In this document: piece by piece, positions 1 through 43,492 of the stretch
How positions within the stretch are numbered: the stretch's first letter is position 1
How the letters are laid out: every line of letters begins with the position of its first letter
Virus record (IMG/VR): IMGVR_UViG_3300047462_000086
Location: 1-43,492 of that record
Source of the DNA: a virus
DNA: 43,492 nucleotides
Strand: one strand, 5' to 3'
Translations under genes and position numbers: made by a program
Notes under the pieces: model-generated
Told to the model about the DNA's origin: nothing
The model's input: the letters and a program-made list of their open reading frames with translations, nothing else
Database searches by the model: none

Positions 1-124
1 CTGCCGCCGATCACGGTGAGCACATTGCCTGCCGAATCCGGCGCCGTCAGGCTCACATTTTCACTTTGCCCAACGCCGCCATTGCCGCCCGCAACCCCGT
101 CCGCGCTCGTCCCGTTCGCGCCAT
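1..124 (-). CDS. Host gene fragment, Gly/Asn-rich protein (partial)
   Basis: Read on the minus strand, this flank gives an open frame rich in Gly, Asn, Ala and Ser, with stretches such as ADGVAGGNGGVG and NVSLTAPDSAGNVLTVIGG. Such sequence is typical of repetitive surface or calcium-binding exported proteins. The frame runs off the left edge of the window. In the other direction it passes into the prophage end with no convincing start, so the gene looks interrupted or truncated by the insertion. No function is assigned. The plus strand is also open here but gives a proline-rich, less protein-like translation. Confidence 0.4.
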
Positions 125-149
125 TGTGCGGTGACACCAATAATTTGAT
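125..149 (+). repeat. Left prophage terminus with transposase-type site L1
   Basis: TGT at 125 is followed 12 nt in by CCAATAATTTGAT (137-149). The same 13-mer occurs inverted at the right end with the same 12-nt offset to ACA. In Mu-family elements the termini are 5'-TG...CA-3' and the first transposase-binding site begins a few bases inside, so this is read as the L1 site. The assignment rests on symmetry with the right end. Confidence 0.7.
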
Positions 150-150
150 C

Positions 151-190
151 CGGGATTAGGTGGGACGAGGCGGGATGGTGTGGGATAAGA
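151..190 (+). repeat. Four tandem 10-bp GGGAT-type repeats
   Basis: Four consecutive decamers, CGGGATTAGG, TGGGACGAGG, CGGGATGGTG and TGGGATAAGA, share the core yGGGA at 152, 162, 172 and 182. They start directly inside the terminal transposase site. A 10-bp period puts each copy on the same DNA face, as in arrays of protein sites or intrinsically bent DNA. No gene is seen here. Confidence 0.6.
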
Positions 191-234
191 ATGAGGGATT
201 TGGCCGAAATTTGGGGCGATGGTGGGGAAGTGGG

Positions 235-246
235 AAAAATTGGCGG
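235..246 (-). repeat. Possible second left-end transposase site
   Basis: AAAAATTGGCGG at 235-246 resembles the right-end form AAATTATTGGCGG, sharing ATTGGCGG, but lies inverted with respect to the terminal left site. It sits about 110 bp inside the left terminus, near where Mu has its second left-end site. The match is partial and could be chance. Confidence 0.25.
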
Positions 247-299
247 GGCGGCGGAATGGCGGTCTGCAGGGCATTTTAGCACGGGAACGGCGCGGGGTG

Positions 300-381
300 G
301 AAGGCGGCCTTAACGGGGCCTGAAACGGGCCTTAAAACGGCGCTAAGGCGGCTGTAAGCGGCGGATTTGCTGGCCTTAAGG
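300..381 (+). repeat. Array of 11-bp-phased GGCCTTAAACGG-like repeats
   Basis: Imperfect copies of GGCCTTAAACGG follow each other with their central base pair step at 311, 322, 333, 344 and 355, then 377, so the period is exactly 11 bp with one skipped position. A weaker in-phase copy lies at 300. Related motifs occur near the right end (about 43177-43240) and in the central gap (about 20867-20904). Helical phasing suggests a multi-site protein array or a bend. No gene is supported in 125-613. A leftward 86-codon frame across this array is rejected. Confidence 0.65.
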
Positions 382-418
382 GATTGGGCGAAAGAGCCTG
401 CCACAAGGCTCAGGAAAT

Positions 419-442
419 CATGAAAGCATGAAATCATGAAAC
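419..442 (+). repeat. Three tandem CATGAAAN octamers
   Basis: CATGAAAG, CATGAAAT and CATGAAAC lie head to tail with an 8-bp period in the gene-free left end. The role is unknown. The short length could reflect slippage. Confidence 0.5.
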
Positions 443-478
443 CGAACTCGGACACAGGGCGGAAAAAGCCGGTGGAAA

Positions 479-530
479 CTGGGAACAAGTAACGCATTGA
501 TATTAAACATATTAATTTATATGTTCCCAG
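479..530. repeat. 9-bp perfect inverted repeat around an AT-rich core
   Basis: CTGGGAACA (479-487) and TGTTCCCAG (522-530) are perfect inverted repeats around a 34-bp AT-rich core, in an otherwise GC-rich sequence. A third half-site, TGTCCCAG, follows at about 535. It lies downstream of the leftward lysogeny operon. It could be a terminator-like hairpin for that operon or an operator-type site. The long loop and missing U-tract make a terminator less likely. Confidence 0.45.
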
Positions 531-613
531 ACACATGTCCCAGTTTGGAGTGTTGGAATTGGGATTTCAGCGCGAAGAACTGCGGATTTTGAACGAAATG
601 TTAGCATGACTTG

Positions 614-1216
614 TTAGGGAGAGCCAGGAAAGGCGTCGACCAGGGCAAAAGGGAATGTTGGATGGTCGCTTAGTTTCCGCATTTTGGGGATTAATACCTG
701 TTGGGCAATTCCCTCGGCTTCGCCCTGTTTGTCAGGCGGGAGCGTCTCGCAGTCCGTCTTGTAGCTCCAAAGATCGGTGATATCGACGTCCGGCGCGCCG
801 GACGTCAGGATTGCGACGCGCCAGGCGCAACCCCAAACAAGATCGGTCGCCACCCCAGGCTGTTGACCATCAGTGACCCGCGGCGGCAGACCGTCCCCGG
901 AGAGAAAATAGGCAATGTTGGTTTTGGAATCCCGGTCGCCATAGAAAGCGGCGACATAATCCAGAACGAAGCGCTCCTGGTCGAGATGGCAAAGGCCGTC
1001 AGTGTCATCACCTGCGCAGGGCTGAATGTAGATGCGGGCCTGGGCGGCGAGATCGTCGTGGGCTTTGACGAAAGACATGACCTGAGGAGACGCGTCAGCG
1101 AACAGATCCGTCGCCGGTCCAATGAAAACGCCGTCCTGCCAATCCGAGGCTGGCTGGGCGCGTGCGCTGGCGAAGGGGAAAGCCACCAGCAGAGCGAAGG
1201 CGGTTAGGGTCTTCAT
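614..1216 (-). CDS. Exported protein of unknown function in the repressor operon
   Basis: This 200-residue protein begins with a clear Sec signal peptide, MKTLTAFALLVAFPFASARA, with likely cleavage before QPAS. The mature part has four cysteines (in CAGDDTDGLC, WGCAW and KTDCE), enough for two disulfides in the periplasm or outside the cell. The start at 1216 is chosen because its ATGA overlaps the stop of the repressor gene and the signal peptide begins exactly there. An upstream in-frame Met would add 26 residues that hide the signal. Co-transcription with the repressor implies expression in the lysogen, so it is a candidate lysogenic-conversion factor. I do not recognise the family. Confidence 0.75.
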   Translation of the reverse strand: MKTLTAFALLVAFPFASARAQPASDWQDGVFIGPATDLFADASPQVMSFVKAHDDLAAQARIYIQPCAGDDTDGLCHLDQERFVLDYVAAFYGDRDSKTNIAYFLSGDGLPPRVTDGQQPGVATDLVWGCAWRVAILTSGAPDVDITDLWSYKTDCETLPPDKQGEAEGIAQQVLIPKMRKLSDHPTFPFALVDAFPGSP

Positions 1217-1722
1217 GCGGGCTTGGCCGGAAAAGTGATGAGAAAATCCTGGTCGGGCATTGTGGCGTGAAGTGAGTATGGGCCACCCATCCAACCCAAA
1301 GCGACCCGCAGCGTGGGTTTAGGGAGCGATTCACGCTCAAAAAATTCTCTACAGGACCGAAGACAAAGCGCGAATAGGTAATAGTTGATCGGCGCATCCA
1401 TGGCGTTCGATATCTCACCGGGAAGTTGCCAGACTGCTTGTTGAGCGGGCAATACAAGGCTCTCAGGCGCCTTGTCGGCCGTTCCATTGCCGGTGGCGAG
1501 CCATTCAAGAGAAACCCCGCATCCGTCCGCCAACGCCACTAATGCCGACGCTTTTAGATCGCGGCCGGCGACATAGTTTGAGATGGTGGTCGCAGGCATT
1601 CCAATGCGTTTTGCGACTGCTGCAGCGCCGCCGGCATTATTCAACGCAACCCGAAGACGTTCCGCCCGAGCGGTGATTTCGAGGCGGTCGTCCATCTCCG
1701 CCTGATCACTCAATTCAGCCAC
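1213..1722 (-). CDS. CI-like phage repressor, XRE-type helix-turn-helix
   Basis: This 169-residue protein has an N-terminal helix-turn-helix around residues 22-62, with VAKRIGMPATTISNYVAGRD as the core, followed by LADGCGVSLEWLATGNG, typical of phage CI-type N-terminal domains. The C-terminal part has no recognisable LexA-type protease signature. It is transcribed leftward and divergent from ner, exactly where Mu keeps its repressor, but it is XRE-like rather than the Mu c type. The start is GTG at 1722; ATG at 1695 is an alternative and would remove nine residues. It probably represses the early promoter in the divergent region next to it and is coupled to the downstream exported-protein gene by a 4-bp overlap. 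Confidence 0.8.
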   Translation of the reverse strand: MAELSDQAEMDDRLEITARAERLRVALNNAGGAAAVAKRIGMPATTISNYVAGRDLKASALVALADGCGVSLEWLATGNGTADKAPESLVLPAQQAVWQLPGEISNAMDAPINYYLFALCLRSCREFFERESLPKPTLRVALGWMGGPYSLHATMPDQDFLITFPAKPA

Positions 1723-1733
1723 CCCAAAAACCC

Positions 1734-1815
1734 CAAATTATTATATTCCAACCTAAACGAGTAGTTGACAGCCTCGATGCACCTATAATACCCATTTGGG
1801 CGACTTAGGTGGAAC
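1734..1815. promoter_or_regulatory. Divergent early/lysogenic control region with paired operator half-sites
   Basis: The 102-bp gap between repressor and ner holds TTGACA (1765-1770) on the plus strand with TATAAT (1784-1789) or TAATAC (1786-1791) downstream at short spacing. On the minus strand it holds TATAAT (1740-1745) with TGTCAA, the complement of the same hexamer, at 19-bp spacing, so the two promoters appear to share their -35 DNA. A near-perfect inverted repeat, TTCCAACCTAAACG (1746-1759) and CGACTTAGGTGGAA (1801-1814), flanks the pair and is a candidate operator for repressor or Ner. A small palindrome, CCCATTTGGG, lies at 1791-1800. Assignments are by eye. Confidence 0.5.
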
Positions 1816-1824
1816 GTACTCAAT

Positions 1825-2085
1825 ATGAATGACATGTCACCCGAAACCGTTAAAGAGTTAATCCTGAAAACGGGTATCACATTATCGCAACTCGGAATCC
1901 AGCACGGATTTTCAGCAGCAGCTGTTTCCATAGCTCTTCGTAAGCGGTCTCCATACGTTCAGGCCGCCATCGCAAAGCGCCTCGGCCTTAAACCCCAGGA
2001 AATTTGGCCTTCCCGATACGACGAAAACGGGTCGCCTTTGAGGATAGACCCCCGAGGGCGTCGGCTGGAGGACGTCGCGGCATGA
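1825..2085 (+). CDS. ner: Ner-like early regulator
   Basis: This 86-residue protein matches the Ner/Nlp family of small Mu-type regulators. It has a lambda-repressor-like helix-turn-helix across residues 18-45, and the family signature PQEIWPSRY lies at about residues 58-66. Ner proteins bind the early operator region to limit early transcription and to block repressor synthesis during lytic growth. It is the first gene of the rightward early operon, directly after the divergent control region. The start at 1825 is the first Met; no strong ribosome site is visible, and Met4 is an alternative. Confidence 0.88.
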   Translation: MNDMSPETVKELILKTGITLSQLGIQHGFSAAAVSIALRKRSPYVQAAIAKRLGLKPQEIWPSRYDENGSPLRIDPRGRRLEDVAA

Positions 2086-2918
2086 GCCAGCCTGTGGTCC
2101 AGATCATTCCCATTGCTGACATTGACGACAGCGTCAGGCTTCGGCCGGTTAACGAGGCGACTACGAAAAAACTCGCTCTTTCTATGCAGAAAGAGACAAA
2201 GGAAGGCGTCGCACGGCGCCAGATCAACCCGGTGACAGTCCGGGCCAATAAATCCGGCGGCTTTACCCTCGTGACCGGCGCACATCGGATTGCCGCCGCC
2301 AAGCTGTTAGGCTGGACGGTAGTCGACGCGATCGTGACAGAAATGTCTGATGACGAGGCCATTGAGGCCGAGGTTGATGAGAACCTCTACCGATCGGACC
2401 TCAACGGAGCTGACCGCGCCTTGTTCCTGGCGAAAAAATTGGAACTTTATACGTATTCCGGCGGAAAATTGAAGCGTGGCAGGGACTTGCGTAAATCCGC
2501 CAGTTTGGCGGATTTGCCGGGCGATAGCGCGAACAAAAAAGAAGTCGTCAGGTTTTACGACCAGGTCGATGCAAAATTTGGAATCAAGCGCCGGACCGCC
2601 GAGAGGCTGATCAGGCGCGCCAGGAATATCTCTCCGAAGCTGTGGGCAGTGATCCGAAGCGCGAAGAAGCCTGTTCCGGATGGACTGCTCGACAAGCTGG
2701 CGGAACTGGCGCCGGAAGACAGGGCAGGAATTGAACGCCTGGTCGTTGTCGAGGGCCAGGGTTTAGCCGCGGCAATCAAAACCTTTTCGCGGGCGCCAAC
2801 AACAAATGTAGCTACGCCCGAAATGGTCGCGGCCAGGCTGGCAGGGACTTGGGCTGCCTGGAATGCGTCAGATCGATCGCGTTTCATCAAATTAATAAAA
2901 TTGGGAAGCGTAGAATGA
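2082..2918 (+). CDS. ParB-like nuclease-domain protein
   Basis: This 278-residue protein has an N-terminal ParB/sulfiredoxin-type domain: VRLRPVNEAT and NPVTVR lead to the family box VTGAHRIAAAKLLGW, and DEAIEAEVDENLYRSDL follows. The middle (about residues 110-190) resembles the helical DNA-binding part of ParB-like proteins. ATG at 2082 overlaps the ner stop as ATGA, so I prefer it to an upstream in-frame Met that would extend into ner. ParB-like genes next to ner occur in several Mu-like phages, but the role is not settled. It may bind DNA and act in regulation or transposition. Its C-terminal end resembles that of the next gene. Confidence 0.8.
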   Translation: MSQPVVQIIPIADIDDSVRLRPVNEATTKKLALSMQKETKEGVARRQINPVTVRANKSGGFTLVTGAHRIAAAKLLGWTVVDAIVTEMSDDEAIEAEVDENLYRSDLNGADRALFLAKKLELYTYSGGKLKRGRDLRKSASLADLPGDSANKKEVVRFYDQVDAKFGIKRRTAERLIRRARNISPKLWAVIRSAKKPVPDGLLDKLAELAPEDRAGIERLVVVEGQGLAAAIKTFSRAPTTNVATPEMVAARLAGTWAAWNASDRSRFIKLIKLGSVE

Positions 2919-3328
2919 AGAGCATAAAAAGCCGGCAAGAATTGACGCTCAGAGATGATGTCGAGGACGAAAAGGCTTTTATTCGTCACGTCGTCAGTTC
3001 GACACCTAAGTCCAGGGCCGACGTCATCCTTGGACTCGCCCGCAGGCGGCATATCGACCCGGAAGTGTGGGATTATATCGGACGTTTTTTCCGGAACATG
3101 AGCGCGCCGGCGCTCGATTTTTTTGCGAACCAGCCAACGGAAACACAACGAGCAATTTTGCAGGTGATGAAAAAGGAAGGCGCAGGCGTTCACGCCGCCA
3201 TTCTGAAAATCACGGGTGAGGTTCTTTCGGACGACGCGGTTTACGCTGCTGATCTTTTGGCTGCTTGGGAAAATGCGTCATCGACGGCGAAAGAGATGTT
3301 CCTTCGGAACATTGGAGAAGAGATATGA
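2915..3328 (+). CDS. Unknown early protein, coupled to the ParB-like gene
   Basis: A 137-residue soluble, helix-rich protein starts at ATG 2915 in an ATGA overlap with the ParB-like stop. No family is recognised. Its C-terminal stretch AADLLAAWENAS followed by a basic FLRNI segment resembles the C-terminus of the preceding ParB-like protein (AARLAGTWAAWNAS then FIKLI). That suggests a shared short module or a partial duplication. A partner role with the ParB-like protein is only an inference from the neighbourhood. Confidence 0.7.
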   Translation: MKSIKSRQELTLRDDVEDEKAFIRHVVSSTPKSRADVILGLARRRHIDPEVWDYIGRFFRNMSAPALDFFANQPTETQRAILQVMKKEGAGVHAAILKITGEVLSDDAVYAADLLAAWENASSTAKEMFLRNIGEEI

Positions 3329-3417
3329 CGCGCGACGATTGGGTCGGCGTGGCGTTAGTCGTCGCGACCGCGATCATCTGGCTGACGCCGTTTCCGTGCG
3401 GGTGGATTTTTCGATGA
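3325..3417 (+). CDS. 30-residue single-span membrane peptide
   Basis: ATG at 3325 overlaps the previous stop (ATGA), and the frame closes with TGA inside the ATGA of the next gene. The peptide has a hydrophobic stretch, VGVALVVATAIIWLTPF, long enough for one membrane span. The double overlap argues that this very short frame is real and keeps coupling intact. The function is unknown. Confidence 0.6.
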   Translation: MTRDDWVGVALVVATAIIWLTPFPCGWIFR

Positions 3418-3740
3418 ACCGGGAGTGGTTCAGCCTGGCTGAGGTGAGGGCGGCGAAAGTGCCTTCGCTGCAGCCTGACTTCCTGGATTTCCTGGTGACG
3501 GATTTTTACGCGTTGAAGGCCGATGGGAAAGCCCGGCTGGTAGGGAACGGCTACAACAAAAAAGCCGCGCGCGTGGAGATGCAGTTTCACATCTCGCTGT
3601 TTTTGGCCGGCGAGCAGGCGTATCTGACGCGGACGCTTTGCACCGGGATCTTCGGGCGGATTTTGAAGCTGGGGATCCACCGCGAGGTTTTTGACCCGCG
3701 CGCCAGCTACGTGCCCAGAAACGGGAATCAGGCGGCGTGA
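3414..3740 (+). CDS. Small protein resembling the Mu-type DNA-binding N-terminus
   Basis: This 108-residue protein starts MNREWFSLAEVRAAKVP, close to the transposase start MKKAWFSAAEIAAESLP encoded next to it. WFSxAE is characteristic of the Mu-type winged-helix domain shared by MuA and the Mu repressor. The rest, including GYNKKAARVEMQFHISL, is less clear. The start at 3414 is fixed by ATGA overlap with the preceding peptide; a longer in-frame extension to 3216 would lie entirely across other genes. It may be a stand-alone DNA-binding protein acting on the same sites as the transposase, but similarity beyond the first 20 residues is weak. Confidence 0.65.
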   Translation: MNREWFSLAEVRAAKVPSLQPDFLDFLVTDFYALKADGKARLVGNGYNKKAARVEMQFHISLFLAGEQAYLTRTLCTGIFGRILKLGIHREVFDPRASYVPRNGNQAA

Positions 3741-5695
3741 AGAAGGCTTGGTTCAGCGCGGCGGAGATTGCCGCGGAGAGCCTGCCGGGAATGCCGGCCA
3801 GCAAGCGCGGTGTTGCGCGCATGGCCGATGTGGCGAAATGGCACCGCACCGAGCTGGCGCGCGAGCGCAGCGGGCGCGGGGGCGGGCTGGAGTATCATTT
3901 CAGCGTGCTGCCGGCCGCCGCGCAGGCGGTGCTGGCGAGCCGGTACGCGCCGGCGAATGACGACGGTGGCGCTGGGGCCGGGCGGCAAGTCCAGAAGCGT
4001 ACCAGCGCCGCGCAGGCGGCCGTGGCGCGCGGGGCGGCCGCCTGGGCCTGGTATGAGACCCAGCCGACGGCGCTGCGCGAGCGGGCGCAGGCGCGGCTGG
4101 AGGCGCTGCTGAGGTTGCAGGCGCTGGCCAGGCGCGTGGGGCGCGGCCCGGCGATTAAGACGATCGCGGAAGAGTGCGATACCAGCGTGCAGACGATCCA
4201 TAACTGGCTGGACCGGGTGCGGGGCGTGCCGCAGAGCGACTGGCTGCCGGCGCTGGTGCCGGCGCCGCGCGGCGGCGGCGGCCGCGAGGCCGAGGTGGAT
4301 GAGCGGTTCTGGGACGCTTTCAAGGCCGATTACATGCGGCAGGCCGAACCCAGCGTTACCAGCGCGTACCGGCGGTGCGAGCGCATTGCCAAGCGGGAAG
4401 GTTGGGATGTGCCGAGCGTGGGCTGCCTGCGCCGGCGGCTGCGGCGGATACCGCCGGCGGTGATGGCCGCCGCGCGGAAGGGCAATGAAGCGGTGAAGGC
4501 GATGTTCCCGGCGCAGGAACGCGACCGCACGGGCTTTCATGCGATGCAGGCGGTGAATGCCGACGGGCATAAGTGGGACGTGTTTGTGCGCTGGCCCGAC
4601 GGCAAAGTCGGGCGGCCGATGATGGTGGTTTTCCAGGACCTTTATTCCAACAAATTCCTCTCCTGGCGGTACGCAAGGTCCGAGAACAAGGACATGATCC
4701 GACTGGCGTTCGGCGACATGATCGAGGCGTTCGGCATTCCCGAGATGTGCTGGCTGGATAACGGCCGGGGCTTTGCCAACAAGCAGATGACGGGCGGCAT
4801 TTCAAACCGTTACCGGTTCAAATTCAAGGCCGAAGAGCCGGATGGCATCATGAAGCAATTCGGCGTCGAGGTGCATTGGGCGACGCCCTATGCCGGCCAG
4901 AGCAAGCCGATCGAGCGCGGGTTCGGCGATTGCGCGCGCGACATTGCCAAGCACCCGGCCTTCGAGCGGGCCTATACCGGCAATGGCCCTGGGGCGAAGC
5001 CGGAGAGCTATTCGATGGAGCACCCGGTTCCGATCGAGGAGTTCATGGCGATCGTGGACGGGGAGCTGCATGCGCATAACGCCCGCATCGGCAGGCGCAC
5101 GCGGGTTTGCCAGGGCGTTAAATCCTTCGACCAGGCGTTCGCGGAAAGCTACGCGTGTTCAGCCATCAAAGTGGCGAGTGCGGAGCAGGTGCGGATGTGC
5201 ATGCTGGCGGTGGAAAACGTAAAGGTGCGCCGCGGCGGCCTGGTGTTTTTGCACGATAACCGGTTCTGGCACGAGGCGCTGCTGGGACAGCGCGGCAAGC
5301 TTGTGACGGCAAGGTTCGACCCGGACGACATCCAGCAGGAGCTGGGGATTTATGCGGCGGACGGCACGCTGATTTGCGTGGCCCAGCCGCAGGACGTTGC
5401 CGGGTTCAACGATGTGGATGCGGCGCGGGCGCATAATTCGGCGCGCAAGGCGTGGGTGCGCGCGCAGAAGGACATGCTGGCGGCCGAGCGGGCGATGAGC
5501 CTGCGCGACCTGGTGGCGCTGCAGCCGCGCGCGGAAGCGCCGGAACCTTTGCCCCAGCCCACGATCATCCGGCCGATGTTTCATGGCAACGCGGCGCTGA
5601 AGCCGGCGCCGGCGCGCGATGAAGACGCCGACACGTTCGATTTGAATTTCGAGAGAGCCCTTCGCATCCAGCGCGAGATGCGCGCGGAGGAGTGA
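3737..5695 (+). CDS. A: DDE transposase, MuA family
   Basis: This 652-residue protein cuts and joins the phage ends during integration and replicative transposition. An N-terminal Mu-type DNA-binding domain lies at residues 1-70 (WFSAAEI, then LEYHFSVLPAAAQ). An end-binding helical region with TIAEECDTSVQTIHNWL lies around 140-160. The integrase core follows with D276 (NADGHKWD), D341 (WLDNGRGFANK) and E393 (QSKPIERGFGD). Length and DDE spacing fit MuA (663 residues). A basic, proline-containing C-terminal region probably contacts the B ATPase. The start is GTG at 3737, overlapping the previous stop as GTGA. Expected targets are the CCAATAATTTGAT sites at both ends. Confidence 0.97.
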   Translation: MKKAWFSAAEIAAESLPGMPASKRGVARMADVAKWHRTELARERSGRGGGLEYHFSVLPAAAQAVLASRYAPANDDGGAGAGRQVQKRTSAAQAAVARGAAAWAWYETQPTALRERAQARLEALLRLQALARRVGRGPAIKTIAEECDTSVQTIHNWLDRVRGVPQSDWLPALVPAPRGGGGREAEVDERFWDAFKADYMRQAEPSVTSAYRRCERIAKREGWDVPSVGCLRRRLRRIPPAVMAAARKGNEAVKAMFPAQERDRTGFHAMQAVNADGHKWDVFVRWPDGKVGRPMMVVFQDLYSNKFLSWRYARSENKDMIRLAFGDMIEAFGIPEMCWLDNGRGFANKQMTGGISNRYRFKFKAEEPDGIMKQFGVEVHWATPYAGQSKPIERGFGDCARDIAKHPAFERAYTGNGPGAKPESYSMEHPVPIEEFMAIVDGELHAHNARIGRRTRVCQGVKSFDQAFAESYACSAIKVASAEQVRMCMLAVENVKVRRGGLVFLHDNRFWHEALLGQRGKLVTARFDPDDIQQELGIYAADGTLICVAQPQDVAGFNDVDAARAHNSARKAWVRAQKDMLAAERAMSLRDLVALQPRAEAPEPLPQPTIIRPMFHGNAALKPAPARDEDADTFDLNFERALRIQREMRAEE

Positions 5696-5737
5696 CGAAA
5701 GCCGCGCCTGACCCGTCCATCAATAAGGAGAGCAAAA

Positions 5738-6754
5738 ATGCTGGCTAAGACTGACGAAAACGAGATCGCGGCGGCAAAAGCCGCCGATGTGTCCGACCAG
5801 GAAATGGATATGTTGCCGGCGCCGTTGCCCGGCGATTTGCGCCGCGCGGTGCGCGACTGGGCCGCCGCCAAGCAGTGCGCGCTGAATGCCGTGGCCAAGC
5901 AGGCCGGCATACCGGAGAGCACGTTCACCGCCTGGCTGGGCGGTTATTACAAGGGAAATAATGCGCGCATCGAGGACCGGGTGCGGGTTTGGCTTTCGGG
6001 CGAGTTAAATTTTTCGCGCATCAAGGCGGCGACGCCGCAGGCGATGAATTTCATTCAGACCCGCACCGCGCGCAAGGTCATGGGCGCGCTTGAGCATGCG
6101 CAGGCGATGCCGGATATCGCGGTGATCACCGGCGGGGCTGGCGTGGGCAAGACCAGCAGCTGCCAGCAATACGCGGCCAGCTATTCCAATGTGTGGATAC
6201 TGACGGCGCGCAACAGCCTTTCGAGCCCGTATTCGATGATGGAGTATCTGCGCGACAAGTTGGGCGTGCCGGAGACCGCGCCGTTCCGGGTGGCGGCGGC
6301 GATCGGGCTGAAGCTGCAGGGATCGGGCGGCCTGATCATCGTGGATGAGGCGCAGCATTTGCGCACCAGCACGTTCGATGAGCTGCGCAGCCTGCATGAC
6401 CTGGCGGGCGTGGGCATGGCCTTCGTAGGCAACCACGGAGTGTGGGAGCGGATCAATGGCGGTGGCCGCAAGGCCGAGTTCGCGCAGCTTTTCAGCCGCG
6501 TGGGCGTGCGGGTGAACGTTGAGAAAAGCAGCGGCGCGGATGCGGACGACATCCTGGATGCCGCGGCTATCGAGGCGCCGAAGGTGCGGAAGTTTTTGCG
6601 CGCGATCGCACAGCGGCCAGGCGCGTTGCGGCAGATGAGCAAGGTGCTGCGGATGGCGCAGATGCAGGCGCTGGGCGCCGAAGAAGAGTTGAACGAGACG
6701 CATGTGGAGGCCGCATGGAACCGGCTTTCCGGCGGCGAGGCGGTGGCGCTGTGA
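5738..6754 (+). CDS. B: Transposition target ATPase, MuB family
   Basis: This 338-residue AAA+ ATPase selects and delivers target DNA and stimulates the transposase. An N-terminal helix-turn-helix (about residues 47-72, ALNAVAKQAGIPESTFTAWL) precedes the ATPase domain with Walker A GGAGVGKTS at 132-140 and Walker B LIIVDEAQ at 199-206. A C-terminal helical domain follows. The start at 5738 has a good ribosome site (AAGGAGAG) eight bases upstream. It follows A after 42 bases and overlaps the next gene as GTGA. Confidence 0.96.
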   Translation: MLAKTDENEIAAAKAADVSDQEMDMLPAPLPGDLRRAVRDWAAAKQCALNAVAKQAGIPESTFTAWLGGYYKGNNARIEDRVRVWLSGELNFSRIKAATPQAMNFIQTRTARKVMGALEHAQAMPDIAVITGGAGVGKTSSCQQYAASYSNVWILTARNSLSSPYSMMEYLRDKLGVPETAPFRVAAAIGLKLQGSGGLIIVDEAQHLRTSTFDELRSLHDLAGVGMAFVGNHGVWERINGGGRKAEFAQLFSRVGVRVNVEKSSGADADDILDAAAIEAPKVRKFLRAIAQRPGALRQMSKVLRMAQMQALGAEEELNETHVEAAWNRLSGGEAVAL

Positions 6755-7110
6755 ACCCGCGGCCGGAGATTGTTTCGGAGACCGAGGCGCTGGCGCTTCG
6801 GCTGTATCTTGAAGTCGGCAGGTTGGACGAGGACTTGATGACCGAGAATTTCTACCGAGAAGGCGGCGACCGTGATTTTTGGATGAAGATCGCGCGGGCG
6901 GCGGAAAGCGCGTTTGAAGATTGGCTGAAGGCGTTGCCGCCATCGATCAGTTATCCGGAGCATCAGCGGCTGGTTCGGGAAGCGAAACGCGCGAGCGATG
7001 ACGGCGAATATGCGCTGGAGCTGGAACGGGCGATCGTAAAGCTGGTGCTTATGATTGAGAAGGATCGTCCACTGACGGCGCGGTTGCCGCATCTGGGCAA
7101 GGTGACGTGA
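6751..7110 (+). CDS. Unknown early protein
   Basis: This 119-residue acidic, helix-rich protein has no recognised family. The GTG start at 6751 is chosen because it overlaps the B stop (GTGA). An in-frame ATG at 6715 would add 12 residues inside B. The segment FYREGGDRDFWMKIARAAESAFEDW is amphipathic. It lies between B and gam, where Mu keeps small non-essential early genes. Confidence 0.7.
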   Translation: MNPRPEIVSETEALALRLYLEVGRLDEDLMTENFYREGGDRDFWMKIARAAESAFEDWLKALPPSISYPEHQRLVREAKRASDDGEYALELERAIVKLVLMIEKDRPLTARLPHLGKVT

Positions 7111-7391
7111 CGTTAGATGATTGCCCGGAATGCGAGGGGACAAGGCTGCGCTCCGGGCCGGTTTTAGACGCATGCAGGCGCTGCGCGGCGATTGCCGAAA
7201 AAATTTGGCTCATTCGCTCCTCGATGGCTGGACTCGAATCGTTTTACCTCCACAACTTAAAGGACGCTGACTATGGGACAGAAAGAGAAGACTGCCAAAA
7301 AGGTGAAGGCGCTGGCGACGCCGACGGCGATTCCGCAAAGCCGCGAGGCTGTGGCGATCGCGATCAGCAATATCGGTGCCGCGCGGCGTAA
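7107..7391 (+). CDS. Small zinc-ribbon-like protein overlapping gam
   Basis: GTG at 7107 overlaps the previous stop (GTGA). The first 55 residues are protein-like, with paired cysteines CPEC (residues 6-9) and CRRC (23-26), which suggests one structural zinc site. No stop appears before 7391, so the frame runs about 119 bp into gam. The C-terminal 40 residues have the composition of a gam shadow (GDADGDSAKPRGCGDRD). Either the overlap is real or a sequence change removed the original stop. The function is unknown. Confidence 0.5.
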   Translation: MTLDDCPECEGTRLRSGPVLDACRRCAAIAEKIWLIRSSMAGLESFYLHNLKDADYGTEREDCQKGEGAGDADGDSAKPRGCGDRDQQYRCRAA

Positions 7392-7812
7392 GCGGCAGAG
7401 CATCGAGGCCGAGATGAACGAGCATCTCGCGCGGATCAAAGAACACTACGAAAAGCTCGCGGCGCCTTACAATGAGACGATCCTGCAGCTGCAGACGGGC
7501 GTGCAGATTTGGTGCGAGGCGAACCGGGATGCCTTGACGCAAGGCGGAAAGGTGAAGACGGCCGGGTTTACTTCGGGCGAAGTGAAGTGGCGTGTGACGC
7601 CGCCGAGCGTTGCGGTGAAGGCCGCAGCGAAGGTGATCGAGACGCTGCGAAAGATGGGGTTGGAACGGTTCATTCGCACAAAGGAAGAAGTGAACAAGGA
7701 TGCGATTTTGGCGGAGCCGGACGCGGCGCGGGCGGTGCCTGGCATCAGCATCGGCCAGATGGAAGAATTCGTGATCGAACCGTTCGACGTCAAACTCGAT
7801 GAGGTGGCGTGA
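7273..7812 (+). CDS. gam: Gam host-nuclease inhibitor
   Basis: This 179-residue protein matches Mu Gam closely. After a coiled-coil N-terminal half (RRKRQSIEAEMNEHLARI) it has WCEANRDALTQGGKVKT, GEVKWRVTPPSV and LERFIRTKEEVNKDAIL. Gam dimers, relatives of Ku, coat linear double-stranded DNA ends and protect them from RecBCD-type nucleases during infection. The start at 7273 has AAAGGA upstream and matches the family length. It lies in the early operon and is followed by a TGATG junction. Confidence 0.96.
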   Translation: MGQKEKTAKKVKALATPTAIPQSREAVAIAISNIGAARRKRQSIEAEMNEHLARIKEHYEKLAAPYNETILQLQTGVQIWCEANRDALTQGGKVKTAGFTSGEVKWRVTPPSVAVKAAAKVIETLRKMGLERFIRTKEEVNKDAILAEPDAARAVPGISIGQMEEFVIEPFDVKLDEVA

Positions 7813-8099
7813 TGTTCGCATTTGTTTATCGGAATGGCGTGATCAAGATCGCGCCGCGGCGCCCACGCGATGCCACGGCGCTGCCGCTGGCCGGCGGCCC
7901 GCGCAAGGTGTTGACGCGAGCTGTCAGCGAGATCGCGCGCAAGGGCGTCAAGAAAGGCGTTCTGCTGGTTCCTGGCGTGGCGGAGGCAGAGAGCGATTTT
8001 GACGCTTTGGCGGCGGTGGTGACGTTCAAGGAGCGGCTGGAGAAGCTGCTGCCGGCCGATAAATGCAAGCGGTTCGTACAAGTCAGGGAGGGTGCGTGA
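7812..8099 (+). CDS. Unknown early protein
   Basis: A 95-residue basic protein (FVYRNGVIKIAPRRPRD) begins at ATG 7812 within TGATG. GTG at 7809 is an alternative start. The C-terminal half contains SDFDALAAVVTFKERLEKLLPADKCKRFV. No family is recognised. Tight coupling to gam and to the following membrane peptide supports it as a gene. Confidence 0.65.
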   Translation: MFAFVYRNGVIKIAPRRPRDATALPLAGGPRKVLTRAVSEIARKGVKKGVLLVPGVAEAESDFDALAAVVTFKERLEKLLPADKCKRFVQVREGA

Positions 8100-8281
8100 T
8101 GGCGCCAGGCAGGAATAGCTACCGGGTTCGCGTGCCGCTGTTCGATGCCCGGCAGCGCCGTCTGCAGGCCGAGAAGAGGTGGCCGCGGACCATTGGGTTC
8201 GTGATTTCGTTGAGCATCAGCTTGGCGCTTTGGGCGATGATCATTTGGGTGACGATGCTGTTTTGGAAGGTGATGTCATGA
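8099..8281 (+). CDS. 60-residue single-span membrane protein
   Basis: The start at ATG 8099 shares its A with the previous TGA. A basic N-terminus (PLFDARQRRLQAEKRW) is followed by one membrane span, GFVISLSISLALWAMIIWVT, near the C-terminus. It is predicted to sit in the inner membrane with the N-terminus in the cytoplasm. The function is unknown. It ends in an ATGA junction with the next gene. Confidence 0.65.
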   Translation: MAPGRNSYRVRVPLFDARQRRLQAEKRWPRTIGFVISLSISLALWAMIIWVTMLFWKVMS

Positions 8282-8796
8282 GCTGGGAAGATGTGGCGCC
8301 GCGGCAATCGGCGCATAGAGGCGGATCGGCCACGATGGTGGTGAGCTGCTCCTCGAATGGCGCGGGCGCGCGGTTTTCGCATTGGCTGGGGGTCACGATC
8401 CGCGCCCGGGAGATCGACCTGGCGTGGCTGAAGGTGGGCGCGCTGGTGAAGGTGCAGCGCAACGGGGTGCAGATGCGGCTGTGCAATGATGGCGCGCATG
8501 TGTTGGGGAATGTCGGCGGCTGGAAGGCCGTGAAGGATACGAGCCTTTGCGTTTTGCGGCTGCCGGCGCTGGCGACGCAAAGCAGGATGAAGTTCGGGTC
8601 GACCCGGTGCGATTACGAGATCGCCGAGGGGATGCTTGTTTTCACGCTGCCGGCCTGGTGTTTTTCCGAGATCGCGGCGCAGGGGGCTATTCCGGATATC
8701 GCGCGCCCGCCCGCCGCCGGGGCGGCGCCGTTCAAGATCGGCGCGCCGAGCCATGCGGATGTGAACCGCCGGCGCGGCGTGCCTGGGGCTGATTGA
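8278..8796 (+). CDS. Unknown early protein
   Basis: This 172-residue protein starts at ATG 8278 (ATGA overlap). An in-frame upstream extension to 8179 would overlap the membrane-protein gene. It looks globular and beta-rich (SHWLGVTIRAREIDLAWLKVG) with a proline- and alanine-rich tail (DIARPPAAGAAPFKIG). I do not recognise the family. Its place between gam and gemA corresponds to the semi-essential early region of Mu. Confidence 0.65.
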   Translation: MSWEDVAPRQSAHRGGSATMVVSCSSNGAGARFSHWLGVTIRAREIDLAWLKVGALVKVQRNGVQMRLCNDGAHVLGNVGGWKAVKDTSLCVLRLPALATQSRMKFGSTRCDYEIAEGMLVFTLPAWCFSEIAAQGAIPDIARPPAAGAAPFKIGAPSHADVNRRRGVPGAD

Positions 8797-9011
8797 TGTC
8801 GCGCAAGAGACAGGCGGTTGCGGTCGCCCTCTTCATTAAAAGGCGCGTCATTGAGGAACGCATCGTGCCGGACGCGTTCATATGGATGGGAGAGGAATTT
8901 TTACGTGACCTTCTCCAAGTGCTCGATGACGCCCTAAGCATCGTCGATGTTGGAGTACGGGTTCAAAAAATACTCGAAGCGGCGGAGGTCCAGCATGAGC
9001 ATCGTTCCTGA
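8796..9011 (+). CDS. Unknown small early protein
   Basis: This 71-residue protein starts at ATG 8796 in a TGATG junction; TTG at 8793 is an alternative. It begins MSRKRQAVAVALFIKRRVIE and ends with a charged helix. It overlaps the start of gemA by 17 bp. No family is recognised. Confidence 0.6.
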   Translation: MSRKRQAVAVALFIKRRVIEERIVPDAFIWMGEEFLRDLLQVLDDALSIVDVGVRVQKILEAAEVQHEHRS

Positions 9012-9510
9012 TCGGCGCGCGCGGATTGCGAAGATCCATATCGCCAAGAAAGAGCTTGCCCTGGAGGATGATAGCTACCGTGCGATGCTTATGCGGGTGA
9101 CGGGCAAGAGCAGTTCCACGCATTGCGACATCGCCCAGCTCGACGCCGTTCTGGCGGAGTTTCGGCGTCTTGGATTTGCCTCGGCCAAGCCGCGCGCCAA
9201 AACCGCGCATGACAGGCCGCTTTCGGAACGTGCATATGTGCGCATGATATTCGGGTTGTGGAAGGATTTGAAGCCGCACTTAACTGATAGCAGCCATAAA
9301 GCGTTGTGCAGTTTCGTGAAGCGGCAGACCGGTATCGAAAATCCGGAATGGCTGGCGCCGGAGGATGGCGGGGCGGTGATCGAGGCGTTGAAGGATTGGC
9401 TGGAGCGCTGCGAGCGCGGCGCGGAGGCCGGCGGCAATGCGGCGCGGGCGGGGATTGTGACCCCGAGGGCGCGAAGGCGGGCCAGGCGCGCGCCGCTGGG
9501 CGGGGCGTAG
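8995..9510 (+). CDS. gemA: GemA/gp16-like regulator
   Basis: This 171-residue protein matches the Mu gp16 (GemA) family. The N-terminal motif RIAKIHIAKKELALEDDSYRA is followed by RVTGKSSSTHCDIAQLDAVL and RAYVRMIFGLWKDL. In Mu, GemA is reported to affect host gene expression and DNA supercoiling; the biochemical mechanism is unclear. ATG at 8995 is preferred over an upstream frame start at 8947 because the family motif begins shortly after it. It is followed two bases after its stop by the mor-like gene. Confidence 0.9.
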   Translation: MSIVPDRRARIAKIHIAKKELALEDDSYRAMLMRVTGKSSSTHCDIAQLDAVLAEFRRLGFASAKPRAKTAHDRPLSERAYVRMIFGLWKDLKPHLTDSSHKALCSFVKRQTGIENPEWLAPEDGGAVIEALKDWLERCERGAEAGGNAARAGIVTPRARRRARRAPLGGA

Positions 9511-9511
9511 G

Positions 9512-9853
9512 TTGAAGGAATTCAATTCCCTTTTGGAGCTGCTTGGCGAAGAGCTGACGTTGAAGCTCGTGGAGCGGTATGCCGGCACGCGCGTGATTGT
9601 GCCGGTGAAGATGGTGAAGAGCCATGAGCTGATTGACGTGCTGGGCGAGAGCGGACTTTCGCTGATGATACAGTATTATGGCGGCGTTGTTATGGCGATC
9701 CCGCTGGCGCGGGGATGGCGCATCCAGCATTACCTAAAACAGAATTTGATGATCCGGGAAATCGCCCGTAAGGTGAATTGCTCCGAAGCCGCGGTTTACA
9801 AACATAAGCGCGGGCAGCCAATATCCGACCAGATGAGCATGGCGTTTGACTGA
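9512..9853 (+). CDS. mor: Mor-like transcription activator
   Basis: This 113-residue protein resembles Mor/C activators of Mu. It has two copies of a dimerisation-type segment (LVERYAGTRVIVPV and LMIQYYGGVVMAIP), then a C-terminal helix-turn-helix, MIREIARKVNCSEAAVYKHK. Mor and C bind dyad-symmetric sites overlapping the -35 position and recruit RNA polymerase. The TTG start at 9512 keeps the whole N-terminal domain; the next Met (9611) would remove it. It is the last early gene and lies directly upstream of the first late palindrome. No second Mor/C gene was found, so this protein may activate the late promoters itself. Confidence 0.75.
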   Translation: MKEFNSLLELLGEELTLKLVERYAGTRVIVPVKMVKSHELIDVLGESGLSLMIQYYGGVVMAIPLARGWRIQHYLKQNLMIREIARKVNCSEAAVYKHKRGQPISDQMSMAFD

Positions 9854-9869
9854 CGCCGTTCGCCGGCCA

Positions 9870-9914
9870 GCTAAACCGGTTTAGCAAGAAGCCGTGATGC
9901 GCGCGGCGCAAAAT
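9870..9914 (+). promoter_or_regulatory. Late promoter 1 (lysis block): activator palindrome plus -10
   Basis: The perfect 16-bp palindrome GCTAAACCGGTTTAGC (9870-9885) is followed 23 bases later by CAAAAT (9909-9914) and 35 bases later by the endolysin ATG. The same palindrome occurs at 21045 and 32799 with equivalent spacing. Its position corresponds to Mu Plys. The palindrome centre lies about 43 bp before the start codon, which fits an activator site overlapping a weak -35 if transcription starts near the ATG. Confidence 0.75.
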
Positions 9915-9920
9915 GCCCGC

Positions 9921-10499
9921 ATGATCAGTTATTCCAGCGACATCATCGCGCGCGCGATCGCGCAGGCTTCGGGTATTTCCCGCGCGCCTGGCGAAGAGGG
10001 CCTGGTGCTGCACGCGTATCCGGACCCCGCGACGGGACGTGACCCGTGGACGATCGGTTTTGGTTCGACGCGGATGCTGGATTTCACGACGGGCGTGCGG
10101 CGGCCGGTTCGGACAGGTGATGTTGTGAGCGCAGCCGAGGCCGAGATGATGCTTGAGGCCGACTTGCGCGAGAGCTTGCAGACAGTGCTGGATACGACGT
10201 TCGTGATGCTGAACGGTGACCAGCTTGGCGCGCTGACCAGCTTTACGAACAATGTGGGGCGCGGCGAGAAGGGCGTGAAGGACGGGCTGGTTTGCCTGCG
10301 CAGCGGCGCGCCTTCGACGCTGCTGCAGATGGTGAATGCGCGGATGTTCGAGCAAGCCGCCGGGCAATTTGGGCTGTGGGATTTGGCGGCCGGCCGCGTG
10401 ATGGGCGGGCTGGTGAGGCGCCGCGCGATCGAGCGGGATGTATTCCTTTCCAAGCTGGATATGACGGGCGCGGTTGTTCCCGCCTGGTGGCGGCCATGA
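9921..10499 (+). CDS. Endolysin, GH24 lysozyme type
   Basis: This 192-residue muramidase should cleave peptidoglycan glycan strands at lysis. The GH24 catalytic signature is visible as GEEGLVLHAYPDPATGRDPW then TIGFGST: the Glu of EGL (residue 26), Asp35 nine residues later, and Thr44 before IGFG, as in T4 lysozyme. No signal peptide or membrane anchor is seen, so release should depend on the holin encoded next. ATG at 9921 is chosen over GTG 9894 because its distance to the late palindrome matches the other two late blocks. The stop overlaps the holin start (ATGA). Confidence 0.9.
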   Translation: MISYSSDIIARAIAQASGISRAPGEEGLVLHAYPDPATGRDPWTIGFGSTRMLDFTTGVRRPVRTGDVVSAAEAEMMLEADLRESLQTVLDTTFVMLNGDQLGALTSFTNNVGRGEKGVKDGLVCLRSGAPSTLLQMVNARMFEQAAGQFGLWDLAAGRVMGGLVRRRAIERDVFLSKLDMTGAVVPAWWRP

Positions 10500-10753
10500 A
10501 CACGACGCTTTCGGCTGGGAGTGCGGCCGGCGGCGGGAGCTTCGCGGTGGTGACGCTGCTGATCTACGTGCTGTCACTGCGCGGGATCAATCTGCCGGAC
10601 AATGTCGCGCTCGCGATCAGCGCGCTGCTGACGATGGTGTTTCATTACCTCATCGCGCTGAAATTGTTGCCTAGCCTGCCGGGTGACCCGGCGGCGACCG
10701 CGCCTGGCGACCAGGCGCTAGCAACGCTGACGACAACCAAACCTCAATCATAA
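10496..10753 (+). CDS. Putative holin, two membrane spans
   Basis: This 85-residue protein has two hydrophobic segments, FAVVTLLIYVLSL and ALAISALLTMVFHYLIAL, joined by a short loop (GINLPDN) and followed by a soluble proline- and alanine-rich tail. Size, topology and overlap with the endolysin gene fit a class II-like holin that permeabilises the inner membrane. No specific holin family is named. No recognisable Rz/Rz1 spanin pair follows. Confidence 0.72.
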   Translation: MNTTLSAGSAAGGGSFAVVTLLIYVLSLRGINLPDNVALAISALLTMVFHYLIALKLLPSLPGDPAATAPGDQALATLTTTKPQS

Positions 10754-10765
10754 AGGATTTTTAAC

Positions 10766-11116
10766 GTGGACGGAACAATCGAAACGACCGGGACGGTTTC
10801 CGGTGAAGTCAAAGCCATCGAGGATGGCGTGAACGTGGCGGCCGGTGTGGGCGCCGCAGTGGGCGGGTCGATCGGCGCGGCGGTGGATGCCGGCGTGACG
10901 GCGGCCGAAGGTGTTGTGAACGACGTGATCGAAAAAGCGCCGCACCAGACCGCGCTGACCGATATCGGCAATGCGGTGAATGACGCCGCGCCGCTGATCA
11001 ACCAGGCGGCCGCCGGTCTGACGACGCCGGCGAATGCCGCGCGCATCGCGACGGGGTGGAGTGTGATCCAGTCTATCCTCGCCGAGATCGAGGGTCTGTT
11101 CGGCCACAAAGCCTAA
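10766..11116 (+). CDS. Unknown Ala/Gly-rich protein of the lysis block
   Basis: This 116-residue protein starts at GTG 10766 with AAAGGA upstream. It is rich in Ala, Gly and Val (GVNVAAGVGAAVGGSIGAAVDAG), may form weakly hydrophobic helices, and ends in a WSVIQSILAEIEGLFGHKA helix. It has no signal peptide. Its position between holin and a terminator suggests an auxiliary lysis role, but no family is recognised. Confidence 0.6.
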   Translation: MDGTIETTGTVSGEVKAIEDGVNVAAGVGAAVGGSIGAAVDAGVTAAEGVVNDVIEKAPHQTALTDIGNAVNDAAPLINQAAAGLTTPANAARIATGWSVIQSILAEIEGLFGHKA

Positions 11117-11129
11117 ACCCTGCCTGAGA

Positions 11130-11164
11130 ACGGCCCCTTGCGCGATGCCGGGGGCTGTTTTCGG
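11130..11164 (+). terminator. Probable intrinsic terminator after the lysis genes
   Basis: ACGGCCCC and GGGGCTGT form an 8-bp stem with one G-U pair around a 13-base loop, followed by TTTTC. It closes the three-gene lysis block and may reduce transcription into the glycosyltransferase gene. No promoter was seen between it and 11181, so read-through is probably needed. Confidence 0.5.
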
Positions 11165-11180
11165 GCTTTGAGGATTTTGC

Positions 11181-12257
11181 ATGACCCGCATATTGTTTGT
11201 TCTGAAATTTCGCGAAAATTCCTATGGCGGCGAGAGCGCGCAATACTCGCGCTGCCTGACTAGCGGATTGCTGAACAGCGCGACGTTCGTTTGCGACATG
11301 CTGAAATCCCGGTTCGAGACGAAGCTCGTTCAGGTCGTCGACAATAATTGCATCGATCGAGAGGTTGTCGCATTCGCGCCTGATGTGGTGGTGATCGAAG
11401 CCTATTGGGTCGTACCCGAGAAATTTGCCGAGCTGGGCAAGCTTCACCCGAAGGTGAAGTGGATAATCCGCAATCATAGCAACGCGCCGTTTTTGGCAAA
11501 CGAGGGCATCGCCTATGGCTGGACGATTGATTATGTCAGGCACCCGAACGTGTGGGTGAGTTCCAATCACCCGGCCGCCCATGGCGAGTTTGTCGATCTG
11601 ATCGCGGTCGCGTTCGACACGAAGATTGGCCAGGCTTCGCGCCGCGCCGTGTACCTGCCGAATTATTATCCGATCGCCGGCGAGGTTGAGCCGAGCGCGC
11701 CGTATGCCGGGCGCGGCACGATCGACGTTGGATGTTTTGGCGCGATCCGGCCGCTGAAAAACCAGATGCTCCAGGCGCTGGCGGCGATAACCTGGGCGCG
11801 GCAGAACGGCAAGTTTTTGCGCTTTCATATCAATGGCGGCCGCGTAGAGGGTAACGGCGAACCGATTTTGAAAAATCTTCGCTCGACGTTGGCGGCTCTG
11901 GAAACGGCGCGGCTTGTTGAGCATGCATGGCTCGACCGGGAGGATTTCCTGGCGATGGTAAAGACGATGGACCTGGGACTTCAGGTTTCATTTTCAGAGA
12001 CCTTCAACATCGTTGCGGCGGATTTTGTGACGATGGGCGTGCCGATCGTTGTCAGTCCGGAGGTGCATTGGGTCGATGCGCGGCTGCACGCGTCACCGAC
12101 GAGCGTGGGCAGCATTGTCGCGGCGATGAGCACCGCGCTGAACTGCCCAGGGTGGGATTGGCCGGATCGGTCGCTGGCGCAGCTCGCGCGGTTTGATGAG
12201 GATTCGAAAATTCATTGGGTGAATGGCATCACGCGTGTGCTGGAAGATGTGAAGTGA
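11181..12257 (+). CDS. GT-B-fold glycosyltransferase, GT4-like
   Basis: This 358-residue protein has a GT-B layout. The N-terminal part begins MTRILFVLKFRENSYGG, and the C-terminal half has GCFGAIRPLKNQ and the donor-binding-type motif SETFNIVAADFVTMGVPIV with VSPEVHW. Such enzymes transfer a sugar from a nucleotide donor. It is not part of the Mu core and sits between the lysis genes and the gp25-like gene, so it is probably cargo. Possible acceptors are host surface polysaccharide (altering phage receptors) or modified phage DNA; the sequence does not decide. The start has GAGGA eight bases upstream. The stop overlaps the next gene (TGATG). Confidence 0.8.
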   Translation: MTRILFVLKFRENSYGGESAQYSRCLTSGLLNSATFVCDMLKSRFETKLVQVVDNNCIDREVVAFAPDVVVIEAYWVVPEKFAELGKLHPKVKWIIRNHSNAPFLANEGIAYGWTIDYVRHPNVWVSSNHPAAHGEFVDLIAVAFDTKIGQASRRAVYLPNYYPIAGEVEPSAPYAGRGTIDVGCFGAIRPLKNQMLQALAAITWARQNGKFLRFHINGGRVEGNGEPILKNLRSTLAALETARLVEHAWLDREDFLAMVKTMDLGLQVSFSETFNIVAADFVTMGVPIVVSPEVHWVDARLHASPTSVGSIVAAMSTALNCPGWDWPDRSLAQLARFDEDSKIHWVNGITRVLEDVK

Positions 12258-12421
12258 TGAAACCTACGATCGGGCGGATTGTGCATTATTACGAGGGCGA
12301 TTTTGAGGCGCTCGAAGCAGAGCGGGGGACATGTCTGACACATCCGACGCGCGAAGCGCGCGATGAAGGTACACATTGCGTGAACAGCGGCTGGCGATGG
12401 CCGCCGGCGGCTGGCCGGTAG
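12257..12421 (+). CDS. Small conserved-type phage protein
   Basis: This 54-residue protein begins MKPTIGRIVHYYEGDFEAL, a start I associate with small proteins found in other prophages, but I can give no function. It has two cysteines and ends Trp/Pro-rich (SGWRWPPAAGR). It starts in a TGATG junction and its TAG is directly followed by the ATG of the next gene. Confidence 0.65.
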   Translation: MKPTIGRIVHYYEGDFEALEAERGTCLTHPTREARDEGTHCVNSGWRWPPAAGR

Positions 12422-12763
12422 ATGATGAATGCCGCGGACTGGCAGGCGACGGCGGAATGGCTCGGCTTTATCTGGCTGGTTTCCAACGCGATAGTTTGGG
12501 GGCTGTTCTACCGTGCGCAGGCGGCGTTCGTGACGCGGGCGGAGCATGCGAAGGTGGTGGACAGGGTCGACCAGATCGAGGCGCAGATCACCGGGCTGTT
12601 TACCAACGAGAAGGCGGACACGTTAACCAGAAAGCTTGATGAGGTGACCCGGCAGAATGCCGAGCTGATCGGGAAGTTGCCGGGTGTTGAGAAATCCATC
12701 GAACGGCTTTCGACGCACATCAACATGCTGCTGGAAAACGAGCTTAAGGAGATGCGAAAATGA
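12422..12763 (+). CDS. Mu gp25-like membrane and coiled-coil protein (DUF2730)
   Basis: This 113-residue protein has one N-terminal membrane span (WLGFIWLVSNAIVWGLFY) followed by a long coiled coil (HAKVVDRVDQIEAQI to HINMLLENELKEM). That layout and the gene order match the DUF2730 family, which includes Mu gp25. The role is unknown. The start directly follows the previous stop; a second ATG lies one codon later. It overlaps the next gene as ATGA. Confidence 0.75.
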   Translation: MMNAADWQATAEWLGFIWLVSNAIVWGLFYRAQAAFVTRAEHAKVVDRVDQIEAQITGLFTNEKADTLTRKLDEVTRQNAELIGKLPGVEKSIERLSTHINMLLENELKEMRK

Positions 12764-13059
12764 GCCTGCGCGATGTGATGGCCGAGTACCGGCGGCTGAC
12801 GATTTTGCGGGCGCTCGATGAGTACGGATATTCCGCAAACGAGGATGTGCTGAAAACGGTGTGCAACGAGTTCAGCAATTTCGCGACGAAGGATTTGGTG
12901 CGGGCCGATATCTCGTTCCTGAATGAGCACGGGCTGGTGCGGCTGGAGAAGCTGCAAAAGGAAAGCGGCGAAATCTGGATCGCGCATTTGCTGACAGCCG
13001 GCCAGGAAGTGGCGAAGGGGCGCGTGCATCCCGGCGTGGCGCGGCGGGAGCCTGGTTGA
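12760..13059 (+). CDS. Mu gp26-like small winged-helix protein
   Basis: This 99-residue protein (RLTILRALDEYGYSANEDVL, then DLVRADISFLNEHGLVRLEKL) has the pattern of an ArsR-like winged helix and corresponds in position and size to Mu gp26-type proteins (VpaChn25_0724 family in my recollection). It precedes the gp27-like protein and is thought to belong to the packaging region. ATG at 12760 overlaps the previous stop. Confidence 0.75.
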   Translation: MSLRDVMAEYRRLTILRALDEYGYSANEDVLKTVCNEFSNFATKDLVRADISFLNEHGLVRLEKLQKESGEIWIAHLLTAGQEVAKGRVHPGVARREPG

Positions 13060-13637
13060 TGGGGCGGCCGTCCAGCATCGACAGGCTGCCTCCGGATATG
13101 CGGGTGCTGATCGGGCAGCTGCGCGGCGAGGGGCATACGATCGATCAGATATTGGCGCATCTGGCGGATATGCGCAGCCATGTCGCGGTTTCGCGCTCGG
13201 CGTTGGGGCGGCATATCAAAGGTTTCGACAAGATCGCGGAGAAGATGCGCAACAGCCGCGTGGTGGCGGAGGCGCTGGTGCGCGAGCTTGGGGATGCGCC
13301 GGAGAGCAAGACGGCGAGGCTGAACATCGAGCTGCTGCACGGCGCCATCAATGACTTGTTCATGAACCACCTGGAGGCCGGCGAGGCGGCGATCGACGGC
13401 GATGGTGTGGCGGCGATGCAGGGCAACCCGGAAGGGGTGATGATGCTGGCGAAGGCGTTGGACCATTTGGGCCGGGCGTCGAAGAGCAATGTCGAGTTCC
13501 TCGTGATGGCAGAGCGGCGCGCGACGGAGAAGGCGAAGCAGGAATCCTTTGCGGCCGTGGAGGCGGTGGCGAAGACGGCCGGGCTGAGCGCCGATACCGT
13601 CGAGGCGATTAAATCAAAAATCTTTGGGGTGACGTGA
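13059..13637 (+). CDS. Mu gp27-like protein (DUF3486), putative small terminase
   Basis: This 192-residue protein begins GRPSSIDRLPPDMRVLIGQL, characteristic of the DUF3486/Mu gp27 family, with a helix-turn-helix-like region (TIDQILAHL to VSRSALGRHI). It is considered the likely small terminase subunit, recognising phage DNA for headful packaging. ATG at 13059 is used (TGATG); TTG at 13056 is an alternative. Unlike in Mu, six small genes separate it from the large terminase gene. Confidence 0.82.
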   Translation: MGRPSSIDRLPPDMRVLIGQLRGEGHTIDQILAHLADMRSHVAVSRSALGRHIKGFDKIAEKMRNSRVVAEALVRELGDAPESKTARLNIELLHGAINDLFMNHLEAGEAAIDGDGVAAMQGNPEGVMMLAKALDHLGRASKSNVEFLVMAERRATEKAKQESFAAVEAVAKTAGLSADTVEAIKSKIFGVT

Positions 13638-13822
13638 TGCAGTCATTTCTCTGCGCGGCTTCGCTGCTGATGATGGCGCTGTTCGTGGCCGTGATTTTGG
13701 TGTCGGCGTCGGTGTTGTTCTGGCTGATCGAGCGGGCTGTGAGATCATGGGTGAAGGCGCGGAACAGGAAACGGAACCGGCGCAGCAAGCGACGCGGCAT
13801 CAGCTCCACGAGGTTTTCGTGA
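13637..13822 (+). CDS. 61-residue membrane protein
   Basis: A hydrophobic N-terminal half (SLLMMALFVAVILVSASVLFW) forms one membrane span and is followed by a very basic tail (KARNRKRNRRSKRR), so the C-terminus should face the cytoplasm. It starts and ends in TGATG junctions. The function is unknown. Confidence 0.65.
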   Translation: MQSFLCAASLLMMALFVAVILVSASVLFWLIERAVRSWVKARNRKRNRRSKRRGISSTRFS

Positions 13823-14082
13823 TGGCCGATCGGGTCACTCAAGAGCAGGTGGACGATCAGATCATCGGGGCGGATTATTATGTGTTTCCCGGAACGACGC
13901 TGACGATCTGCGCGTTGAAATTGCGCAATGGTTTCATTGTGACGGGGCAGAGTGCCGCCGCCAGCCCGGCCAGCTTCGATTACGAGATCGGCGAGCGCCT
14001 GGCGATGGACGATGCTAGGCGCAAAATTTGGGAGCTGGAGGGGTATCTGCTGCGTTCGAAGATGGCGGGGCATGTGAAATGA
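13822..14082 (+). CDS. Gp49/gp66-like phage protein
   Basis: This 86-residue protein contains GTTLTICALKLRNGFIVTGQ and FDYEIGERLAMDDARRKIW then LEGYLL. This pattern matches the N4 gp49 / Sf6 gene 66 family of small phage proteins, whose function is unknown. ATG at 13822 is preferred (TGATG junction, motif complete) over an in-frame ATG at 13747, which would overlap the membrane-protein gene by 76 bp. Confidence 0.78.
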   Translation: MADRVTQEQVDDQIIGADYYVFPGTTLTICALKLRNGFIVTGQSAAASPASFDYEIGERLAMDDARRKIWELEGYLLRSKMAGHVK

Positions 14083-14327
14083 AAGCTTCGGAGTCGAGAA
14101 AAAAGGCAAATATACCGGGAGTTGGTCCAATGCGTCACGAAGCTACGAGGCTGCGCCTCTATGCCGCCGCGAGAGGGGTTCCAGAGAATGAAGCCGTCTA
14201 CGATCTCAGGCCGTTCGCTGATGCAAACCCGAGCCTGCTTGACCGGGTTATCAAGCGCGAATGCGTGGCGATGGCGGACCGCCTGCTGGCTGCGCATGTG
14301 AAGATTGCCGCGGAGGCAAAGCAGTGA
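14079..14327 (+). CDS. Unknown small protein
   Basis: This 82-residue basic protein starts at ATG 14079 in an ATGA overlap. It contains RHEATRLRLYAAARGVPENEAV and RVIKRECVAMADRLLAAHV. No family is recognised. It belongs to the run of small coupled genes between the gp27-like and large terminase genes. Confidence 0.6.
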   Translation: MKASESRKKANIPGVGPMRHEATRLRLYAAARGVPENEAVYDLRPFADANPSLLDRVIKRECVAMADRLLAAHVKIAAEAKQ

Positions 14328-14518
14328 GCGTGCCGCTTTCCCGCGTGGTGGACCGGGTGAAGGTTGCCGAGGATGACGGGTTCGAGGCGTTCGTGAACGG
14401 GCTGAATGTCGGCAATAATCCGATGCCGGCATCAGACATCGAGCGGCAATATGCCTGGCAGCGCGGTTGGCATGAGGCGCGGGTTTATATCGCTGGGTGG
14501 AAGGGCGAAGCCGCATGA
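14324..14518 (+). CDS. Unknown small protein
   Basis: This 64-residue protein starts at GTG 14324, overlapping the previous TGA. It contains DDGFEAFVNGLNVGNNP and RQYAWQRGWHEARVYIAGW, the latter resembling small phage proteins whose motif suggests a compact helical fold. The function is unknown. The stop overlaps the next ATG (ATGA). Confidence 0.6.
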   Translation: MSVPLSRVVDRVKVAEDDGFEAFVNGLNVGNNPMPASDIERQYAWQRGWHEARVYIAGWKGEAA

Positions 14519-14724
14519 GCGATGACGCGGAGCTTGCAAGCTTCCGTTCTCACATGGAGCGCTGCGCGCAGTTGATCCTTGCGCCGATAACACGGCCGGA
14601 TATCAAATTTACGATCATCGTCAGGGCGCCCGAAGCCCTTCCGTCAGAAGCGATGATCTACACCAATGATTGCATGCTGATCGCCGCTGAGAGCTTGCTT
14701 CCTGCGGAGGCGCGTAAAGAATGA
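14515..14724 (+). CDS. Unknown small protein
   Basis: This 69-residue protein starts at ATG 14515 (ATGA). The segment ITRPDIKFTIIVRAPEALPSE is beta-like, and it ends LLPAEARKE. No family is recognised. Support comes from coupling on both sides and absence of a better frame. Confidence 0.6.
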   Translation: MSDDAELASFRSHMERCAQLILAPITRPDIKFTIIVRAPEALPSEAMIYTNDCMLIAAESLLPAEARKE

Positions 14725-14921
14725 GCCAAGTGCGCCAGCAACATGCGGAGACGGTGAGCGCGCAGGTTGCGTGGGTGATAGCTTCGCTGCGCCGCGATGC
14801 CGCGGGGCATGATCGGTTTGCTCTCACTTTGCTGGCGCATGACACGCATGACGAATACCGTTTCGCGGTCGAAAACCCAGACCTTGTGACGATCATTCCC
14901 GCTTGGCAGGGCGAGGCATGA
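14721..14921 (+). CDS. Unknown small protein
   Basis: This 66-residue protein starts at ATG 14721 (ATGA) and overlaps the terminase start. It contains SLRRDAAGHDRFALTLLAH and VTIIPAWQGEA. The last residues resemble the end of the 14324-14518 product (GWKGEAA). The function is unknown. Confidence 0.6.
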   Translation: MSQVRQQHAETVSAQVAWVIASLRRDAAGHDRFALTLLAHDTHDEYRFAVENPDLVTIIPAWQGEA

Positions 14922-16516
14922 GCGACGCCGCGCTCCTCGATGCGCCGGCGGCGTTGCCGCCGGTGTTTCTGAATTATCAACAGCGGCTGATGAGCGCGGT
15001 TGCGCGGAATGCCGTGGTGGTTTGGGAGAAGTCCCGGCGCACCGGGTTTTCCTGGGCGGCGGCCGCGATCGCTTCGTTGACGGCATCGAGCGCGCGCGAG
15101 GCGGGCGGCATGGATGTGCTGTACCTGGGCTATAATTTGGAGATGGCGCGCGAGTTCATCGACTATGTCGGCGAATGGACCGTGACGCTTGGTGCCGCCG
15201 CCGGCGAGATGATGGAGGTGATGATCGATGATCCGGAGCACCCGGAGAAATCGGTCAAGGCGTTTCGGGTGGAATTCGCGTCCGGCTTCAAGGTGCTGGC
15301 GCTGCCATCCGTGGCGCGCGCGCTGCGCGGCATGCAGGGGCTGGTGATCATCGACGAGGCGGCTTTCCATGATGATTTGCCGGGCGTGTTGAAGGCGGCG
15401 TTCGCGCTGTTAATCTGGGGCGGCAAGGTGGTTGTGCTGAGCACCCATGACGGCGACGGCAACCCGTTCAACACGCTGTGCACCGATATCCGCGCCGGGC
15501 GGCTGCCGTACCATATCGGGCGGACGACGTTCGATGAGGCGCTGGCGGACGGGCTTTACCGGCGTGTTTGTTTGACCGCCGGCAAGGCGTGGACGCCGGA
15601 GGGCGAAGCGGCGTGGCGCGCGGAAATTATCGCGATCTATGGCGCGAATGCGGATGAGGAATTGTTCGTCATTCCGAGTGCGGGCACCGGCGCTTATCTA
15701 TCGGCCGCGCTGATCGAAGCGCGGATGGATGAGACAATTCCGGTGAGGCGGCTGGAGTTGCCGGCGAGTTTTTTGATGATGTCCGAGCGGCTGCGGATCG
15801 CCGAGATCGAGGAATGGTGCGCGCGCGAGCTGCTGCCGATTTTGAAGACGCTGGATGCCAAGACGCCGTATTGCTTCGGGCAGGATTTTGGGCGCAAGCG
15901 CGACCTTTCCGTGTTCTGGCCGCTGGCGATCTGCCGCGATTTGGTGCTGCGCACGCCGTTCCTGCTGGAAATGCGCAACGTGCCTTACGAGGCGCAAAAG
16001 CAGGTGATTTTCTACATCATCGACCGGTTCCCGATTTTCCGGGCGGGCAAGTTCGATGCCGGCGGAAATGGCGGCTACCTGGCCGAAGTCACGATGCAGA
16101 GATATGGCGAGCGCATCGAGGCGGTGATGCTGAACGAGCCTTGGTACCGTGAGCACACGCCGCGGTACAAGGCGCAGTTCGAAGACGCGACGATCACGCT
16201 GCCGCGCGACCGCGAAGTGCTGGATGACCACCGGCTAGCGAAATTGATCCGCGGCGTGGGGCGCATTCCGGATGAGCGCACCGGCGAGGCCGGCAAGAGG
16301 CGGCACGGCGACAGCTTCGTCGCCGGCGTGCTGGCGGTGGCGGCGTCCAGGGCTGAGCCCGAGGAATATGGCTATGAGGCGGTGCCCCTGCGCAGCACGG
16401 CGCCGGCGACCAGTGCCGGGTTTTATGCGACGGCCGAGGAGGCCGATGCCGTGGATGATGAGCGGCAGAACGATGCCGGATACATGCACGCGCCGACGCG
16501 GCGGGTTTACCAATGA
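14918..16516 (+). CDS. Terminase large subunit, Mu gp28-like
   Basis: This 532-residue packaging motor drives DNA into the prohead and cuts it. The ATPase half shows an adenine/Walker A region, WEKSRRTGFSWAAAA (about residues 43-57), Walker B GLVIIDEAAF and coupling motif VVVLSTHDGDG. The nuclease half has acidic positions in FGQDFGRKRDLSVFW, KFDAGGNGGYLAE and RRHGDSFVAGVLAVA, typical of RNase H-like terminase nucleases. ATG at 14918 overlaps the previous stop; an in-frame start at 14903 would add five residues. It is separated from the portal gene by four small genes. Confidence 0.93.
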   Translation: MSDAALLDAPAALPPVFLNYQQRLMSAVARNAVVVWEKSRRTGFSWAAAAIASLTASSAREAGGMDVLYLGYNLEMAREFIDYVGEWTVTLGAAAGEMMEVMIDDPEHPEKSVKAFRVEFASGFKVLALPSVARALRGMQGLVIIDEAAFHDDLPGVLKAAFALLIWGGKVVVLSTHDGDGNPFNTLCTDIRAGRLPYHIGRTTFDEALADGLYRRVCLTAGKAWTPEGEAAWRAEIIAIYGANADEELFVIPSAGTGAYLSAALIEARMDETIPVRRLELPASFLMMSERLRIAEIEEWCARELLPILKTLDAKTPYCFGQDFGRKRDLSVFWPLAICRDLVLRTPFLLEMRNVPYEAQKQVIFYIIDRFPIFRAGKFDAGGNGGYLAEVTMQRYGERIEAVMLNEPWYREHTPRYKAQFEDATITLPRDREVLDDHRLAKLIRGVGRIPDERTGEAGKRRHGDSFVAGVLAVAASRAEPEEYGYEAVPLRSTAPATSAGFYATAEEADAVDDERQNDAGYMHAPTRRVYQ

Positions 16517-16526
16517 GACATTCGTC

Positions 16527-16817
16527 ATGAGCCTGGCGCATAACGAAATTGAAGAGCGTGAGGGCGAGCGCAAGCGCCGCGCGTGCGAAAACGAAGGGCG
16601 CAAGATGCTGGGCTATCTGGCGGGGGTGCGGTTCGACAACCGCTGGGACCGGCAGGATGTGGAACATTATTCGAAGCTGCCGAGCCTTAATGCGGCGCAG
16701 TTTGAACGCCTGAAGGCGATGATGTGGACGTATCGGCGGCAGTTGCCGCGCGAGGTGGCGCCGAAGCTGCCGCCGCATGATCCTATCGTTCAGGAAATGG
16801 AGCGCGCCAATGGATGA
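16527..16817 (+). CDS. Unknown protein, paralogue A of a small pair
   Basis: This 96-residue protein begins at ATG 16527, ten bases after the terminase stop. A charged N-terminal helix (EIEEREGERKRRACENEG) is followed by FERLKAMMWTYRRQLPREVAP. This C-terminal motif recurs in the gene at 17027 (FVKRLVWKYRRQMPADLAA). Function unknown. It overlaps the next gene by 8 bp. Confidence 0.65.
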   Translation: MSLAHNEIEEREGERKRRACENEGRKMLGYLAGVRFDNRWDRQDVEHYSKLPSLNAAQFERLKAMMWTYRRQLPREVAPKLPPHDPIVQEMERANG

Positions 16818-17034
16818 CTGGATGAGCATGGCTTCGTTCGGCTGGCTGCGCCGCCCGGAGCTTGATGCGGCTTTATCGACGGCCGGCGTTTCAGGCGCGC
16901 GGCAGATTGGCGCGGCGTGGGAGAGCCCGGCCGGCGTCGTGATCTGGGTTTTGCGCGGGCGGACATATTACATGCGGCGGATCGAAACCGGGTTCGAAAT
17001 TGGGACCGAGGAATATGTGAGGTCGCATGGCTGA
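16810..17034 (+). CDS. Unknown small protein
   Basis: This 74-residue protein starts at ATG 16810, inside the end of the previous gene. It looks like a compact alpha/beta domain (GARQIGAAWESPAGVVIWVL, then YMRRIETGFEIGTEEYV). No family is recognised. It separates the two members of the YRRQ paralogue pair. Confidence 0.6.
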   Translation: MDDWMSMASFGWLRRPELDAALSTAGVSGARQIGAAWESPAGVVIWVLRGRTYYMRRIETGFEIGTEEYVRSHG

Positions 17035-17305
17035 GCTTCGCGCCGGCGGCGACCTGGTGGAGATGGCCGAACATGAAACCATGCGGCAGATGCTGCGGCA
17101 TTTGCAGAGTGCGACGATGCTGCCGGGTAGCTTCGATAAGAGGTTCGTGGCGGATGTTTGGCAGCGCGCGCCCGCGATGCTGACGCCGAAACAGAGCGCG
17201 TTCGTGAAGCGCCTGGTGTGGAAATACAGGCGGCAGATGCCGGCCGACCTGGCGGCCTTGTGCAAACCTACGCCGATTGAAAGGACGCGCGCCAATGCAA
17301 GTTAA
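17027..17305 (+). CDS. Unknown protein, paralogue B of a small pair
   Basis: This 92-residue protein starts at ATG 17027 with an 8-bp overlap. Its C-terminal half (MLTPKQSAFVKRLVWKYRRQ, then MPADLAAL) resembles that of the 16527 gene, suggesting a duplication. The YRRQ(L/M)P region is the best conserved part. Possible roles in packaging or head assembly are only suggested by location. Confidence 0.65.
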   Translation: MAELRAGGDLVEMAEHETMRQMLRHLQSATMLPGSFDKRFVADVWQRAPAMLTPKQSAFVKRLVWKYRRQMPADLAALCKPTPIERTRANAS

Positions 17306-17513
17306 ATCGCTTTGCGATATGACATTCTCCGATCTGGCCAGCGAGCTTGAGGCCGCGCGCCAGGCGGTGCAGGCGGCGGATTACCAGGACGGCCTTGACG
17401 CCTGGCAGCGCGCGAAGGATGCCGCGAACGAGCGTTTGCGGATGGTGCAGGCGGAAGTGGATTTGCGGTTGAGCCGGCTGGGCGCCGCCGGCGGCACGCC
17501 GGTGGAGGGATAG
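17295..17513 (+). CDS. Small coiled-coil protein
   Basis: This 72-residue protein starts at ATG 17295 with AAAGGA nine bases upstream. It is mostly one amphipathic helix (LASELEAARQAVQAADYQDG, then RMVQAEVDLRLSRL). Small coiled-coil proteins between terminase and portal are common in Mu-like phages; no specific function is claimed. Confidence 0.6.
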   Translation: MQVKSLCDMTFSDLASELEAARQAVQAADYQDGLDAWQRAKDAANERLRMVQAEVDLRLSRLGAAGGTPVEG

Positions 17514-17517
17514 AGTT

Positions 17518-19209
17518 ATGGCCGATGATGATAGCCGGCTGATCGACCAGTTCGGCAACGTGATCAGGAGCAGCGATATCGCGCGGCTGCGCGAGCCGAT
17601 TGCCGCACCTGGCGGGTTTGGCGGCAGGCCGCCTTTCGAGGGGCACCGGGCGTTCGGCATTCAGCCGTGGCAGATAGGGATGTATCTGCGGGCGGCGGAT
17701 AATGGCAGCACGCGGGATTGGTTCGTGCTGTGCGAGGAGATCGAGGAGCTGTACCCGCATTACGCCGCGGTGCTGGGTAAAAGGAAGCGCCAGGTGTGCC
17801 TGCTGCCGGTGACTGTCGAGGAAGCCGATGACGGGCCGGACAAGGTGAAGCACGCCGACTTCGTGCGCAAATGGTTGAAGACGGGCGTGCTTGACCGGGC
17901 GATGTTCGACATGGCGGATGCGATCGGCAAAGGGTATTCCGTCAACGAAATCATGTGGGATACGCAGCCGGGGCGGGTTTGGCCTTCGGAGATCATCTGG
18001 CGGCATCAGCGCGACTTCGAGATTTCCTGGAAGGATGGCGAGACGATTTGGCTGCGTGATGAGGCCGGGTTCGTGCCGCTGGCCGAGCATAAATTCATCC
18101 TGCATGTGCATAAGAGCAAATCGGGCGGCCCGGCGCGCAGCGGGCTGACCCGCATGATCGCCTGGATGTGGATGTATGCCGTGTTCACCATGAAGGATTG
18201 GGCGTTGTTTGTGCAGGGCTATGGGTTGCCGGTGCGGCTGGGGCGGTATGGGCCCGAGGCATCCACCAGCGACAAGCGGACGCTGTGGAATGCGGTGCGG
18301 TCGATCGCCGGTGATCTGGCGGCGATTATTCCGAAGAGCATGGAGATGGAGTTCGTGCAGCCGCAGAACGCCAATGACGGTTCAAAACTGTTCAGCGAGC
18401 GGATGAATTTTCTGAATTACGAGGTGAGCAAGCTGGTTCTGGGCGGGACCGCCGGGACCGATGCCGTCGCCGGCGGCCACGCTGTGGGGCAGGAGCACCG
18501 GGCGGGCGAGCAGGATGTGGAGAAATTCGATGCGGGGCTGATGGCCGGTTCGATCAACCGGCAGCTGATCCCGGCGATGATCGCGTTCACGTTCGGGCCG
18601 CAGGAGAACGGCTACCCGACGATCAAGATCGGCGAGGATGAGAAAGTTCCGGTGAGCGACCTGATCGCGGCGGTCGCCGACCTTGGGCCGCTTGGGTACA
18701 AGGTGAAGGCATCCGAGATGCATGACCGGATGCAGACGACGATGCCGGAGGCCGGCGATGAGGTGATCGGCGCGCCGCCGCCGGCGCCGGCCGGCGCGGT
18801 TGGTGGGAAGCTGGATGCGAACGGCAACCCGCTGGTGAAGGCGGATGTGACGCCGAAGGCGAACCCGCACCCGGAGATCAACCCAATGTCGGATGCGCGG
18901 GCGCTGATGACGGCGCGCAGTTTTAGGCGGTTCGTGGCGGCGCAGACTGCGAAGGATGCGCGGACTTCCGGCGTGATCGACGCGCTGAGCACCAGGTTGG
19001 AGGAGCAGGCGCAGGGCGCGCTGGCGGCGATGACCGCGCAGATCCGCGCTTGCGTGGAGCAGGCCGAGGATTTGCCTGACCTGGCCGTGAAGCTGAAGAC
19101 GCTGAACCTGGATGATACGGCGTTTCAGAATGCGATGATGCAGGGCATGGTGCTGGCGAATTTGGCTGGCCAGGCTGACCTGCTGGATGAGATCGCGGGC
19201 CAGGCGTAG
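17518..19209 (+). CDS. Portal protein, Mu gp29-like (DUF935)
   Basis: This 563-residue protein forms the ring at the head vertex through which DNA enters and leaves. Family features include AFGIQPWQIGMYLRAADNGS near residue 46, YPHYAAVLGKRKRQV, NEIMWDTQPGRVWPSEIIW and WALFVQGYGLPVRLGRYGP. Length and order match Mu gp29. ATG at 17518 has only a weak ribosome site (GGAGGGATAG). It is followed by the F-like gene after three bases. Confidence 0.93.
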   Translation: MADDDSRLIDQFGNVIRSSDIARLREPIAAPGGFGGRPPFEGHRAFGIQPWQIGMYLRAADNGSTRDWFVLCEEIEELYPHYAAVLGKRKRQVCLLPVTVEEADDGPDKVKHADFVRKWLKTGVLDRAMFDMADAIGKGYSVNEIMWDTQPGRVWPSEIIWRHQRDFEISWKDGETIWLRDEAGFVPLAEHKFILHVHKSKSGGPARSGLTRMIAWMWMYAVFTMKDWALFVQGYGLPVRLGRYGPEASTSDKRTLWNAVRSIAGDLAAIIPKSMEMEFVQPQNANDGSKLFSERMNFLNYEVSKLVLGGTAGTDAVAGGHAVGQEHRAGEQDVEKFDAGLMAGSINRQLIPAMIAFTFGPQENGYPTIKIGEDEKVPVSDLIAAVADLGPLGYKVKASEMHDRMQTTMPEAGDEVIGAPPPAPAGAVGGKLDANGNPLVKADVTPKANPHPEINPMSDARALMTARSFRRFVAAQTAKDARTSGVIDALSTRLEEQAQGALAAMTAQIRACVEQAEDLPDLAVKLKTLNLDDTAFQNAMMQGMVLANLAGQADLLDEIAGQA

Positions 19210-19212
19210 GCC

Positions 19213-20301
19213 GTGAAGACGACCGCCAGCGCGATCAATCTGCCGTTCACGCAGGCGGTGGATTATTTCCGGCAGAAGATCGACATGCCGACGGATCACT
19301 GGACGGCGGTGATGGATGAGGGCCATGCGCGCAGCTTCGCGGTGGCGGGTGCCGCGGAGAAGGCGCTGCTGGCGGATTTCCGCGGCGCGGTCGACAAGGC
19401 GATCAGCCAGGGCACCGGATACCAGGAATTCCGCAAGACGTTCGACGATCTGGTGGCCAAGCATGGCTGGAGCCATACCGGGACGGCCGACTGGCGGGCG
19501 CGGGTGATCTACAACACCAATATGTCCAACGCGTTCGCGGCCGGGCGTTATGCGCAGCAGACGGACCCCGATGTGCTGAAGGCGTTTCCGTATTGGCAAT
19601 ACCAGCATGTGAATTGCCCGAACCCGAGGCTCCAGCACCTGGCGTGGTCCGGCATGGTGCTGCGCGCCGATGACCCGTGGTGGAATACGAACTACCCGCC
19701 GAATGGGTGGGGCTGCCATTGCGTCGTGCTGAGCGTTGGCGAGCGGGCGCTGGCGCGGATGGGCAAGAGCAAGCCCGATACGGCGCCGCCGCTTAACTGG
19801 ATGACGTATATCGACCGGACGACGGGCGTGGTGACGAAATACCCGGCGGGCGTGGACCCGGGATTTGCCTATAACCCGGGGCTGGCGTGGAAGACCGGCC
19901 AGCCGGCGGTGGTGAATACGCCGCGCGTGCGGCCGGAGGTGAAGCTGGCGCCGCCGGTGCTTAGCACCCCAGGCGCGAATGCGGTGCGGCCGGATGTACT
20001 GAATATGTTTTTGCGGAGGCCGGGCGATACCGGCGTGCAGATCGGCCGGGCGCATGAGCCCGGTCTGCCGATCCCAGCGCCGGTGGTGATGCAGCCGGAC
20101 CTGGTGAAGGACGCCGCGAAGAACGACAAGCCGATCGACGCCGAGCTGGTGCGCGAGATCGCCGCGGTGGCGGCGCGCAACGAGGGCAACCCGCATGAGA
20201 AGACGCGCAGCCTGGTGGTGAACGGGACGAAGGTGTTGCTGCACTGGAATGCCGATGCCGGTTTCTGGGTGGTGAGTTCGATCGACAAGCCGCTGCAATG
20301 A
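19213..20301 (+). CDS. F: Head morphogenesis protein, Mu F/gp30-like
   Basis: This 362-residue minor head protein matches the phage Mu F-like family. Conserved segments include GTGYQEFRKTFDDL, WRARVIYNTNMSNAFAAGRY and the cysteine-containing NYPPNGWGCHCVV. F proteins sit on the portal and help head assembly. The start is GTG at 19213. A long proline-rich linker lies around residues 235-285. The C-terminus (EKTRSLVVNGTKVLLHW) may be a separate small domain. The stop overlaps the next gene (ATGA). Confidence 0.9.
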   Translation: MKTTASAINLPFTQAVDYFRQKIDMPTDHWTAVMDEGHARSFAVAGAAEKALLADFRGAVDKAISQGTGYQEFRKTFDDLVAKHGWSHTGTADWRARVIYNTNMSNAFAAGRYAQQTDPDVLKAFPYWQYQHVNCPNPRLQHLAWSGMVLRADDPWWNTNYPPNGWGCHCVVLSVGERALARMGKSKPDTAPPLNWMTYIDRTTGVVTKYPAGVDPGFAYNPGLAWKTGQPAVVNTPRVRPEVKLAPPVLSTPGANAVRPDVLNMFLRRPGDTGVQIGRAHEPGLPIPAPVVMQPDLVKDAAKNDKPIDAELVREIAAVAARNEGNPHEKTRSLVVNGTKVLLHWNADAGFWVVSSIDKPLQ

Positions 20302-20819
20302 CCGGCGTTACGTTCGAGGCGCGTTTCGACGACGCGGATTTGTCCGGCGCGCTGGCGCGGCTGGCGGCGGGCGCGGCCGACCCGAGCCCGCTGATGCGGA
20401 TAATCGGCGATTACGGCGTGGACAGCACCAGGCGCCGGATGATCGAGCAGCACGCGCCGGACGGCACCGCGTGGGCGGCGCTGAACCCTGCCTATGCCGA
20501 GCTGAAGGGCAGCGGCTACGATATTTTGTATGCGAGCGGGGCGCTGCGCGGATCGCTCACGTATCTGGCCGGCATGTCCGAAGTGTCTTGGGGGAGCGGG
20601 ATGATCTATGCGGCGGTGCATCAGTTCGGTGCGACGATCGTGCCGAAGAATGCGCCGGCGCTGAGCTTCGTGCTGGGCGGCAAGCTTTCGCCGTATCTGG
20701 TGAGCGTGAAATCCGTCACCATCCCGGCGCGGCCTTACCTTGGCATCTCGGACGCGGACAGGGTGGAGATCGAGCTGCTGGGGCGAGAGTACCTGACGCG
20801 GTTGTGGGACGGCGTTTAG
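20298..20819 (+). CDS. G: Virion morphogenesis / tail completion protein, Mu gpG-like
   Basis: This 173-residue protein matches the phage virion morphogenesis family (tail completion protein S / Mu G), with TRRRMIEQHAPDGTAWAAL, SGALRGSLTYLAG, YAAVHQFGATIVPKNAPAL and IPARPYLGIS. It finishes the head-proximal tail end before joining. It is the last gene of late block 1 and is followed by the largest internal gap. Confidence 0.92.
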   Translation: MTGVTFEARFDDADLSGALARLAAGAADPSPLMRIIGDYGVDSTRRRMIEQHAPDGTAWAALNPAYAELKGSGYDILYASGALRGSLTYLAGMSEVSWGSGMIYAAVHQFGATIVPKNAPALSFVLGGKLSPYLVSVKSVTIPARPYLGISDADRVEIELLGREYLTRLWDGV

Positions 20820-20866
20820 GGGGCAATTTTGGCCTGATAGGGTTGCGAACGCACCTCGCGCCGCCG

Positions 20867-20904
20867 GTATCGTTTTAAGGGCATGTTTAATTCCGTTTAA
20901 GGCC
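20867..20904 (-). repeat. Central copies of the phased GGCCTTAAAC motif
   Basis: On the plus strand GTTTTAAGGGC, TGTTTAATTCC and CGTTTAAGGCC have their TTTAA cores at 20874, 20886 and 20896, roughly one helical turn apart. Read on the minus strand they match the GGCCTTAAAC motif arrayed at the left end. They lie in the 277-bp gap between G and protease genes, close to the prophage midpoint. No gene is seen in 20820-21096. Confidence 0.45.
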
Positions 20905-20954
20905 GCGTCGTTCGGCGCGCGGGCGCGCGGACGGGTGATTGCGCCACCCCAAAT

Positions 20955-20989
20955 GATAGGGCTTCCTGGCGGCTTCCTGGGGCGCTATC
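20955..20989. repeat. Hairpin with tandem GGCTTCCTGG in its loop
   Basis: GATAGGGC and GCGCTATC form an 8-bp stem with one mismatch, enclosing two tandem GGCTTCCTGG copies. It lies between the G gene and late promoter 2. It could end late block 1 transcription, though no U-tract follows, or be a protein site. Confidence 0.4.
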
Positions 20990-21044
20990 GTGACGGGGTG
21001 GTTTCTCGCGCGGTTGATGCCCGCAGCGGTTGAATATGTTTCCG

Positions 21045-21089
21045 GCTAAACCGGTTTAGCTAGTGGCGTGAAATTGGCGGCGGCAATGT
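21045..21089 (+). promoter_or_regulatory. Late promoter 2 (head and tail block): palindrome plus -10
   Basis: The palindrome GCTAAACCGGTTTAGC (21045-21060) is followed 23 bases later by CAATGT (21084-21089) and 36 bases later by the protease ATG at 21097. It shares the 22-bp sequence CGGCTAAACCGGTTTAGCTA plus GT with the copy at 32799. The location corresponds to Mu PI. Confidence 0.75.
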
Positions 21090-21096
21090 CCCGGTC

Positions 21097-22086
21097 ATGG
21101 ACGTTTCCTCCCTGACTGTCTCCTTGCCGGATGGCGATGGTGTTCCCGCGTGGATACATCTGCTGCCGTCCGGCACATTTTCCGACACGTCCGGGAAGCA
21201 ATACCATTTGAAGAACGCCGCCGGCGTGGTGGCCTCGACCAAGGCGCGCGGAAAGATCGCGCTCGATGAGAATCATTCGACCCAGCGGGCGACGGCGGTG
21301 GGCGCATCGAGCCCGGCGCGGGCGTGGATTTCGGAATTCGACATTCGTGCGGATGGGATTTGGGGCAAGCCCGAGTGGAACCCTTCCGGCATCGCTCTGA
21401 TGACCGACAAATCCTACAAAAACATCTCGCCGGTATACCGGCACGATAAGGACGGGAACGTCCTTTACCTGATCAGCGCTGCCCTGACCAATGATCCGGG
21501 CTTGCCGCAGCTGACGGCTTTGCACTCCAACAACGGGAACAACATGGAAAAAGATGCGATTTGCACCGCGCTCGGCCTCGCCGTGACGGTGCCGGATGCC
21601 GAGGTGCTGACGGCGCTGCAGACGGCCGCGGGGCATGGGACGGCGCTGCAGACGGCGCAGGCGGAAATTGCCCGGTTGAAGGGCGAGCTGACGACGCTGC
21701 AGACGACCAGCGTGCCGATGGCCAAGGTTGTCGAGCTGGAAACCAGCCTGACCACGCTGCAGACGAGCATCGCCAAGGAAAAGGCGATCGCGTTCGTGGA
21801 TGGCGCGATCCGGGCGGGCAAGCCGATCGGCGCCAGCCGGGATAATTTCATCGCCTTGCATACCGCCGACCCGGCGGGGACCGAGACGATGGTGGGCAAG
21901 ATGCCGAGCATCAACGGTGCGCGCGCGGACGGCAAGCATATCAAGCTGCAGGATGCGGTGGACGAAGACACGGTCGAGATGACAGCCGCCGACATGGCCG
22001 TGTGCACCAAGATGGGCCAGGACCCGGCCGCCTTCCTGAAAACCAAAAAGGCCATGATGGCCACCACTGAAGGGAGTGCCGCGTAA
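21097..22086 (+). CDS. I: Prohead protease/scaffold, Mu gpI-like
   Basis: This 329-residue protein has the Mu I protease domain in its first 150 residues (IALDENHSTQRA, KSYKNISPVYRHDKDGNV, SAALTNDPGLPQL). A scaffold-like coiled-coil region follows (TAQAEIARLKGELTTLQT, then VVELETSLTTLQTS). It processes head proteins and guides capsid assembly. An in-frame ATG at 21544 (MEKDAI) marks the junction and could produce the scaffold alone, as with I and Z of Mu, but its ribosome site is weak. The start at 21097 lies 36 bases after the late palindrome and has no clear Shine-Dalgarno. Confidence 0.9.
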   Translation: MDVSSLTVSLPDGDGVPAWIHLLPSGTFSDTSGKQYHLKNAAGVVASTKARGKIALDENHSTQRATAVGASSPARAWISEFDIRADGIWGKPEWNPSGIALMTDKSYKNISPVYRHDKDGNVLYLISAALTNDPGLPQLTALHSNNGNNMEKDAICTALGLAVTVPDAEVLTALQTAAGHGTALQTAQAEIARLKGELTTLQTTSVPMAKVVELETSLTTLQTSIAKEKAIAFVDGAIRAGKPIGASRDNFIALHTADPAGTETMVGKMPSINGARADGKHIKLQDAVDEDTVEMTAADMAVCTKMGQDPAAFLKTKKAMMATTEGSAA

Positions 22087-22499
22087 TGGCGCTGACAGCA
22101 CCAGCCAAGATCGACCGCCGCGGCAATGCGCGCGGCCAGTCCTTCGTTTACCCGGTGGCGCCGGGAGAGACGATTTACACCGGCAGCCTGTGCTGCGTGA
22201 ATGCCGCCGGCCAGCTTGTGCGGTTGCAGACCGCCGGCGGCGTGGCTTTCGTCGGCATGGCCATGAGCGGGTATTCCAATGTCGGCAACGCCGCCGCCGG
22301 GCCTGGCATTGCGTGCTCCAACGACGAGATGGCGCTGACGGTGCCGGCCGCGACGTTCGCGAACATCAACGCGCCGGTCTACGCGACCGACGATGCCACG
22401 CTTTCCCTGGCGGCGCCTGGGTCCGGCTTCGCCGGCAAGGTCGGCGTGCTGATCGGGATCGATAACGGCCAGACCTATGTGAAAGTGCAGGGCAATTAA
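22086..22499 (+). CDS. Capsid decoration-like protein (DUF2190-like)
   Basis: This 137-residue beta-rich protein (GQSFVYPVAPGETIYTGSLC, PVYATDDATLSLAAPGSGFA, GVLIGIDNGQTYVKV) resembles small capsid-decoration or fibre-tip proteins encoded between protease and capsid in many phages. TAATG couples it to the protease gene, and the capsid gene starts two bases after its stop. Confidence 0.7.
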   Translation: MALTAPAKIDRRGNARGQSFVYPVAPGETIYTGSLCCVNAAGQLVRLQTAGGVAFVGMAMSGYSNVGNAAAGPGIACSNDEMALTVPAATFANINAPVYATDDATLSLAAPGSGFAGKVGVLIGIDNGQTYVKVQGN

Positions 22500-22501
22500 T
22501 C

Positions 22502-23410
22502 ATGGATATTACCTTCCCCGCTCTACAGAGCATCAATATCGGCGTCACCACCGCGTATAACACGCAGTTCTGGGCGGCCGAGAGCATCTATAAGATTTTC
22601 ACGGACGAGATGAATTCGACCTCGGCCGGTGAGATTTACCCGCGCCTCGATATGATCCCCGGCATGCGCGAATGGCTGGGCGAGCGCGTGCATCATTCGC
22701 TGAGCCTGCAGACGTTCACGATCACGAACAAGACGTTCGAGAACACGATCGTCATCAAGCGCGAGAATATCGAGGATGACCAGTTCGGCTTCCTGAACAC
22801 CGCCGCGGCACAGATGGGCCAGGCGGCGGGGCGGTTGCCGGATTTGCTGATCGCCGGGCTGCTGAATAACGGGCACAGCACCATCGGGATCGACGGGCAG
22901 AATTTCTTCGATACCGCGCATCCGAACTTCACGATCACTGGCGCCGCGACCACGGCTTCGAACTACCAGGCAGGCTCCGGCAACCCGAGCTGGTACCTGG
23001 TGGATAACAGCCAGGTCGTGAAGCCGTTCATCTTCCAGAAGCGCCGGCCTTTCGTGCTCACGCCGAAGATCAGCTTGACGGATGAGAACGTGTTCAACCG
23101 GTCCGAGTTCATCTGGGGCACGGATGGGCGCTGCAATGCCGGTTATGGTTTGTGGCAGCTCGCTTTCAGGTCCGACGCGCCGATGACGCTGGCGAATTTG
23201 AACGCCGCGCGCACCTTGATGGCGGCCTGGCGCCGGCCGGATGGCGCGCCGATGGGCATCAACCCGACGCATCTGATCGCGCCGGTTTCTCTCACGCCGC
23301 TAGGCAAGGCGTATTGCGAGAATGATTACGACCCGCTCGGCACGTCCGGCCTGACGCCCAACACGTTCAAGGGCATGGCGAAGTACGTCGAGAACCGCTG
23401 GATTTATTAA
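22502..23410 (+). CDS. T: Major capsid protein, Mu gpT-like
   Basis: This 302-residue protein matches the Mu-like major head subunit: YNTQFWAAESIYKIFTDEM, YPRLDMIPGMREWLGER, TIVIKRENIEDDQFGFL, GQNFFDTAHPNF and FRSDAPMTLANLNAARTLM. It forms the icosahedral shell on the scaffold. The start lies two bases after the preceding stop. A strong terminator hairpin follows 20 bases downstream, which may help set capsid expression relative to tail genes. Confidence 0.95.
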   Translation: MDITFPALQSINIGVTTAYNTQFWAAESIYKIFTDEMNSTSAGEIYPRLDMIPGMREWLGERVHHSLSLQTFTITNKTFENTIVIKRENIEDDQFGFLNTAAAQMGQAAGRLPDLLIAGLLNNGHSTIGIDGQNFFDTAHPNFTITGAATTASNYQAGSGNPSWYLVDNSQVVKPFIFQKRRPFVLTPKISLTDENVFNRSEFIWGTDGRCNAGYGLWQLAFRSDAPMTLANLNAARTLMAAWRRPDGAPMGINPTHLIAPVSLTPLGKAYCENDYDPLGTSGLTPNTFKGMAKYVENRWIY

Positions 23411-23429
23411 AGCGGGGTTTGAGGCATAG

Positions 23430-23455
23430 CCGGGCGCGTGGCGCGCCTGGTTTTT
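23430..23455 (+). terminator. Terminator/attenuator directly after the capsid gene
   Basis: CCGGGCGCG and CGCGCCTGG form a 9-bp stem with one G-U pair around TGG, followed by TTTTT. This is the best intrinsic terminator in the late region. Because essential tail genes lie downstream with no promoter seen, it probably ends only part of the transcripts and lowers tail relative to capsid mRNA. Confidence 0.65.
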
Positions 23456-23470
23456 CATCAAGGAAATACG

Positions 23471-23770
23471 ATGGCAAAATTGATCGTTACGTCGTCCTCG
23501 CCGCTGCCGCGCAATCGCGGGGGCGAGACGTTTTTCGGCGCGAAGGAATTCGCGCTCGACCATTTCACGGAGGCGCAGCTCGGCGAGATTGTCGCCGACC
23601 CGGTTCTGACGGTTGTGGTGGGCGAGCGGCTTCACGCCGAAAACCTCGGGGGTTTTTCGGAGCGGCTGGACGAGGTGCGCGAGCACCTGGGGGCTGAACG
23701 CGCCGAGGACGATGCCACGACCGTGGCCGAGATCGGCGCGGCGAAGGCCAAGGGCCGGGCGAAAGCCTAA
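23471..23770 (+). CDS. Unknown protein, Mu gp35-like position
   Basis: This 99-residue protein (MAKLIVTSSSPLPRNRGGET, FFGAKEFALDHFTEAQLGEIV) resembles small HI1506/gp35-type proteins encoded after the Mu-like capsid gene. The C-terminal third is charged and alanine-rich. ATG at 23471 with AAGGAAA upstream is chosen over an in-frame GTG at 23438 inside the terminator hairpin. Confidence 0.7.
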   Translation: MAKLIVTSSSPLPRNRGGETFFGAKEFALDHFTEAQLGEIVADPVLTVVVGERLHAENLGGFSERLDEVREHLGAERAEDDATTVAEIGAAKAKGRAKA

Positions 23771-23775
23771 GACGC

Positions 23776-24261
23776 ATGTCCTACGCCACGGTCGATGATA
23801 TGGTCACACGGTTTGGGGCGGCGGAAATGATCCGCGCCTCGACGCCGGATGGCGCGCCGGCCGTGGCATTGATCCCAGCCCCGATCCAGGCGGCGCTGGA
23901 CGACGCGACATCGCTGATCGATGGGTATTTGCGCAAGCGCTACCGCGTGCCACTGGACCTGGCGCCGCAGGAGATTAACGCGGCGTGCTGCATTTTGGCG
24001 CGCTACACGCTGGCGACGGGCGGTGAGCGCAACCCGAGCGACCAGGTCAAGGCTGACAGGGCCGAGAAGCTGGCCTGGTTGAAGCTGGTGGCGCAGGGCG
24101 GGGTTTCGCTGGGCGTGGAAGAGATTGCGCCGGGCGGCGAAAGTTACGCGCAGCAGCGCACGCGCGGCCAGGTGTTTCAGGACCAGGAGCCACTCACGAA
24201 TTGCGGGTTTGGCGGCGGCGCCGGGTTCGATGGCGGGTTTTTCGGCGGCGGGTTTCCATGA
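23776..24261 (+). CDS. Mu gp36-like protein (DUF1320), head-tail connector region
   Basis: This 161-residue protein (MSYATVDDMVTRFGAAEMI, DDATSLIDGYLRKRYRVPL, RYTLATGGERNPSDQV) matches DUF1320/Mu gp36, likely a neck or adaptor protein. The end is unusual: FGGGAGFDGGFFGGGFP is glycine-phenylalanine-rich. It overlaps gp37 by four bases. Confidence 0.88.
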   Translation: MSYATVDDMVTRFGAAEMIRASTPDGAPAVALIPAPIQAALDDATSLIDGYLRKRYRVPLDLAPQEINAACCILARYTLATGGERNPSDQVKADRAEKLAWLKLVAQGGVSLGVEEIAPGGESYAQQRTRGQVFQDQEPLTNCGFGGGAGFDGGFFGGGFP

Positions 24262-24890
24262 GCGAGACGCTTGTGCCCGTGGCGCCCGTTACGCCGCTGC
24301 TGCCGGGGCTGTTCGCTGCCATCGGCGACGCCATCACCGCGCGGCTGCAACTGGCGTTTCCCCCTTCGCTGTTCCGGTTCAAGGATTTGCCGCCGGCGTT
24401 CACGCCCGAGGTGTGGCGCAGCCTGACGGAAGGCAACCAGCCGATGATCGGGCTGGGGTTCGTGGGCGTGAAGCCGATTTCCGATACGCGCGTGGCGCGC
24501 GGCGTGGCTCAGTTCATGCTGCTGATCGCCAAGCGGGGCGAGCGGACGACCAGGTCGCTCTGGTATGGCGATGCGCAGGGGGCCGGTGTGCTGGCCTATG
24601 CCGCGACGGCCTGGGCGGTGCTCCAGGGGTTCAACGCCTGCACCGGGCCGGTGGATGTGGCGAGCATGAACAATACCGTGGCCGAGGCGTGGAAGGATAA
24701 TTCCGCCGTGATCGCGCTGGATTTGCGGGTGCCAGTTACTGTGCAGCTTGCCGATGCGATCAGCGACCCCGGCATCGGGATTTTCGAGACGCTGGTCGCG
24801 CAATGGAACGTGCCGACGCCGGTTGGCGCCACCGTGATCGCCGGCAGCGAAGATACCTATGCCTCCGAATGGGACAATCCGAATGTATGA
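24258..24890 (+). CDS. Mu gp37-like protein (DUF1834), tail terminator region
   Basis: This 210-residue protein starts at ATG 24258 (ATGA). It contains FKDLPPAFTPEVWRSLTEGN, GVAQFMLLIAKRGERT and SDPGIGIFETLVAQWNVPTP. It occupies the place of Mu gp37, thought to act at the head-proximal end of the tail. An in-frame extension to 24201 lies inside gp36 and is low quality. Confidence 0.8.
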   Translation: MSETLVPVAPVTPLLPGLFAAIGDAITARLQLAFPPSLFRFKDLPPAFTPEVWRSLTEGNQPMIGLGFVGVKPISDTRVARGVAQFMLLIAKRGERTTRSLWYGDAQGAGVLAYAATAWAVLQGFNACTGPVDVASMNNTVAEAWKDNSAVIALDLRVPVTVQLADAISDPGIGIFETLVAQWNVPTPVGATVIAGSEDTYASEWDNPNV

Positions 24891-25218
24891 GTTGCCGAAG
24901 GTTTTTGTGGTGCCGGCCGAGGGCGTGAAAATCCCGCTGCCGATCGACGGGATGCGCATTCCGGGCGTGGGGATGACCGTGACGCGCACGATGCATATCG
25001 AGCGGCTGCTACGGAATGGCGACCTAGTTGAAGGCGATGCGGCCGAGGCGCTGGCCGCGCCGCGCAAGGTGAAAGCCGATGCCGAGGCGAAGGCCGCGCA
25101 GGATGCGCGCGACGCCGAGGCGGCAAAATATAAACCCCCCGCGACCGAAGAGGTAAAGGCACCTGCGGGCGGAGCGGCCAACAAGACGCAGCCTGATGCT
25201 GCGGGTTCGAAAGGCTAA
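24883..25218 (+). CDS. Mu gp38-like protein (DUF2635)
   Basis: This 111-residue protein has the short DUF2635 core (KVFVVPAEGVKIPLPIDGMR, IPGVGMTVTRTMHIERLLRNGDL), usually found just upstream of the sheath gene. It carries an extra alanine- and lysine-rich tail of about 50 residues. The start at ATG 24883 overlaps gp37 by eight bases. Confidence 0.8.
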   Translation: MYELPKVFVVPAEGVKIPLPIDGMRIPGVGMTVTRTMHIERLLRNGDLVEGDAAEALAAPRKVKADAEAKAAQDARDAEAAKYKPPATEEVKAPAGGAANKTQPDAAGSKG

Positions 25219-25220
25219 CC

Positions 25221-26756
25221 ATGTCGCAGTCCCTGACGACCGTTAACGACGGAAGCATCCAGTTCGTCGAAATCCCGTACACCTGGAAGGTGCCGGGCAA
25301 CTACATGGAGGTGAAGCCCGCCATCAACGACAACGCCGTGCTGCCGTTTCCGGCGCAAGGTTTGGTGGTGGGAATGCTGCAGGTGAATTCCAGCCTGCTG
25401 GCGATGCCTGGGCAGGCTTATCAAATTCTGTCCGGCCCGCAGGCCGACAGCCTGTTCGGGTATGGGTCCGTTGCCGCGAAGATGTGCCGTCGCTGGCTGG
25501 ATGCGAACCCCTACACGCCGCTGGATGCGATCGGCATCAACCCCGTCACCGGCAACGTGCAGGCGACCGGCAGCGTGACCTTCACGGGTGCGGCGACCAG
25601 CGCCGGCACGCAGGCGTTTTATTTCGGCGGTGTGCGGGTTGCGGTGCAGATCAACGTGGGCGACACCGCCGCCGTGGTCGCCGCGAATTTGGCGGCGGCG
25701 ATCACGCAGCAGAACACCACGGCCGGCTATACGACGCTGCCGTCGCTCAACATGACCTACGTCGCCGGCGCCGCCGTGGTGAATTTGAAGGCGGACCATT
25801 GCGGGACGCTGGGCAATTTGATCGATGTGCGCATCAACGCGCAAACCGGCGACATGACGCCGGCCGGCATCACTATTGCCATCGCGCCGATGAGCGGCGG
25901 TTCCGGCGACCCGACGAATGGGATCGCCAATGCGCTGGCCGGGCTTTCGAAGTGGTACACGGATATCGCCTTCGCGTGGACCGACCCCACCAACATCGCG
26001 ACGCTTTCGGCCTGGCTGAATGCGAGTTACGGGGCGATGGCGAAGCTGGATTGCCAGGGCTATGTTTCGACCTCCGGCAGCTACGGCACGCTGCTAACCT
26101 TCGCGCCGAACTGCAAATATCTCTCGGTGCTGCCGGTGCAGAACCCGCTGAGCCCACCTTGGGAGACGGCGGCGAGTTTCGCGGCGGTGTGCTGCCTTTC
26201 GACCGCGCAGGCGCCGGCGCTGCAGATGAAGACGGTGCCGCTGCCGAAGATCAAAGCGCCGGCTGGGCCCGATGTGTTTACGTCAACCGAGAATGAGGCG
26301 CTGCTGCTGGCCGGGTTTTCGACGTATTACACCGACAGCCTAGGCAATGTTTATCTGCAGCGCGTGGCGAACAGCTACCGCGTGGACCCGGATGGCGCGC
26401 CGAATTTTGCGTGGTTCGACCTGCAGAGCACGAAAGTGCCGACGCGGGTGCGGTATGATTGGGACAACTACATCGCCCAGAAATGGCCGCGCAATGGGCT
26501 GGCGGCCGACGGCACCCTGGCGGCGCAGTTCGCGCCGAATGTGGTGACGCCGCGGCGGCTGATGAGCAGCTGGGCGAGCCGGTGTTCGGTGTATGAGAAG
26601 AATGGCTGGATCCAGAATTCGGCGGTGACGTCGGCCTCCAGCAGCTTCACGATCGACCCGAATGACGGCAACCGGGTGAATTCGCGCCAGCAAATTCAGG
26701 TGATGGGCAACCTGATCGTGCTGGCCGGATCGCTCGAATTCATCTCGAACACATAA
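25221..26756 (+). CDS. L: Tail sheath protein, Mu gpL-like
   Basis: This 511-residue protein is the contractile sheath subunit. Family features are IPYTWKVPGNYMEVKP at the N-terminus, FGYGSVAAKMCRRWLDANP, an Ig-like insert (TGAATSAGTQAFYFGGVRVA), and the C-terminal sheath core VRYDWDNYIAQKWPRNGLA with VMGNLIVLAGSLEFISNT. The start follows the previous stop by two bases, without a strong ribosome site. Confidence 0.94.
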   Translation: MSQSLTTVNDGSIQFVEIPYTWKVPGNYMEVKPAINDNAVLPFPAQGLVVGMLQVNSSLLAMPGQAYQILSGPQADSLFGYGSVAAKMCRRWLDANPYTPLDAIGINPVTGNVQATGSVTFTGAATSAGTQAFYFGGVRVAVQINVGDTAAVVAANLAAAITQQNTTAGYTTLPSLNMTYVAGAAVVNLKADHCGTLGNLIDVRINAQTGDMTPAGITIAIAPMSGGSGDPTNGIANALAGLSKWYTDIAFAWTDPTNIATLSAWLNASYGAMAKLDCQGYVSTSGSYGTLLTFAPNCKYLSVLPVQNPLSPPWETAASFAAVCCLSTAQAPALQMKTVPLPKIKAPAGPDVFTSTENEALLLAGFSTYYTDSLGNVYLQRVANSYRVDPDGAPNFAWFDLQSTKVPTRVRYDWDNYIAQKWPRNGLAADGTLAAQFAPNVVTPRRLMSSWASRCSVYEKNGWIQNSAVTSASSSFTIDPNDGNRVNSRQQIQVMGNLIVLAGSLEFISNT

Positions 26757-26765
26757 GGCTGACGC

Positions 26766-27146
26766 ATGTCCGGTTCCATTTCGCAATCCCTTGGTATCAT
26801 CACCCTGATCTGGGGTGGTCAGACGCTGAACGTGGATAAGAGCAGCAGCTTTTCGCCCGGCGGCCCGATCGACAAGATGGTGATGAACGGAAACCAGATC
26901 ACGTATTCGACCGACCAGGTGACGCCCAGCATGGTGGATGCCAAGTTCGTACTGCAGAAGGGTCAGAGCATCACGGCGTTGAAGGCGCTGAACGGGTCCG
27001 AAATGCAGATCGAGTGCGATAGCGGGCAGACCTTCACCATCGCCAGCGCGCGGCTGACGAAGGATATCAAGATCACCGGCGGCGCGACGAATAACTGCTC
27101 GGCGAGCTGGGGTGGGACGCCGGCGACCGAGGTGATCGCGCAATGA
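26766..27146 (+). CDS. M: Tail tube protein, Mu gpM-like
   Basis: This 126-residue protein forms the inner tube. It shows the Mu M-type pattern: SSSFSPGGPI, NQITYSTDQVTPSMVDAKF and LKALNGSEMQIECDSGQTFT. The stop overlaps the chaperone gene (ATGA). Confidence 0.92.
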   Translation: MSGSISQSLGIITLIWGGQTLNVDKSSSFSPGGPIDKMVMNGNQITYSTDQVTPSMVDAKFVLQKGQSITALKALNGSEMQIECDSGQTFTIASARLTKDIKITGGATNNCSASWGGTPATEVIAQ

Positions 27147-27598
27147 AGATCACCGATGTCGAGGTGTTTCACGACCCGGATGAATTGCCGGTGGAACATG
27201 AAGAGGTTCTGCCAGAGCTGACGGAGGTTAAAGCGGATCGGCGCGCTGTGACGCTGCCGCCCGACTTTCCGGAAAATGCGACGCCGTCCGATGATGGGGA
27301 TGGCAGCTTCATTTTGAAGCTCGACTATCCGAAGACGCTGAAGTTCAAGGCGGCGGATGGCTCAGTCAAAGAGGAGCGCTATGCCTCGTTGCACCTGCGC
27401 CGATTGAATGGAAAGGCACAACGCGAGATTTCGCAGGCCAGCACGAATGATTTCCGGCCGCAAATGATCGCGAGTTCGACCGGCATGACGCTCGGCCGCG
27501 CGCGGCTGCTGCATGATGTGATGGACGCTTCGGACATTGCCGCGGTGTTGACAGTGGTCAAGTTTTTTACGACGCCTGGCCGGAAGACTGGCGCCTAA
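27143..27598 (+). CDS. Tail assembly chaperone, Mu gp41-like (upstream product)
   Basis: This 151-residue protein is the short chaperone made before the tape measure. Recognisable are FILKLDYPKTLKFKAADGSV, HLRRLNGKAQREISQAS and LLHDVMDASDIAAVL. Near its end AAG TTT TTT ACG contains six T (27563-27568), where a -1 slip would add the segment up to 27711. Confidence 0.85.
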   Translation: MKITDVEVFHDPDELPVEHEEVLPELTEVKADRRAVTLPPDFPENATPSDDGDGSFILKLDYPKTLKFKAADGSVKEERYASLHLRRLNGKAQREISQASTNDFRPQMIASSTGMTLGRARLLHDVMDASDIAAVLTVVKFFTTPGRKTGA

Positions 27599-27711
27599 TT
27601 CTGGCTGGGCTCGCGCGGTTCTATCATTCGCCGCTGCATGAAATCGAGGCGCTGCCGCTGGACCAGGTGTTGTTCTGGAATTCGGCCGCGCACGGGTTGA
27701 CCAACCAATAG
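27568..27711 (+). CDS. Tail chaperone extension reached by -1 frameshift (gp42-like)
   Basis: In the -1 frame, codons from TAC at 27568 to TAG at 27709-27711 give a 47-residue segment, YDAWPEDWRLILAGLARFYH onward, ending AAHGLTNQ, which looks strongly protein-like. A single-codon slip at TTT TTT would fuse it to residue 142 of the upstream protein, making about 189 residues. Tail chaperone pairs of long-tailed phages are classically produced this way. The shift site here is a T6 run rather than a canonical X XXY YYZ heptamer in the zero frame. Confidence 0.7.
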   Translation, partial: YDAWPEDWRLILAGLARFYHSPLHEIEALPLDQVLFWNSAAHGLTNQ

Positions 27712-27720
27712 GGGGCAGGT

Positions 27721-29574
27721 GTGTCTGAAGAACTTGTCGCCGAGCTTACTCTTAAACTGCGGAACGACATGGGTGCGGGGATCGATGATGTCCGCGCCGA
27801 GTTCGATGGGTTGGAAGGAACGCTGCAGCAGCTGCGTGACGTGCTTGGCGGGTTGACCGAGGAGTTGCAGGCGATGCGCGCGCCTCAGGGGTTGGCGGAT
27901 GGGTTTTCCGCCGTGGTTACCCAGGCAGATGCGGCGACGACAGCGGTACAGGCGATTGGCGCGGCGATCGATGACGATGTCGCGAAGGTGCAGGCTCTGA
28001 AAGATGCGTGGGCCGGTTATGGCGGGACTGGCGGCTTTAGTGGGGCGATGACGCAACTGGCGCCCACAGCCGGTTATGAAGATGATGGCTCGATGCGGCC
28101 CGACTTCATCCCGCCGGAAACTGTCATTCCATGGAATGGCCCGGAAGCCGGCTCCGGGGATGGCGGCGCCCAGGGTGATGGTGAAGGCCGCAGCGGCGGT
28201 GAAGGAAGTGGCCATGGGGGCGGCGCCGGCGATATGGCGACGAATTTGTTGTTCGCTGGAATTGAATTGGCGACGGGGCGAGAAGCCGCCGAAAAATACG
28301 CCGATTTCGATTGGATTTTGACGCATATTGCGATCACGGAAAAGCTAAGCGGTGCAGCTGCAGATAAGGAAAAAGAGTTTCTGACAGGCGCGCTCGATGA
28401 TCTGGCAACGAAGACGGGAACTTCCAGCACAGATCTGGCAAATGCTTATTCTTTTCTGGTGACGACCGGAATGAGCCATGATCTGATCAACCAGCTTATG
28501 CCTGGCCTGGCGGAAACCGCGACCGCGTATAATGTTCCTGTCGAGGACCAGGCGCAGAGCGTTTTCACGCTGAGCGATGTGATGGGGATCGGACCGCAAC
28601 AGATGCCGCAGGCGCTGGCTACGCTGGCCTATGCGGCGAAGCTGGGGCATTTCGGCGTTGCTGATTTCGGACATTACCTACCTGGCATCGGCGCGCAGCT
28701 AAGCATCTTGGGCGATACCGGTATCGCCGGCGAGGACCAGGCGGCGGCAGCCCTGGAAACCGTGCGACGCGTTACAGGCACGTCCGAGGAAGATGCGACT
28801 GACGTGCAGGACTTAATCAACTACATGACCTCGCCGATCGCCGCGCGGTTTTTTGACCGCACTCAACGTTCGAAAGATTTGTTGGGTGCTCCTATCCTGG
28901 GCCTTTTCAAGAAATACCAAGTCCCGGATATCAACATCCCGGCCTTCCTGGACGATGAAAAGGCCGAAGGCGTCGACAGCTTCGATGCGATGGTCGACCT
29001 TGCGCGCAAAATCTACAATCCGAAGATGACGCCGACGGATCAGCGCGAAATTTTTGGCGCGCTGTTTCACAACCAGCAGGCAGCGATGGCCGCGCTCGGC
29101 CTCGTGGAGAATTATGGCGTCTTTAAATCCGACGAGGCAACTTTGGGCGGCGTTAGCCAGGGCACTGTGGCGACCGATTATCAGACGGCGAGTGCTACAC
29201 CGAAAGTAGGGCTTGATAAGCTCGACGAGCAGATCGCCGAAACCACACGCATCGTGGGCCAGGGCCTGAATCCGACGTTTGATTTGCTGACTGGGGTTGT
29301 GAGGGATTTCGGCCTTGGCATGCAAACGATCGAAACTGAGTTTGGCATCGTGACGAAGCCGCTGACAACCGGGGTCGGAACGACGGCTGCCTATACGCAG
29401 CACGAGATCGACATGCATCCGAATGGTGCGATTCGATCGAGGTTCGGTTTTGCTGAGCCGATGAAGATTGAGCTGACTGTAAAGGGCGACGGCGCGGTTA
29501 CCAACACCACAGCCACGCCACAGCCTGGCGTGAACCTGCGCGTTAATCAGGGCCGGGTGCTCGGGCACGAATAA
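27721..29574 (+). CDS. Tail tape measure protein
   Basis: This 617-residue protein sets tail length and leads DNA ejection. An N-terminal coiled coil (IDDVRAEFDGLEGTLQQLRD, VLGGLTEELQAM) is followed by a flexible Gly-rich linker (EGRSGGEGSGHGGGAGD, about residues 160-175). The TP901-like region follows (LATKTGTSSTDLANAYSFL, LAYAAKLGHFGVADFGHYLP). The start is GTG at 27721 with GGGGGCAGG upstream. The last 20 residues overlap into the next gene start by one base. Confidence 0.88.
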   Translation: MSEELVAELTLKLRNDMGAGIDDVRAEFDGLEGTLQQLRDVLGGLTEELQAMRAPQGLADGFSAVVTQADAATTAVQAIGAAIDDDVAKVQALKDAWAGYGGTGGFSGAMTQLAPTAGYEDDGSMRPDFIPPETVIPWNGPEAGSGDGGAQGDGEGRSGGEGSGHGGGAGDMATNLLFAGIELATGREAAEKYADFDWILTHIAITEKLSGAAADKEKEFLTGALDDLATKTGTSSTDLANAYSFLVTTGMSHDLINQLMPGLAETATAYNVPVEDQAQSVFTLSDVMGIGPQQMPQALATLAYAAKLGHFGVADFGHYLPGIGAQLSILGDTGIAGEDQAAAALETVRRVTGTSEEDATDVQDLINYMTSPIAARFFDRTQRSKDLLGAPILGLFKKYQVPDINIPAFLDDEKAEGVDSFDAMVDLARKIYNPKMTPTDQREIFGALFHNQQAAMAALGLVENYGVFKSDEATLGGVSQGTVATDYQTASATPKVGLDKLDEQIAETTRIVGQGLNPTFDLLTGVVRDFGLGMQTIETEFGIVTKPLTTGVGTTAAYTQHEIDMHPNGAIRSRFGFAEPMKIELTVKGDGAVTNTTATPQPGVNLRVNQGRVLGHE

Positions 29575-30845
29575 TGGATATCGATAGCATTTTCTCGACG
29601 CTGTTGAGTGCCACGTTTGGGGGCGCGCCGTTTGGGGTGATCGATAGCTCCGTCGAGATCGGGCGGCGGGTGCAGCGGTTTGTTTTTCCGGGCGTGGATG
29701 AGCCGAGCTTCCAGGACTTGGGGGCGGATTACGGGCCGATCATGGTGCGGGGCATTTTGGCCGGTGACGATTACATCGCGCAGATGCGCAACCTGGTGAA
29801 TATCTGTGCGCAGCCGGGGCCTTACACGCTGGTGCACCCATGGCTGGGAAGCGGCCAGGTGGTTTTCGTGCCTGGGACGAGGGCGAAAATATCGCTGGTC
29901 GGGACCGAGTTACGCATCGCGCGGTTCGAGATGCAACTGCTGAACTATAATCCCCCGCCGAGCACGCGGCTGGATACGCTGAGCCAGTTGGAGGTGGATT
30001 GCGATGCGCTGCAGGCGCAGGCGCAGAATTACCTGGCGGCGGCGCTGGCGCCGATCGGCACGGTGCTGGGGGCGCTGAGCTACGCGCAAGGGTATCTGGT
30101 AGGGCTGCAGCAGACGATGAACCAGGCGATTGCGGGTACGGCCTCGGCCGGGATTATCGCGGCGCAGGCGGCATCCGCGCTGGTGGGGCTGGTGGTGGAT
30201 ACGACGCTGGCGCCGGCGGCCTGGGCCGGGGCGACGGCGGCGGCGATGGTGGCCGTGCCGGCGGCGATTGAGCAGGCGGCCGCGCCATTGGCGCCTTCGG
30301 CCGTGGCGCCTGGCGGGGCGAGCGTGGCGGCCGTTGCGGCCGACCCGACTGATACCACCAACACACTGCTGGCCGCCGCCGCTGGGGCGGCCGTGGCGGC
30401 GGGCACGCCGGCACCGGGCCCGGCGCTTGGAGCGGGGATGCAGGCGGCGTTCGTAGCGGCCGCTGTGCAGGCGGCCGCGCGGATCAACTACACGAGCCAG
30501 CAGCAGGCCGAGGCGCAGGCGGCGCTGCTGTATGCCGCGATCGACGCGGCCGCGGTGGCGGCGGCCACGCTGGCACAGACAGACCCGGCGAATGCGGCGC
30601 CGGTGTGGCGCGGGTTGCTGGCGATGCGCGGCAGCCTGGCGGCTGATGTGAATTCGCTGATCGGCAGGCTGCCGCCGGTGGTGACGATCACGACGCAGGC
30701 GACGATGCCGGCATGGATTTTGGCGCAGTATATTTCGGGCGACACGCCATCGGACGTGTACGCCACCTATCTGGATTTGATCTCTCGCAACAACGTGTTG
30801 AACCCAGCGCTTGTGCCGCCCGGAATGTTGGAAGTTCTTAACTGA
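29574..30845 (+). CDS. N: DNA circularisation/ejection protein, Mu gpN-like
   Basis: This 423-residue protein has the N-terminal DNA_circ_N domain in its first 125 residues (FGGAPFGVIDSSVEIGRRVQ, FPGVDEPSFQDLG, YTLVHPWLGSGQVVF). A very long alanine-rich stretch (about residues 140-330) follows, and a C-terminal segment with WILAQYISGDTPSDVYATY. In Mu-like phages it belongs to the tail hub or ejection apparatus. Its start shares one base with the previous stop (TAATG). Confidence 0.88.
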   Translation: MDIDSIFSTLLSATFGGAPFGVIDSSVEIGRRVQRFVFPGVDEPSFQDLGADYGPIMVRGILAGDDYIAQMRNLVNICAQPGPYTLVHPWLGSGQVVFVPGTRAKISLVGTELRIARFEMQLLNYNPPPSTRLDTLSQLEVDCDALQAQAQNYLAAALAPIGTVLGALSYAQGYLVGLQQTMNQAIAGTASAGIIAAQAASALVGLVVDTTLAPAAWAGATAAAMVAVPAAIEQAAAPLAPSAVAPGGASVAAVAADPTDTTNTLLAAAAGAAVAAGTPAPGPALGAGMQAAFVAAAVQAAARINYTSQQQAEAQAALLYAAIDAAAVAAATLAQTDPANAAPVWRGLLAMRGSLAADVNSLIGRLPPVVTITTQATMPAWILAQYISGDTPSDVYATYLDLISRNNVLNPALVPPGMLEVLN

Positions 30846-30855
30846 GGAAAATGCA

Positions 30856-31023
30856 ATGGAAAGCTTGGACAAATTGAAGAAATCGGTGAAGCGGCTTGCC
30901 TACGCGATCAAGAATGCGAACGACGAAATGCCGACGGATGCGGAGATTGAGACGATTATCGATTGCGGGTGCGATATCTTTGCCGACGGCGCGCAGGTGG
31001 TTAAAGAGGTTGGGCGGCGTTGA
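30856..31023 (+). CDS. Small protein between N and P
   Basis: This 55-residue protein starts at ATG 30856 with GAGGAAA upstream, the clearest ribosome site in this region. It is charged and helical (DKLKKSVKRLAYAIKNANDE) with a CGC motif. Not part of the usual Mu gene set; function unknown. Its stop overlaps the TTG start of P. Confidence 0.65.
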   Translation: MESLDKLKKSVKRLAYAIKNANDEMPTDAEIETIIDCGCDIFADGAQVVKEVGRR

Positions 31024-32252
31024 GCGGCAGAATTCCGCCGACGACGCCGACCAGGCGCCTGGCGCTGAGCGTGGCGGGGCTGGTGCTGACGCGGTGGACT
31101 TCGGTTTCCGTCGCCAGGAATTTGCGCGATATCGCGGGCAGTTTCGCGGTGCAGTACCGGGATGCGGGGCGCGAGGCGCAGGCGTTCAGCCCGGATTTGG
31201 ATATCGCGCCGCTGTTTCAGATCGTGCAGCCTGGGATGGCGTGCAAAGTTGCGATTGACGGCACCACGGTGATGACCGGATGGATCGATGAGGTGGATGT
31301 GAGCTGGGATGCGGCCAGTATCACCGCGACGATCACTGGACGAGACGTGACGTGTGATCTGGTGGATTGCGCGGCGGCGCCGAGCGGGCCGGTTGAATAC
31401 CGGAATATGTCGACGCTGCAGATCGCGCAGGCGATTTGCAAGCCGTTCGGCATCACCGTGACGCAGGATGTGCCGTCGCAAAATATTTTTCCGGTGTTCG
31501 GGTTAGATGCCGATGAGACGGCTTTGAGCGTGATCGAGAAAGCGGCGCGGCAGGATGCTCTGCTTGTCACATCAAACGGTGTGGGCGGCTTGATTTTAAC
31601 GACGGGCGGTTCGACGCGGGCGCCGGCGGCGTTGACCAGGCCGGGGAATATTCTGAGCGGCGGCATGAAGAACAGCTTCGCGCAAAGGTTTTCGGATTAT
31701 TACGTGAAGGGCCAGACGAATAAGAGCGTGCAGCGCATCACCCAGGCGCCGCTGATGACGAGTGCCACGGACCCGCGCAGCGGGCTGACATTTCCGATCG
31801 AGACCTCGACGACGGCGACGACGACGGAGAGCGTGACATCGATCATGACCGGACATTCGACGGACCCGCAGGTGACGCGCTACCGGCCGACGGTGCGGAT
31901 GGTGAAGACGCAAGCGGGTGCGGCGACGGTGCAGCAGCAAAGCGACTGGGCATTGCGGGTGGCGAAGGGCATGGGGCTGACGCTGAATTACAAGGTGCTG
32001 GACTGGCGGGCCGGGACGGCCAATGCGCTGTGGCTGCCGAACGCGCTTTCCAACGTGAATGACGGGATCTGCGATTTGAATTCGGATATGCTGATTTCTG
32101 GCATCACCTACGGATATGACCAGACCGGGGAATTCACGATGCTGGAGCTGGCGGGCCCGACGGCGTTTGACCGGATCGATGAGCCGGCGGACGACCCGCG
32201 CTATATTCAGGCGCGCAAGCCGAAATCATTCGGGCCAACGCGGCAGGGATGA
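31020..32252 (+). CDS. P: Baseplate hub protein, Mu gpP/gp44-like
   Basis: This 410-residue protein matches the Mu P baseplate hub: LVLTRWTSVSVARNLRDIAG, FSPDLDIAPLFQIVQPGM, TATITGRDVTCDLVDCAA and VIEKAARQDALLVTSNGVGG. The start is TTG at 31020, overlapping the previous TGA (TTGA). No better start lies before the conserved N-terminus. It overlaps gp45 by four bases. Confidence 0.9.
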   Translation: MSGRIPPTTPTRRLALSVAGLVLTRWTSVSVARNLRDIAGSFAVQYRDAGREAQAFSPDLDIAPLFQIVQPGMACKVAIDGTTVMTGWIDEVDVSWDAASITATITGRDVTCDLVDCAAAPSGPVEYRNMSTLQIAQAICKPFGITVTQDVPSQNIFPVFGLDADETALSVIEKAARQDALLVTSNGVGGLILTTGGSTRAPAALTRPGNILSGGMKNSFAQRFSDYYVKGQTNKSVQRITQAPLMTSATDPRSGLTFPIETSTTATTTESVTSIMTGHSTDPQVTRYRPTVRMVKTQAGAATVQQQSDWALRVAKGMGLTLNYKVLDWRAGTANALWLPNALSNVNDGICDLNSDMLISGITYGYDQTGEFTMLELAGPTAFDRIDEPADDPRYIQARKPKSFGPTRQG

Positions 32253-32785
32253 GTGCCATGCCCTACCATGTGCGCGGGATTATCGGCGGTTTGCGCAATG
32301 CGACGGCGGAGGGCGTGGTTTCCAGCCTGAACGATTCCGGCCAGGCGATGACGGTGAATTTGTCCACCGGCGATGGCGTGAACCGGGCGGATGTTGAGGT
32401 TGCCTCGCCCTGGGGTTTCAGTTCCAACCCGCCGGCGGATGGTATGTTGACGCTGGTGTTTGCGGTGGGCGGGGACCCTTCGAATTTGCGAGCCATGCAC
32501 CCGCATAATCCTTCGGCGCGGTTCGGTTCGCTAGAGGTTGGCGAGGCGGCGATTTATGGCGCCGATGGAAGCCGCGTGCATATTCGCAACGGGTCGATCG
32601 AGATATGGTCCGCGAATATCGAAATTTACGGCAATGTGAGCGTGAACGGAAAGCTGACGGCGACGGGAAATATCACGGCCGGCCAGGGCACCGGCGACCA
32701 GGTTGATTTACGGACACACACGCATGATTATATTCCGGGAACGGGTGCCGCGACGCCGACCAGCGCGCCGATTGCCGGCACCTGA
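32249..32785 (+). CDS. Baseplate spike, Mu gp45-like
   Basis: This 178-residue protein is the membrane-piercing spike. The N-terminal OB-like region (GIIGGLRNATAEGVVSSLND, ADVEVASPWGF) is followed by a triple-beta-helix-type repeat region (SVNGKLTATGNITAGQGTGD). A C-terminal TGDQVDLRTHTHDY carries the HxH motif that binds iron at the tip in such spikes. It is the last gene of late block 2. Confidence 0.9.
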   Translation: MSAMPYHVRGIIGGLRNATAEGVVSSLNDSGQAMTVNLSTGDGVNRADVEVASPWGFSSNPPADGMLTLVFAVGGDPSNLRAMHPHNPSARFGSLEVGEAAIYGADGSRVHIRNGSIEIWSANIEIYGNVSVNGKLTATGNITAGQGTGDQVDLRTHTHDYIPGTGAATPTSAPIAGT

Positions 32786-32798
32786 AATCACCGCATCG

Positions 32799-32843
32799 GC
32801 TAAACCGGTTTAGCTAGTCCCGCCTTGGCCTCGCGCGGACACT
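32799..32843 (+). promoter_or_regulatory. Late promoter 3 (baseplate and fibre block): palindrome plus -10
   Basis: The palindrome GCTAAACCGGTTTAGC (32799-32814) is followed 23 bases later by GACACT (32838-32843) and 36 bases later by the gp46-like ATG at 32851. It corresponds to Mu PP but lies after gp45 rather than before P. The -10 is weak, as expected for an activator-dependent promoter. Confidence 0.75.
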
Positions 32844-32850
32844 GCGCGCG

Positions 32851-33306
32851 ATGGCAGACATTGCATTCGCATATAACCCGGTCACGCGCTGCGCCGATGT
32901 CGTATTCAACGGCACGGATTTCGCGTTCGACACGACGCCGGCGAGCGCGATGGTGTTCAGCGTGCTGGCGAAGCGGCGCGCGCGGCCGGATGATGTTGTG
33001 CCGAGCCCGGTGGATGATTGGAGTGAGCCTGCGAGCTTCACCGCCCGCGGCGGCACGCCATGCGATGCGCTGGATGCAAGCGGGGCGTTGGTGGGCAGCC
33101 GGGTGTGGTTGTTCGACAGGTCCGATAACAGCGAGGCAACCAGGCAGGGCGTGGAAGATGCGATCGCCCAGGCGGTGGCCTGGCTGGAGAGCAAACGCAG
33201 CCTGGCGCTGAAACTGCGCGTGCGGTGGGTGGCCGCGCAGATCCTGGGGTACAAGCTGCAGGCGGGGAATACTGTGTTGCAGCTGCGACAGGCTGTCGGC
33301 GCGTGA
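32851..33306 (+). CDS. Baseplate protein, Mu gp46-like (GPW/gp25 family)
   Basis: This 151-residue protein matches gp46 of Mu, a baseplate wedge protein: FAYNPVTRCADVVFNGTDFA, FSVLAKRRARPDDVVP and GSRVWLFDRSDNSEATRQGV. It is the first gene of late block 3. ATG at 32851 has no Shine-Dalgarno and lies 36 bases after the palindrome. It overlaps gp47 as GTGA. Confidence 0.9.
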   Translation: MADIAFAYNPVTRCADVVFNGTDFAFDTTPASAMVFSVLAKRRARPDDVVPSPVDDWSEPASFTARGGTPCDALDASGALVGSRVWLFDRSDNSEATRQGVEDAIAQAVAWLESKRSLALKLRVRWVAAQILGYKLQAGNTVLQLRQAVGA

Positions 33307-34409
33307 GCGCGGCCGTCGGTACGACCTGGCCGATCCCGGCGCCTGGCGATATCGCTTCGCGGTGCGCGGCGGTTTATGAGGCGGCGTTTCCGCCGAACCC
33401 GGCCCTGGGGTCGGACGGCATCGATGCCCGCAACCCCAACACGATCGCCACCACGAATTGCCGCATCGTCGAATTGGCGATGCTGGATTTGTATTATTAC
33501 CAGGGCAATATCGCGGTCGAGCTGATGCCCGATACGGCGGTGGCGAATCTTTCGCGGTTCGGCGCGATCTGGGGTGTGCCGCAGGACCAGCCGGCGAAAG
33601 CCACGGGCAATGTGATCGTGACGGGCACGGTGGGTGTTGCGATCCCGAGCAATATCATATTCAGCTATCCGAATTCGAATTACACGTACAAAAGCACCGC
33701 CGGCGGTACGATTGGTTCCGGCGGGACGCTGAGTGTGCCGGTGGTGGCGCAGATTGCCGGGACGGCCAGCAATGTGGAGGCTGGCACGCAGCTTAAAGTG
33801 AACAGCGTCGTTGGGGGTTTGACGTCGCAGCTCGGCGTTGTGGACGCGGGCGGTATTGCGGGCGGCCTGGATTTGGAGAGCAATGATTCCTGGCGTTCGC
33901 GCATTCTGGCGCGCATCCGGCGCGCGGCGATGGGCGGCTGCGCGAATGATTACGAGACATGGGTGAACGCGGCGCTGCCCGGCGTTGGCGACGTGAGCAT
34001 CATCAGCGGCTATGGTGGCCTGCCGAATGTTGGGGTTGTTTTCGCCATGGCCGGCCCTGTGGTGCCCACCAGCGGGCAGATTGCCACGGTGCAGGCTTAC
34101 CTCGACCAGCCGGGCATCAAGCCTGTGACGGCCGTGCCTGTGGTGCTGGCGGCGGTGCTGCACCCGGTGGCGTGCACGGTGCATCTTTCGCCAGATACGC
34201 CGACGTTGCGCACGGCGGTGACGAATGCGCTGGCGCTGTGCTTCCAGCAGAATGGCGCGATCAACGGCACCATCACCTTCGCGAGTTTGGAGAACGCGAT
34301 CGCCAGCGTGGTGGGTAGCGGGAGTTACGTGCTGAGCGTGCCCTCGGCTGACGTGCCGGCGCCGAGCGTGCTTTCGATCAATACACTGGGCGCGGTGACG
34401 TTCATATGA
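33303..34409 (+). CDS. Baseplate J-like protein, Mu gp47-like
   Basis: This 368-residue protein starts at GTG 33303 (GTGA). Family features are GAIWGVPQDQPAKATGNVIV, GTASNVEAGTQLKVNSVVGG, GGIAGGLDLESNDSWRSRIL and NDYETWVNAALPGVGDVSII, typical of Baseplate_J. It joins the wedge to the sheath initiation ring. An in-frame frame extension to 33225 lies within gp46. Confidence 0.93.
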   Translation: MSAAVGTTWPIPAPGDIASRCAAVYEAAFPPNPALGSDGIDARNPNTIATTNCRIVELAMLDLYYYQGNIAVELMPDTAVANLSRFGAIWGVPQDQPAKATGNVIVTGTVGVAIPSNIIFSYPNSNYTYKSTAGGTIGSGGTLSVPVVAQIAGTASNVEAGTQLKVNSVVGGLTSQLGVVDAGGIAGGLDLESNDSWRSRILARIRRAAMGGCANDYETWVNAALPGVGDVSIISGYGGLPNVGVVFAMAGPVVPTSGQIATVQAYLDQPGIKPVTAVPVVLAAVLHPVACTVHLSPDTPTLRTAVTNALALCFQQNGAINGTITFASLENAIASVVGSGSYVLSVPSADVPAPSVLSINTLGAVTFI

Positions 34410-34963
34410 GCCGCGACCAAAACACGGTTCTGACGGAGCTGCTGGCGATCGGGCCGCAGGGCGACGGCATGCCGGTGAACGGGCAGCCTGGCGCACTGTG
34501 GCCGCTGTGGCTGACGCCGCTGGCGGCCGAGATTTCGCGCTTCGAGGGCTATGCCGAGGAAATGCAGACCGAGGTGAACCCGGGGGCGACGAATTACCTG
34601 CTGCCGGATTACATCCGGCTGCTGGGGCCCGACCCTTACGGGCGAGACGCGACGGCGCTGACGACGGCGCAGGAACAGGCGTTGTTGCTGCAGCGCTATA
34701 CCGCGCGGGGGGGTGCCTCGATCGGGTATTTCGAGGAAGCGGCGGCGCAGATGGGGCTGGCGATCAGCATCACCGAAACGACGGTGTGCGAGTGCGGGAA
34801 CGCGGTGTGCGGCGACCCGTTGAGCGTTTCGCCAGAGGAATTTTATTGGCTGGTGACGATGCCCGCCGCGAGCGCCGGCACGTTCGCGGGCAATGCGGTG
34901 CAGACGCAAATTTCAACCGATGCGCCGGCGCATACCCAGCCCGTTTTTAGTTACACGGGGTAG
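34406..34963 (+). CDS. Baseplate/tail protein, Mu gp48-like (DUF2313)
   Basis: This 185-residue protein (LWPLWLTPLAAEISRFEGYA, ATNYLLPDYIRLLGPDPYGR, ARGGASIGYFEEAAAQMGL, CECGNAVCGDPL) matches DUF2313/Mu gp48, which connects baseplate to side fibres. The C-terminal cysteines in CECGNAVC could bind metal. ATGA overlap at 34406. Confidence 0.88.
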   Translation: MSRDQNTVLTELLAIGPQGDGMPVNGQPGALWPLWLTPLAAEISRFEGYAEEMQTEVNPGATNYLLPDYIRLLGPDPYGRDATALTTAQEQALLLQRYTARGGASIGYFEEAAAQMGLAISITETTVCECGNAVCGDPLSVSPEEFYWLVTMPAASAGTFAGNAVQTQISTDAPAHTQPVFSYTG

Positions 34964-34969
34964 GCGAAA

Positions 34970-35749
34970 ATGGATCGTACAAGCGGGCTTGGATACCAGA
35001 TCATCGGCGGCATCCGGCAATGGGTGAACAAGAATTTGCTGGGCGGCGTGCCGGGCACGCAGATCGACCAGGTGTTCATGAACGACCTGCAGGAAGAGCT
35101 GGTCCAGGGTATTATTACTGAAGCGGGTCTGGTGCCGACGGCCGGGGTGCAAAACCAGGTTTTTGCCGCGTTGGTGGCGATGCTGGGGCAGCCGGAGTTT
35201 TTTGTTTTCGCGACGCAGAATGTGACGGTGCCGACTTGGGCGACGCGCGCGCGGGTGACGCTGATCGGGGCGGGTGCCTCCGGCGCCGCCAGCGGTTCGA
35301 GCGGGAATGCCGGCGGCGGCGGTGGTGGCGCCGGGCGTTTCGATGGCATCGTGAGCGGGTTGGTGGGTGGCCAGGTCATCCATGTGACGATTGGCACGCC
35401 GGGTGCCGCTGTTTCGAGCGGCAACGGCATTAACGGGTCCATCTCCTCGTTCGGGAGTTATATAACGTGCCCCGGCGGCATGCAGGGATTGGGGGCGAGC
35501 CCCTATTTGGCCGGCGCCGGCGGGAGTTCATCGGTGTCCGGGTCGGTGTCTGGTTACGCGATGAATTTGGGCTCGGCAAATGGCGGCGGTTCAGGTCCAG
35601 GTGCCGGGAATGGCGGCGGGGGTAACGCGACCGGCAGTGTCAGCGGCACACCGAACCCGGCTTCCGCCTTTGGCGCGGGCGGGGGCGGCGGCGTGACGGG
35701 CGGCGGCGCGGGCGGCCAGGCTGTCGCGTCGGTGCGGTGGATACCGTGA
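34970..35749 (+). CDS. Tail fibre or adhesin with glycine-rich tip
   Basis: This 259-residue protein has an N-terminal attachment-like part (GYQIIGGIRQWVNKNLLGGV, DQVFMNDLQEELVQG), an ATQNVTVPTWATRARVTLIGAG segment, then long polyglycine-rich repeats (NAGGGGGGAGRFDGIV to AFGAGGGGGVTGGGAGGQAV). Such glycine-rich sandwiches form receptor-binding tips in T-even gp38-like adhesins and are often hypervariable. It probably contacts the host surface. Confidence 0.75.
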   Translation: MDRTSGLGYQIIGGIRQWVNKNLLGGVPGTQIDQVFMNDLQEELVQGIITEAGLVPTAGVQNQVFAALVAMLGQPEFFVFATQNVTVPTWATRARVTLIGAGASGAASGSSGNAGGGGGGAGRFDGIVSGLVGGQVIHVTIGTPGAAVSSGNGINGSISSFGSYITCPGGMQGLGASPYLAGAGGSSSVSGSVSGYAMNLGSANGGGSGPGAGNGGGGNATGSVSGTPNPASAFGAGGGGGVTGGGAGGQAVASVRWIP

Positions 35750-36099
35750 GCACGATCATCACCATCAAGCGCGGGGCGACGCTGCAGGAGACTGTCAGTT
35801 TCTCGACGGCCGGCGCGCCGACGTTGCTGACGGGTTTGACGCTGGTGGCGACGGTGCGTGATGCCGAGGGCAATTTGGTGGCGACGCTGACGCCGGCGCC
35901 GACCAGCACGGCCGGCCAGGCGCTGATTTACGTGCAGGATACCACCGCCTGGCCCGAGGGCTTGCTGCGGATGGACATCGAGGCGACGCAGCCGGGCGGC
36001 CCGCAGGTGATTTCCGATACGTTCGGCATCGACGTCTTGCATGCGGAAACCTATTCGCTGCCGGCCGCTGTGCCTTATGACCCGGTGGCGCAGCCATGA
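35746..36099 (+). CDS. Putative fibre/baseplate Ig-like accessory protein
   Basis: This 117-residue protein starts at GTG 35746 (GTGA); GTG at 35737 is an alternative. The pattern IKRGATLQETVSFSTAGAP, GLTLVATVRDAEGNLVATLT, TTAWPEGLLRMDIEATQPGG is that of small beta-sandwich domains encoded near phage fibres (BppU-N-like). It probably helps attach fibres. Confidence 0.65.
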   Translation: MSTIITIKRGATLQETVSFSTAGAPTLLTGLTLVATVRDAEGNLVATLTPAPTSTAGQALIYVQDTTAWPEGLLRMDIEATQPGGPQVISDTFGIDVLHAETYSLPAAVPYDPVAQP

Positions 36100-36365
36100 G
36101 CGGAACAATCGCGCTGCCGGACAGCATCACGATCGCCGAGGCGGATGCGGGGATTGAAATATCCATCGAGGCCGCGCCGGCGCCGCCCGATTACAATCCG
36201 CTCGCGAATGATCCTTCGCAGAACTGGGTTTTGCAGACCATCAACGGCGTGGCGACATGGGTGCAAATGACGGCGGTGCCGACGGATGTTTTGTTCGGCG
36301 ATGAGGATGGCGGCGATGTGCTGCTGATGGAAGACGGCCAGGGCGCCGTGATCCTGGAGCCATAG
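36096..36365 (+). CDS. Small fibre-region protein
   Basis: This 89-residue protein starts in an ATGA overlap. It is acidic, contains NPLANDPSQNWVLQTINGV then ATWVQMTA, and ends GGDVLLMEDGQGAVILEP. Short proteins of this kind often lie between fibre genes. No family is assigned. Confidence 0.6.
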   Translation: MSGTIALPDSITIAEADAGIEISIEAAPAPPDYNPLANDPSQNWVLQTINGVATWVQMTAVPTDVLFGDEDGGDVLLMEDGQGAVILEP

Positions 36366-36692
36366 GTGGCCGCGAAAACAATCCTGCAACGCACGCTTTT
36401 CACGCCGAATGCAGGGCAGTCCATCCCGGTTTCCGATCCCGCGCTCGGGCCTGGGCTGAAGAATGGGCGCATCACGATAGGCCAGCTGATGGCGTTGCTC
36501 TCGCAGCCTGACCTGACGGCGGCGAGCTACATGGCGTTCGTTTTGAGTTTGCCGACATCGCCGCCGGCGACGCTGGGGATGTGGAACAATAATGGCGTGC
36601 CCACGCTGGGTGTGGCGCCTGCCTCAACCGGCGCGCCTTCGATGAATTTCTCGAAGGCGGCCAATTCTCAATATTTGCCGTTTTTTCTTTAG
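36366..36692 (+). CDS. Small fibre-region protein
   Basis: This 108-residue protein starts at GTG 36366 directly after the previous stop. TLFTPNAGQSIPVSDPALGP and GLKNGRITIGQLMALLSQPD suggest a small structural protein. Function unknown. Confidence 0.6.
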   Translation: MAAKTILQRTLFTPNAGQSIPVSDPALGPGLKNGRITIGQLMALLSQPDLTAASYMAFVLSLPTSPPATLGMWNNNGVPTLGVAPASTGAPSMNFSKAANSQYLPFFL

Positions 36693-36704
36693 GAGACGCA
36701 TGAC

Positions 36705-37175
36705 GTGTCAACCATAACAACGCTGCAGATTGAAGATGGCGGCACCAATCCACGCAACATGCGGGTGCTTCAAAATACGGATCAATCGCTCGCGCCGTTC
36801 CAGGAGATTGAGCAAGGCGGCTTGCCGCTTGGACCCACGAACGCGCTGCCTGTCCAGAATTTCGGCGGTGCACAGGGCGCGCCTTACAAGGAAACGCCGC
36901 TCGGATATTTCGAACTCGCGGTTGGCGCCGTGACGCCGGTGGCGCTTTCCAGTGTGGCGGGCGGCATTCCGGCGGGGGCTTTGTATTGCCGGATATTCGT
37001 CGAGAGCGCGGGTGTGAGATACCGAGATGACGGCAATAATCCGGCGCCTGGCGTGGGCGGTGGCGCGCCGCTGCTGGCAGGCACGGCGAACTTTTTATAC
37101 GCCGGCGCTCTCGGCGCTTTGGTGCTGATCGCGATCACCGGCGTCGCGAATGTCAATGTTTTGTTTTATAAGTGA
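36705..37175 (+). CDS. Structural-type protein of the fibre region
   Basis: This 156-residue protein starts at GTG 36705 with AGGAGACG upstream. The C-terminal half (GGIPAGALYCRIFVESAGVR, YRDDGNNPAPGVGGGAPLL) resembles a domain seen in phage tail-region proteins that reads like a small beta fold. Function unknown; a fibre accessory role fits the context. Confidence 0.65.
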   Translation: MSTITTLQIEDGGTNPRNMRVLQNTDQSLAPFQEIEQGGLPLGPTNALPVQNFGGAQGAPYKETPLGYFELAVGAVTPVALSSVAGGIPAGALYCRIFVESAGVRYRDDGNNPAPGVGGGAPLLAGTANFLYAGALGALVLIAITGVANVNVLFYK

Positions 37176-37186
37176 GGCGGGCAAAC

Positions 37187-37630
37187 ATGAAAATTCTCAA
37201 TATGCTCGCGGCGTTTTTTGCCGCCGCGGCGCTGTTGCTTCCCGCCCAGGCTTTTGCTCAGGCGGACACCATCAATGTCAACAACGCGCCGGTTTCGACG
37301 ACGAACCCGCTGCCGACGTCGCCGTCACCGCTTGAGCTTCCGAGTGTCAATGGATCGGCGACAATCAGCGTGGGCGGGTCTTTTCAAACCGTGCTGGCGC
37401 AAAATTCGTCGCGCAAGGGATGCTTTATTCAGAACCCCATCACCGCGACTGAACCGCTTTACGTCTACGTCTACAGCGGAACGTCCGGCACGCCTTCGCT
37501 GGCGGGCGCCATCGGGCTGGGAGCTGGCGCGCCGTTTTACTGCTCCGTTGGCGCTTCGGGCGTGATCACCGACCAGATCGCCGTTGAGGCCGCGACGACG
37601 GGCCATGCATTTGTGGAGTTCAGCCAATGA
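37187..37630 (+). CDS. Secreted protein of the fibre cassette
   Basis: This 147-residue protein carries a clear signal peptide (MKILNMLAAFFAAAALLLPA, cleavage after AFA), with GAGGCGGG upstream of ATG 37187; GTG 37172 is in frame but would obscure the signal. The mature part is beta-rich (VNGSATISVGGSFQTVLAQ, SSRKGCFIQNPI). A Sec signal is unexpected for a virion protein. It overlaps the next gene by four bases. Confidence 0.72.
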   Translation: MKILNMLAAFFAAAALLLPAQAFAQADTINVNNAPVSTTNPLPTSPSPLELPSVNGSATISVGGSFQTVLAQNSSRKGCFIQNPITATEPLYVYVYSGTSGTPSLAGAIGLGAGAPFYCSVGASGVITDQIAVEAATTGHAFVEFSQ

Positions 37631-38748
37631 AAACTTTGAAATGGATTTTGTGCTGGGCGCTGATCGCGGCGCCTGCATTCGCGCAGACTGTCGGCCCCTC
37701 CTCAGGCAATTCGAACGTCAACGCGACCGGCACGGTCACGACGGGCGCGCCTGCGGTGTTTTCCGGATCGCAGGGGATTACCAGCGGGGCGTTCACGCAA
37801 TCGGGCTTGGCGAATTTCACGGGTTCGTTTCAGGTCAATGGGGCCACGATCACGTTCCCGTCGGCGCCGGCGACGCTGGATTATCAGGTTGGCGCGTTTG
37901 TCAGCGGGCATTGCTTGCAGGCTTCCGGGACGGCGGGCGGGATTGCGGATGCCGGGGCGGCGTGCGGCACCGGCGGTGGCGGCGGCGGCGGCGTTTCGAG
38001 CGTGGGGCTTTCGTTGCCGAGTATTTTTTCGGTCACCGGCTCGCCTGTCACCAGCTCCGGCACGTTGAATGGCGCGCTGGCGCCCGAGAGTGCCAATACG
38101 GTGTTTGCGGGGCCTTCCTCGGGCGCTGCGGCGGTGCCCAGCTTCCGGGCGATCGTGGCCGCGGATATTCCGCCGATTAATCTCGCATCCGGTGTAACGG
38201 GCAATTTGCCCGTCGCGGATCTGAATAGCGGGATTGGCGCATCATCTACGACGTTCTTCCGCGGTGACGGCACGTGGGCGACGCCGCCCACGTCGGGCGG
38301 TTCGTCTGGCGTGACTTTCGGCGGCACGAATTATAGCACGCTTGCGGCGAGTTCTGGCATCTCGATCACGCCGAGCGGCAGCACGCTCACTTTTTCATCG
38401 AGCGGTTCATCTTCGGGGTTGAGCCCGACCGCGTGCCCGGCTGCGGTCGGTGGCGTCATTACGCTGCCGTTCGCTAGCTCAGGCAATATTTGGTACGCCT
38501 GCACCATTAGCGCAAACACGACGTTCGCGATTTCCGGCGGCACGACGACGTCGCTGCAAGAGATCAGGATGGAAATTATCGAGAACTCGACGGGTGGGTT
38601 CAGTGTTACCCTGCCTTCCAGTTCTTCCTCTCCCGCCGTGCTTTGGCCCGGAGGCGTGCAGCCCACGCCGGTGAGCGCCGCCAATTCGATAAACATCTTC
38701 AAGGTGAGCACGACCACGGTCTCAGGCAAACTGATCGGGAGCTATTAA
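37627..38748 (+). CDS. Tail-fibre-like protein with Sec signal peptide
   Basis: This 373-residue protein starts MKTLKWILCWALIAAPAFAQ, a signal peptide with AFA cleavage. The mature part is low-complexity, then has GGGGGGGVSSVGLSLPSIF and the phage-fibre hallmark FRAIVAADIPPINLASGVTG with FFRGDGTWATPPTSG. Fibre modules of this type are common, but an export signal on one is odd. The C-terminal third is a Ser/Thr-rich beta domain. Confidence 0.75.
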   Translation: MKTLKWILCWALIAAPAFAQTVGPSSGNSNVNATGTVTTGAPAVFSGSQGITSGAFTQSGLANFTGSFQVNGATITFPSAPATLDYQVGAFVSGHCLQASGTAGGIADAGAACGTGGGGGGGVSSVGLSLPSIFSVTGSPVTSSGTLNGALAPESANTVFAGPSSGAAAVPSFRAIVAADIPPINLASGVTGNLPVADLNSGIGASSTTFFRGDGTWATPPTSGGSSGVTFGGTNYSTLAASSGISITPSGSTLTFSSSGSSSGLSPTACPAAVGGVITLPFASSGNIWYACTISANTTFAISGGTTTSLQEIRMEIIENSTGGFSVTLPSSSSSPAVLWPGGVQPTPVSAANSINIFKVSTTTVSGKLIGSY

Positions 38749-38750
38749 TC

Positions 38751-40964
38751 ATGACGACGTTTACGCTCGCCGCGCCGACCACGGGACCGACCAGTTCGGT
38801 CTTTAATCAGGTTTCGGGTGCCTTCAAGGTCACGCCTTCCGACAACGCCTATACCGGCACGATCACGCCAAACGATGGCGGCGCGGGCGGCACATTCTAT
38901 CCGGCGTCTCACACGGTTTCGGCGAGTGCCGTGGCCTTCTATTTCTATTACCGTCCGCCATCTGGCGGAAGCTCGGCGAACATTACAATCACGGGCTCTC
39001 CCGCCATCGCGGCCGTCGCCCCGATCACCTACAACTGGACGACGAACTACACCTCCCTCAATGACAATTTCACGCGCGCCAACACGGCTTTGGGCGCGGC
39101 GGGCAGCACGAATGTCGGCAACGGATGGACCGATGTTGTCGGGAATATCTGGCAGATTTCGAGTAATCAGCTTGCTGGAACTTCGGTTGTGCATGGCTTC
39201 TCGAACGGCACTCTTGAGCAGCCGGCGTTACTTCAGGATTGCCGGGTCACCGCGATCAGCGCGTCGAATTGGTACTCGACCACGCAGGACCTAGTTGTCA
39301 ACGCGCGCATTCAATCGAGTGAGCCAGCGGGGACGGCTATCTGCTATGCGGTGCAGGCGTTCCCGAATAATACCAACACGATAACGATCACAGCCGCAGC
39401 GGCCAATGGGTCCAACACGGTTGTCGCGCTAAGTTCAAACGGCTACGCGTCGCTGGTTTCAGGACATGCGGTGCAGCTTGATGTTGTGGTTACCGGCATC
39501 AATCCGACGACCATCACCGCGACGCTCATCGACACTGTGACAGGCGTCGTCATCGCCCAGGTGACGGGCACTGACTCGACGGCGTCTTTGCAGCAGCCCG
39601 GCGCGACGGGCATAGGGCCACAGATTGCGGCGGGCACCGCAGGGACCGCAGTCGCCTATTCGGGCGCTTCGGTTTTCACGCCGGTTGCCAACGCGGTCAG
39701 CTTGACCGGGCCGGCCAATGTCCCGACGGGCTATCCGAGCACCGCTTACACTATCACCCCAAATGGCCCTTTCACGGGCACCGTCACGCTTGCCAGCACC
39801 GTGCCGGGGACGTTCTCACCGTCAGCCACACTGACTTTTTCAAACAGCAGTTCGCCTCAGACCGTGACGTTCACGGCGTCGGCGAATGGGACTGGCACGA
39901 TCTCGGAGACAAATTCCGGCGGCCTGGCCAACGCGAGCCCGATCTCGATCACGGCAGCGACGCCGGCGTCGTTCGCGCCCAATAATTCCGCGATTTACTA
40001 CTCGCCCATGAACTGGAATTTCAACGGCGCTACAAATTCCTTTTCAAATTGGCCGGGCGCCTACATTAAGTTTGGCTTTGGGGGCACCAGCCTGTTGCTA
40101 CAGACGAACAACCCGCTTGCTGGGGAGAAAATTTTCTACTCCATTGACGGCGGTGCTTATCAGTATGTGCTCGTGCCTGCCGGCCCTCAGACGCTTTCAA
40201 TCGCCGCCGGATTGGCCGCAGGTACGCATCAAATCCAGCTTGGGATTGCCGCGCTGGGCACGACCGATCGGTGGAATACGCCGCAGGACGTGTTGAATCT
40301 CACCGGCATTTTGCTCGACGCCGGATCAACCCTGTCTTCGCCCACCCTGTTGCCGCAGATAGGGCTGCATATCGGCGACTCAATCACAGAGGGATGCTCG
40401 CAGCTTACGCCTGGCGGAAGCGATGTCGCGCACTCGCAGTGGCCGACCTCGTGGGATAACCTTCTTGCGACGGCATTGAACGCCGAGATCGGCGTCGTCG
40501 CGTGCCAGCATTCCGGTTACGAATTGGCTGGGCAAGGCAATGTGCCGAACGTGCTGACATATTGGAACCAGATGTACGCGGGCGCCGCACGCACCTTTAC
40601 GCCCGTAAGCTATATTTGGATCAATCACGGCACCAATGGAGCGACGACGCAGGCGGATGTTCAGACGCTGCTGACCGAGCTGCGCGCGGCATTTCCGCAA
40701 ACGCCGATTTTCCAGCAGGTGCCATTTGGCCAATATGCCGCTGCGGCGATCACCGCTGCTGTGGCCGCGCAGAACGATCCGAAAGTGATTTTGGTGAATT
40801 TGGGAGCGGCTGGAAACACGCTTTTGCTCGCCAATTCCTATGACGGCATTCACCCGAATGCGGCCGGATCACCTTTGCTGGAACAGATGTTGATCCCGGT
40901 GGTGGCGGCCGATGCGCTGCCGTTCATCAAGCAGCAAATCGCCAACCCCTGGTACCACGCATGA
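38751..40964 (+). CDS. Large tail protein with C-terminal SGNH hydrolase
   Basis: This 737-residue protein has Ig-like and lectin-like beta domains over about residues 1-520 (NDNFTRANTALGAAGSTNVG is a concanavalin-like start). A C-terminal SGNH/GDSL hydrolase follows: block I GDSITEG with Ser544, block III HGTNG with Asn629, block V DGIHPN with Asp698 and His701. Such enzymes deacetylate polysaccharides, so a role in modifying host capsule or O-antigen acetyl groups is likely. No signal peptide is seen. ATG at 38751 follows the previous stop by two bases. Confidence 0.85.
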   Translation: MTTFTLAAPTTGPTSSVFNQVSGAFKVTPSDNAYTGTITPNDGGAGGTFYPASHTVSASAVAFYFYYRPPSGGSSANITITGSPAIAAVAPITYNWTTNYTSLNDNFTRANTALGAAGSTNVGNGWTDVVGNIWQISSNQLAGTSVVHGFSNGTLEQPALLQDCRVTAISASNWYSTTQDLVVNARIQSSEPAGTAICYAVQAFPNNTNTITITAAAANGSNTVVALSSNGYASLVSGHAVQLDVVVTGINPTTITATLIDTVTGVVIAQVTGTDSTASLQQPGATGIGPQIAAGTAGTAVAYSGASVFTPVANAVSLTGPANVPTGYPSTAYTITPNGPFTGTVTLASTVPGTFSPSATLTFSNSSSPQTVTFTASANGTGTISETNSGGLANASPISITAATPASFAPNNSAIYYSPMNWNFNGATNSFSNWPGAYIKFGFGGTSLLLQTNNPLAGEKIFYSIDGGAYQYVLVPAGPQTLSIAAGLAAGTHQIQLGIAALGTTDRWNTPQDVLNLTGILLDAGSTLSSPTLLPQIGLHIGDSITEGCSQLTPGGSDVAHSQWPTSWDNLLATALNAEIGVVACQHSGYELAGQGNVPNVLTYWNQMYAGAARTFTPVSYIWINHGTNGATTQADVQTLLTELRAAFPQTPIFQQVPFGQYAAAAITAAVAAQNDPKVILVNLGAAGNTLLLANSYDGIHPNAAGSPLLEQMLIPVVAADALPFIKQQIANPWYHA

Positions 40965-42253
40965 CCCGGTTCATCTTCTGCCTTATCTTCCTGCTGGGCC
41001 AATGGACGCCCGCTTTCGCCGGCGGCGTCACGGGTAACCTCAGCCCTGGCACGGTGGTCTCGATACACCCTGGCCTGACAACGCAGGCGACCCAACTGGC
41101 TCCCCGGCTCAGCCATACGATCGATGTGATGGACGATGTTTCGCCACCTGTGGTGTGCGACGGCAAGACGGATAATGCCAAGGCGTTCGCGGCGATTTAC
41201 GCGGCTGAACAGCCAGGTGATACGGTTTACTTCCCGCCATCGTTTGGCGCATCCGGCGTGGTGCCTTGCCTGTCTTCCACGCTTCTGCAGGGCAAGGCTG
41301 GGGTGGACTTTTGGGCTTATCCTGGCACCGTGATCTTGTCGCCGACGGCAAGCTCCGCCGCGTCACCGCTGCTGTTCGAAGGTGGGTCGAACGAATACGT
41401 GTACGGCCTGACTTTCGACGGTGGAGGCCAGAGTTTCGCGAGCACGAGCACCGTGGTTCTTTTCTATCTGACCTCTGGGGTCACGATGGACCACGTGACT
41501 GTCCAGAACACGCGCGGCATTGGCGCCCTGTTCAGCGGGGCCACGAACGACACGGTGAAAGATAGCTGGTTTGTCGACGTTGGCGGGCCGGCTGGGATCA
41601 CCGATAATGCGCAGGGCCTGGCGTTTTGCTGTGGGACTGAGGCGACCAATACGGGCGACAGCGTCCTCGACAACCATTTTCTCACGACTGGTCTGGACGC
41701 CATTTCGGCTTCGAACCTCAACGGCTTGCTGGTCGAGGGGAATTATTGCGACAAAAATCAGGACCAGGTGGGGCAGCCGGCCGACCCGGCCTGTGTGTTT
41801 ATCACGCAGTCGATCGGGCCGGTTGTGGTGGCTGGCAACGTGGCGATCGGGATGGCGGGAAACGGGTATGACCTTTCCTCGCTGACCAGCGTGACGCTGA
41901 CGGGCAATTATGCCATCGATAATGGGTCCAATGGGTTCACGGATTACGGCATCGCGAATTGGTCCGCGCTCGGCAATTATGCCATCGATAATTGCCAGGT
42001 GGGGACGCGGTTTGGGCCTTGCGCTGGATTTACCTTTTCCCCCGGCACGGCGGCCGAGGCGAATGGCAGCATGACGATGGTGGGCAACGAGGCGTATGAC
42101 GACCAAAACACCCATACCCAGCAGTACGGCGTTTACAATAGCGCGGGGACCACGTTCAGCGAGCCTTGGTCTGTGGGTAAGAGCAATATCTTCTACGGTA
42201 ATACCGTCTCGCAAATGGGCGGTGGTGGCCCGGTTGCCGGCTACACGCCTTGA
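40961..42253 (+). CDS. Right-handed beta-helix tailspike-like protein with signal peptide
   Basis: This 430-residue protein begins MTRFIFCLIFLLGQWTPAFA, a Sec signal. It has the pectate-lyase-like fold pattern: DGKTDNAKAFAAIYAAEQPG, DTVYFPP, YGLTFDGGGQSFASTSTVV, then parallel beta-helix turns (LNGLLVEGNYCDKNQD, VTLTGNYAIDNGSNGF, ALGNYAIDNCQVG). Tailspikes of this type cleave or bind surface polysaccharide. Catalytic residues cannot be assigned. It is the last gene of late block 3 and overlaps the SGNH gene by four bases. Confidence 0.8.
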   Translation: MTRFIFCLIFLLGQWTPAFAGGVTGNLSPGTVVSIHPGLTTQATQLAPRLSHTIDVMDDVSPPVVCDGKTDNAKAFAAIYAAEQPGDTVYFPPSFGASGVVPCLSSTLLQGKAGVDFWAYPGTVILSPTASSAASPLLFEGGSNEYVYGLTFDGGGQSFASTSTVVLFYLTSGVTMDHVTVQNTRGIGALFSGATNDTVKDSWFVDVGGPAGITDNAQGLAFCCGTEATNTGDSVLDNHFLTTGLDAISASNLNGLLVEGNYCDKNQDQVGQPADPACVFITQSIGPVVVAGNVAIGMAGNGYDLSSLTSVTLTGNYAIDNGSNGFTDYGIANWSALGNYAIDNCQVGTRFGPCAGFTFSPGTAAEANGSMTMVGNEAYDDQNTHTQQYGVYNSAGTTFSEPWSVGKSNIFYGNTVSQMGGGGPVAGYTP

Positions 42254-42264
42254 GAGGGCTGCGA

Positions 42265-42325
42265 CCCGCTTAATGCGGGGGATTAGGGTGTTACCAGCAC
42301 CCCAAGCCGCGAGTTTGTGTCTCGC
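42265..42325 (+). promoter_or_regulatory. Structured leader with three small hairpins before the methylase
   Basis: Three short stems follow each other: CCCGC/GCGGG (42265-42279), GGGTG/CACCC (42286-42302) and GCGAG/CTCGC (42309-42325). A CCTGCAGG palindrome (42349-42356) then overlaps the GGAGG ribosome site of the short leader ORF. No U-tract follows, so a terminator is less likely than translational control. No copy of the late palindrome was found here. Confidence 0.45.
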
Positions 42326-42369
42326 ACCGGATTAACGGCCCCGCACCCCCTGCAGGAGGCGAGGCTTTG

Positions 42370-42429
42370 ATGACAGGTAAGCGTAGATGGAGTCCACCCA
42401 CCCCACGAAGCCGATTGCGCCTTATATAG
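42370..42429 (+). CDS. 19-codon leader ORF overlapping the methylase start
   Basis: GGAGG at 42355-42359 is well placed for ATG 42370, giving MTGKRRWSPPTPRSRLRLI and a TAG at 42427-42429, within the methylase gene in another frame. The methylase ATG itself has no strong ribosome site. The arrangement recalls com-mom of Mu, where translation of one frame controls the other, though the peptide is not similar to Com. Confidence 0.4.
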   Translation: MTGKRRWSPPTPRSRLRLI

Positions 42430-43199
42430 GGGGCAAACGGCGGCTGGCGTCGCGAATCATCGCCAGGCTGGCCGATGTACAGCACGAATGCTATGTCGAG
42501 CCTTTTGTTGGCATGGGTGGGGTGTTCCTGCGACGGCCGTATCGCGCAAAGGCTGAAGTGATCAATGACATCAACCGAGACGTGACGACGCTATTCAGGG
42601 TGCTGCAGAGGCATTTTGTGGCGTTCATGGATATGCTGAAATGGCAGATTACCTCCAGGACTGAGTTCGAGCGGTTGAAGGCCGCTGCGCCTGATACTCT
42701 TACGGATTTGGAAAGGGCGGCGCGGTTTCTCTACCTGCAGCGCACGGCGTTTGGTGGGAAGGTAACCGGGCAAAATTTTGGCATGACACCGGGTGGGCCG
42801 GCCAGGTTTGATGTGAACCGGCTGGCCTCGATGCTTGAGGATGTTCACGAACGACTGTCTGGCGTGGTGATCGAGTGCCTGCCGTTCGGAAGACTGATAG
42901 CTGCTTATGACCGCCCTGGCACGCTGTTTTACCTTGATCCGCCATATTGGGATTGTGAGGACGACTATGGGGATGGCGTGTTTGGGAAGGGCGATTTTGA
43001 GGCTATGGCGGAGCAGTTACGGGGGTTGAAGGGGGTGTTTCTACTGTCTCTCAACGATCGGCCGGAGGTGCGGCGGATCTTCTCGGGGTTCATGATTGAG
43101 GCGGTGGAGGTGACTTACTCGGTGAACGGCGGCCGGCAGGGTACGTTTGGCGAGGTGCTAATCAGCCCCAAGAGGGGCTGTAAGGGCCGTCTAAAGTGA
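42387..43199 (+). CDS. dam: D12-class DNA N6-adenine methyltransferase
   Basis: This 270-residue enzyme matches Dam/D12 adenine methylases. Seen are the N-terminal APYIGGKRRL, SAM-binding EPFVGMGGVF (residues 38-47) and DINRD, and catalytic DPPY at 184-187 (FYLDPPYWDC), with YLQRTAFGGKVTGQNFG between. It methylates adenine in a short, unknown target. An in-frame TAG directly before ATG 42387 fixes the start. It occupies the mom position of Mu, so protection of phage DNA from host restriction is the likely benefit. Confidence 0.92.
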   Translation: MESTHPTKPIAPYIGGKRRLASRIIARLADVQHECYVEPFVGMGGVFLRRPYRAKAEVINDINRDVTTLFRVLQRHFVAFMDMLKWQITSRTEFERLKAAAPDTLTDLERAARFLYLQRTAFGGKVTGQNFGMTPGGPARFDVNRLASMLEDVHERLSGVVIECLPFGRLIAAYDRPGTLFYLDPPYWDCEDDYGDGVFGKGDFEAMAEQLRGLKGVFLLSLNDRPEVRRIFSGFMIEAVEVTYSVNGGRQGTFGEVLISPKRGCKGRLK

Positions 43200-43240
43200 G
43201 CCTTATAGCGGCTTTTACGGGTGGTTTTGGTGGGCTTTAA
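43177..43240 (+). repeat. Right-end copies of the phased GGCCTTAAACGG-like motif
   Basis: GGCTGTAAGGG, CGTCTAAAGTG, GCCTTATAGCGG, GCTTTTACGGG and GGGCTTTAAGG have cores near 43181, 43192, 43204, 43215 and 43238, spaced by about 11-12 bp with one skipped position. They run in the same direction as the left-end array, partly overlapping the methylase 3' end. The remaining gene-free stretch to 43320 is T-rich and holds nothing else I can name. Confidence 0.45.
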
Positions 43241-43320
43241 GGTTTTTTAGTTGTTCGGTGCGGTGGATTGTTAGGTTTTTCGTCATATTCGTGTTAGGCA
43301 AACCGTGTGTTTTTTTGTTT

Positions 43321-43366
43321 TTCAAATTATTGGCGACAAAAATCAAATTATTGGCGGCGCGCTACA
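43321..43366 (-). repeat. Right prophage terminus with two transposase-type sites (R1, R2)
   Basis: ATCAAATTATTGG (43342-43354) is the exact inverse of the left site and ends 12 nt before ACA at 43366. A second copy, TTCAAATTATTGG (43321-43333), differs at one base and lies exactly 21 bp inward, two helical turns away. Paired R1/R2 sites at this spacing are characteristic of Mu-type right ends. Confidence 0.72.
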
Positions 43367-43400
43367 GCGTTGCGCCCAAGTTCCGCGGTGGCGCGGGTGT

Positions 43401-43421
43401 CCAGGGGGCAAAGCCCCCTGG
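43401..43421. terminator. Host hairpin CCAGGGGGC-AAA-GCCCCCTGG
   Basis: A perfect 9-bp stem with a 3-base loop lies in the right flank, just downstream of the leftward host gene end at 43443. It probably acts as a terminator for that gene, although no U-tract follows. Such hairpins are, to my knowledge, abundant in Acetobacteraceae genomes. Confidence 0.5.
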
Positions 43422-43442
43422 CCTTGATTGCCTAGTCTCGCT

Positions 43443-43492
43443 TCACCCGAATTTGGACGTGACGGCGGTGGCGATGGCGGCGGTGGTGCCGG
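43443..43492 (-). CDS. Host gene 3' end (partial)
   Basis: On the minus strand a frame enters from the right edge as GTTAAIATAVTSKFG and stops with TGA at 43443-43445. The composition is protein-like, but only 15 codons are visible, so neither family nor certainty is possible. It does not continue the frame seen in the left flank. Confidence 0.35.
   Translation of the reverse strand, partial: GTTAAIATAVTSKFG

Follow-up and report, generated by a model that had tools for sequence, protein, structure and literature searches.

The closest described counterparts of the locus analyzed here are the activator-dependent promoters of phage Mu. At the middle promoter Pm, the site of the activator Mor is a 16-bp element at −51 to −36 (centre −43.5), which replaces the −35 element and is built of 5-bp inverted repeats around a 6-bp G/C-rich spacer (PMC4390567). 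The promoters Plys, PI, PP and Pmom are served by one related activator, C; two of them precede the lysis gene and protease I, and the C gene lies just upstream of lys (PMC4461284). Here, we analyzed a 43,492-bp IMG/VR virus contig (hereafter, the window), which encodes homologues of Mu A, Mu B, GemA, the Mor/C activator, the Mu portal, gpT, gp45, gp46 and gp47 and, judging by its sequence, is a Mu-like transposable phage. It carries a repeated palindrome that is best explained, in our view with good probability, as the activator site of three late promoters whose first genes would be leaderless (Table 1).

The window shares with Pm the dyad layout, the −43.5 centring, the missing −35 element and a family-related activator. 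It differs from Pm in the sequence of the site, in having three late promoters where Pm is a single middle promoter, and in the predicted start of transcription on the start codon. Similarly, it resembles the C system in its single activator, encoded just upstream of the lysis gene, and in the promoters preceding the lysis gene and protease I. Only one Mor/C gene was found in the window, compared with two in Mu. An earlier sequence-only reading had likened the three sites to Plys, PI and PP; the parallel holds for the lysis and protease I sites, whereas the third precedes gp46. Because transcription from PP of Mu starts within gene N, some 350 nt ahead of gene P, the third site is not strictly a PP. 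At its right end, where Mu has mom, the window carries a gene for a D12-class adenine DNA methyltransferase (42387–43199), and scanning the window revealed no fourth, mom-type operator copy before it, a further difference from the C system.

Table 1. Coordinates of the predicted late promoters, the activator gene and the first late genes in the window
Feature	Position	Strand	Remarks
gemA	8947–9510		followed by mor (9512–9853), then lysozyme (9921)
mor, Mor/C-family late activator, 113 aa	9512–9853	+	TTG start just after gemA; phrog_836, E 1.4e-16
QMSMAF codons, C-terminal tail motif of activator	9830–9847	+	clamp-binding-like, M for L; contains invariant Q107
Operator 1 (lysis promoter), 16-bp palindrome	9870–9885		−51 to −36 if A of ATG 9921 is +1
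−10 hexamer CAAAAT, promoter 1	9909–9914	+	23 nt after operator; nAnnnT peak in relatives
Lysozyme; opens late block 1 (predicted leaderless)	9921–10499	+	PF00959; ATG 6 nt past −10
Operator 2 (protease I promoter)	21045–21060		perfect copy
−10 hexamer CAATGT, promoter 2	21084–21089	+	23 nt after operator; nAnnnT peak in relatives
Mu-like protease I; opens late block 2 (predicted leaderless)	21097–22086	+	PF10123
Operator 3 (gp46 promoter)	32799–32814		perfect copy
−10 hexamer GACACT, promoter 3	32838–32843	+	23 nt after operator; nAnnnT peak in relatives
gp46 baseplate protein; opens late block 3 (predicted leaderless)	32851–33306	+	PF07409

The element GCTAAACCGGTTTAGC is a 16-bp perfect palindrome. 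Its three copies are all intergenic, following mor, gpG and gp45, and each lies upstream of the first gene of a late block. The sequence-only reading had reported these copies, had noticed no others and had given the gaps of 35, 36 and 36 nt to the ATG and the hexamers at a constant distance, and all of this was reproduced in our scan: no additional copy occurs in the window even at up to three mismatches, and at the same tolerance 100 shuffles contained a mean of 0.08 matches (maximum 1). The 14-bp core of the palindrome was scanned as well. With the A of the ATG as +1, operators 2 and 3 lie one base further away than operator 1. Among 2.9 million viral contigs we found two exact matches to GCTAAACCGGTTTAGC (L004 and L005), which have unrelated surroundings and look like chance occurrences.

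We then turned to related prophages. The gpT capsid protein was searched in 397 genomes of the family of Acetobacter sp. DsW_063, of which 31 contained Mu-like relatives, and mor, protease I and gp46 were located in the regions around most gpT matches. Inspecting the upstream DNA revealed that nearly every phage has a dyad of its own, repeated at equivalent places; for example, the dyad is CTCCCCGCGCGGGGAG in G192, ACCGACRCGCGTCGGT in G115, GGGGGAAATCNTTCNCCC in G356, GGTGAACAGTGGCACC in G068 and TGCTGAAATCCTTCAGC in G261. A joint search for shared dyads, blind to start codons, covered 61 promoters of 22 phages (the window and 21 relatives); phages arranged differently (G121, G081, G377, G318) were not counted, nor were two in which the dyad search was unsuccessful. 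In the 21 Acetobacteraceae Mu-like prophages, the three equivalent places carry a dyad repeated within the phage, with unchanged geometry and a −10 at a fixed distance, the dyad sequence usually differing from phage to phage. The operators of the protease I and gp46 promoters agree in 15.7 of 18 bases within a phage and in 12.3 (sd 1.0) between phages, so that operators appear largely private to each phage. Nor, in two relatives, are they scattered through host DNA, which the sequence-only reading would have counted against itself: in the whole genomes of G356 and G192, the operator of the respective phage occurs exactly three times, always within the prophage. In G185 (L059, L060), unlike in its close relatives, the block shared before protease I and gp46 (17 of 18 bp) is not clearly palindromic.

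The distance from dyad to start codon is similarly constrained. An ATG lies 41–50 nt past the dyad centre in 22/22 protease I, 19/19 gp46 and 14/20 lysis promoters, against a background of 15%, and across the 61 promoters this distance is mostly 45–46 nt. A −10-like nAnnnT shows a sharp maximum at 33 nt from the dyad centre, where 32 of the 61 promoters have it, with every other position reaching 10 at most. Even the six lysis promoters of relatives that lack an ATG at the expected place, and so appear leadered, all keep nAnnnT at 32 or 33 nt. Among the 55 promoters with an ATG, nAnnnT ends 5–8 nt before it in 48 (3–13 in shifted controls) and is missing at the expected place in seven. The hexamers of the window end 6–7 nt before the ATG, a spacing that the sequence-only reading had missed. 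This gap is the normal distance from a −10 to a transcription start; transcription is thus predicted to begin on or next to the start codon, and the first gene of each late block would be translated from a leaderless mRNA. Given such a start, the window and the 61 promoters have the geometry of Mor/C-dependent promoters, with the dyad at about −51 to −36 and the −10 at its normal distance.

Leaderless mRNAs, defined by a transcription start mapped within 3 nt of the AUG, account for 5% of mapped gene 5′ ends in Gluconobacter oxydans, nearly all of them with ATG (PMC5756330), so such mRNAs exist in this host family. Upstream of protease I, the 30 nt before the ATG share 37% among four phages compared, placing the beginning of conservation at the ATG. 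Shine-Dalgarno energies do not decide the matter, with protease I (−5.4) scoring near the median for the remaining genes. The opening 15 nt of protease I (21097–21111 in the window), ATGGACGTTTCCTCC, are identical in the window, G394, G402, G185 and L006, third codon positions included, and later codons differ among these five phages; the identity may reflect a nucleotide-level constraint on the mRNA 5′ end. An alternating CG run just upstream of the −10 was observed in 9/19 gp46 promoters (the window, at 32832–32837, G394, G402, G115, G051, G350, G129, G315 and G283), 3/22 protease I promoters and 4/20 lysis promoters.

Taken together, we propose that the Mor/C-family activator binds the palindrome and that its dimer, sitting at about −51 to −36, would substitute for the missing −35 element. 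Host RNA polymerase could then initiate at the three late promoters, whose −10 elements (nAnnnT) are weak, at a position that coincides with the start codon or lies no more than about 2 nt from it. Promoter 1 would drive the lysis, terminase, portal and head-assembly block (9921 on), promoter 2 the protease, capsid and tail block (21097 on), and promoter 3 the baseplate and fibre block (32851 on). The earlier proposal of a late regulon under one operator gains support from the dyads of the relatives, the fixed geometry and the uniqueness in host genomes, with activator binding, activation and the transcription starts being our predictions. Compared with known Mor/C-dependent promoters, the new elements would be leaderless late mRNAs and private operators. 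This suggests a late-promoter rule for Mu-like phages, comprising one private dyad at three sites with the −10 about 33 nt and the ATG about 45 nt from its centre; it predicts leaderless translation of the lysis, head and baseplate operons, and the phages compared provide more than 20 activator–operator pairs for reading DNA recognition by Mor/C. The first late block also contains, after the lysis genes, a glycosyltransferase-like gene (11181–12257) with a weak match to PF13692.

Mu-like phages of other hosts provided an additional comparison. DMS3 and D3112 (Pseudomonas) and RcapMu (Rhodobacter) likewise repeat one dyad downstream of the Mor/C gene and upstream of protease I, and their operators differ in sequence from that of the window. 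In DMS3 and D3112, the element GTTGAACCCCTTC is found at both places; the ATG of DMS3 lies 44–45 nt from its centre, which points to leaderless transcripts, and both phages are apparently leaderless at both promoters. In RcapMu, the shared dyad is perfect and the ATGs lie 61–62 nt from its centre, implying leaders at both promoters. Pelagibaca phage P1 and Rhodovulum phage P1 seem to combine a leaderless protease I with a leadered lysis gene, and in SuMu the dyad search yielded no convincing shared dyad. As far as these spacings predict, leaderless late operons recur among Mu-like phages but are not universal. The rule also predicts that some annotated starts are wrong, as for protease I of DMS3 (L121): it is annotated at 19163, and the homologous N-terminus begins at 19037, which is probably the correct start. 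In the same genome, an unannotated reading frame from 10261 follows the matching late promoter.

The late promoters could instead be activator-dependent but start further upstream, or be translated from further downstream, leaving ordinary short leaders as in Mu. Mu does have leaders of about 20–25 nt before lys and I (starts were taken from published oligonucleotides, since the C sites of Mu itself escaped a generic dyad search), RcapMu and the lysis promoters of several relatives look leadered, and the lysozyme of the window has in-frame upstream starts, GTG 9894 and ATG 9897, both upstream of the predicted transcription start. We nevertheless consider short leaders improbable at these promoters: an ATG occupies the expected +1 in 41/41 protease I and gp46 promoters, the −10 keeps its distance from the dyad where the ATG is absent, and conservation of the protease gene sets in at the ATG.

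In two further readings, the palindrome is no activator site at all. A perfect palindrome is typical of a repressor site, and the window encodes a CI-like repressor (1213–1722), so the element might be an operator through which such a repressor silences late genes in the prophage. Neither the early region nor the repressor gene has a copy nearby, however; centring at −43.5 replaces the −35 and leaves the −10 free, as for an activator; and the sites differ between phages, as they should if each set tracks the late activator of its own phage. Silencing by a repressor is thus very unlikely. A transcription terminator or RNA hairpin, suggested by self-complementarity and by the location at operon boundaries, is hardly credible, given that none of the three copies is followed by a T-run, that a loopless 16-nt palindrome makes a poor hairpin, that a terminator has no need of fixed spacing to the −10 and ATG, and that an Rfam search gave no match. 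Activation by the Mor/C-family protein, with leaderless first genes, is the reading we retain.

The end of the activator gene and the first palindrome are 16 bp apart. The assignment of this gene to the Mor/C family draws on homology across the dimerisation region and the C-terminal helix-turn-helix (phrog_836) and on its place between gemA and the lysis gene, and Mor/C homologues occupy the equivalent place in the relatives. The Pfam Mor model PF08765 matched 12 of 16 aligned relatives and did not match the window activator, which gave a weak profile match to the Mor structure 1rr7; PF08765 alone recovered few alphaproteobacterial members. Searches with the single window Mor protein, by scanning viral contigs and by tblastn against phage records, returned no relative. 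The Mor alignment is too diverged for a degenerate-pattern scan, and the predicted structure of the window protein is unusable (pLDDT 38).

Across the 16 aligned Mor/C proteins, only four columns are invariant, one of them Q107 in the otherwise variable C-terminal tail. The tails read QLSLF, QLNLF, QMDLF, QLDLF, QPDLF and similar; Mu C ends in QPDLF-SPETPK, Mu Mor in QPSLL, the RcapMu activator in QLPLF-PDD and the Pelagibaca activator in QLSLPF-QND. The β-clamp consensus is QxxL(x)F or QL(S/D)LF (PMC5371812). We therefore scored the last 20 residues of 57 distinct Mor/C proteins chosen by a profile of the core only. QxxL(x)F was found in 18 of them (14/29 from Acetobacteraceae, 4/28 from elsewhere), compared with 0.5 in shuffles (maximum 4), 1 of 380 blocks from other parts of the same proteins and 7 of 1053 other large ORFs. 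The tail of the window activator, QMSMAF, deviates from this pattern in having M in place of L.

A precedent is known from T4: its late factors gp55 and gp33 have clamp motifs at their C-termini, and its late transcription is coupled to replication (PMC2988020). Late genes of Mu are expressed once replication has begun (PMC4461284). The tail motif, the T4 precedent and the timing in Mu make a clamp contact of Mor/C a reasonable hypothesis rather than a result. As in T4, where the clamp is gp45, transcription factors would end in a clamp-binding motif after a variable linker (PMC2988020); unlike in T4, Mor/C is a sequence-specific DNA-binding activator and, as the motif alone suggests, the partner would presumably be the host clamp DnaN. 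It is conceivable, if doubtful, that the Mor/C family, Mu C with its QPDLF included, binds the host clamp, so that late promoters would fire best on clamp-bearing, replicating phage DNA, in an arrangement evolved independently of T4 and here feeding leaderless late mRNAs. We found no report of such a contact in the open-access literature, a search that most subscription papers fall outside. The clamp-type tail is our most provocative lead and offers a testable proposal tying Mu-like late transcription to replication. In some relatives, two adjacent Mor/C-family genes are present (G318:C25, G377:C3, G220:C84); in G318 and G377 the pair immediately precedes protease I, which makes for another late layout.

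Follow-up and report, generated by a model that had tools for sequence, protein, structure and literature searches.

Sec Signal Peptides Predicted on Fibre-Type Proteins in the Tail Fibre Cassette of a Mu-Like Phage

Three fibre-type proteins encoded in the tail fibre cassette of a Mu-like phage, here called P1, P2 and P4, begin with predicted Sec signal peptides, and their export to the periplasm is very likely real. In some phages, receptor-binding parts seem to leave the cytoplasm. By the textbook rule, the virion parts of tailed phages are made and assembled in the cytoplasm. A sequence-only reading of this DNA had recognised the signal peptides and the fibre character of the proteins and had proposed that they are either exported effectors or virion parts processed in the periplasm; it had missed their recurrence in unrelated phages and the link to a cysteine pair. 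These are the right alternatives, between which sequence alone cannot choose. We lean, tentatively, towards the second: P1, P2 and P4 may be fibre parts that mature in the periplasm, form disulphide bonds there and join virions at lysis.

The window analysed here is an entire IMG/VR virus record (IMGVR_UViG_3300047462_000086, 43,492 nucleotides). It represents a Mu-like phage with a contractile tail and encodes a repressor, MuA, MuB, Gam and a phage lysozyme, packaging and head proteins (TerS/TerL, portal, protease and major head protein) and tail proteins (sheath, tape measure, baseplate hub and wedge proteins). Its terminase is closest to those of Acetobacteraceae (Acetobacter fallax, Acetobacter sp. 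DsW_063 and a Rhodopila MAG) and also of two Proteobacteria MAGs, and the host is of the acetic-acid type of bacteria. A sister phage, the viral contig L005, has a baseplate J protein 76% identical to that of the window. Between the lysozyme and terminase genes lies a gene for a glycosyltransferase-like protein (11181-12257; weak PF13692 match), possibly a surface-modifying or host-takeover gene. The features of the fibre cassette and the genes before it are as follows:

33225-34963, plus strand: baseplate J-type protein and the subsequent wedge protein, directly upstream of the fibre cassette
34970-35749, plus strand: tail fibre with a glycine-rich tip, without a signal; the conventional virion fibre
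36366-36692, plus strand: short stand-alone fibre anchor (108 aa), with homologues fused to fibres in L005 and L145
36705-37175, plus strand: small phage-type protein (156 aa) without a signal, immediately before P1
37172-37186, plus strand: alternative GTG start of P1 in a GTGA overlap, adding MRRAN to the n-region and leaving the signal unchanged
37187-37630, plus strand: P1, predicted Sec signal peptide (37187-37258) and small beta-sandwich domain
37627-38748, plus strand: P2, predicted Sec signal peptide (37627-37683) and fibre-type protein with FFRGDGTWATP
38751-40964, plus strand: SGNH/GDSL esterase-type fibre protein (CE2_N and Lipase_GDSL_2) without a signal peptide
40961-42253, plus strand: P4, predicted Sec signal peptide (40961-41020) and right-handed beta-helix protein

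The fibre block, of five co-translated genes, is tightly packed, with a GTGA overlap at 37172, ATGA overlaps at 37627 and 40961, and a gap of two bases ahead of the SGNH gene. For P2 and P4 the ATGA overlaps with the preceding stops fix the starts; P1 starts either in the GTGA overlap with the previous stop or at an ATG 12 bases on, with a signal either way. The overlapping arrangement implies that the fibre block is co-expressed with the tail genes, and the P1, P2 and P4 genes lie in the late tail operon, contiguous with the baseplate genes and with 4-base overlaps. Promoter-like sites were no commoner than in shuffled sequences. The earlier description as a cassette of three signal-bearing proteins needs one correction, as the block also holds the signal-less gene at 38751-40964. 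In the sister phage L005 a different protein, of 458 aa, occupies the place of this esterase gene. A D12-class adenine DNA methyltransferase gene (PF02086; 42387-43199) adjoins the cassette end, and a methyltransferase gene of similar look stands in the same place in an A. fallax prophage (L147, 9359-10180).

Signals were called with a home-made heuristic Sec/SPase I scorer, not SignalP. On a stretch of the E. coli genome it recovered 6 of 6 known secreted proteins (tolB, pal, cpoB, ybgS, modA and ybhC); its false calls were 2 membrane proteins among about 40 E. coli genes and 8 of 185 noise ORFs. The N-terminus of P1 (ATG 37187 or GTG 37172) reads MKILNMLAAFFAAAALLLPAQAFA up to the predicted cleavage site and QADT after it; the corresponding sequences are MKTLKWILCWALIAAPAFA and QTVG for P2 (ATG 37627) and MTRFIFCLIFLLGQWTPAFA and GGVT for P4 (ATG 40961). 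Each has a positive n-region, a hydrophobic h-region and an A-x-A site within about 30 residues, and all three end in AFA. Scores were 13.1, 12.4 and 14.4, respectively, values attained by 0.2%, 0.05% and 0% of shuffled N-termini in 2000 trials. The claim of clear signal peptides at 37187, 37627 and 40961, each with AFA cleavage, is therefore borne out by scores, shuffles and fixed starts. They are the sole scoring signals among the approximately 65 genes of the window, and the chance of three sharing one five-gene block is 2.3e-4. The numbers of cysteines in the mature proteins are even in every case (2 in P1, 4 in P2 and 8 in P4).

Mature P1 is one small domain, modelled by AlphaFold from four rows as an eight-stranded beta sandwich with modest confidence (pLDDT 64.5). 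Compared with solved structures, the model resembled many small viral proteins and matched none with confidence, and searches of Pfam, NCBIfam and PHROGs gave no named family, only a weak match to phrog_22789 (function unknown, E 0.0025-0.013); P1 represents an unnamed small beta-sandwich family. Searches with P1 in samples of Acetobacteraceae genomes and viral contigs, followed by a short alignment, yielded at least 9 distinct signal-bearing members, window included, which are very diverged and lie in unrelated phages and prophages: a podovirus-like phage, a siphovirus-like prophage, contractile-tail prophages and the window. P1 stands between TerL and P2, with the portal gene following, in the podovirus-like L178; between a tail assembly gene and the end of the contig in L184/L198; after a glycine-rich fibre in L186/L199; between tail fibre and endolysin/holin in L152/L163/L179, L153/L165 and L180; and after a head-type or portal-type gene in L189/L190 and L191. 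A second signal-bearing fibre-type gene follows P1 in the window, L178, L198, L163/L179, L165 and L180, and the 4-base overlap between the two is identical in the window, L178 and L198. No close relatives of P1 or P4 were found in isolated phages. In the Acetobacteraceae prophage L163, tandem signal-bearing proteins (15976-16503 and 17133-17648; 86% identical over 148 residues) alternate with duplicated hub-like pieces, and L165 has a like pair (82%). L180 (5210-5473) and L153 (244-483) carry a third short signal-bearing gene of about 80-88 aa, containing cysteine, after the pair made up of P1 and a glycine-rich gene and before the lysis genes.

The letters of the P1-family signals vary among members while their signal character is kept, as expected of a working signal. 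Cysteines occupy both of two aligned positions (C79 and C119 of the window protein, full-length numbering) in 8 of 9 signal-bearing members; L189/L190 has its pair at other positions. None of the four signal-less homologues (L158, L164, L192 and L185) has either cysteine, their sequences reading VADI or TADI and YR[VI]S at the two positions (Fisher p 0.007). In the P1 tree, however, all the homologues without a signal fall into one clade, so that signal and cysteines were lost (or gained) together once; independent origins were considered and rejected, as the tree requires only one change.

P2 carries the motif FFRGDGTWATP, which had been named as a fibre hallmark; it is indeed a phage-fibre motif, though not specific to exported proteins. 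A profile of the C-terminal beta domain of P2 also finds the signal-less 1319-aa main fibre of an A. fallax prophage and an exported fibre of Acetobacter sp. DsW_063. P2 also matches a protein of one metagenomic phage genome, and that protein carries no signal. P4, a right-handed beta-helix protein (Pfam PF13229, Beta_helix, above the gathering score), has no PHROG of its own; its AlphaFold model, built with four distant rows, reached pLDDT 30 and was discarded. Sequence searches of the PDB gave no match for P2, P4 or the SGNH protein. A P4 homologue, L196, matches tail-spike and EPS-depolymerase families and adjoins an endolysin gene. The window proteins and their relatives show sequence similarity to virion fibres and spikes: the A. 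fallax main fibre shares the P2 domain, and the relatives L148 and L196 match tail fibre and spike PHROGs.

Anchoring differs among the relatives. Homologues of the stand-alone anchor at 36366 are fused to a 729-aa fibre in L005 (13260) and a 324-aa fibre in the prophage L145 (4758), and in these phages, with anchor and shaft fused, no exported fibres were seen. In the Mu-like L148 of Acetobacter sp. DsW_063, a signal is followed by a fibre with a typical anchor module (E=7.5e-4, curated anchor profile); this exported fibre occupies the main-fibre locus, and the fibre that A. fallax encodes there shares the beta domain but bears no signal. A swap to cysteine like that of the P1 family is seen here too: the last hairpin of the DsW_063 fibre reads VLTCGTDD...VICGL, and that of signal-less relatives VVNFATDD...YLGGL or IISYLTDD...YGGL; this is one example. 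No docking module was recognised in P1, P2 or P4, and one in L243 was recognised by pairwise comparison only. Modules in L022 and L286 had no match in 50,697 phage records and are not claimed as canonical. The idea that an exported protein copies the same phage's virion tip was dropped, as all-against-all BLAST of 14 cassettes gave no exported/non-exported pair. Exported members match structural families, namely tail fibre (L148), tail spike (L196), head decoration (P2 of L198) and minor tail protein (L179), and their genes lie amid baseplate genes (beside J in L022; between spike-type and gp25/J-type genes in L243) or beside fibre and lysis genes (L163, L180 and L196).

The frequency of such signals was estimated from two pattern scans of IMG/VR, in loci of environmental origin not selected for signals. 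Signals were found on 9 of 94 complete FxRGDGTW fibres versus 25 of 856 other genes of those loci (p=0.004), and on 7 of 117 beta-helix spikes, so that some 6-10% of the fibres sampled bear one. Beta-helix proteins with GAxCDG had signals in 2 of 5 cases versus 5 of 112 for GAxGDG, a weak difference (p=0.03). Overall cysteine density was not significantly raised in exported fibres (p=0.11), and a general enrichment was therefore rejected; the only cysteines that track the signal are those at the P1 positions and, weakly, at the GAxCDG position. In L301, an environmental phage, several signal-bearing fibre genes follow one another (3686-8928), as in the window, and the mature N-terminal domain of the first is shared with a beta-helix protein at 6487 (60% identity). 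L305 (2439-6437) encodes a 1333-aa C-type beta-helix protein with the signal-like stretch VKRVALALALLVLLVPLARAQ; its start is probably too early, and it was left out of the signal-bearing count. In the open literature, outside which most subscription journals lie, no papers on Sec signals of phage fibre proteins were found.

The results support that P1, P2 and P4 are made late, as one translationally coupled unit with the tail genes, and that they are very likely carried to the periplasm by the Sec machinery and presumably cut by SPase I after AFA. There the even cysteines of the mature proteins could form disulphides disallowed in the cytoplasm. If they are virion parts, the three would be distal, receptor-binding parts of the particle that were split off the phage's fibre. 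Tails bearing the conventional fibre and the short anchor (36366) would be assembled in the cytoplasm, while the exported parts would fold in the periplasm, meet tails once lysis breaches the inner membrane, and dock at that point or immediately outside the cell. T4 fibres can join finished particles in extracts; we know of no phage with Sec signals for which docking after lysis has been demonstrated. As a by-product, the exported parts would cover receptors on the dying cell and on its debris, and one protein may be both virion part and receptor-occluding agent.

We favour this explanation because the signals are strong, cluster together and occur nowhere else in the genome; because those of the P1 family are kept and paired with cysteines, and a second signal-bearing fibre-type gene recurs after P1; because exported members match structural families and sit amid baseplate or fibre and lysis genes; because the DsW_063 signal precedes an anchor-bearing fibre at the main-fibre locus, and the anchor of the window is a separate short gene, fused in L005 and L145; and because fibres bore signals more often than other genes in the unbiased samples. 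Against it, P1, P2 and P4 appear to lack a recognisable docking module, and the exported parts may be dispensable, given that the window also encodes a conventional fibre without a signal. The coupling of signal and cysteines is a single event, cysteine density is not significantly raised, and the scorer is home-made.

Close behind stands the somewhat unlikely possibility that these are free proteins off the virion. Bound to the receptors of their own phage, from the periplasmic side or externally, they would keep infected cells and lysis debris from catching progeny, a form of superinfection exclusion like that of T5 Llp. Known phages encode exclusion proteins next to a receptor-binding gene that are exported and disulphide-bonded: Llp is periplasmic, encoded just downstream of pb5 and bonded through Cys11-Cys58 (PMC9586334), and Rtp45 is an exclusion protein with a disulphide (PMC12685063). 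A signal peptide is also present in lambda Lom, whose gene lies between those for spike and fibre (PMC12309495), and late co-expression with fibres fits as well. The known examples are, however, lipoproteins or outer-membrane barrels, whereas the window proteins lack a lipobox and reach 430 aa; they keep repeats, a beta domain and a beta-helix that would be superfluous in a pure blocker, and in L148 it is the main fibre itself that carries the signal.

Distinctly less probable is the release of enzymes, P4 and perhaps P2 degrading polysaccharide or modifying the surface together with the SGNH esterase, so as to open the cell's exopolysaccharide at lysis or earlier. Depolymerases and deacetylases typically have beta-helix and SGNH/CE2 domains, and the family matches of L196 and its place beside an endolysin gene agree with this; yet P1, besides lacking an enzyme fold, is too small, and the SGNH protein of the same block has no signal. 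The absence of active-site evidence and the discarded P4 model also count against it. That the proteins are cargo of lysogenic conversion, surface adhesins benefiting the host and merely parked in the cassette, is improbable: the phage is temperate and Mu-like and has a methyltransferase gene at the cassette end, but the genes overlap by 4 bases inside a late operon with no promoter above chance, and members belong to structural phage families. Least probable of all, the N-termini might be hydrophobic stretches that only resemble signals. The scorer does make false calls on membrane proteins and noise ORFs; against this stand three complete n-h-c signals, each with AFA, in a single block, and nine diverged P1 homologues whose signals persist despite varied letters and accompany the cysteine pair.

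Recurrent as they are, fibre-type proteins with Sec signals either break the rule of cytoplasm-only assembly or amount to widespread self-exclusion built from a phage's own fibre modules. Either outcome alters the annotation of fibre genes and the expression of receptor-binding proteins, for which an oxidising compartment may be required. More broadly, and speculatively, a sizeable minority of environmental tailed phages might use Sec-exported receptor-binding parts, disulphide-bonded in the periplasm and added at or after lysis, their assembly being spread across two compartments.

Among known systems, the window proteins resemble tail fibres and spikes (Gly_rich_2, Beta_helix, Pect-lyase_RHGA_epim, Lipase_GDSL_2 and PHROG tail families) in their position after baseplate J and wedge genes, their FxRGDGTW repeats, their beta-helix and a C-terminal beta domain that also occurs in a main fibre without a signal; they differ in their predicted cleavable Sec signals and periplasm-type cysteine pairs. 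With T5 Llp, Rtp45 and Cor they share being phage-encoded, exported and placed beside a receptor-binding gene, P1, P2 and P4 lying within the fibre cassette, and Llp and Rtp45 are also disulphide-bonded. Those proteins are small lipoproteins of unrelated sequence, whereas the window proteins have fibre-type domains, and their mature N-termini (QAD, QTV and GGV) lack the +1 cysteine of Llp and Cor. Lambda Lom is likewise a signal-bearing gene product encoded between tail spike and tail fibre genes; it is an outer-membrane beta-barrel, and by Pfam matches P1, P2 and P4 show no similarity to outer-membrane barrel families. Spanins and signal-bearing endolysins are exported by the host Sec machinery, as proposed here for the window proteins, which differ from them in having no lysis domain, the lysozyme of the window being encoded elsewhere (9894-10499).
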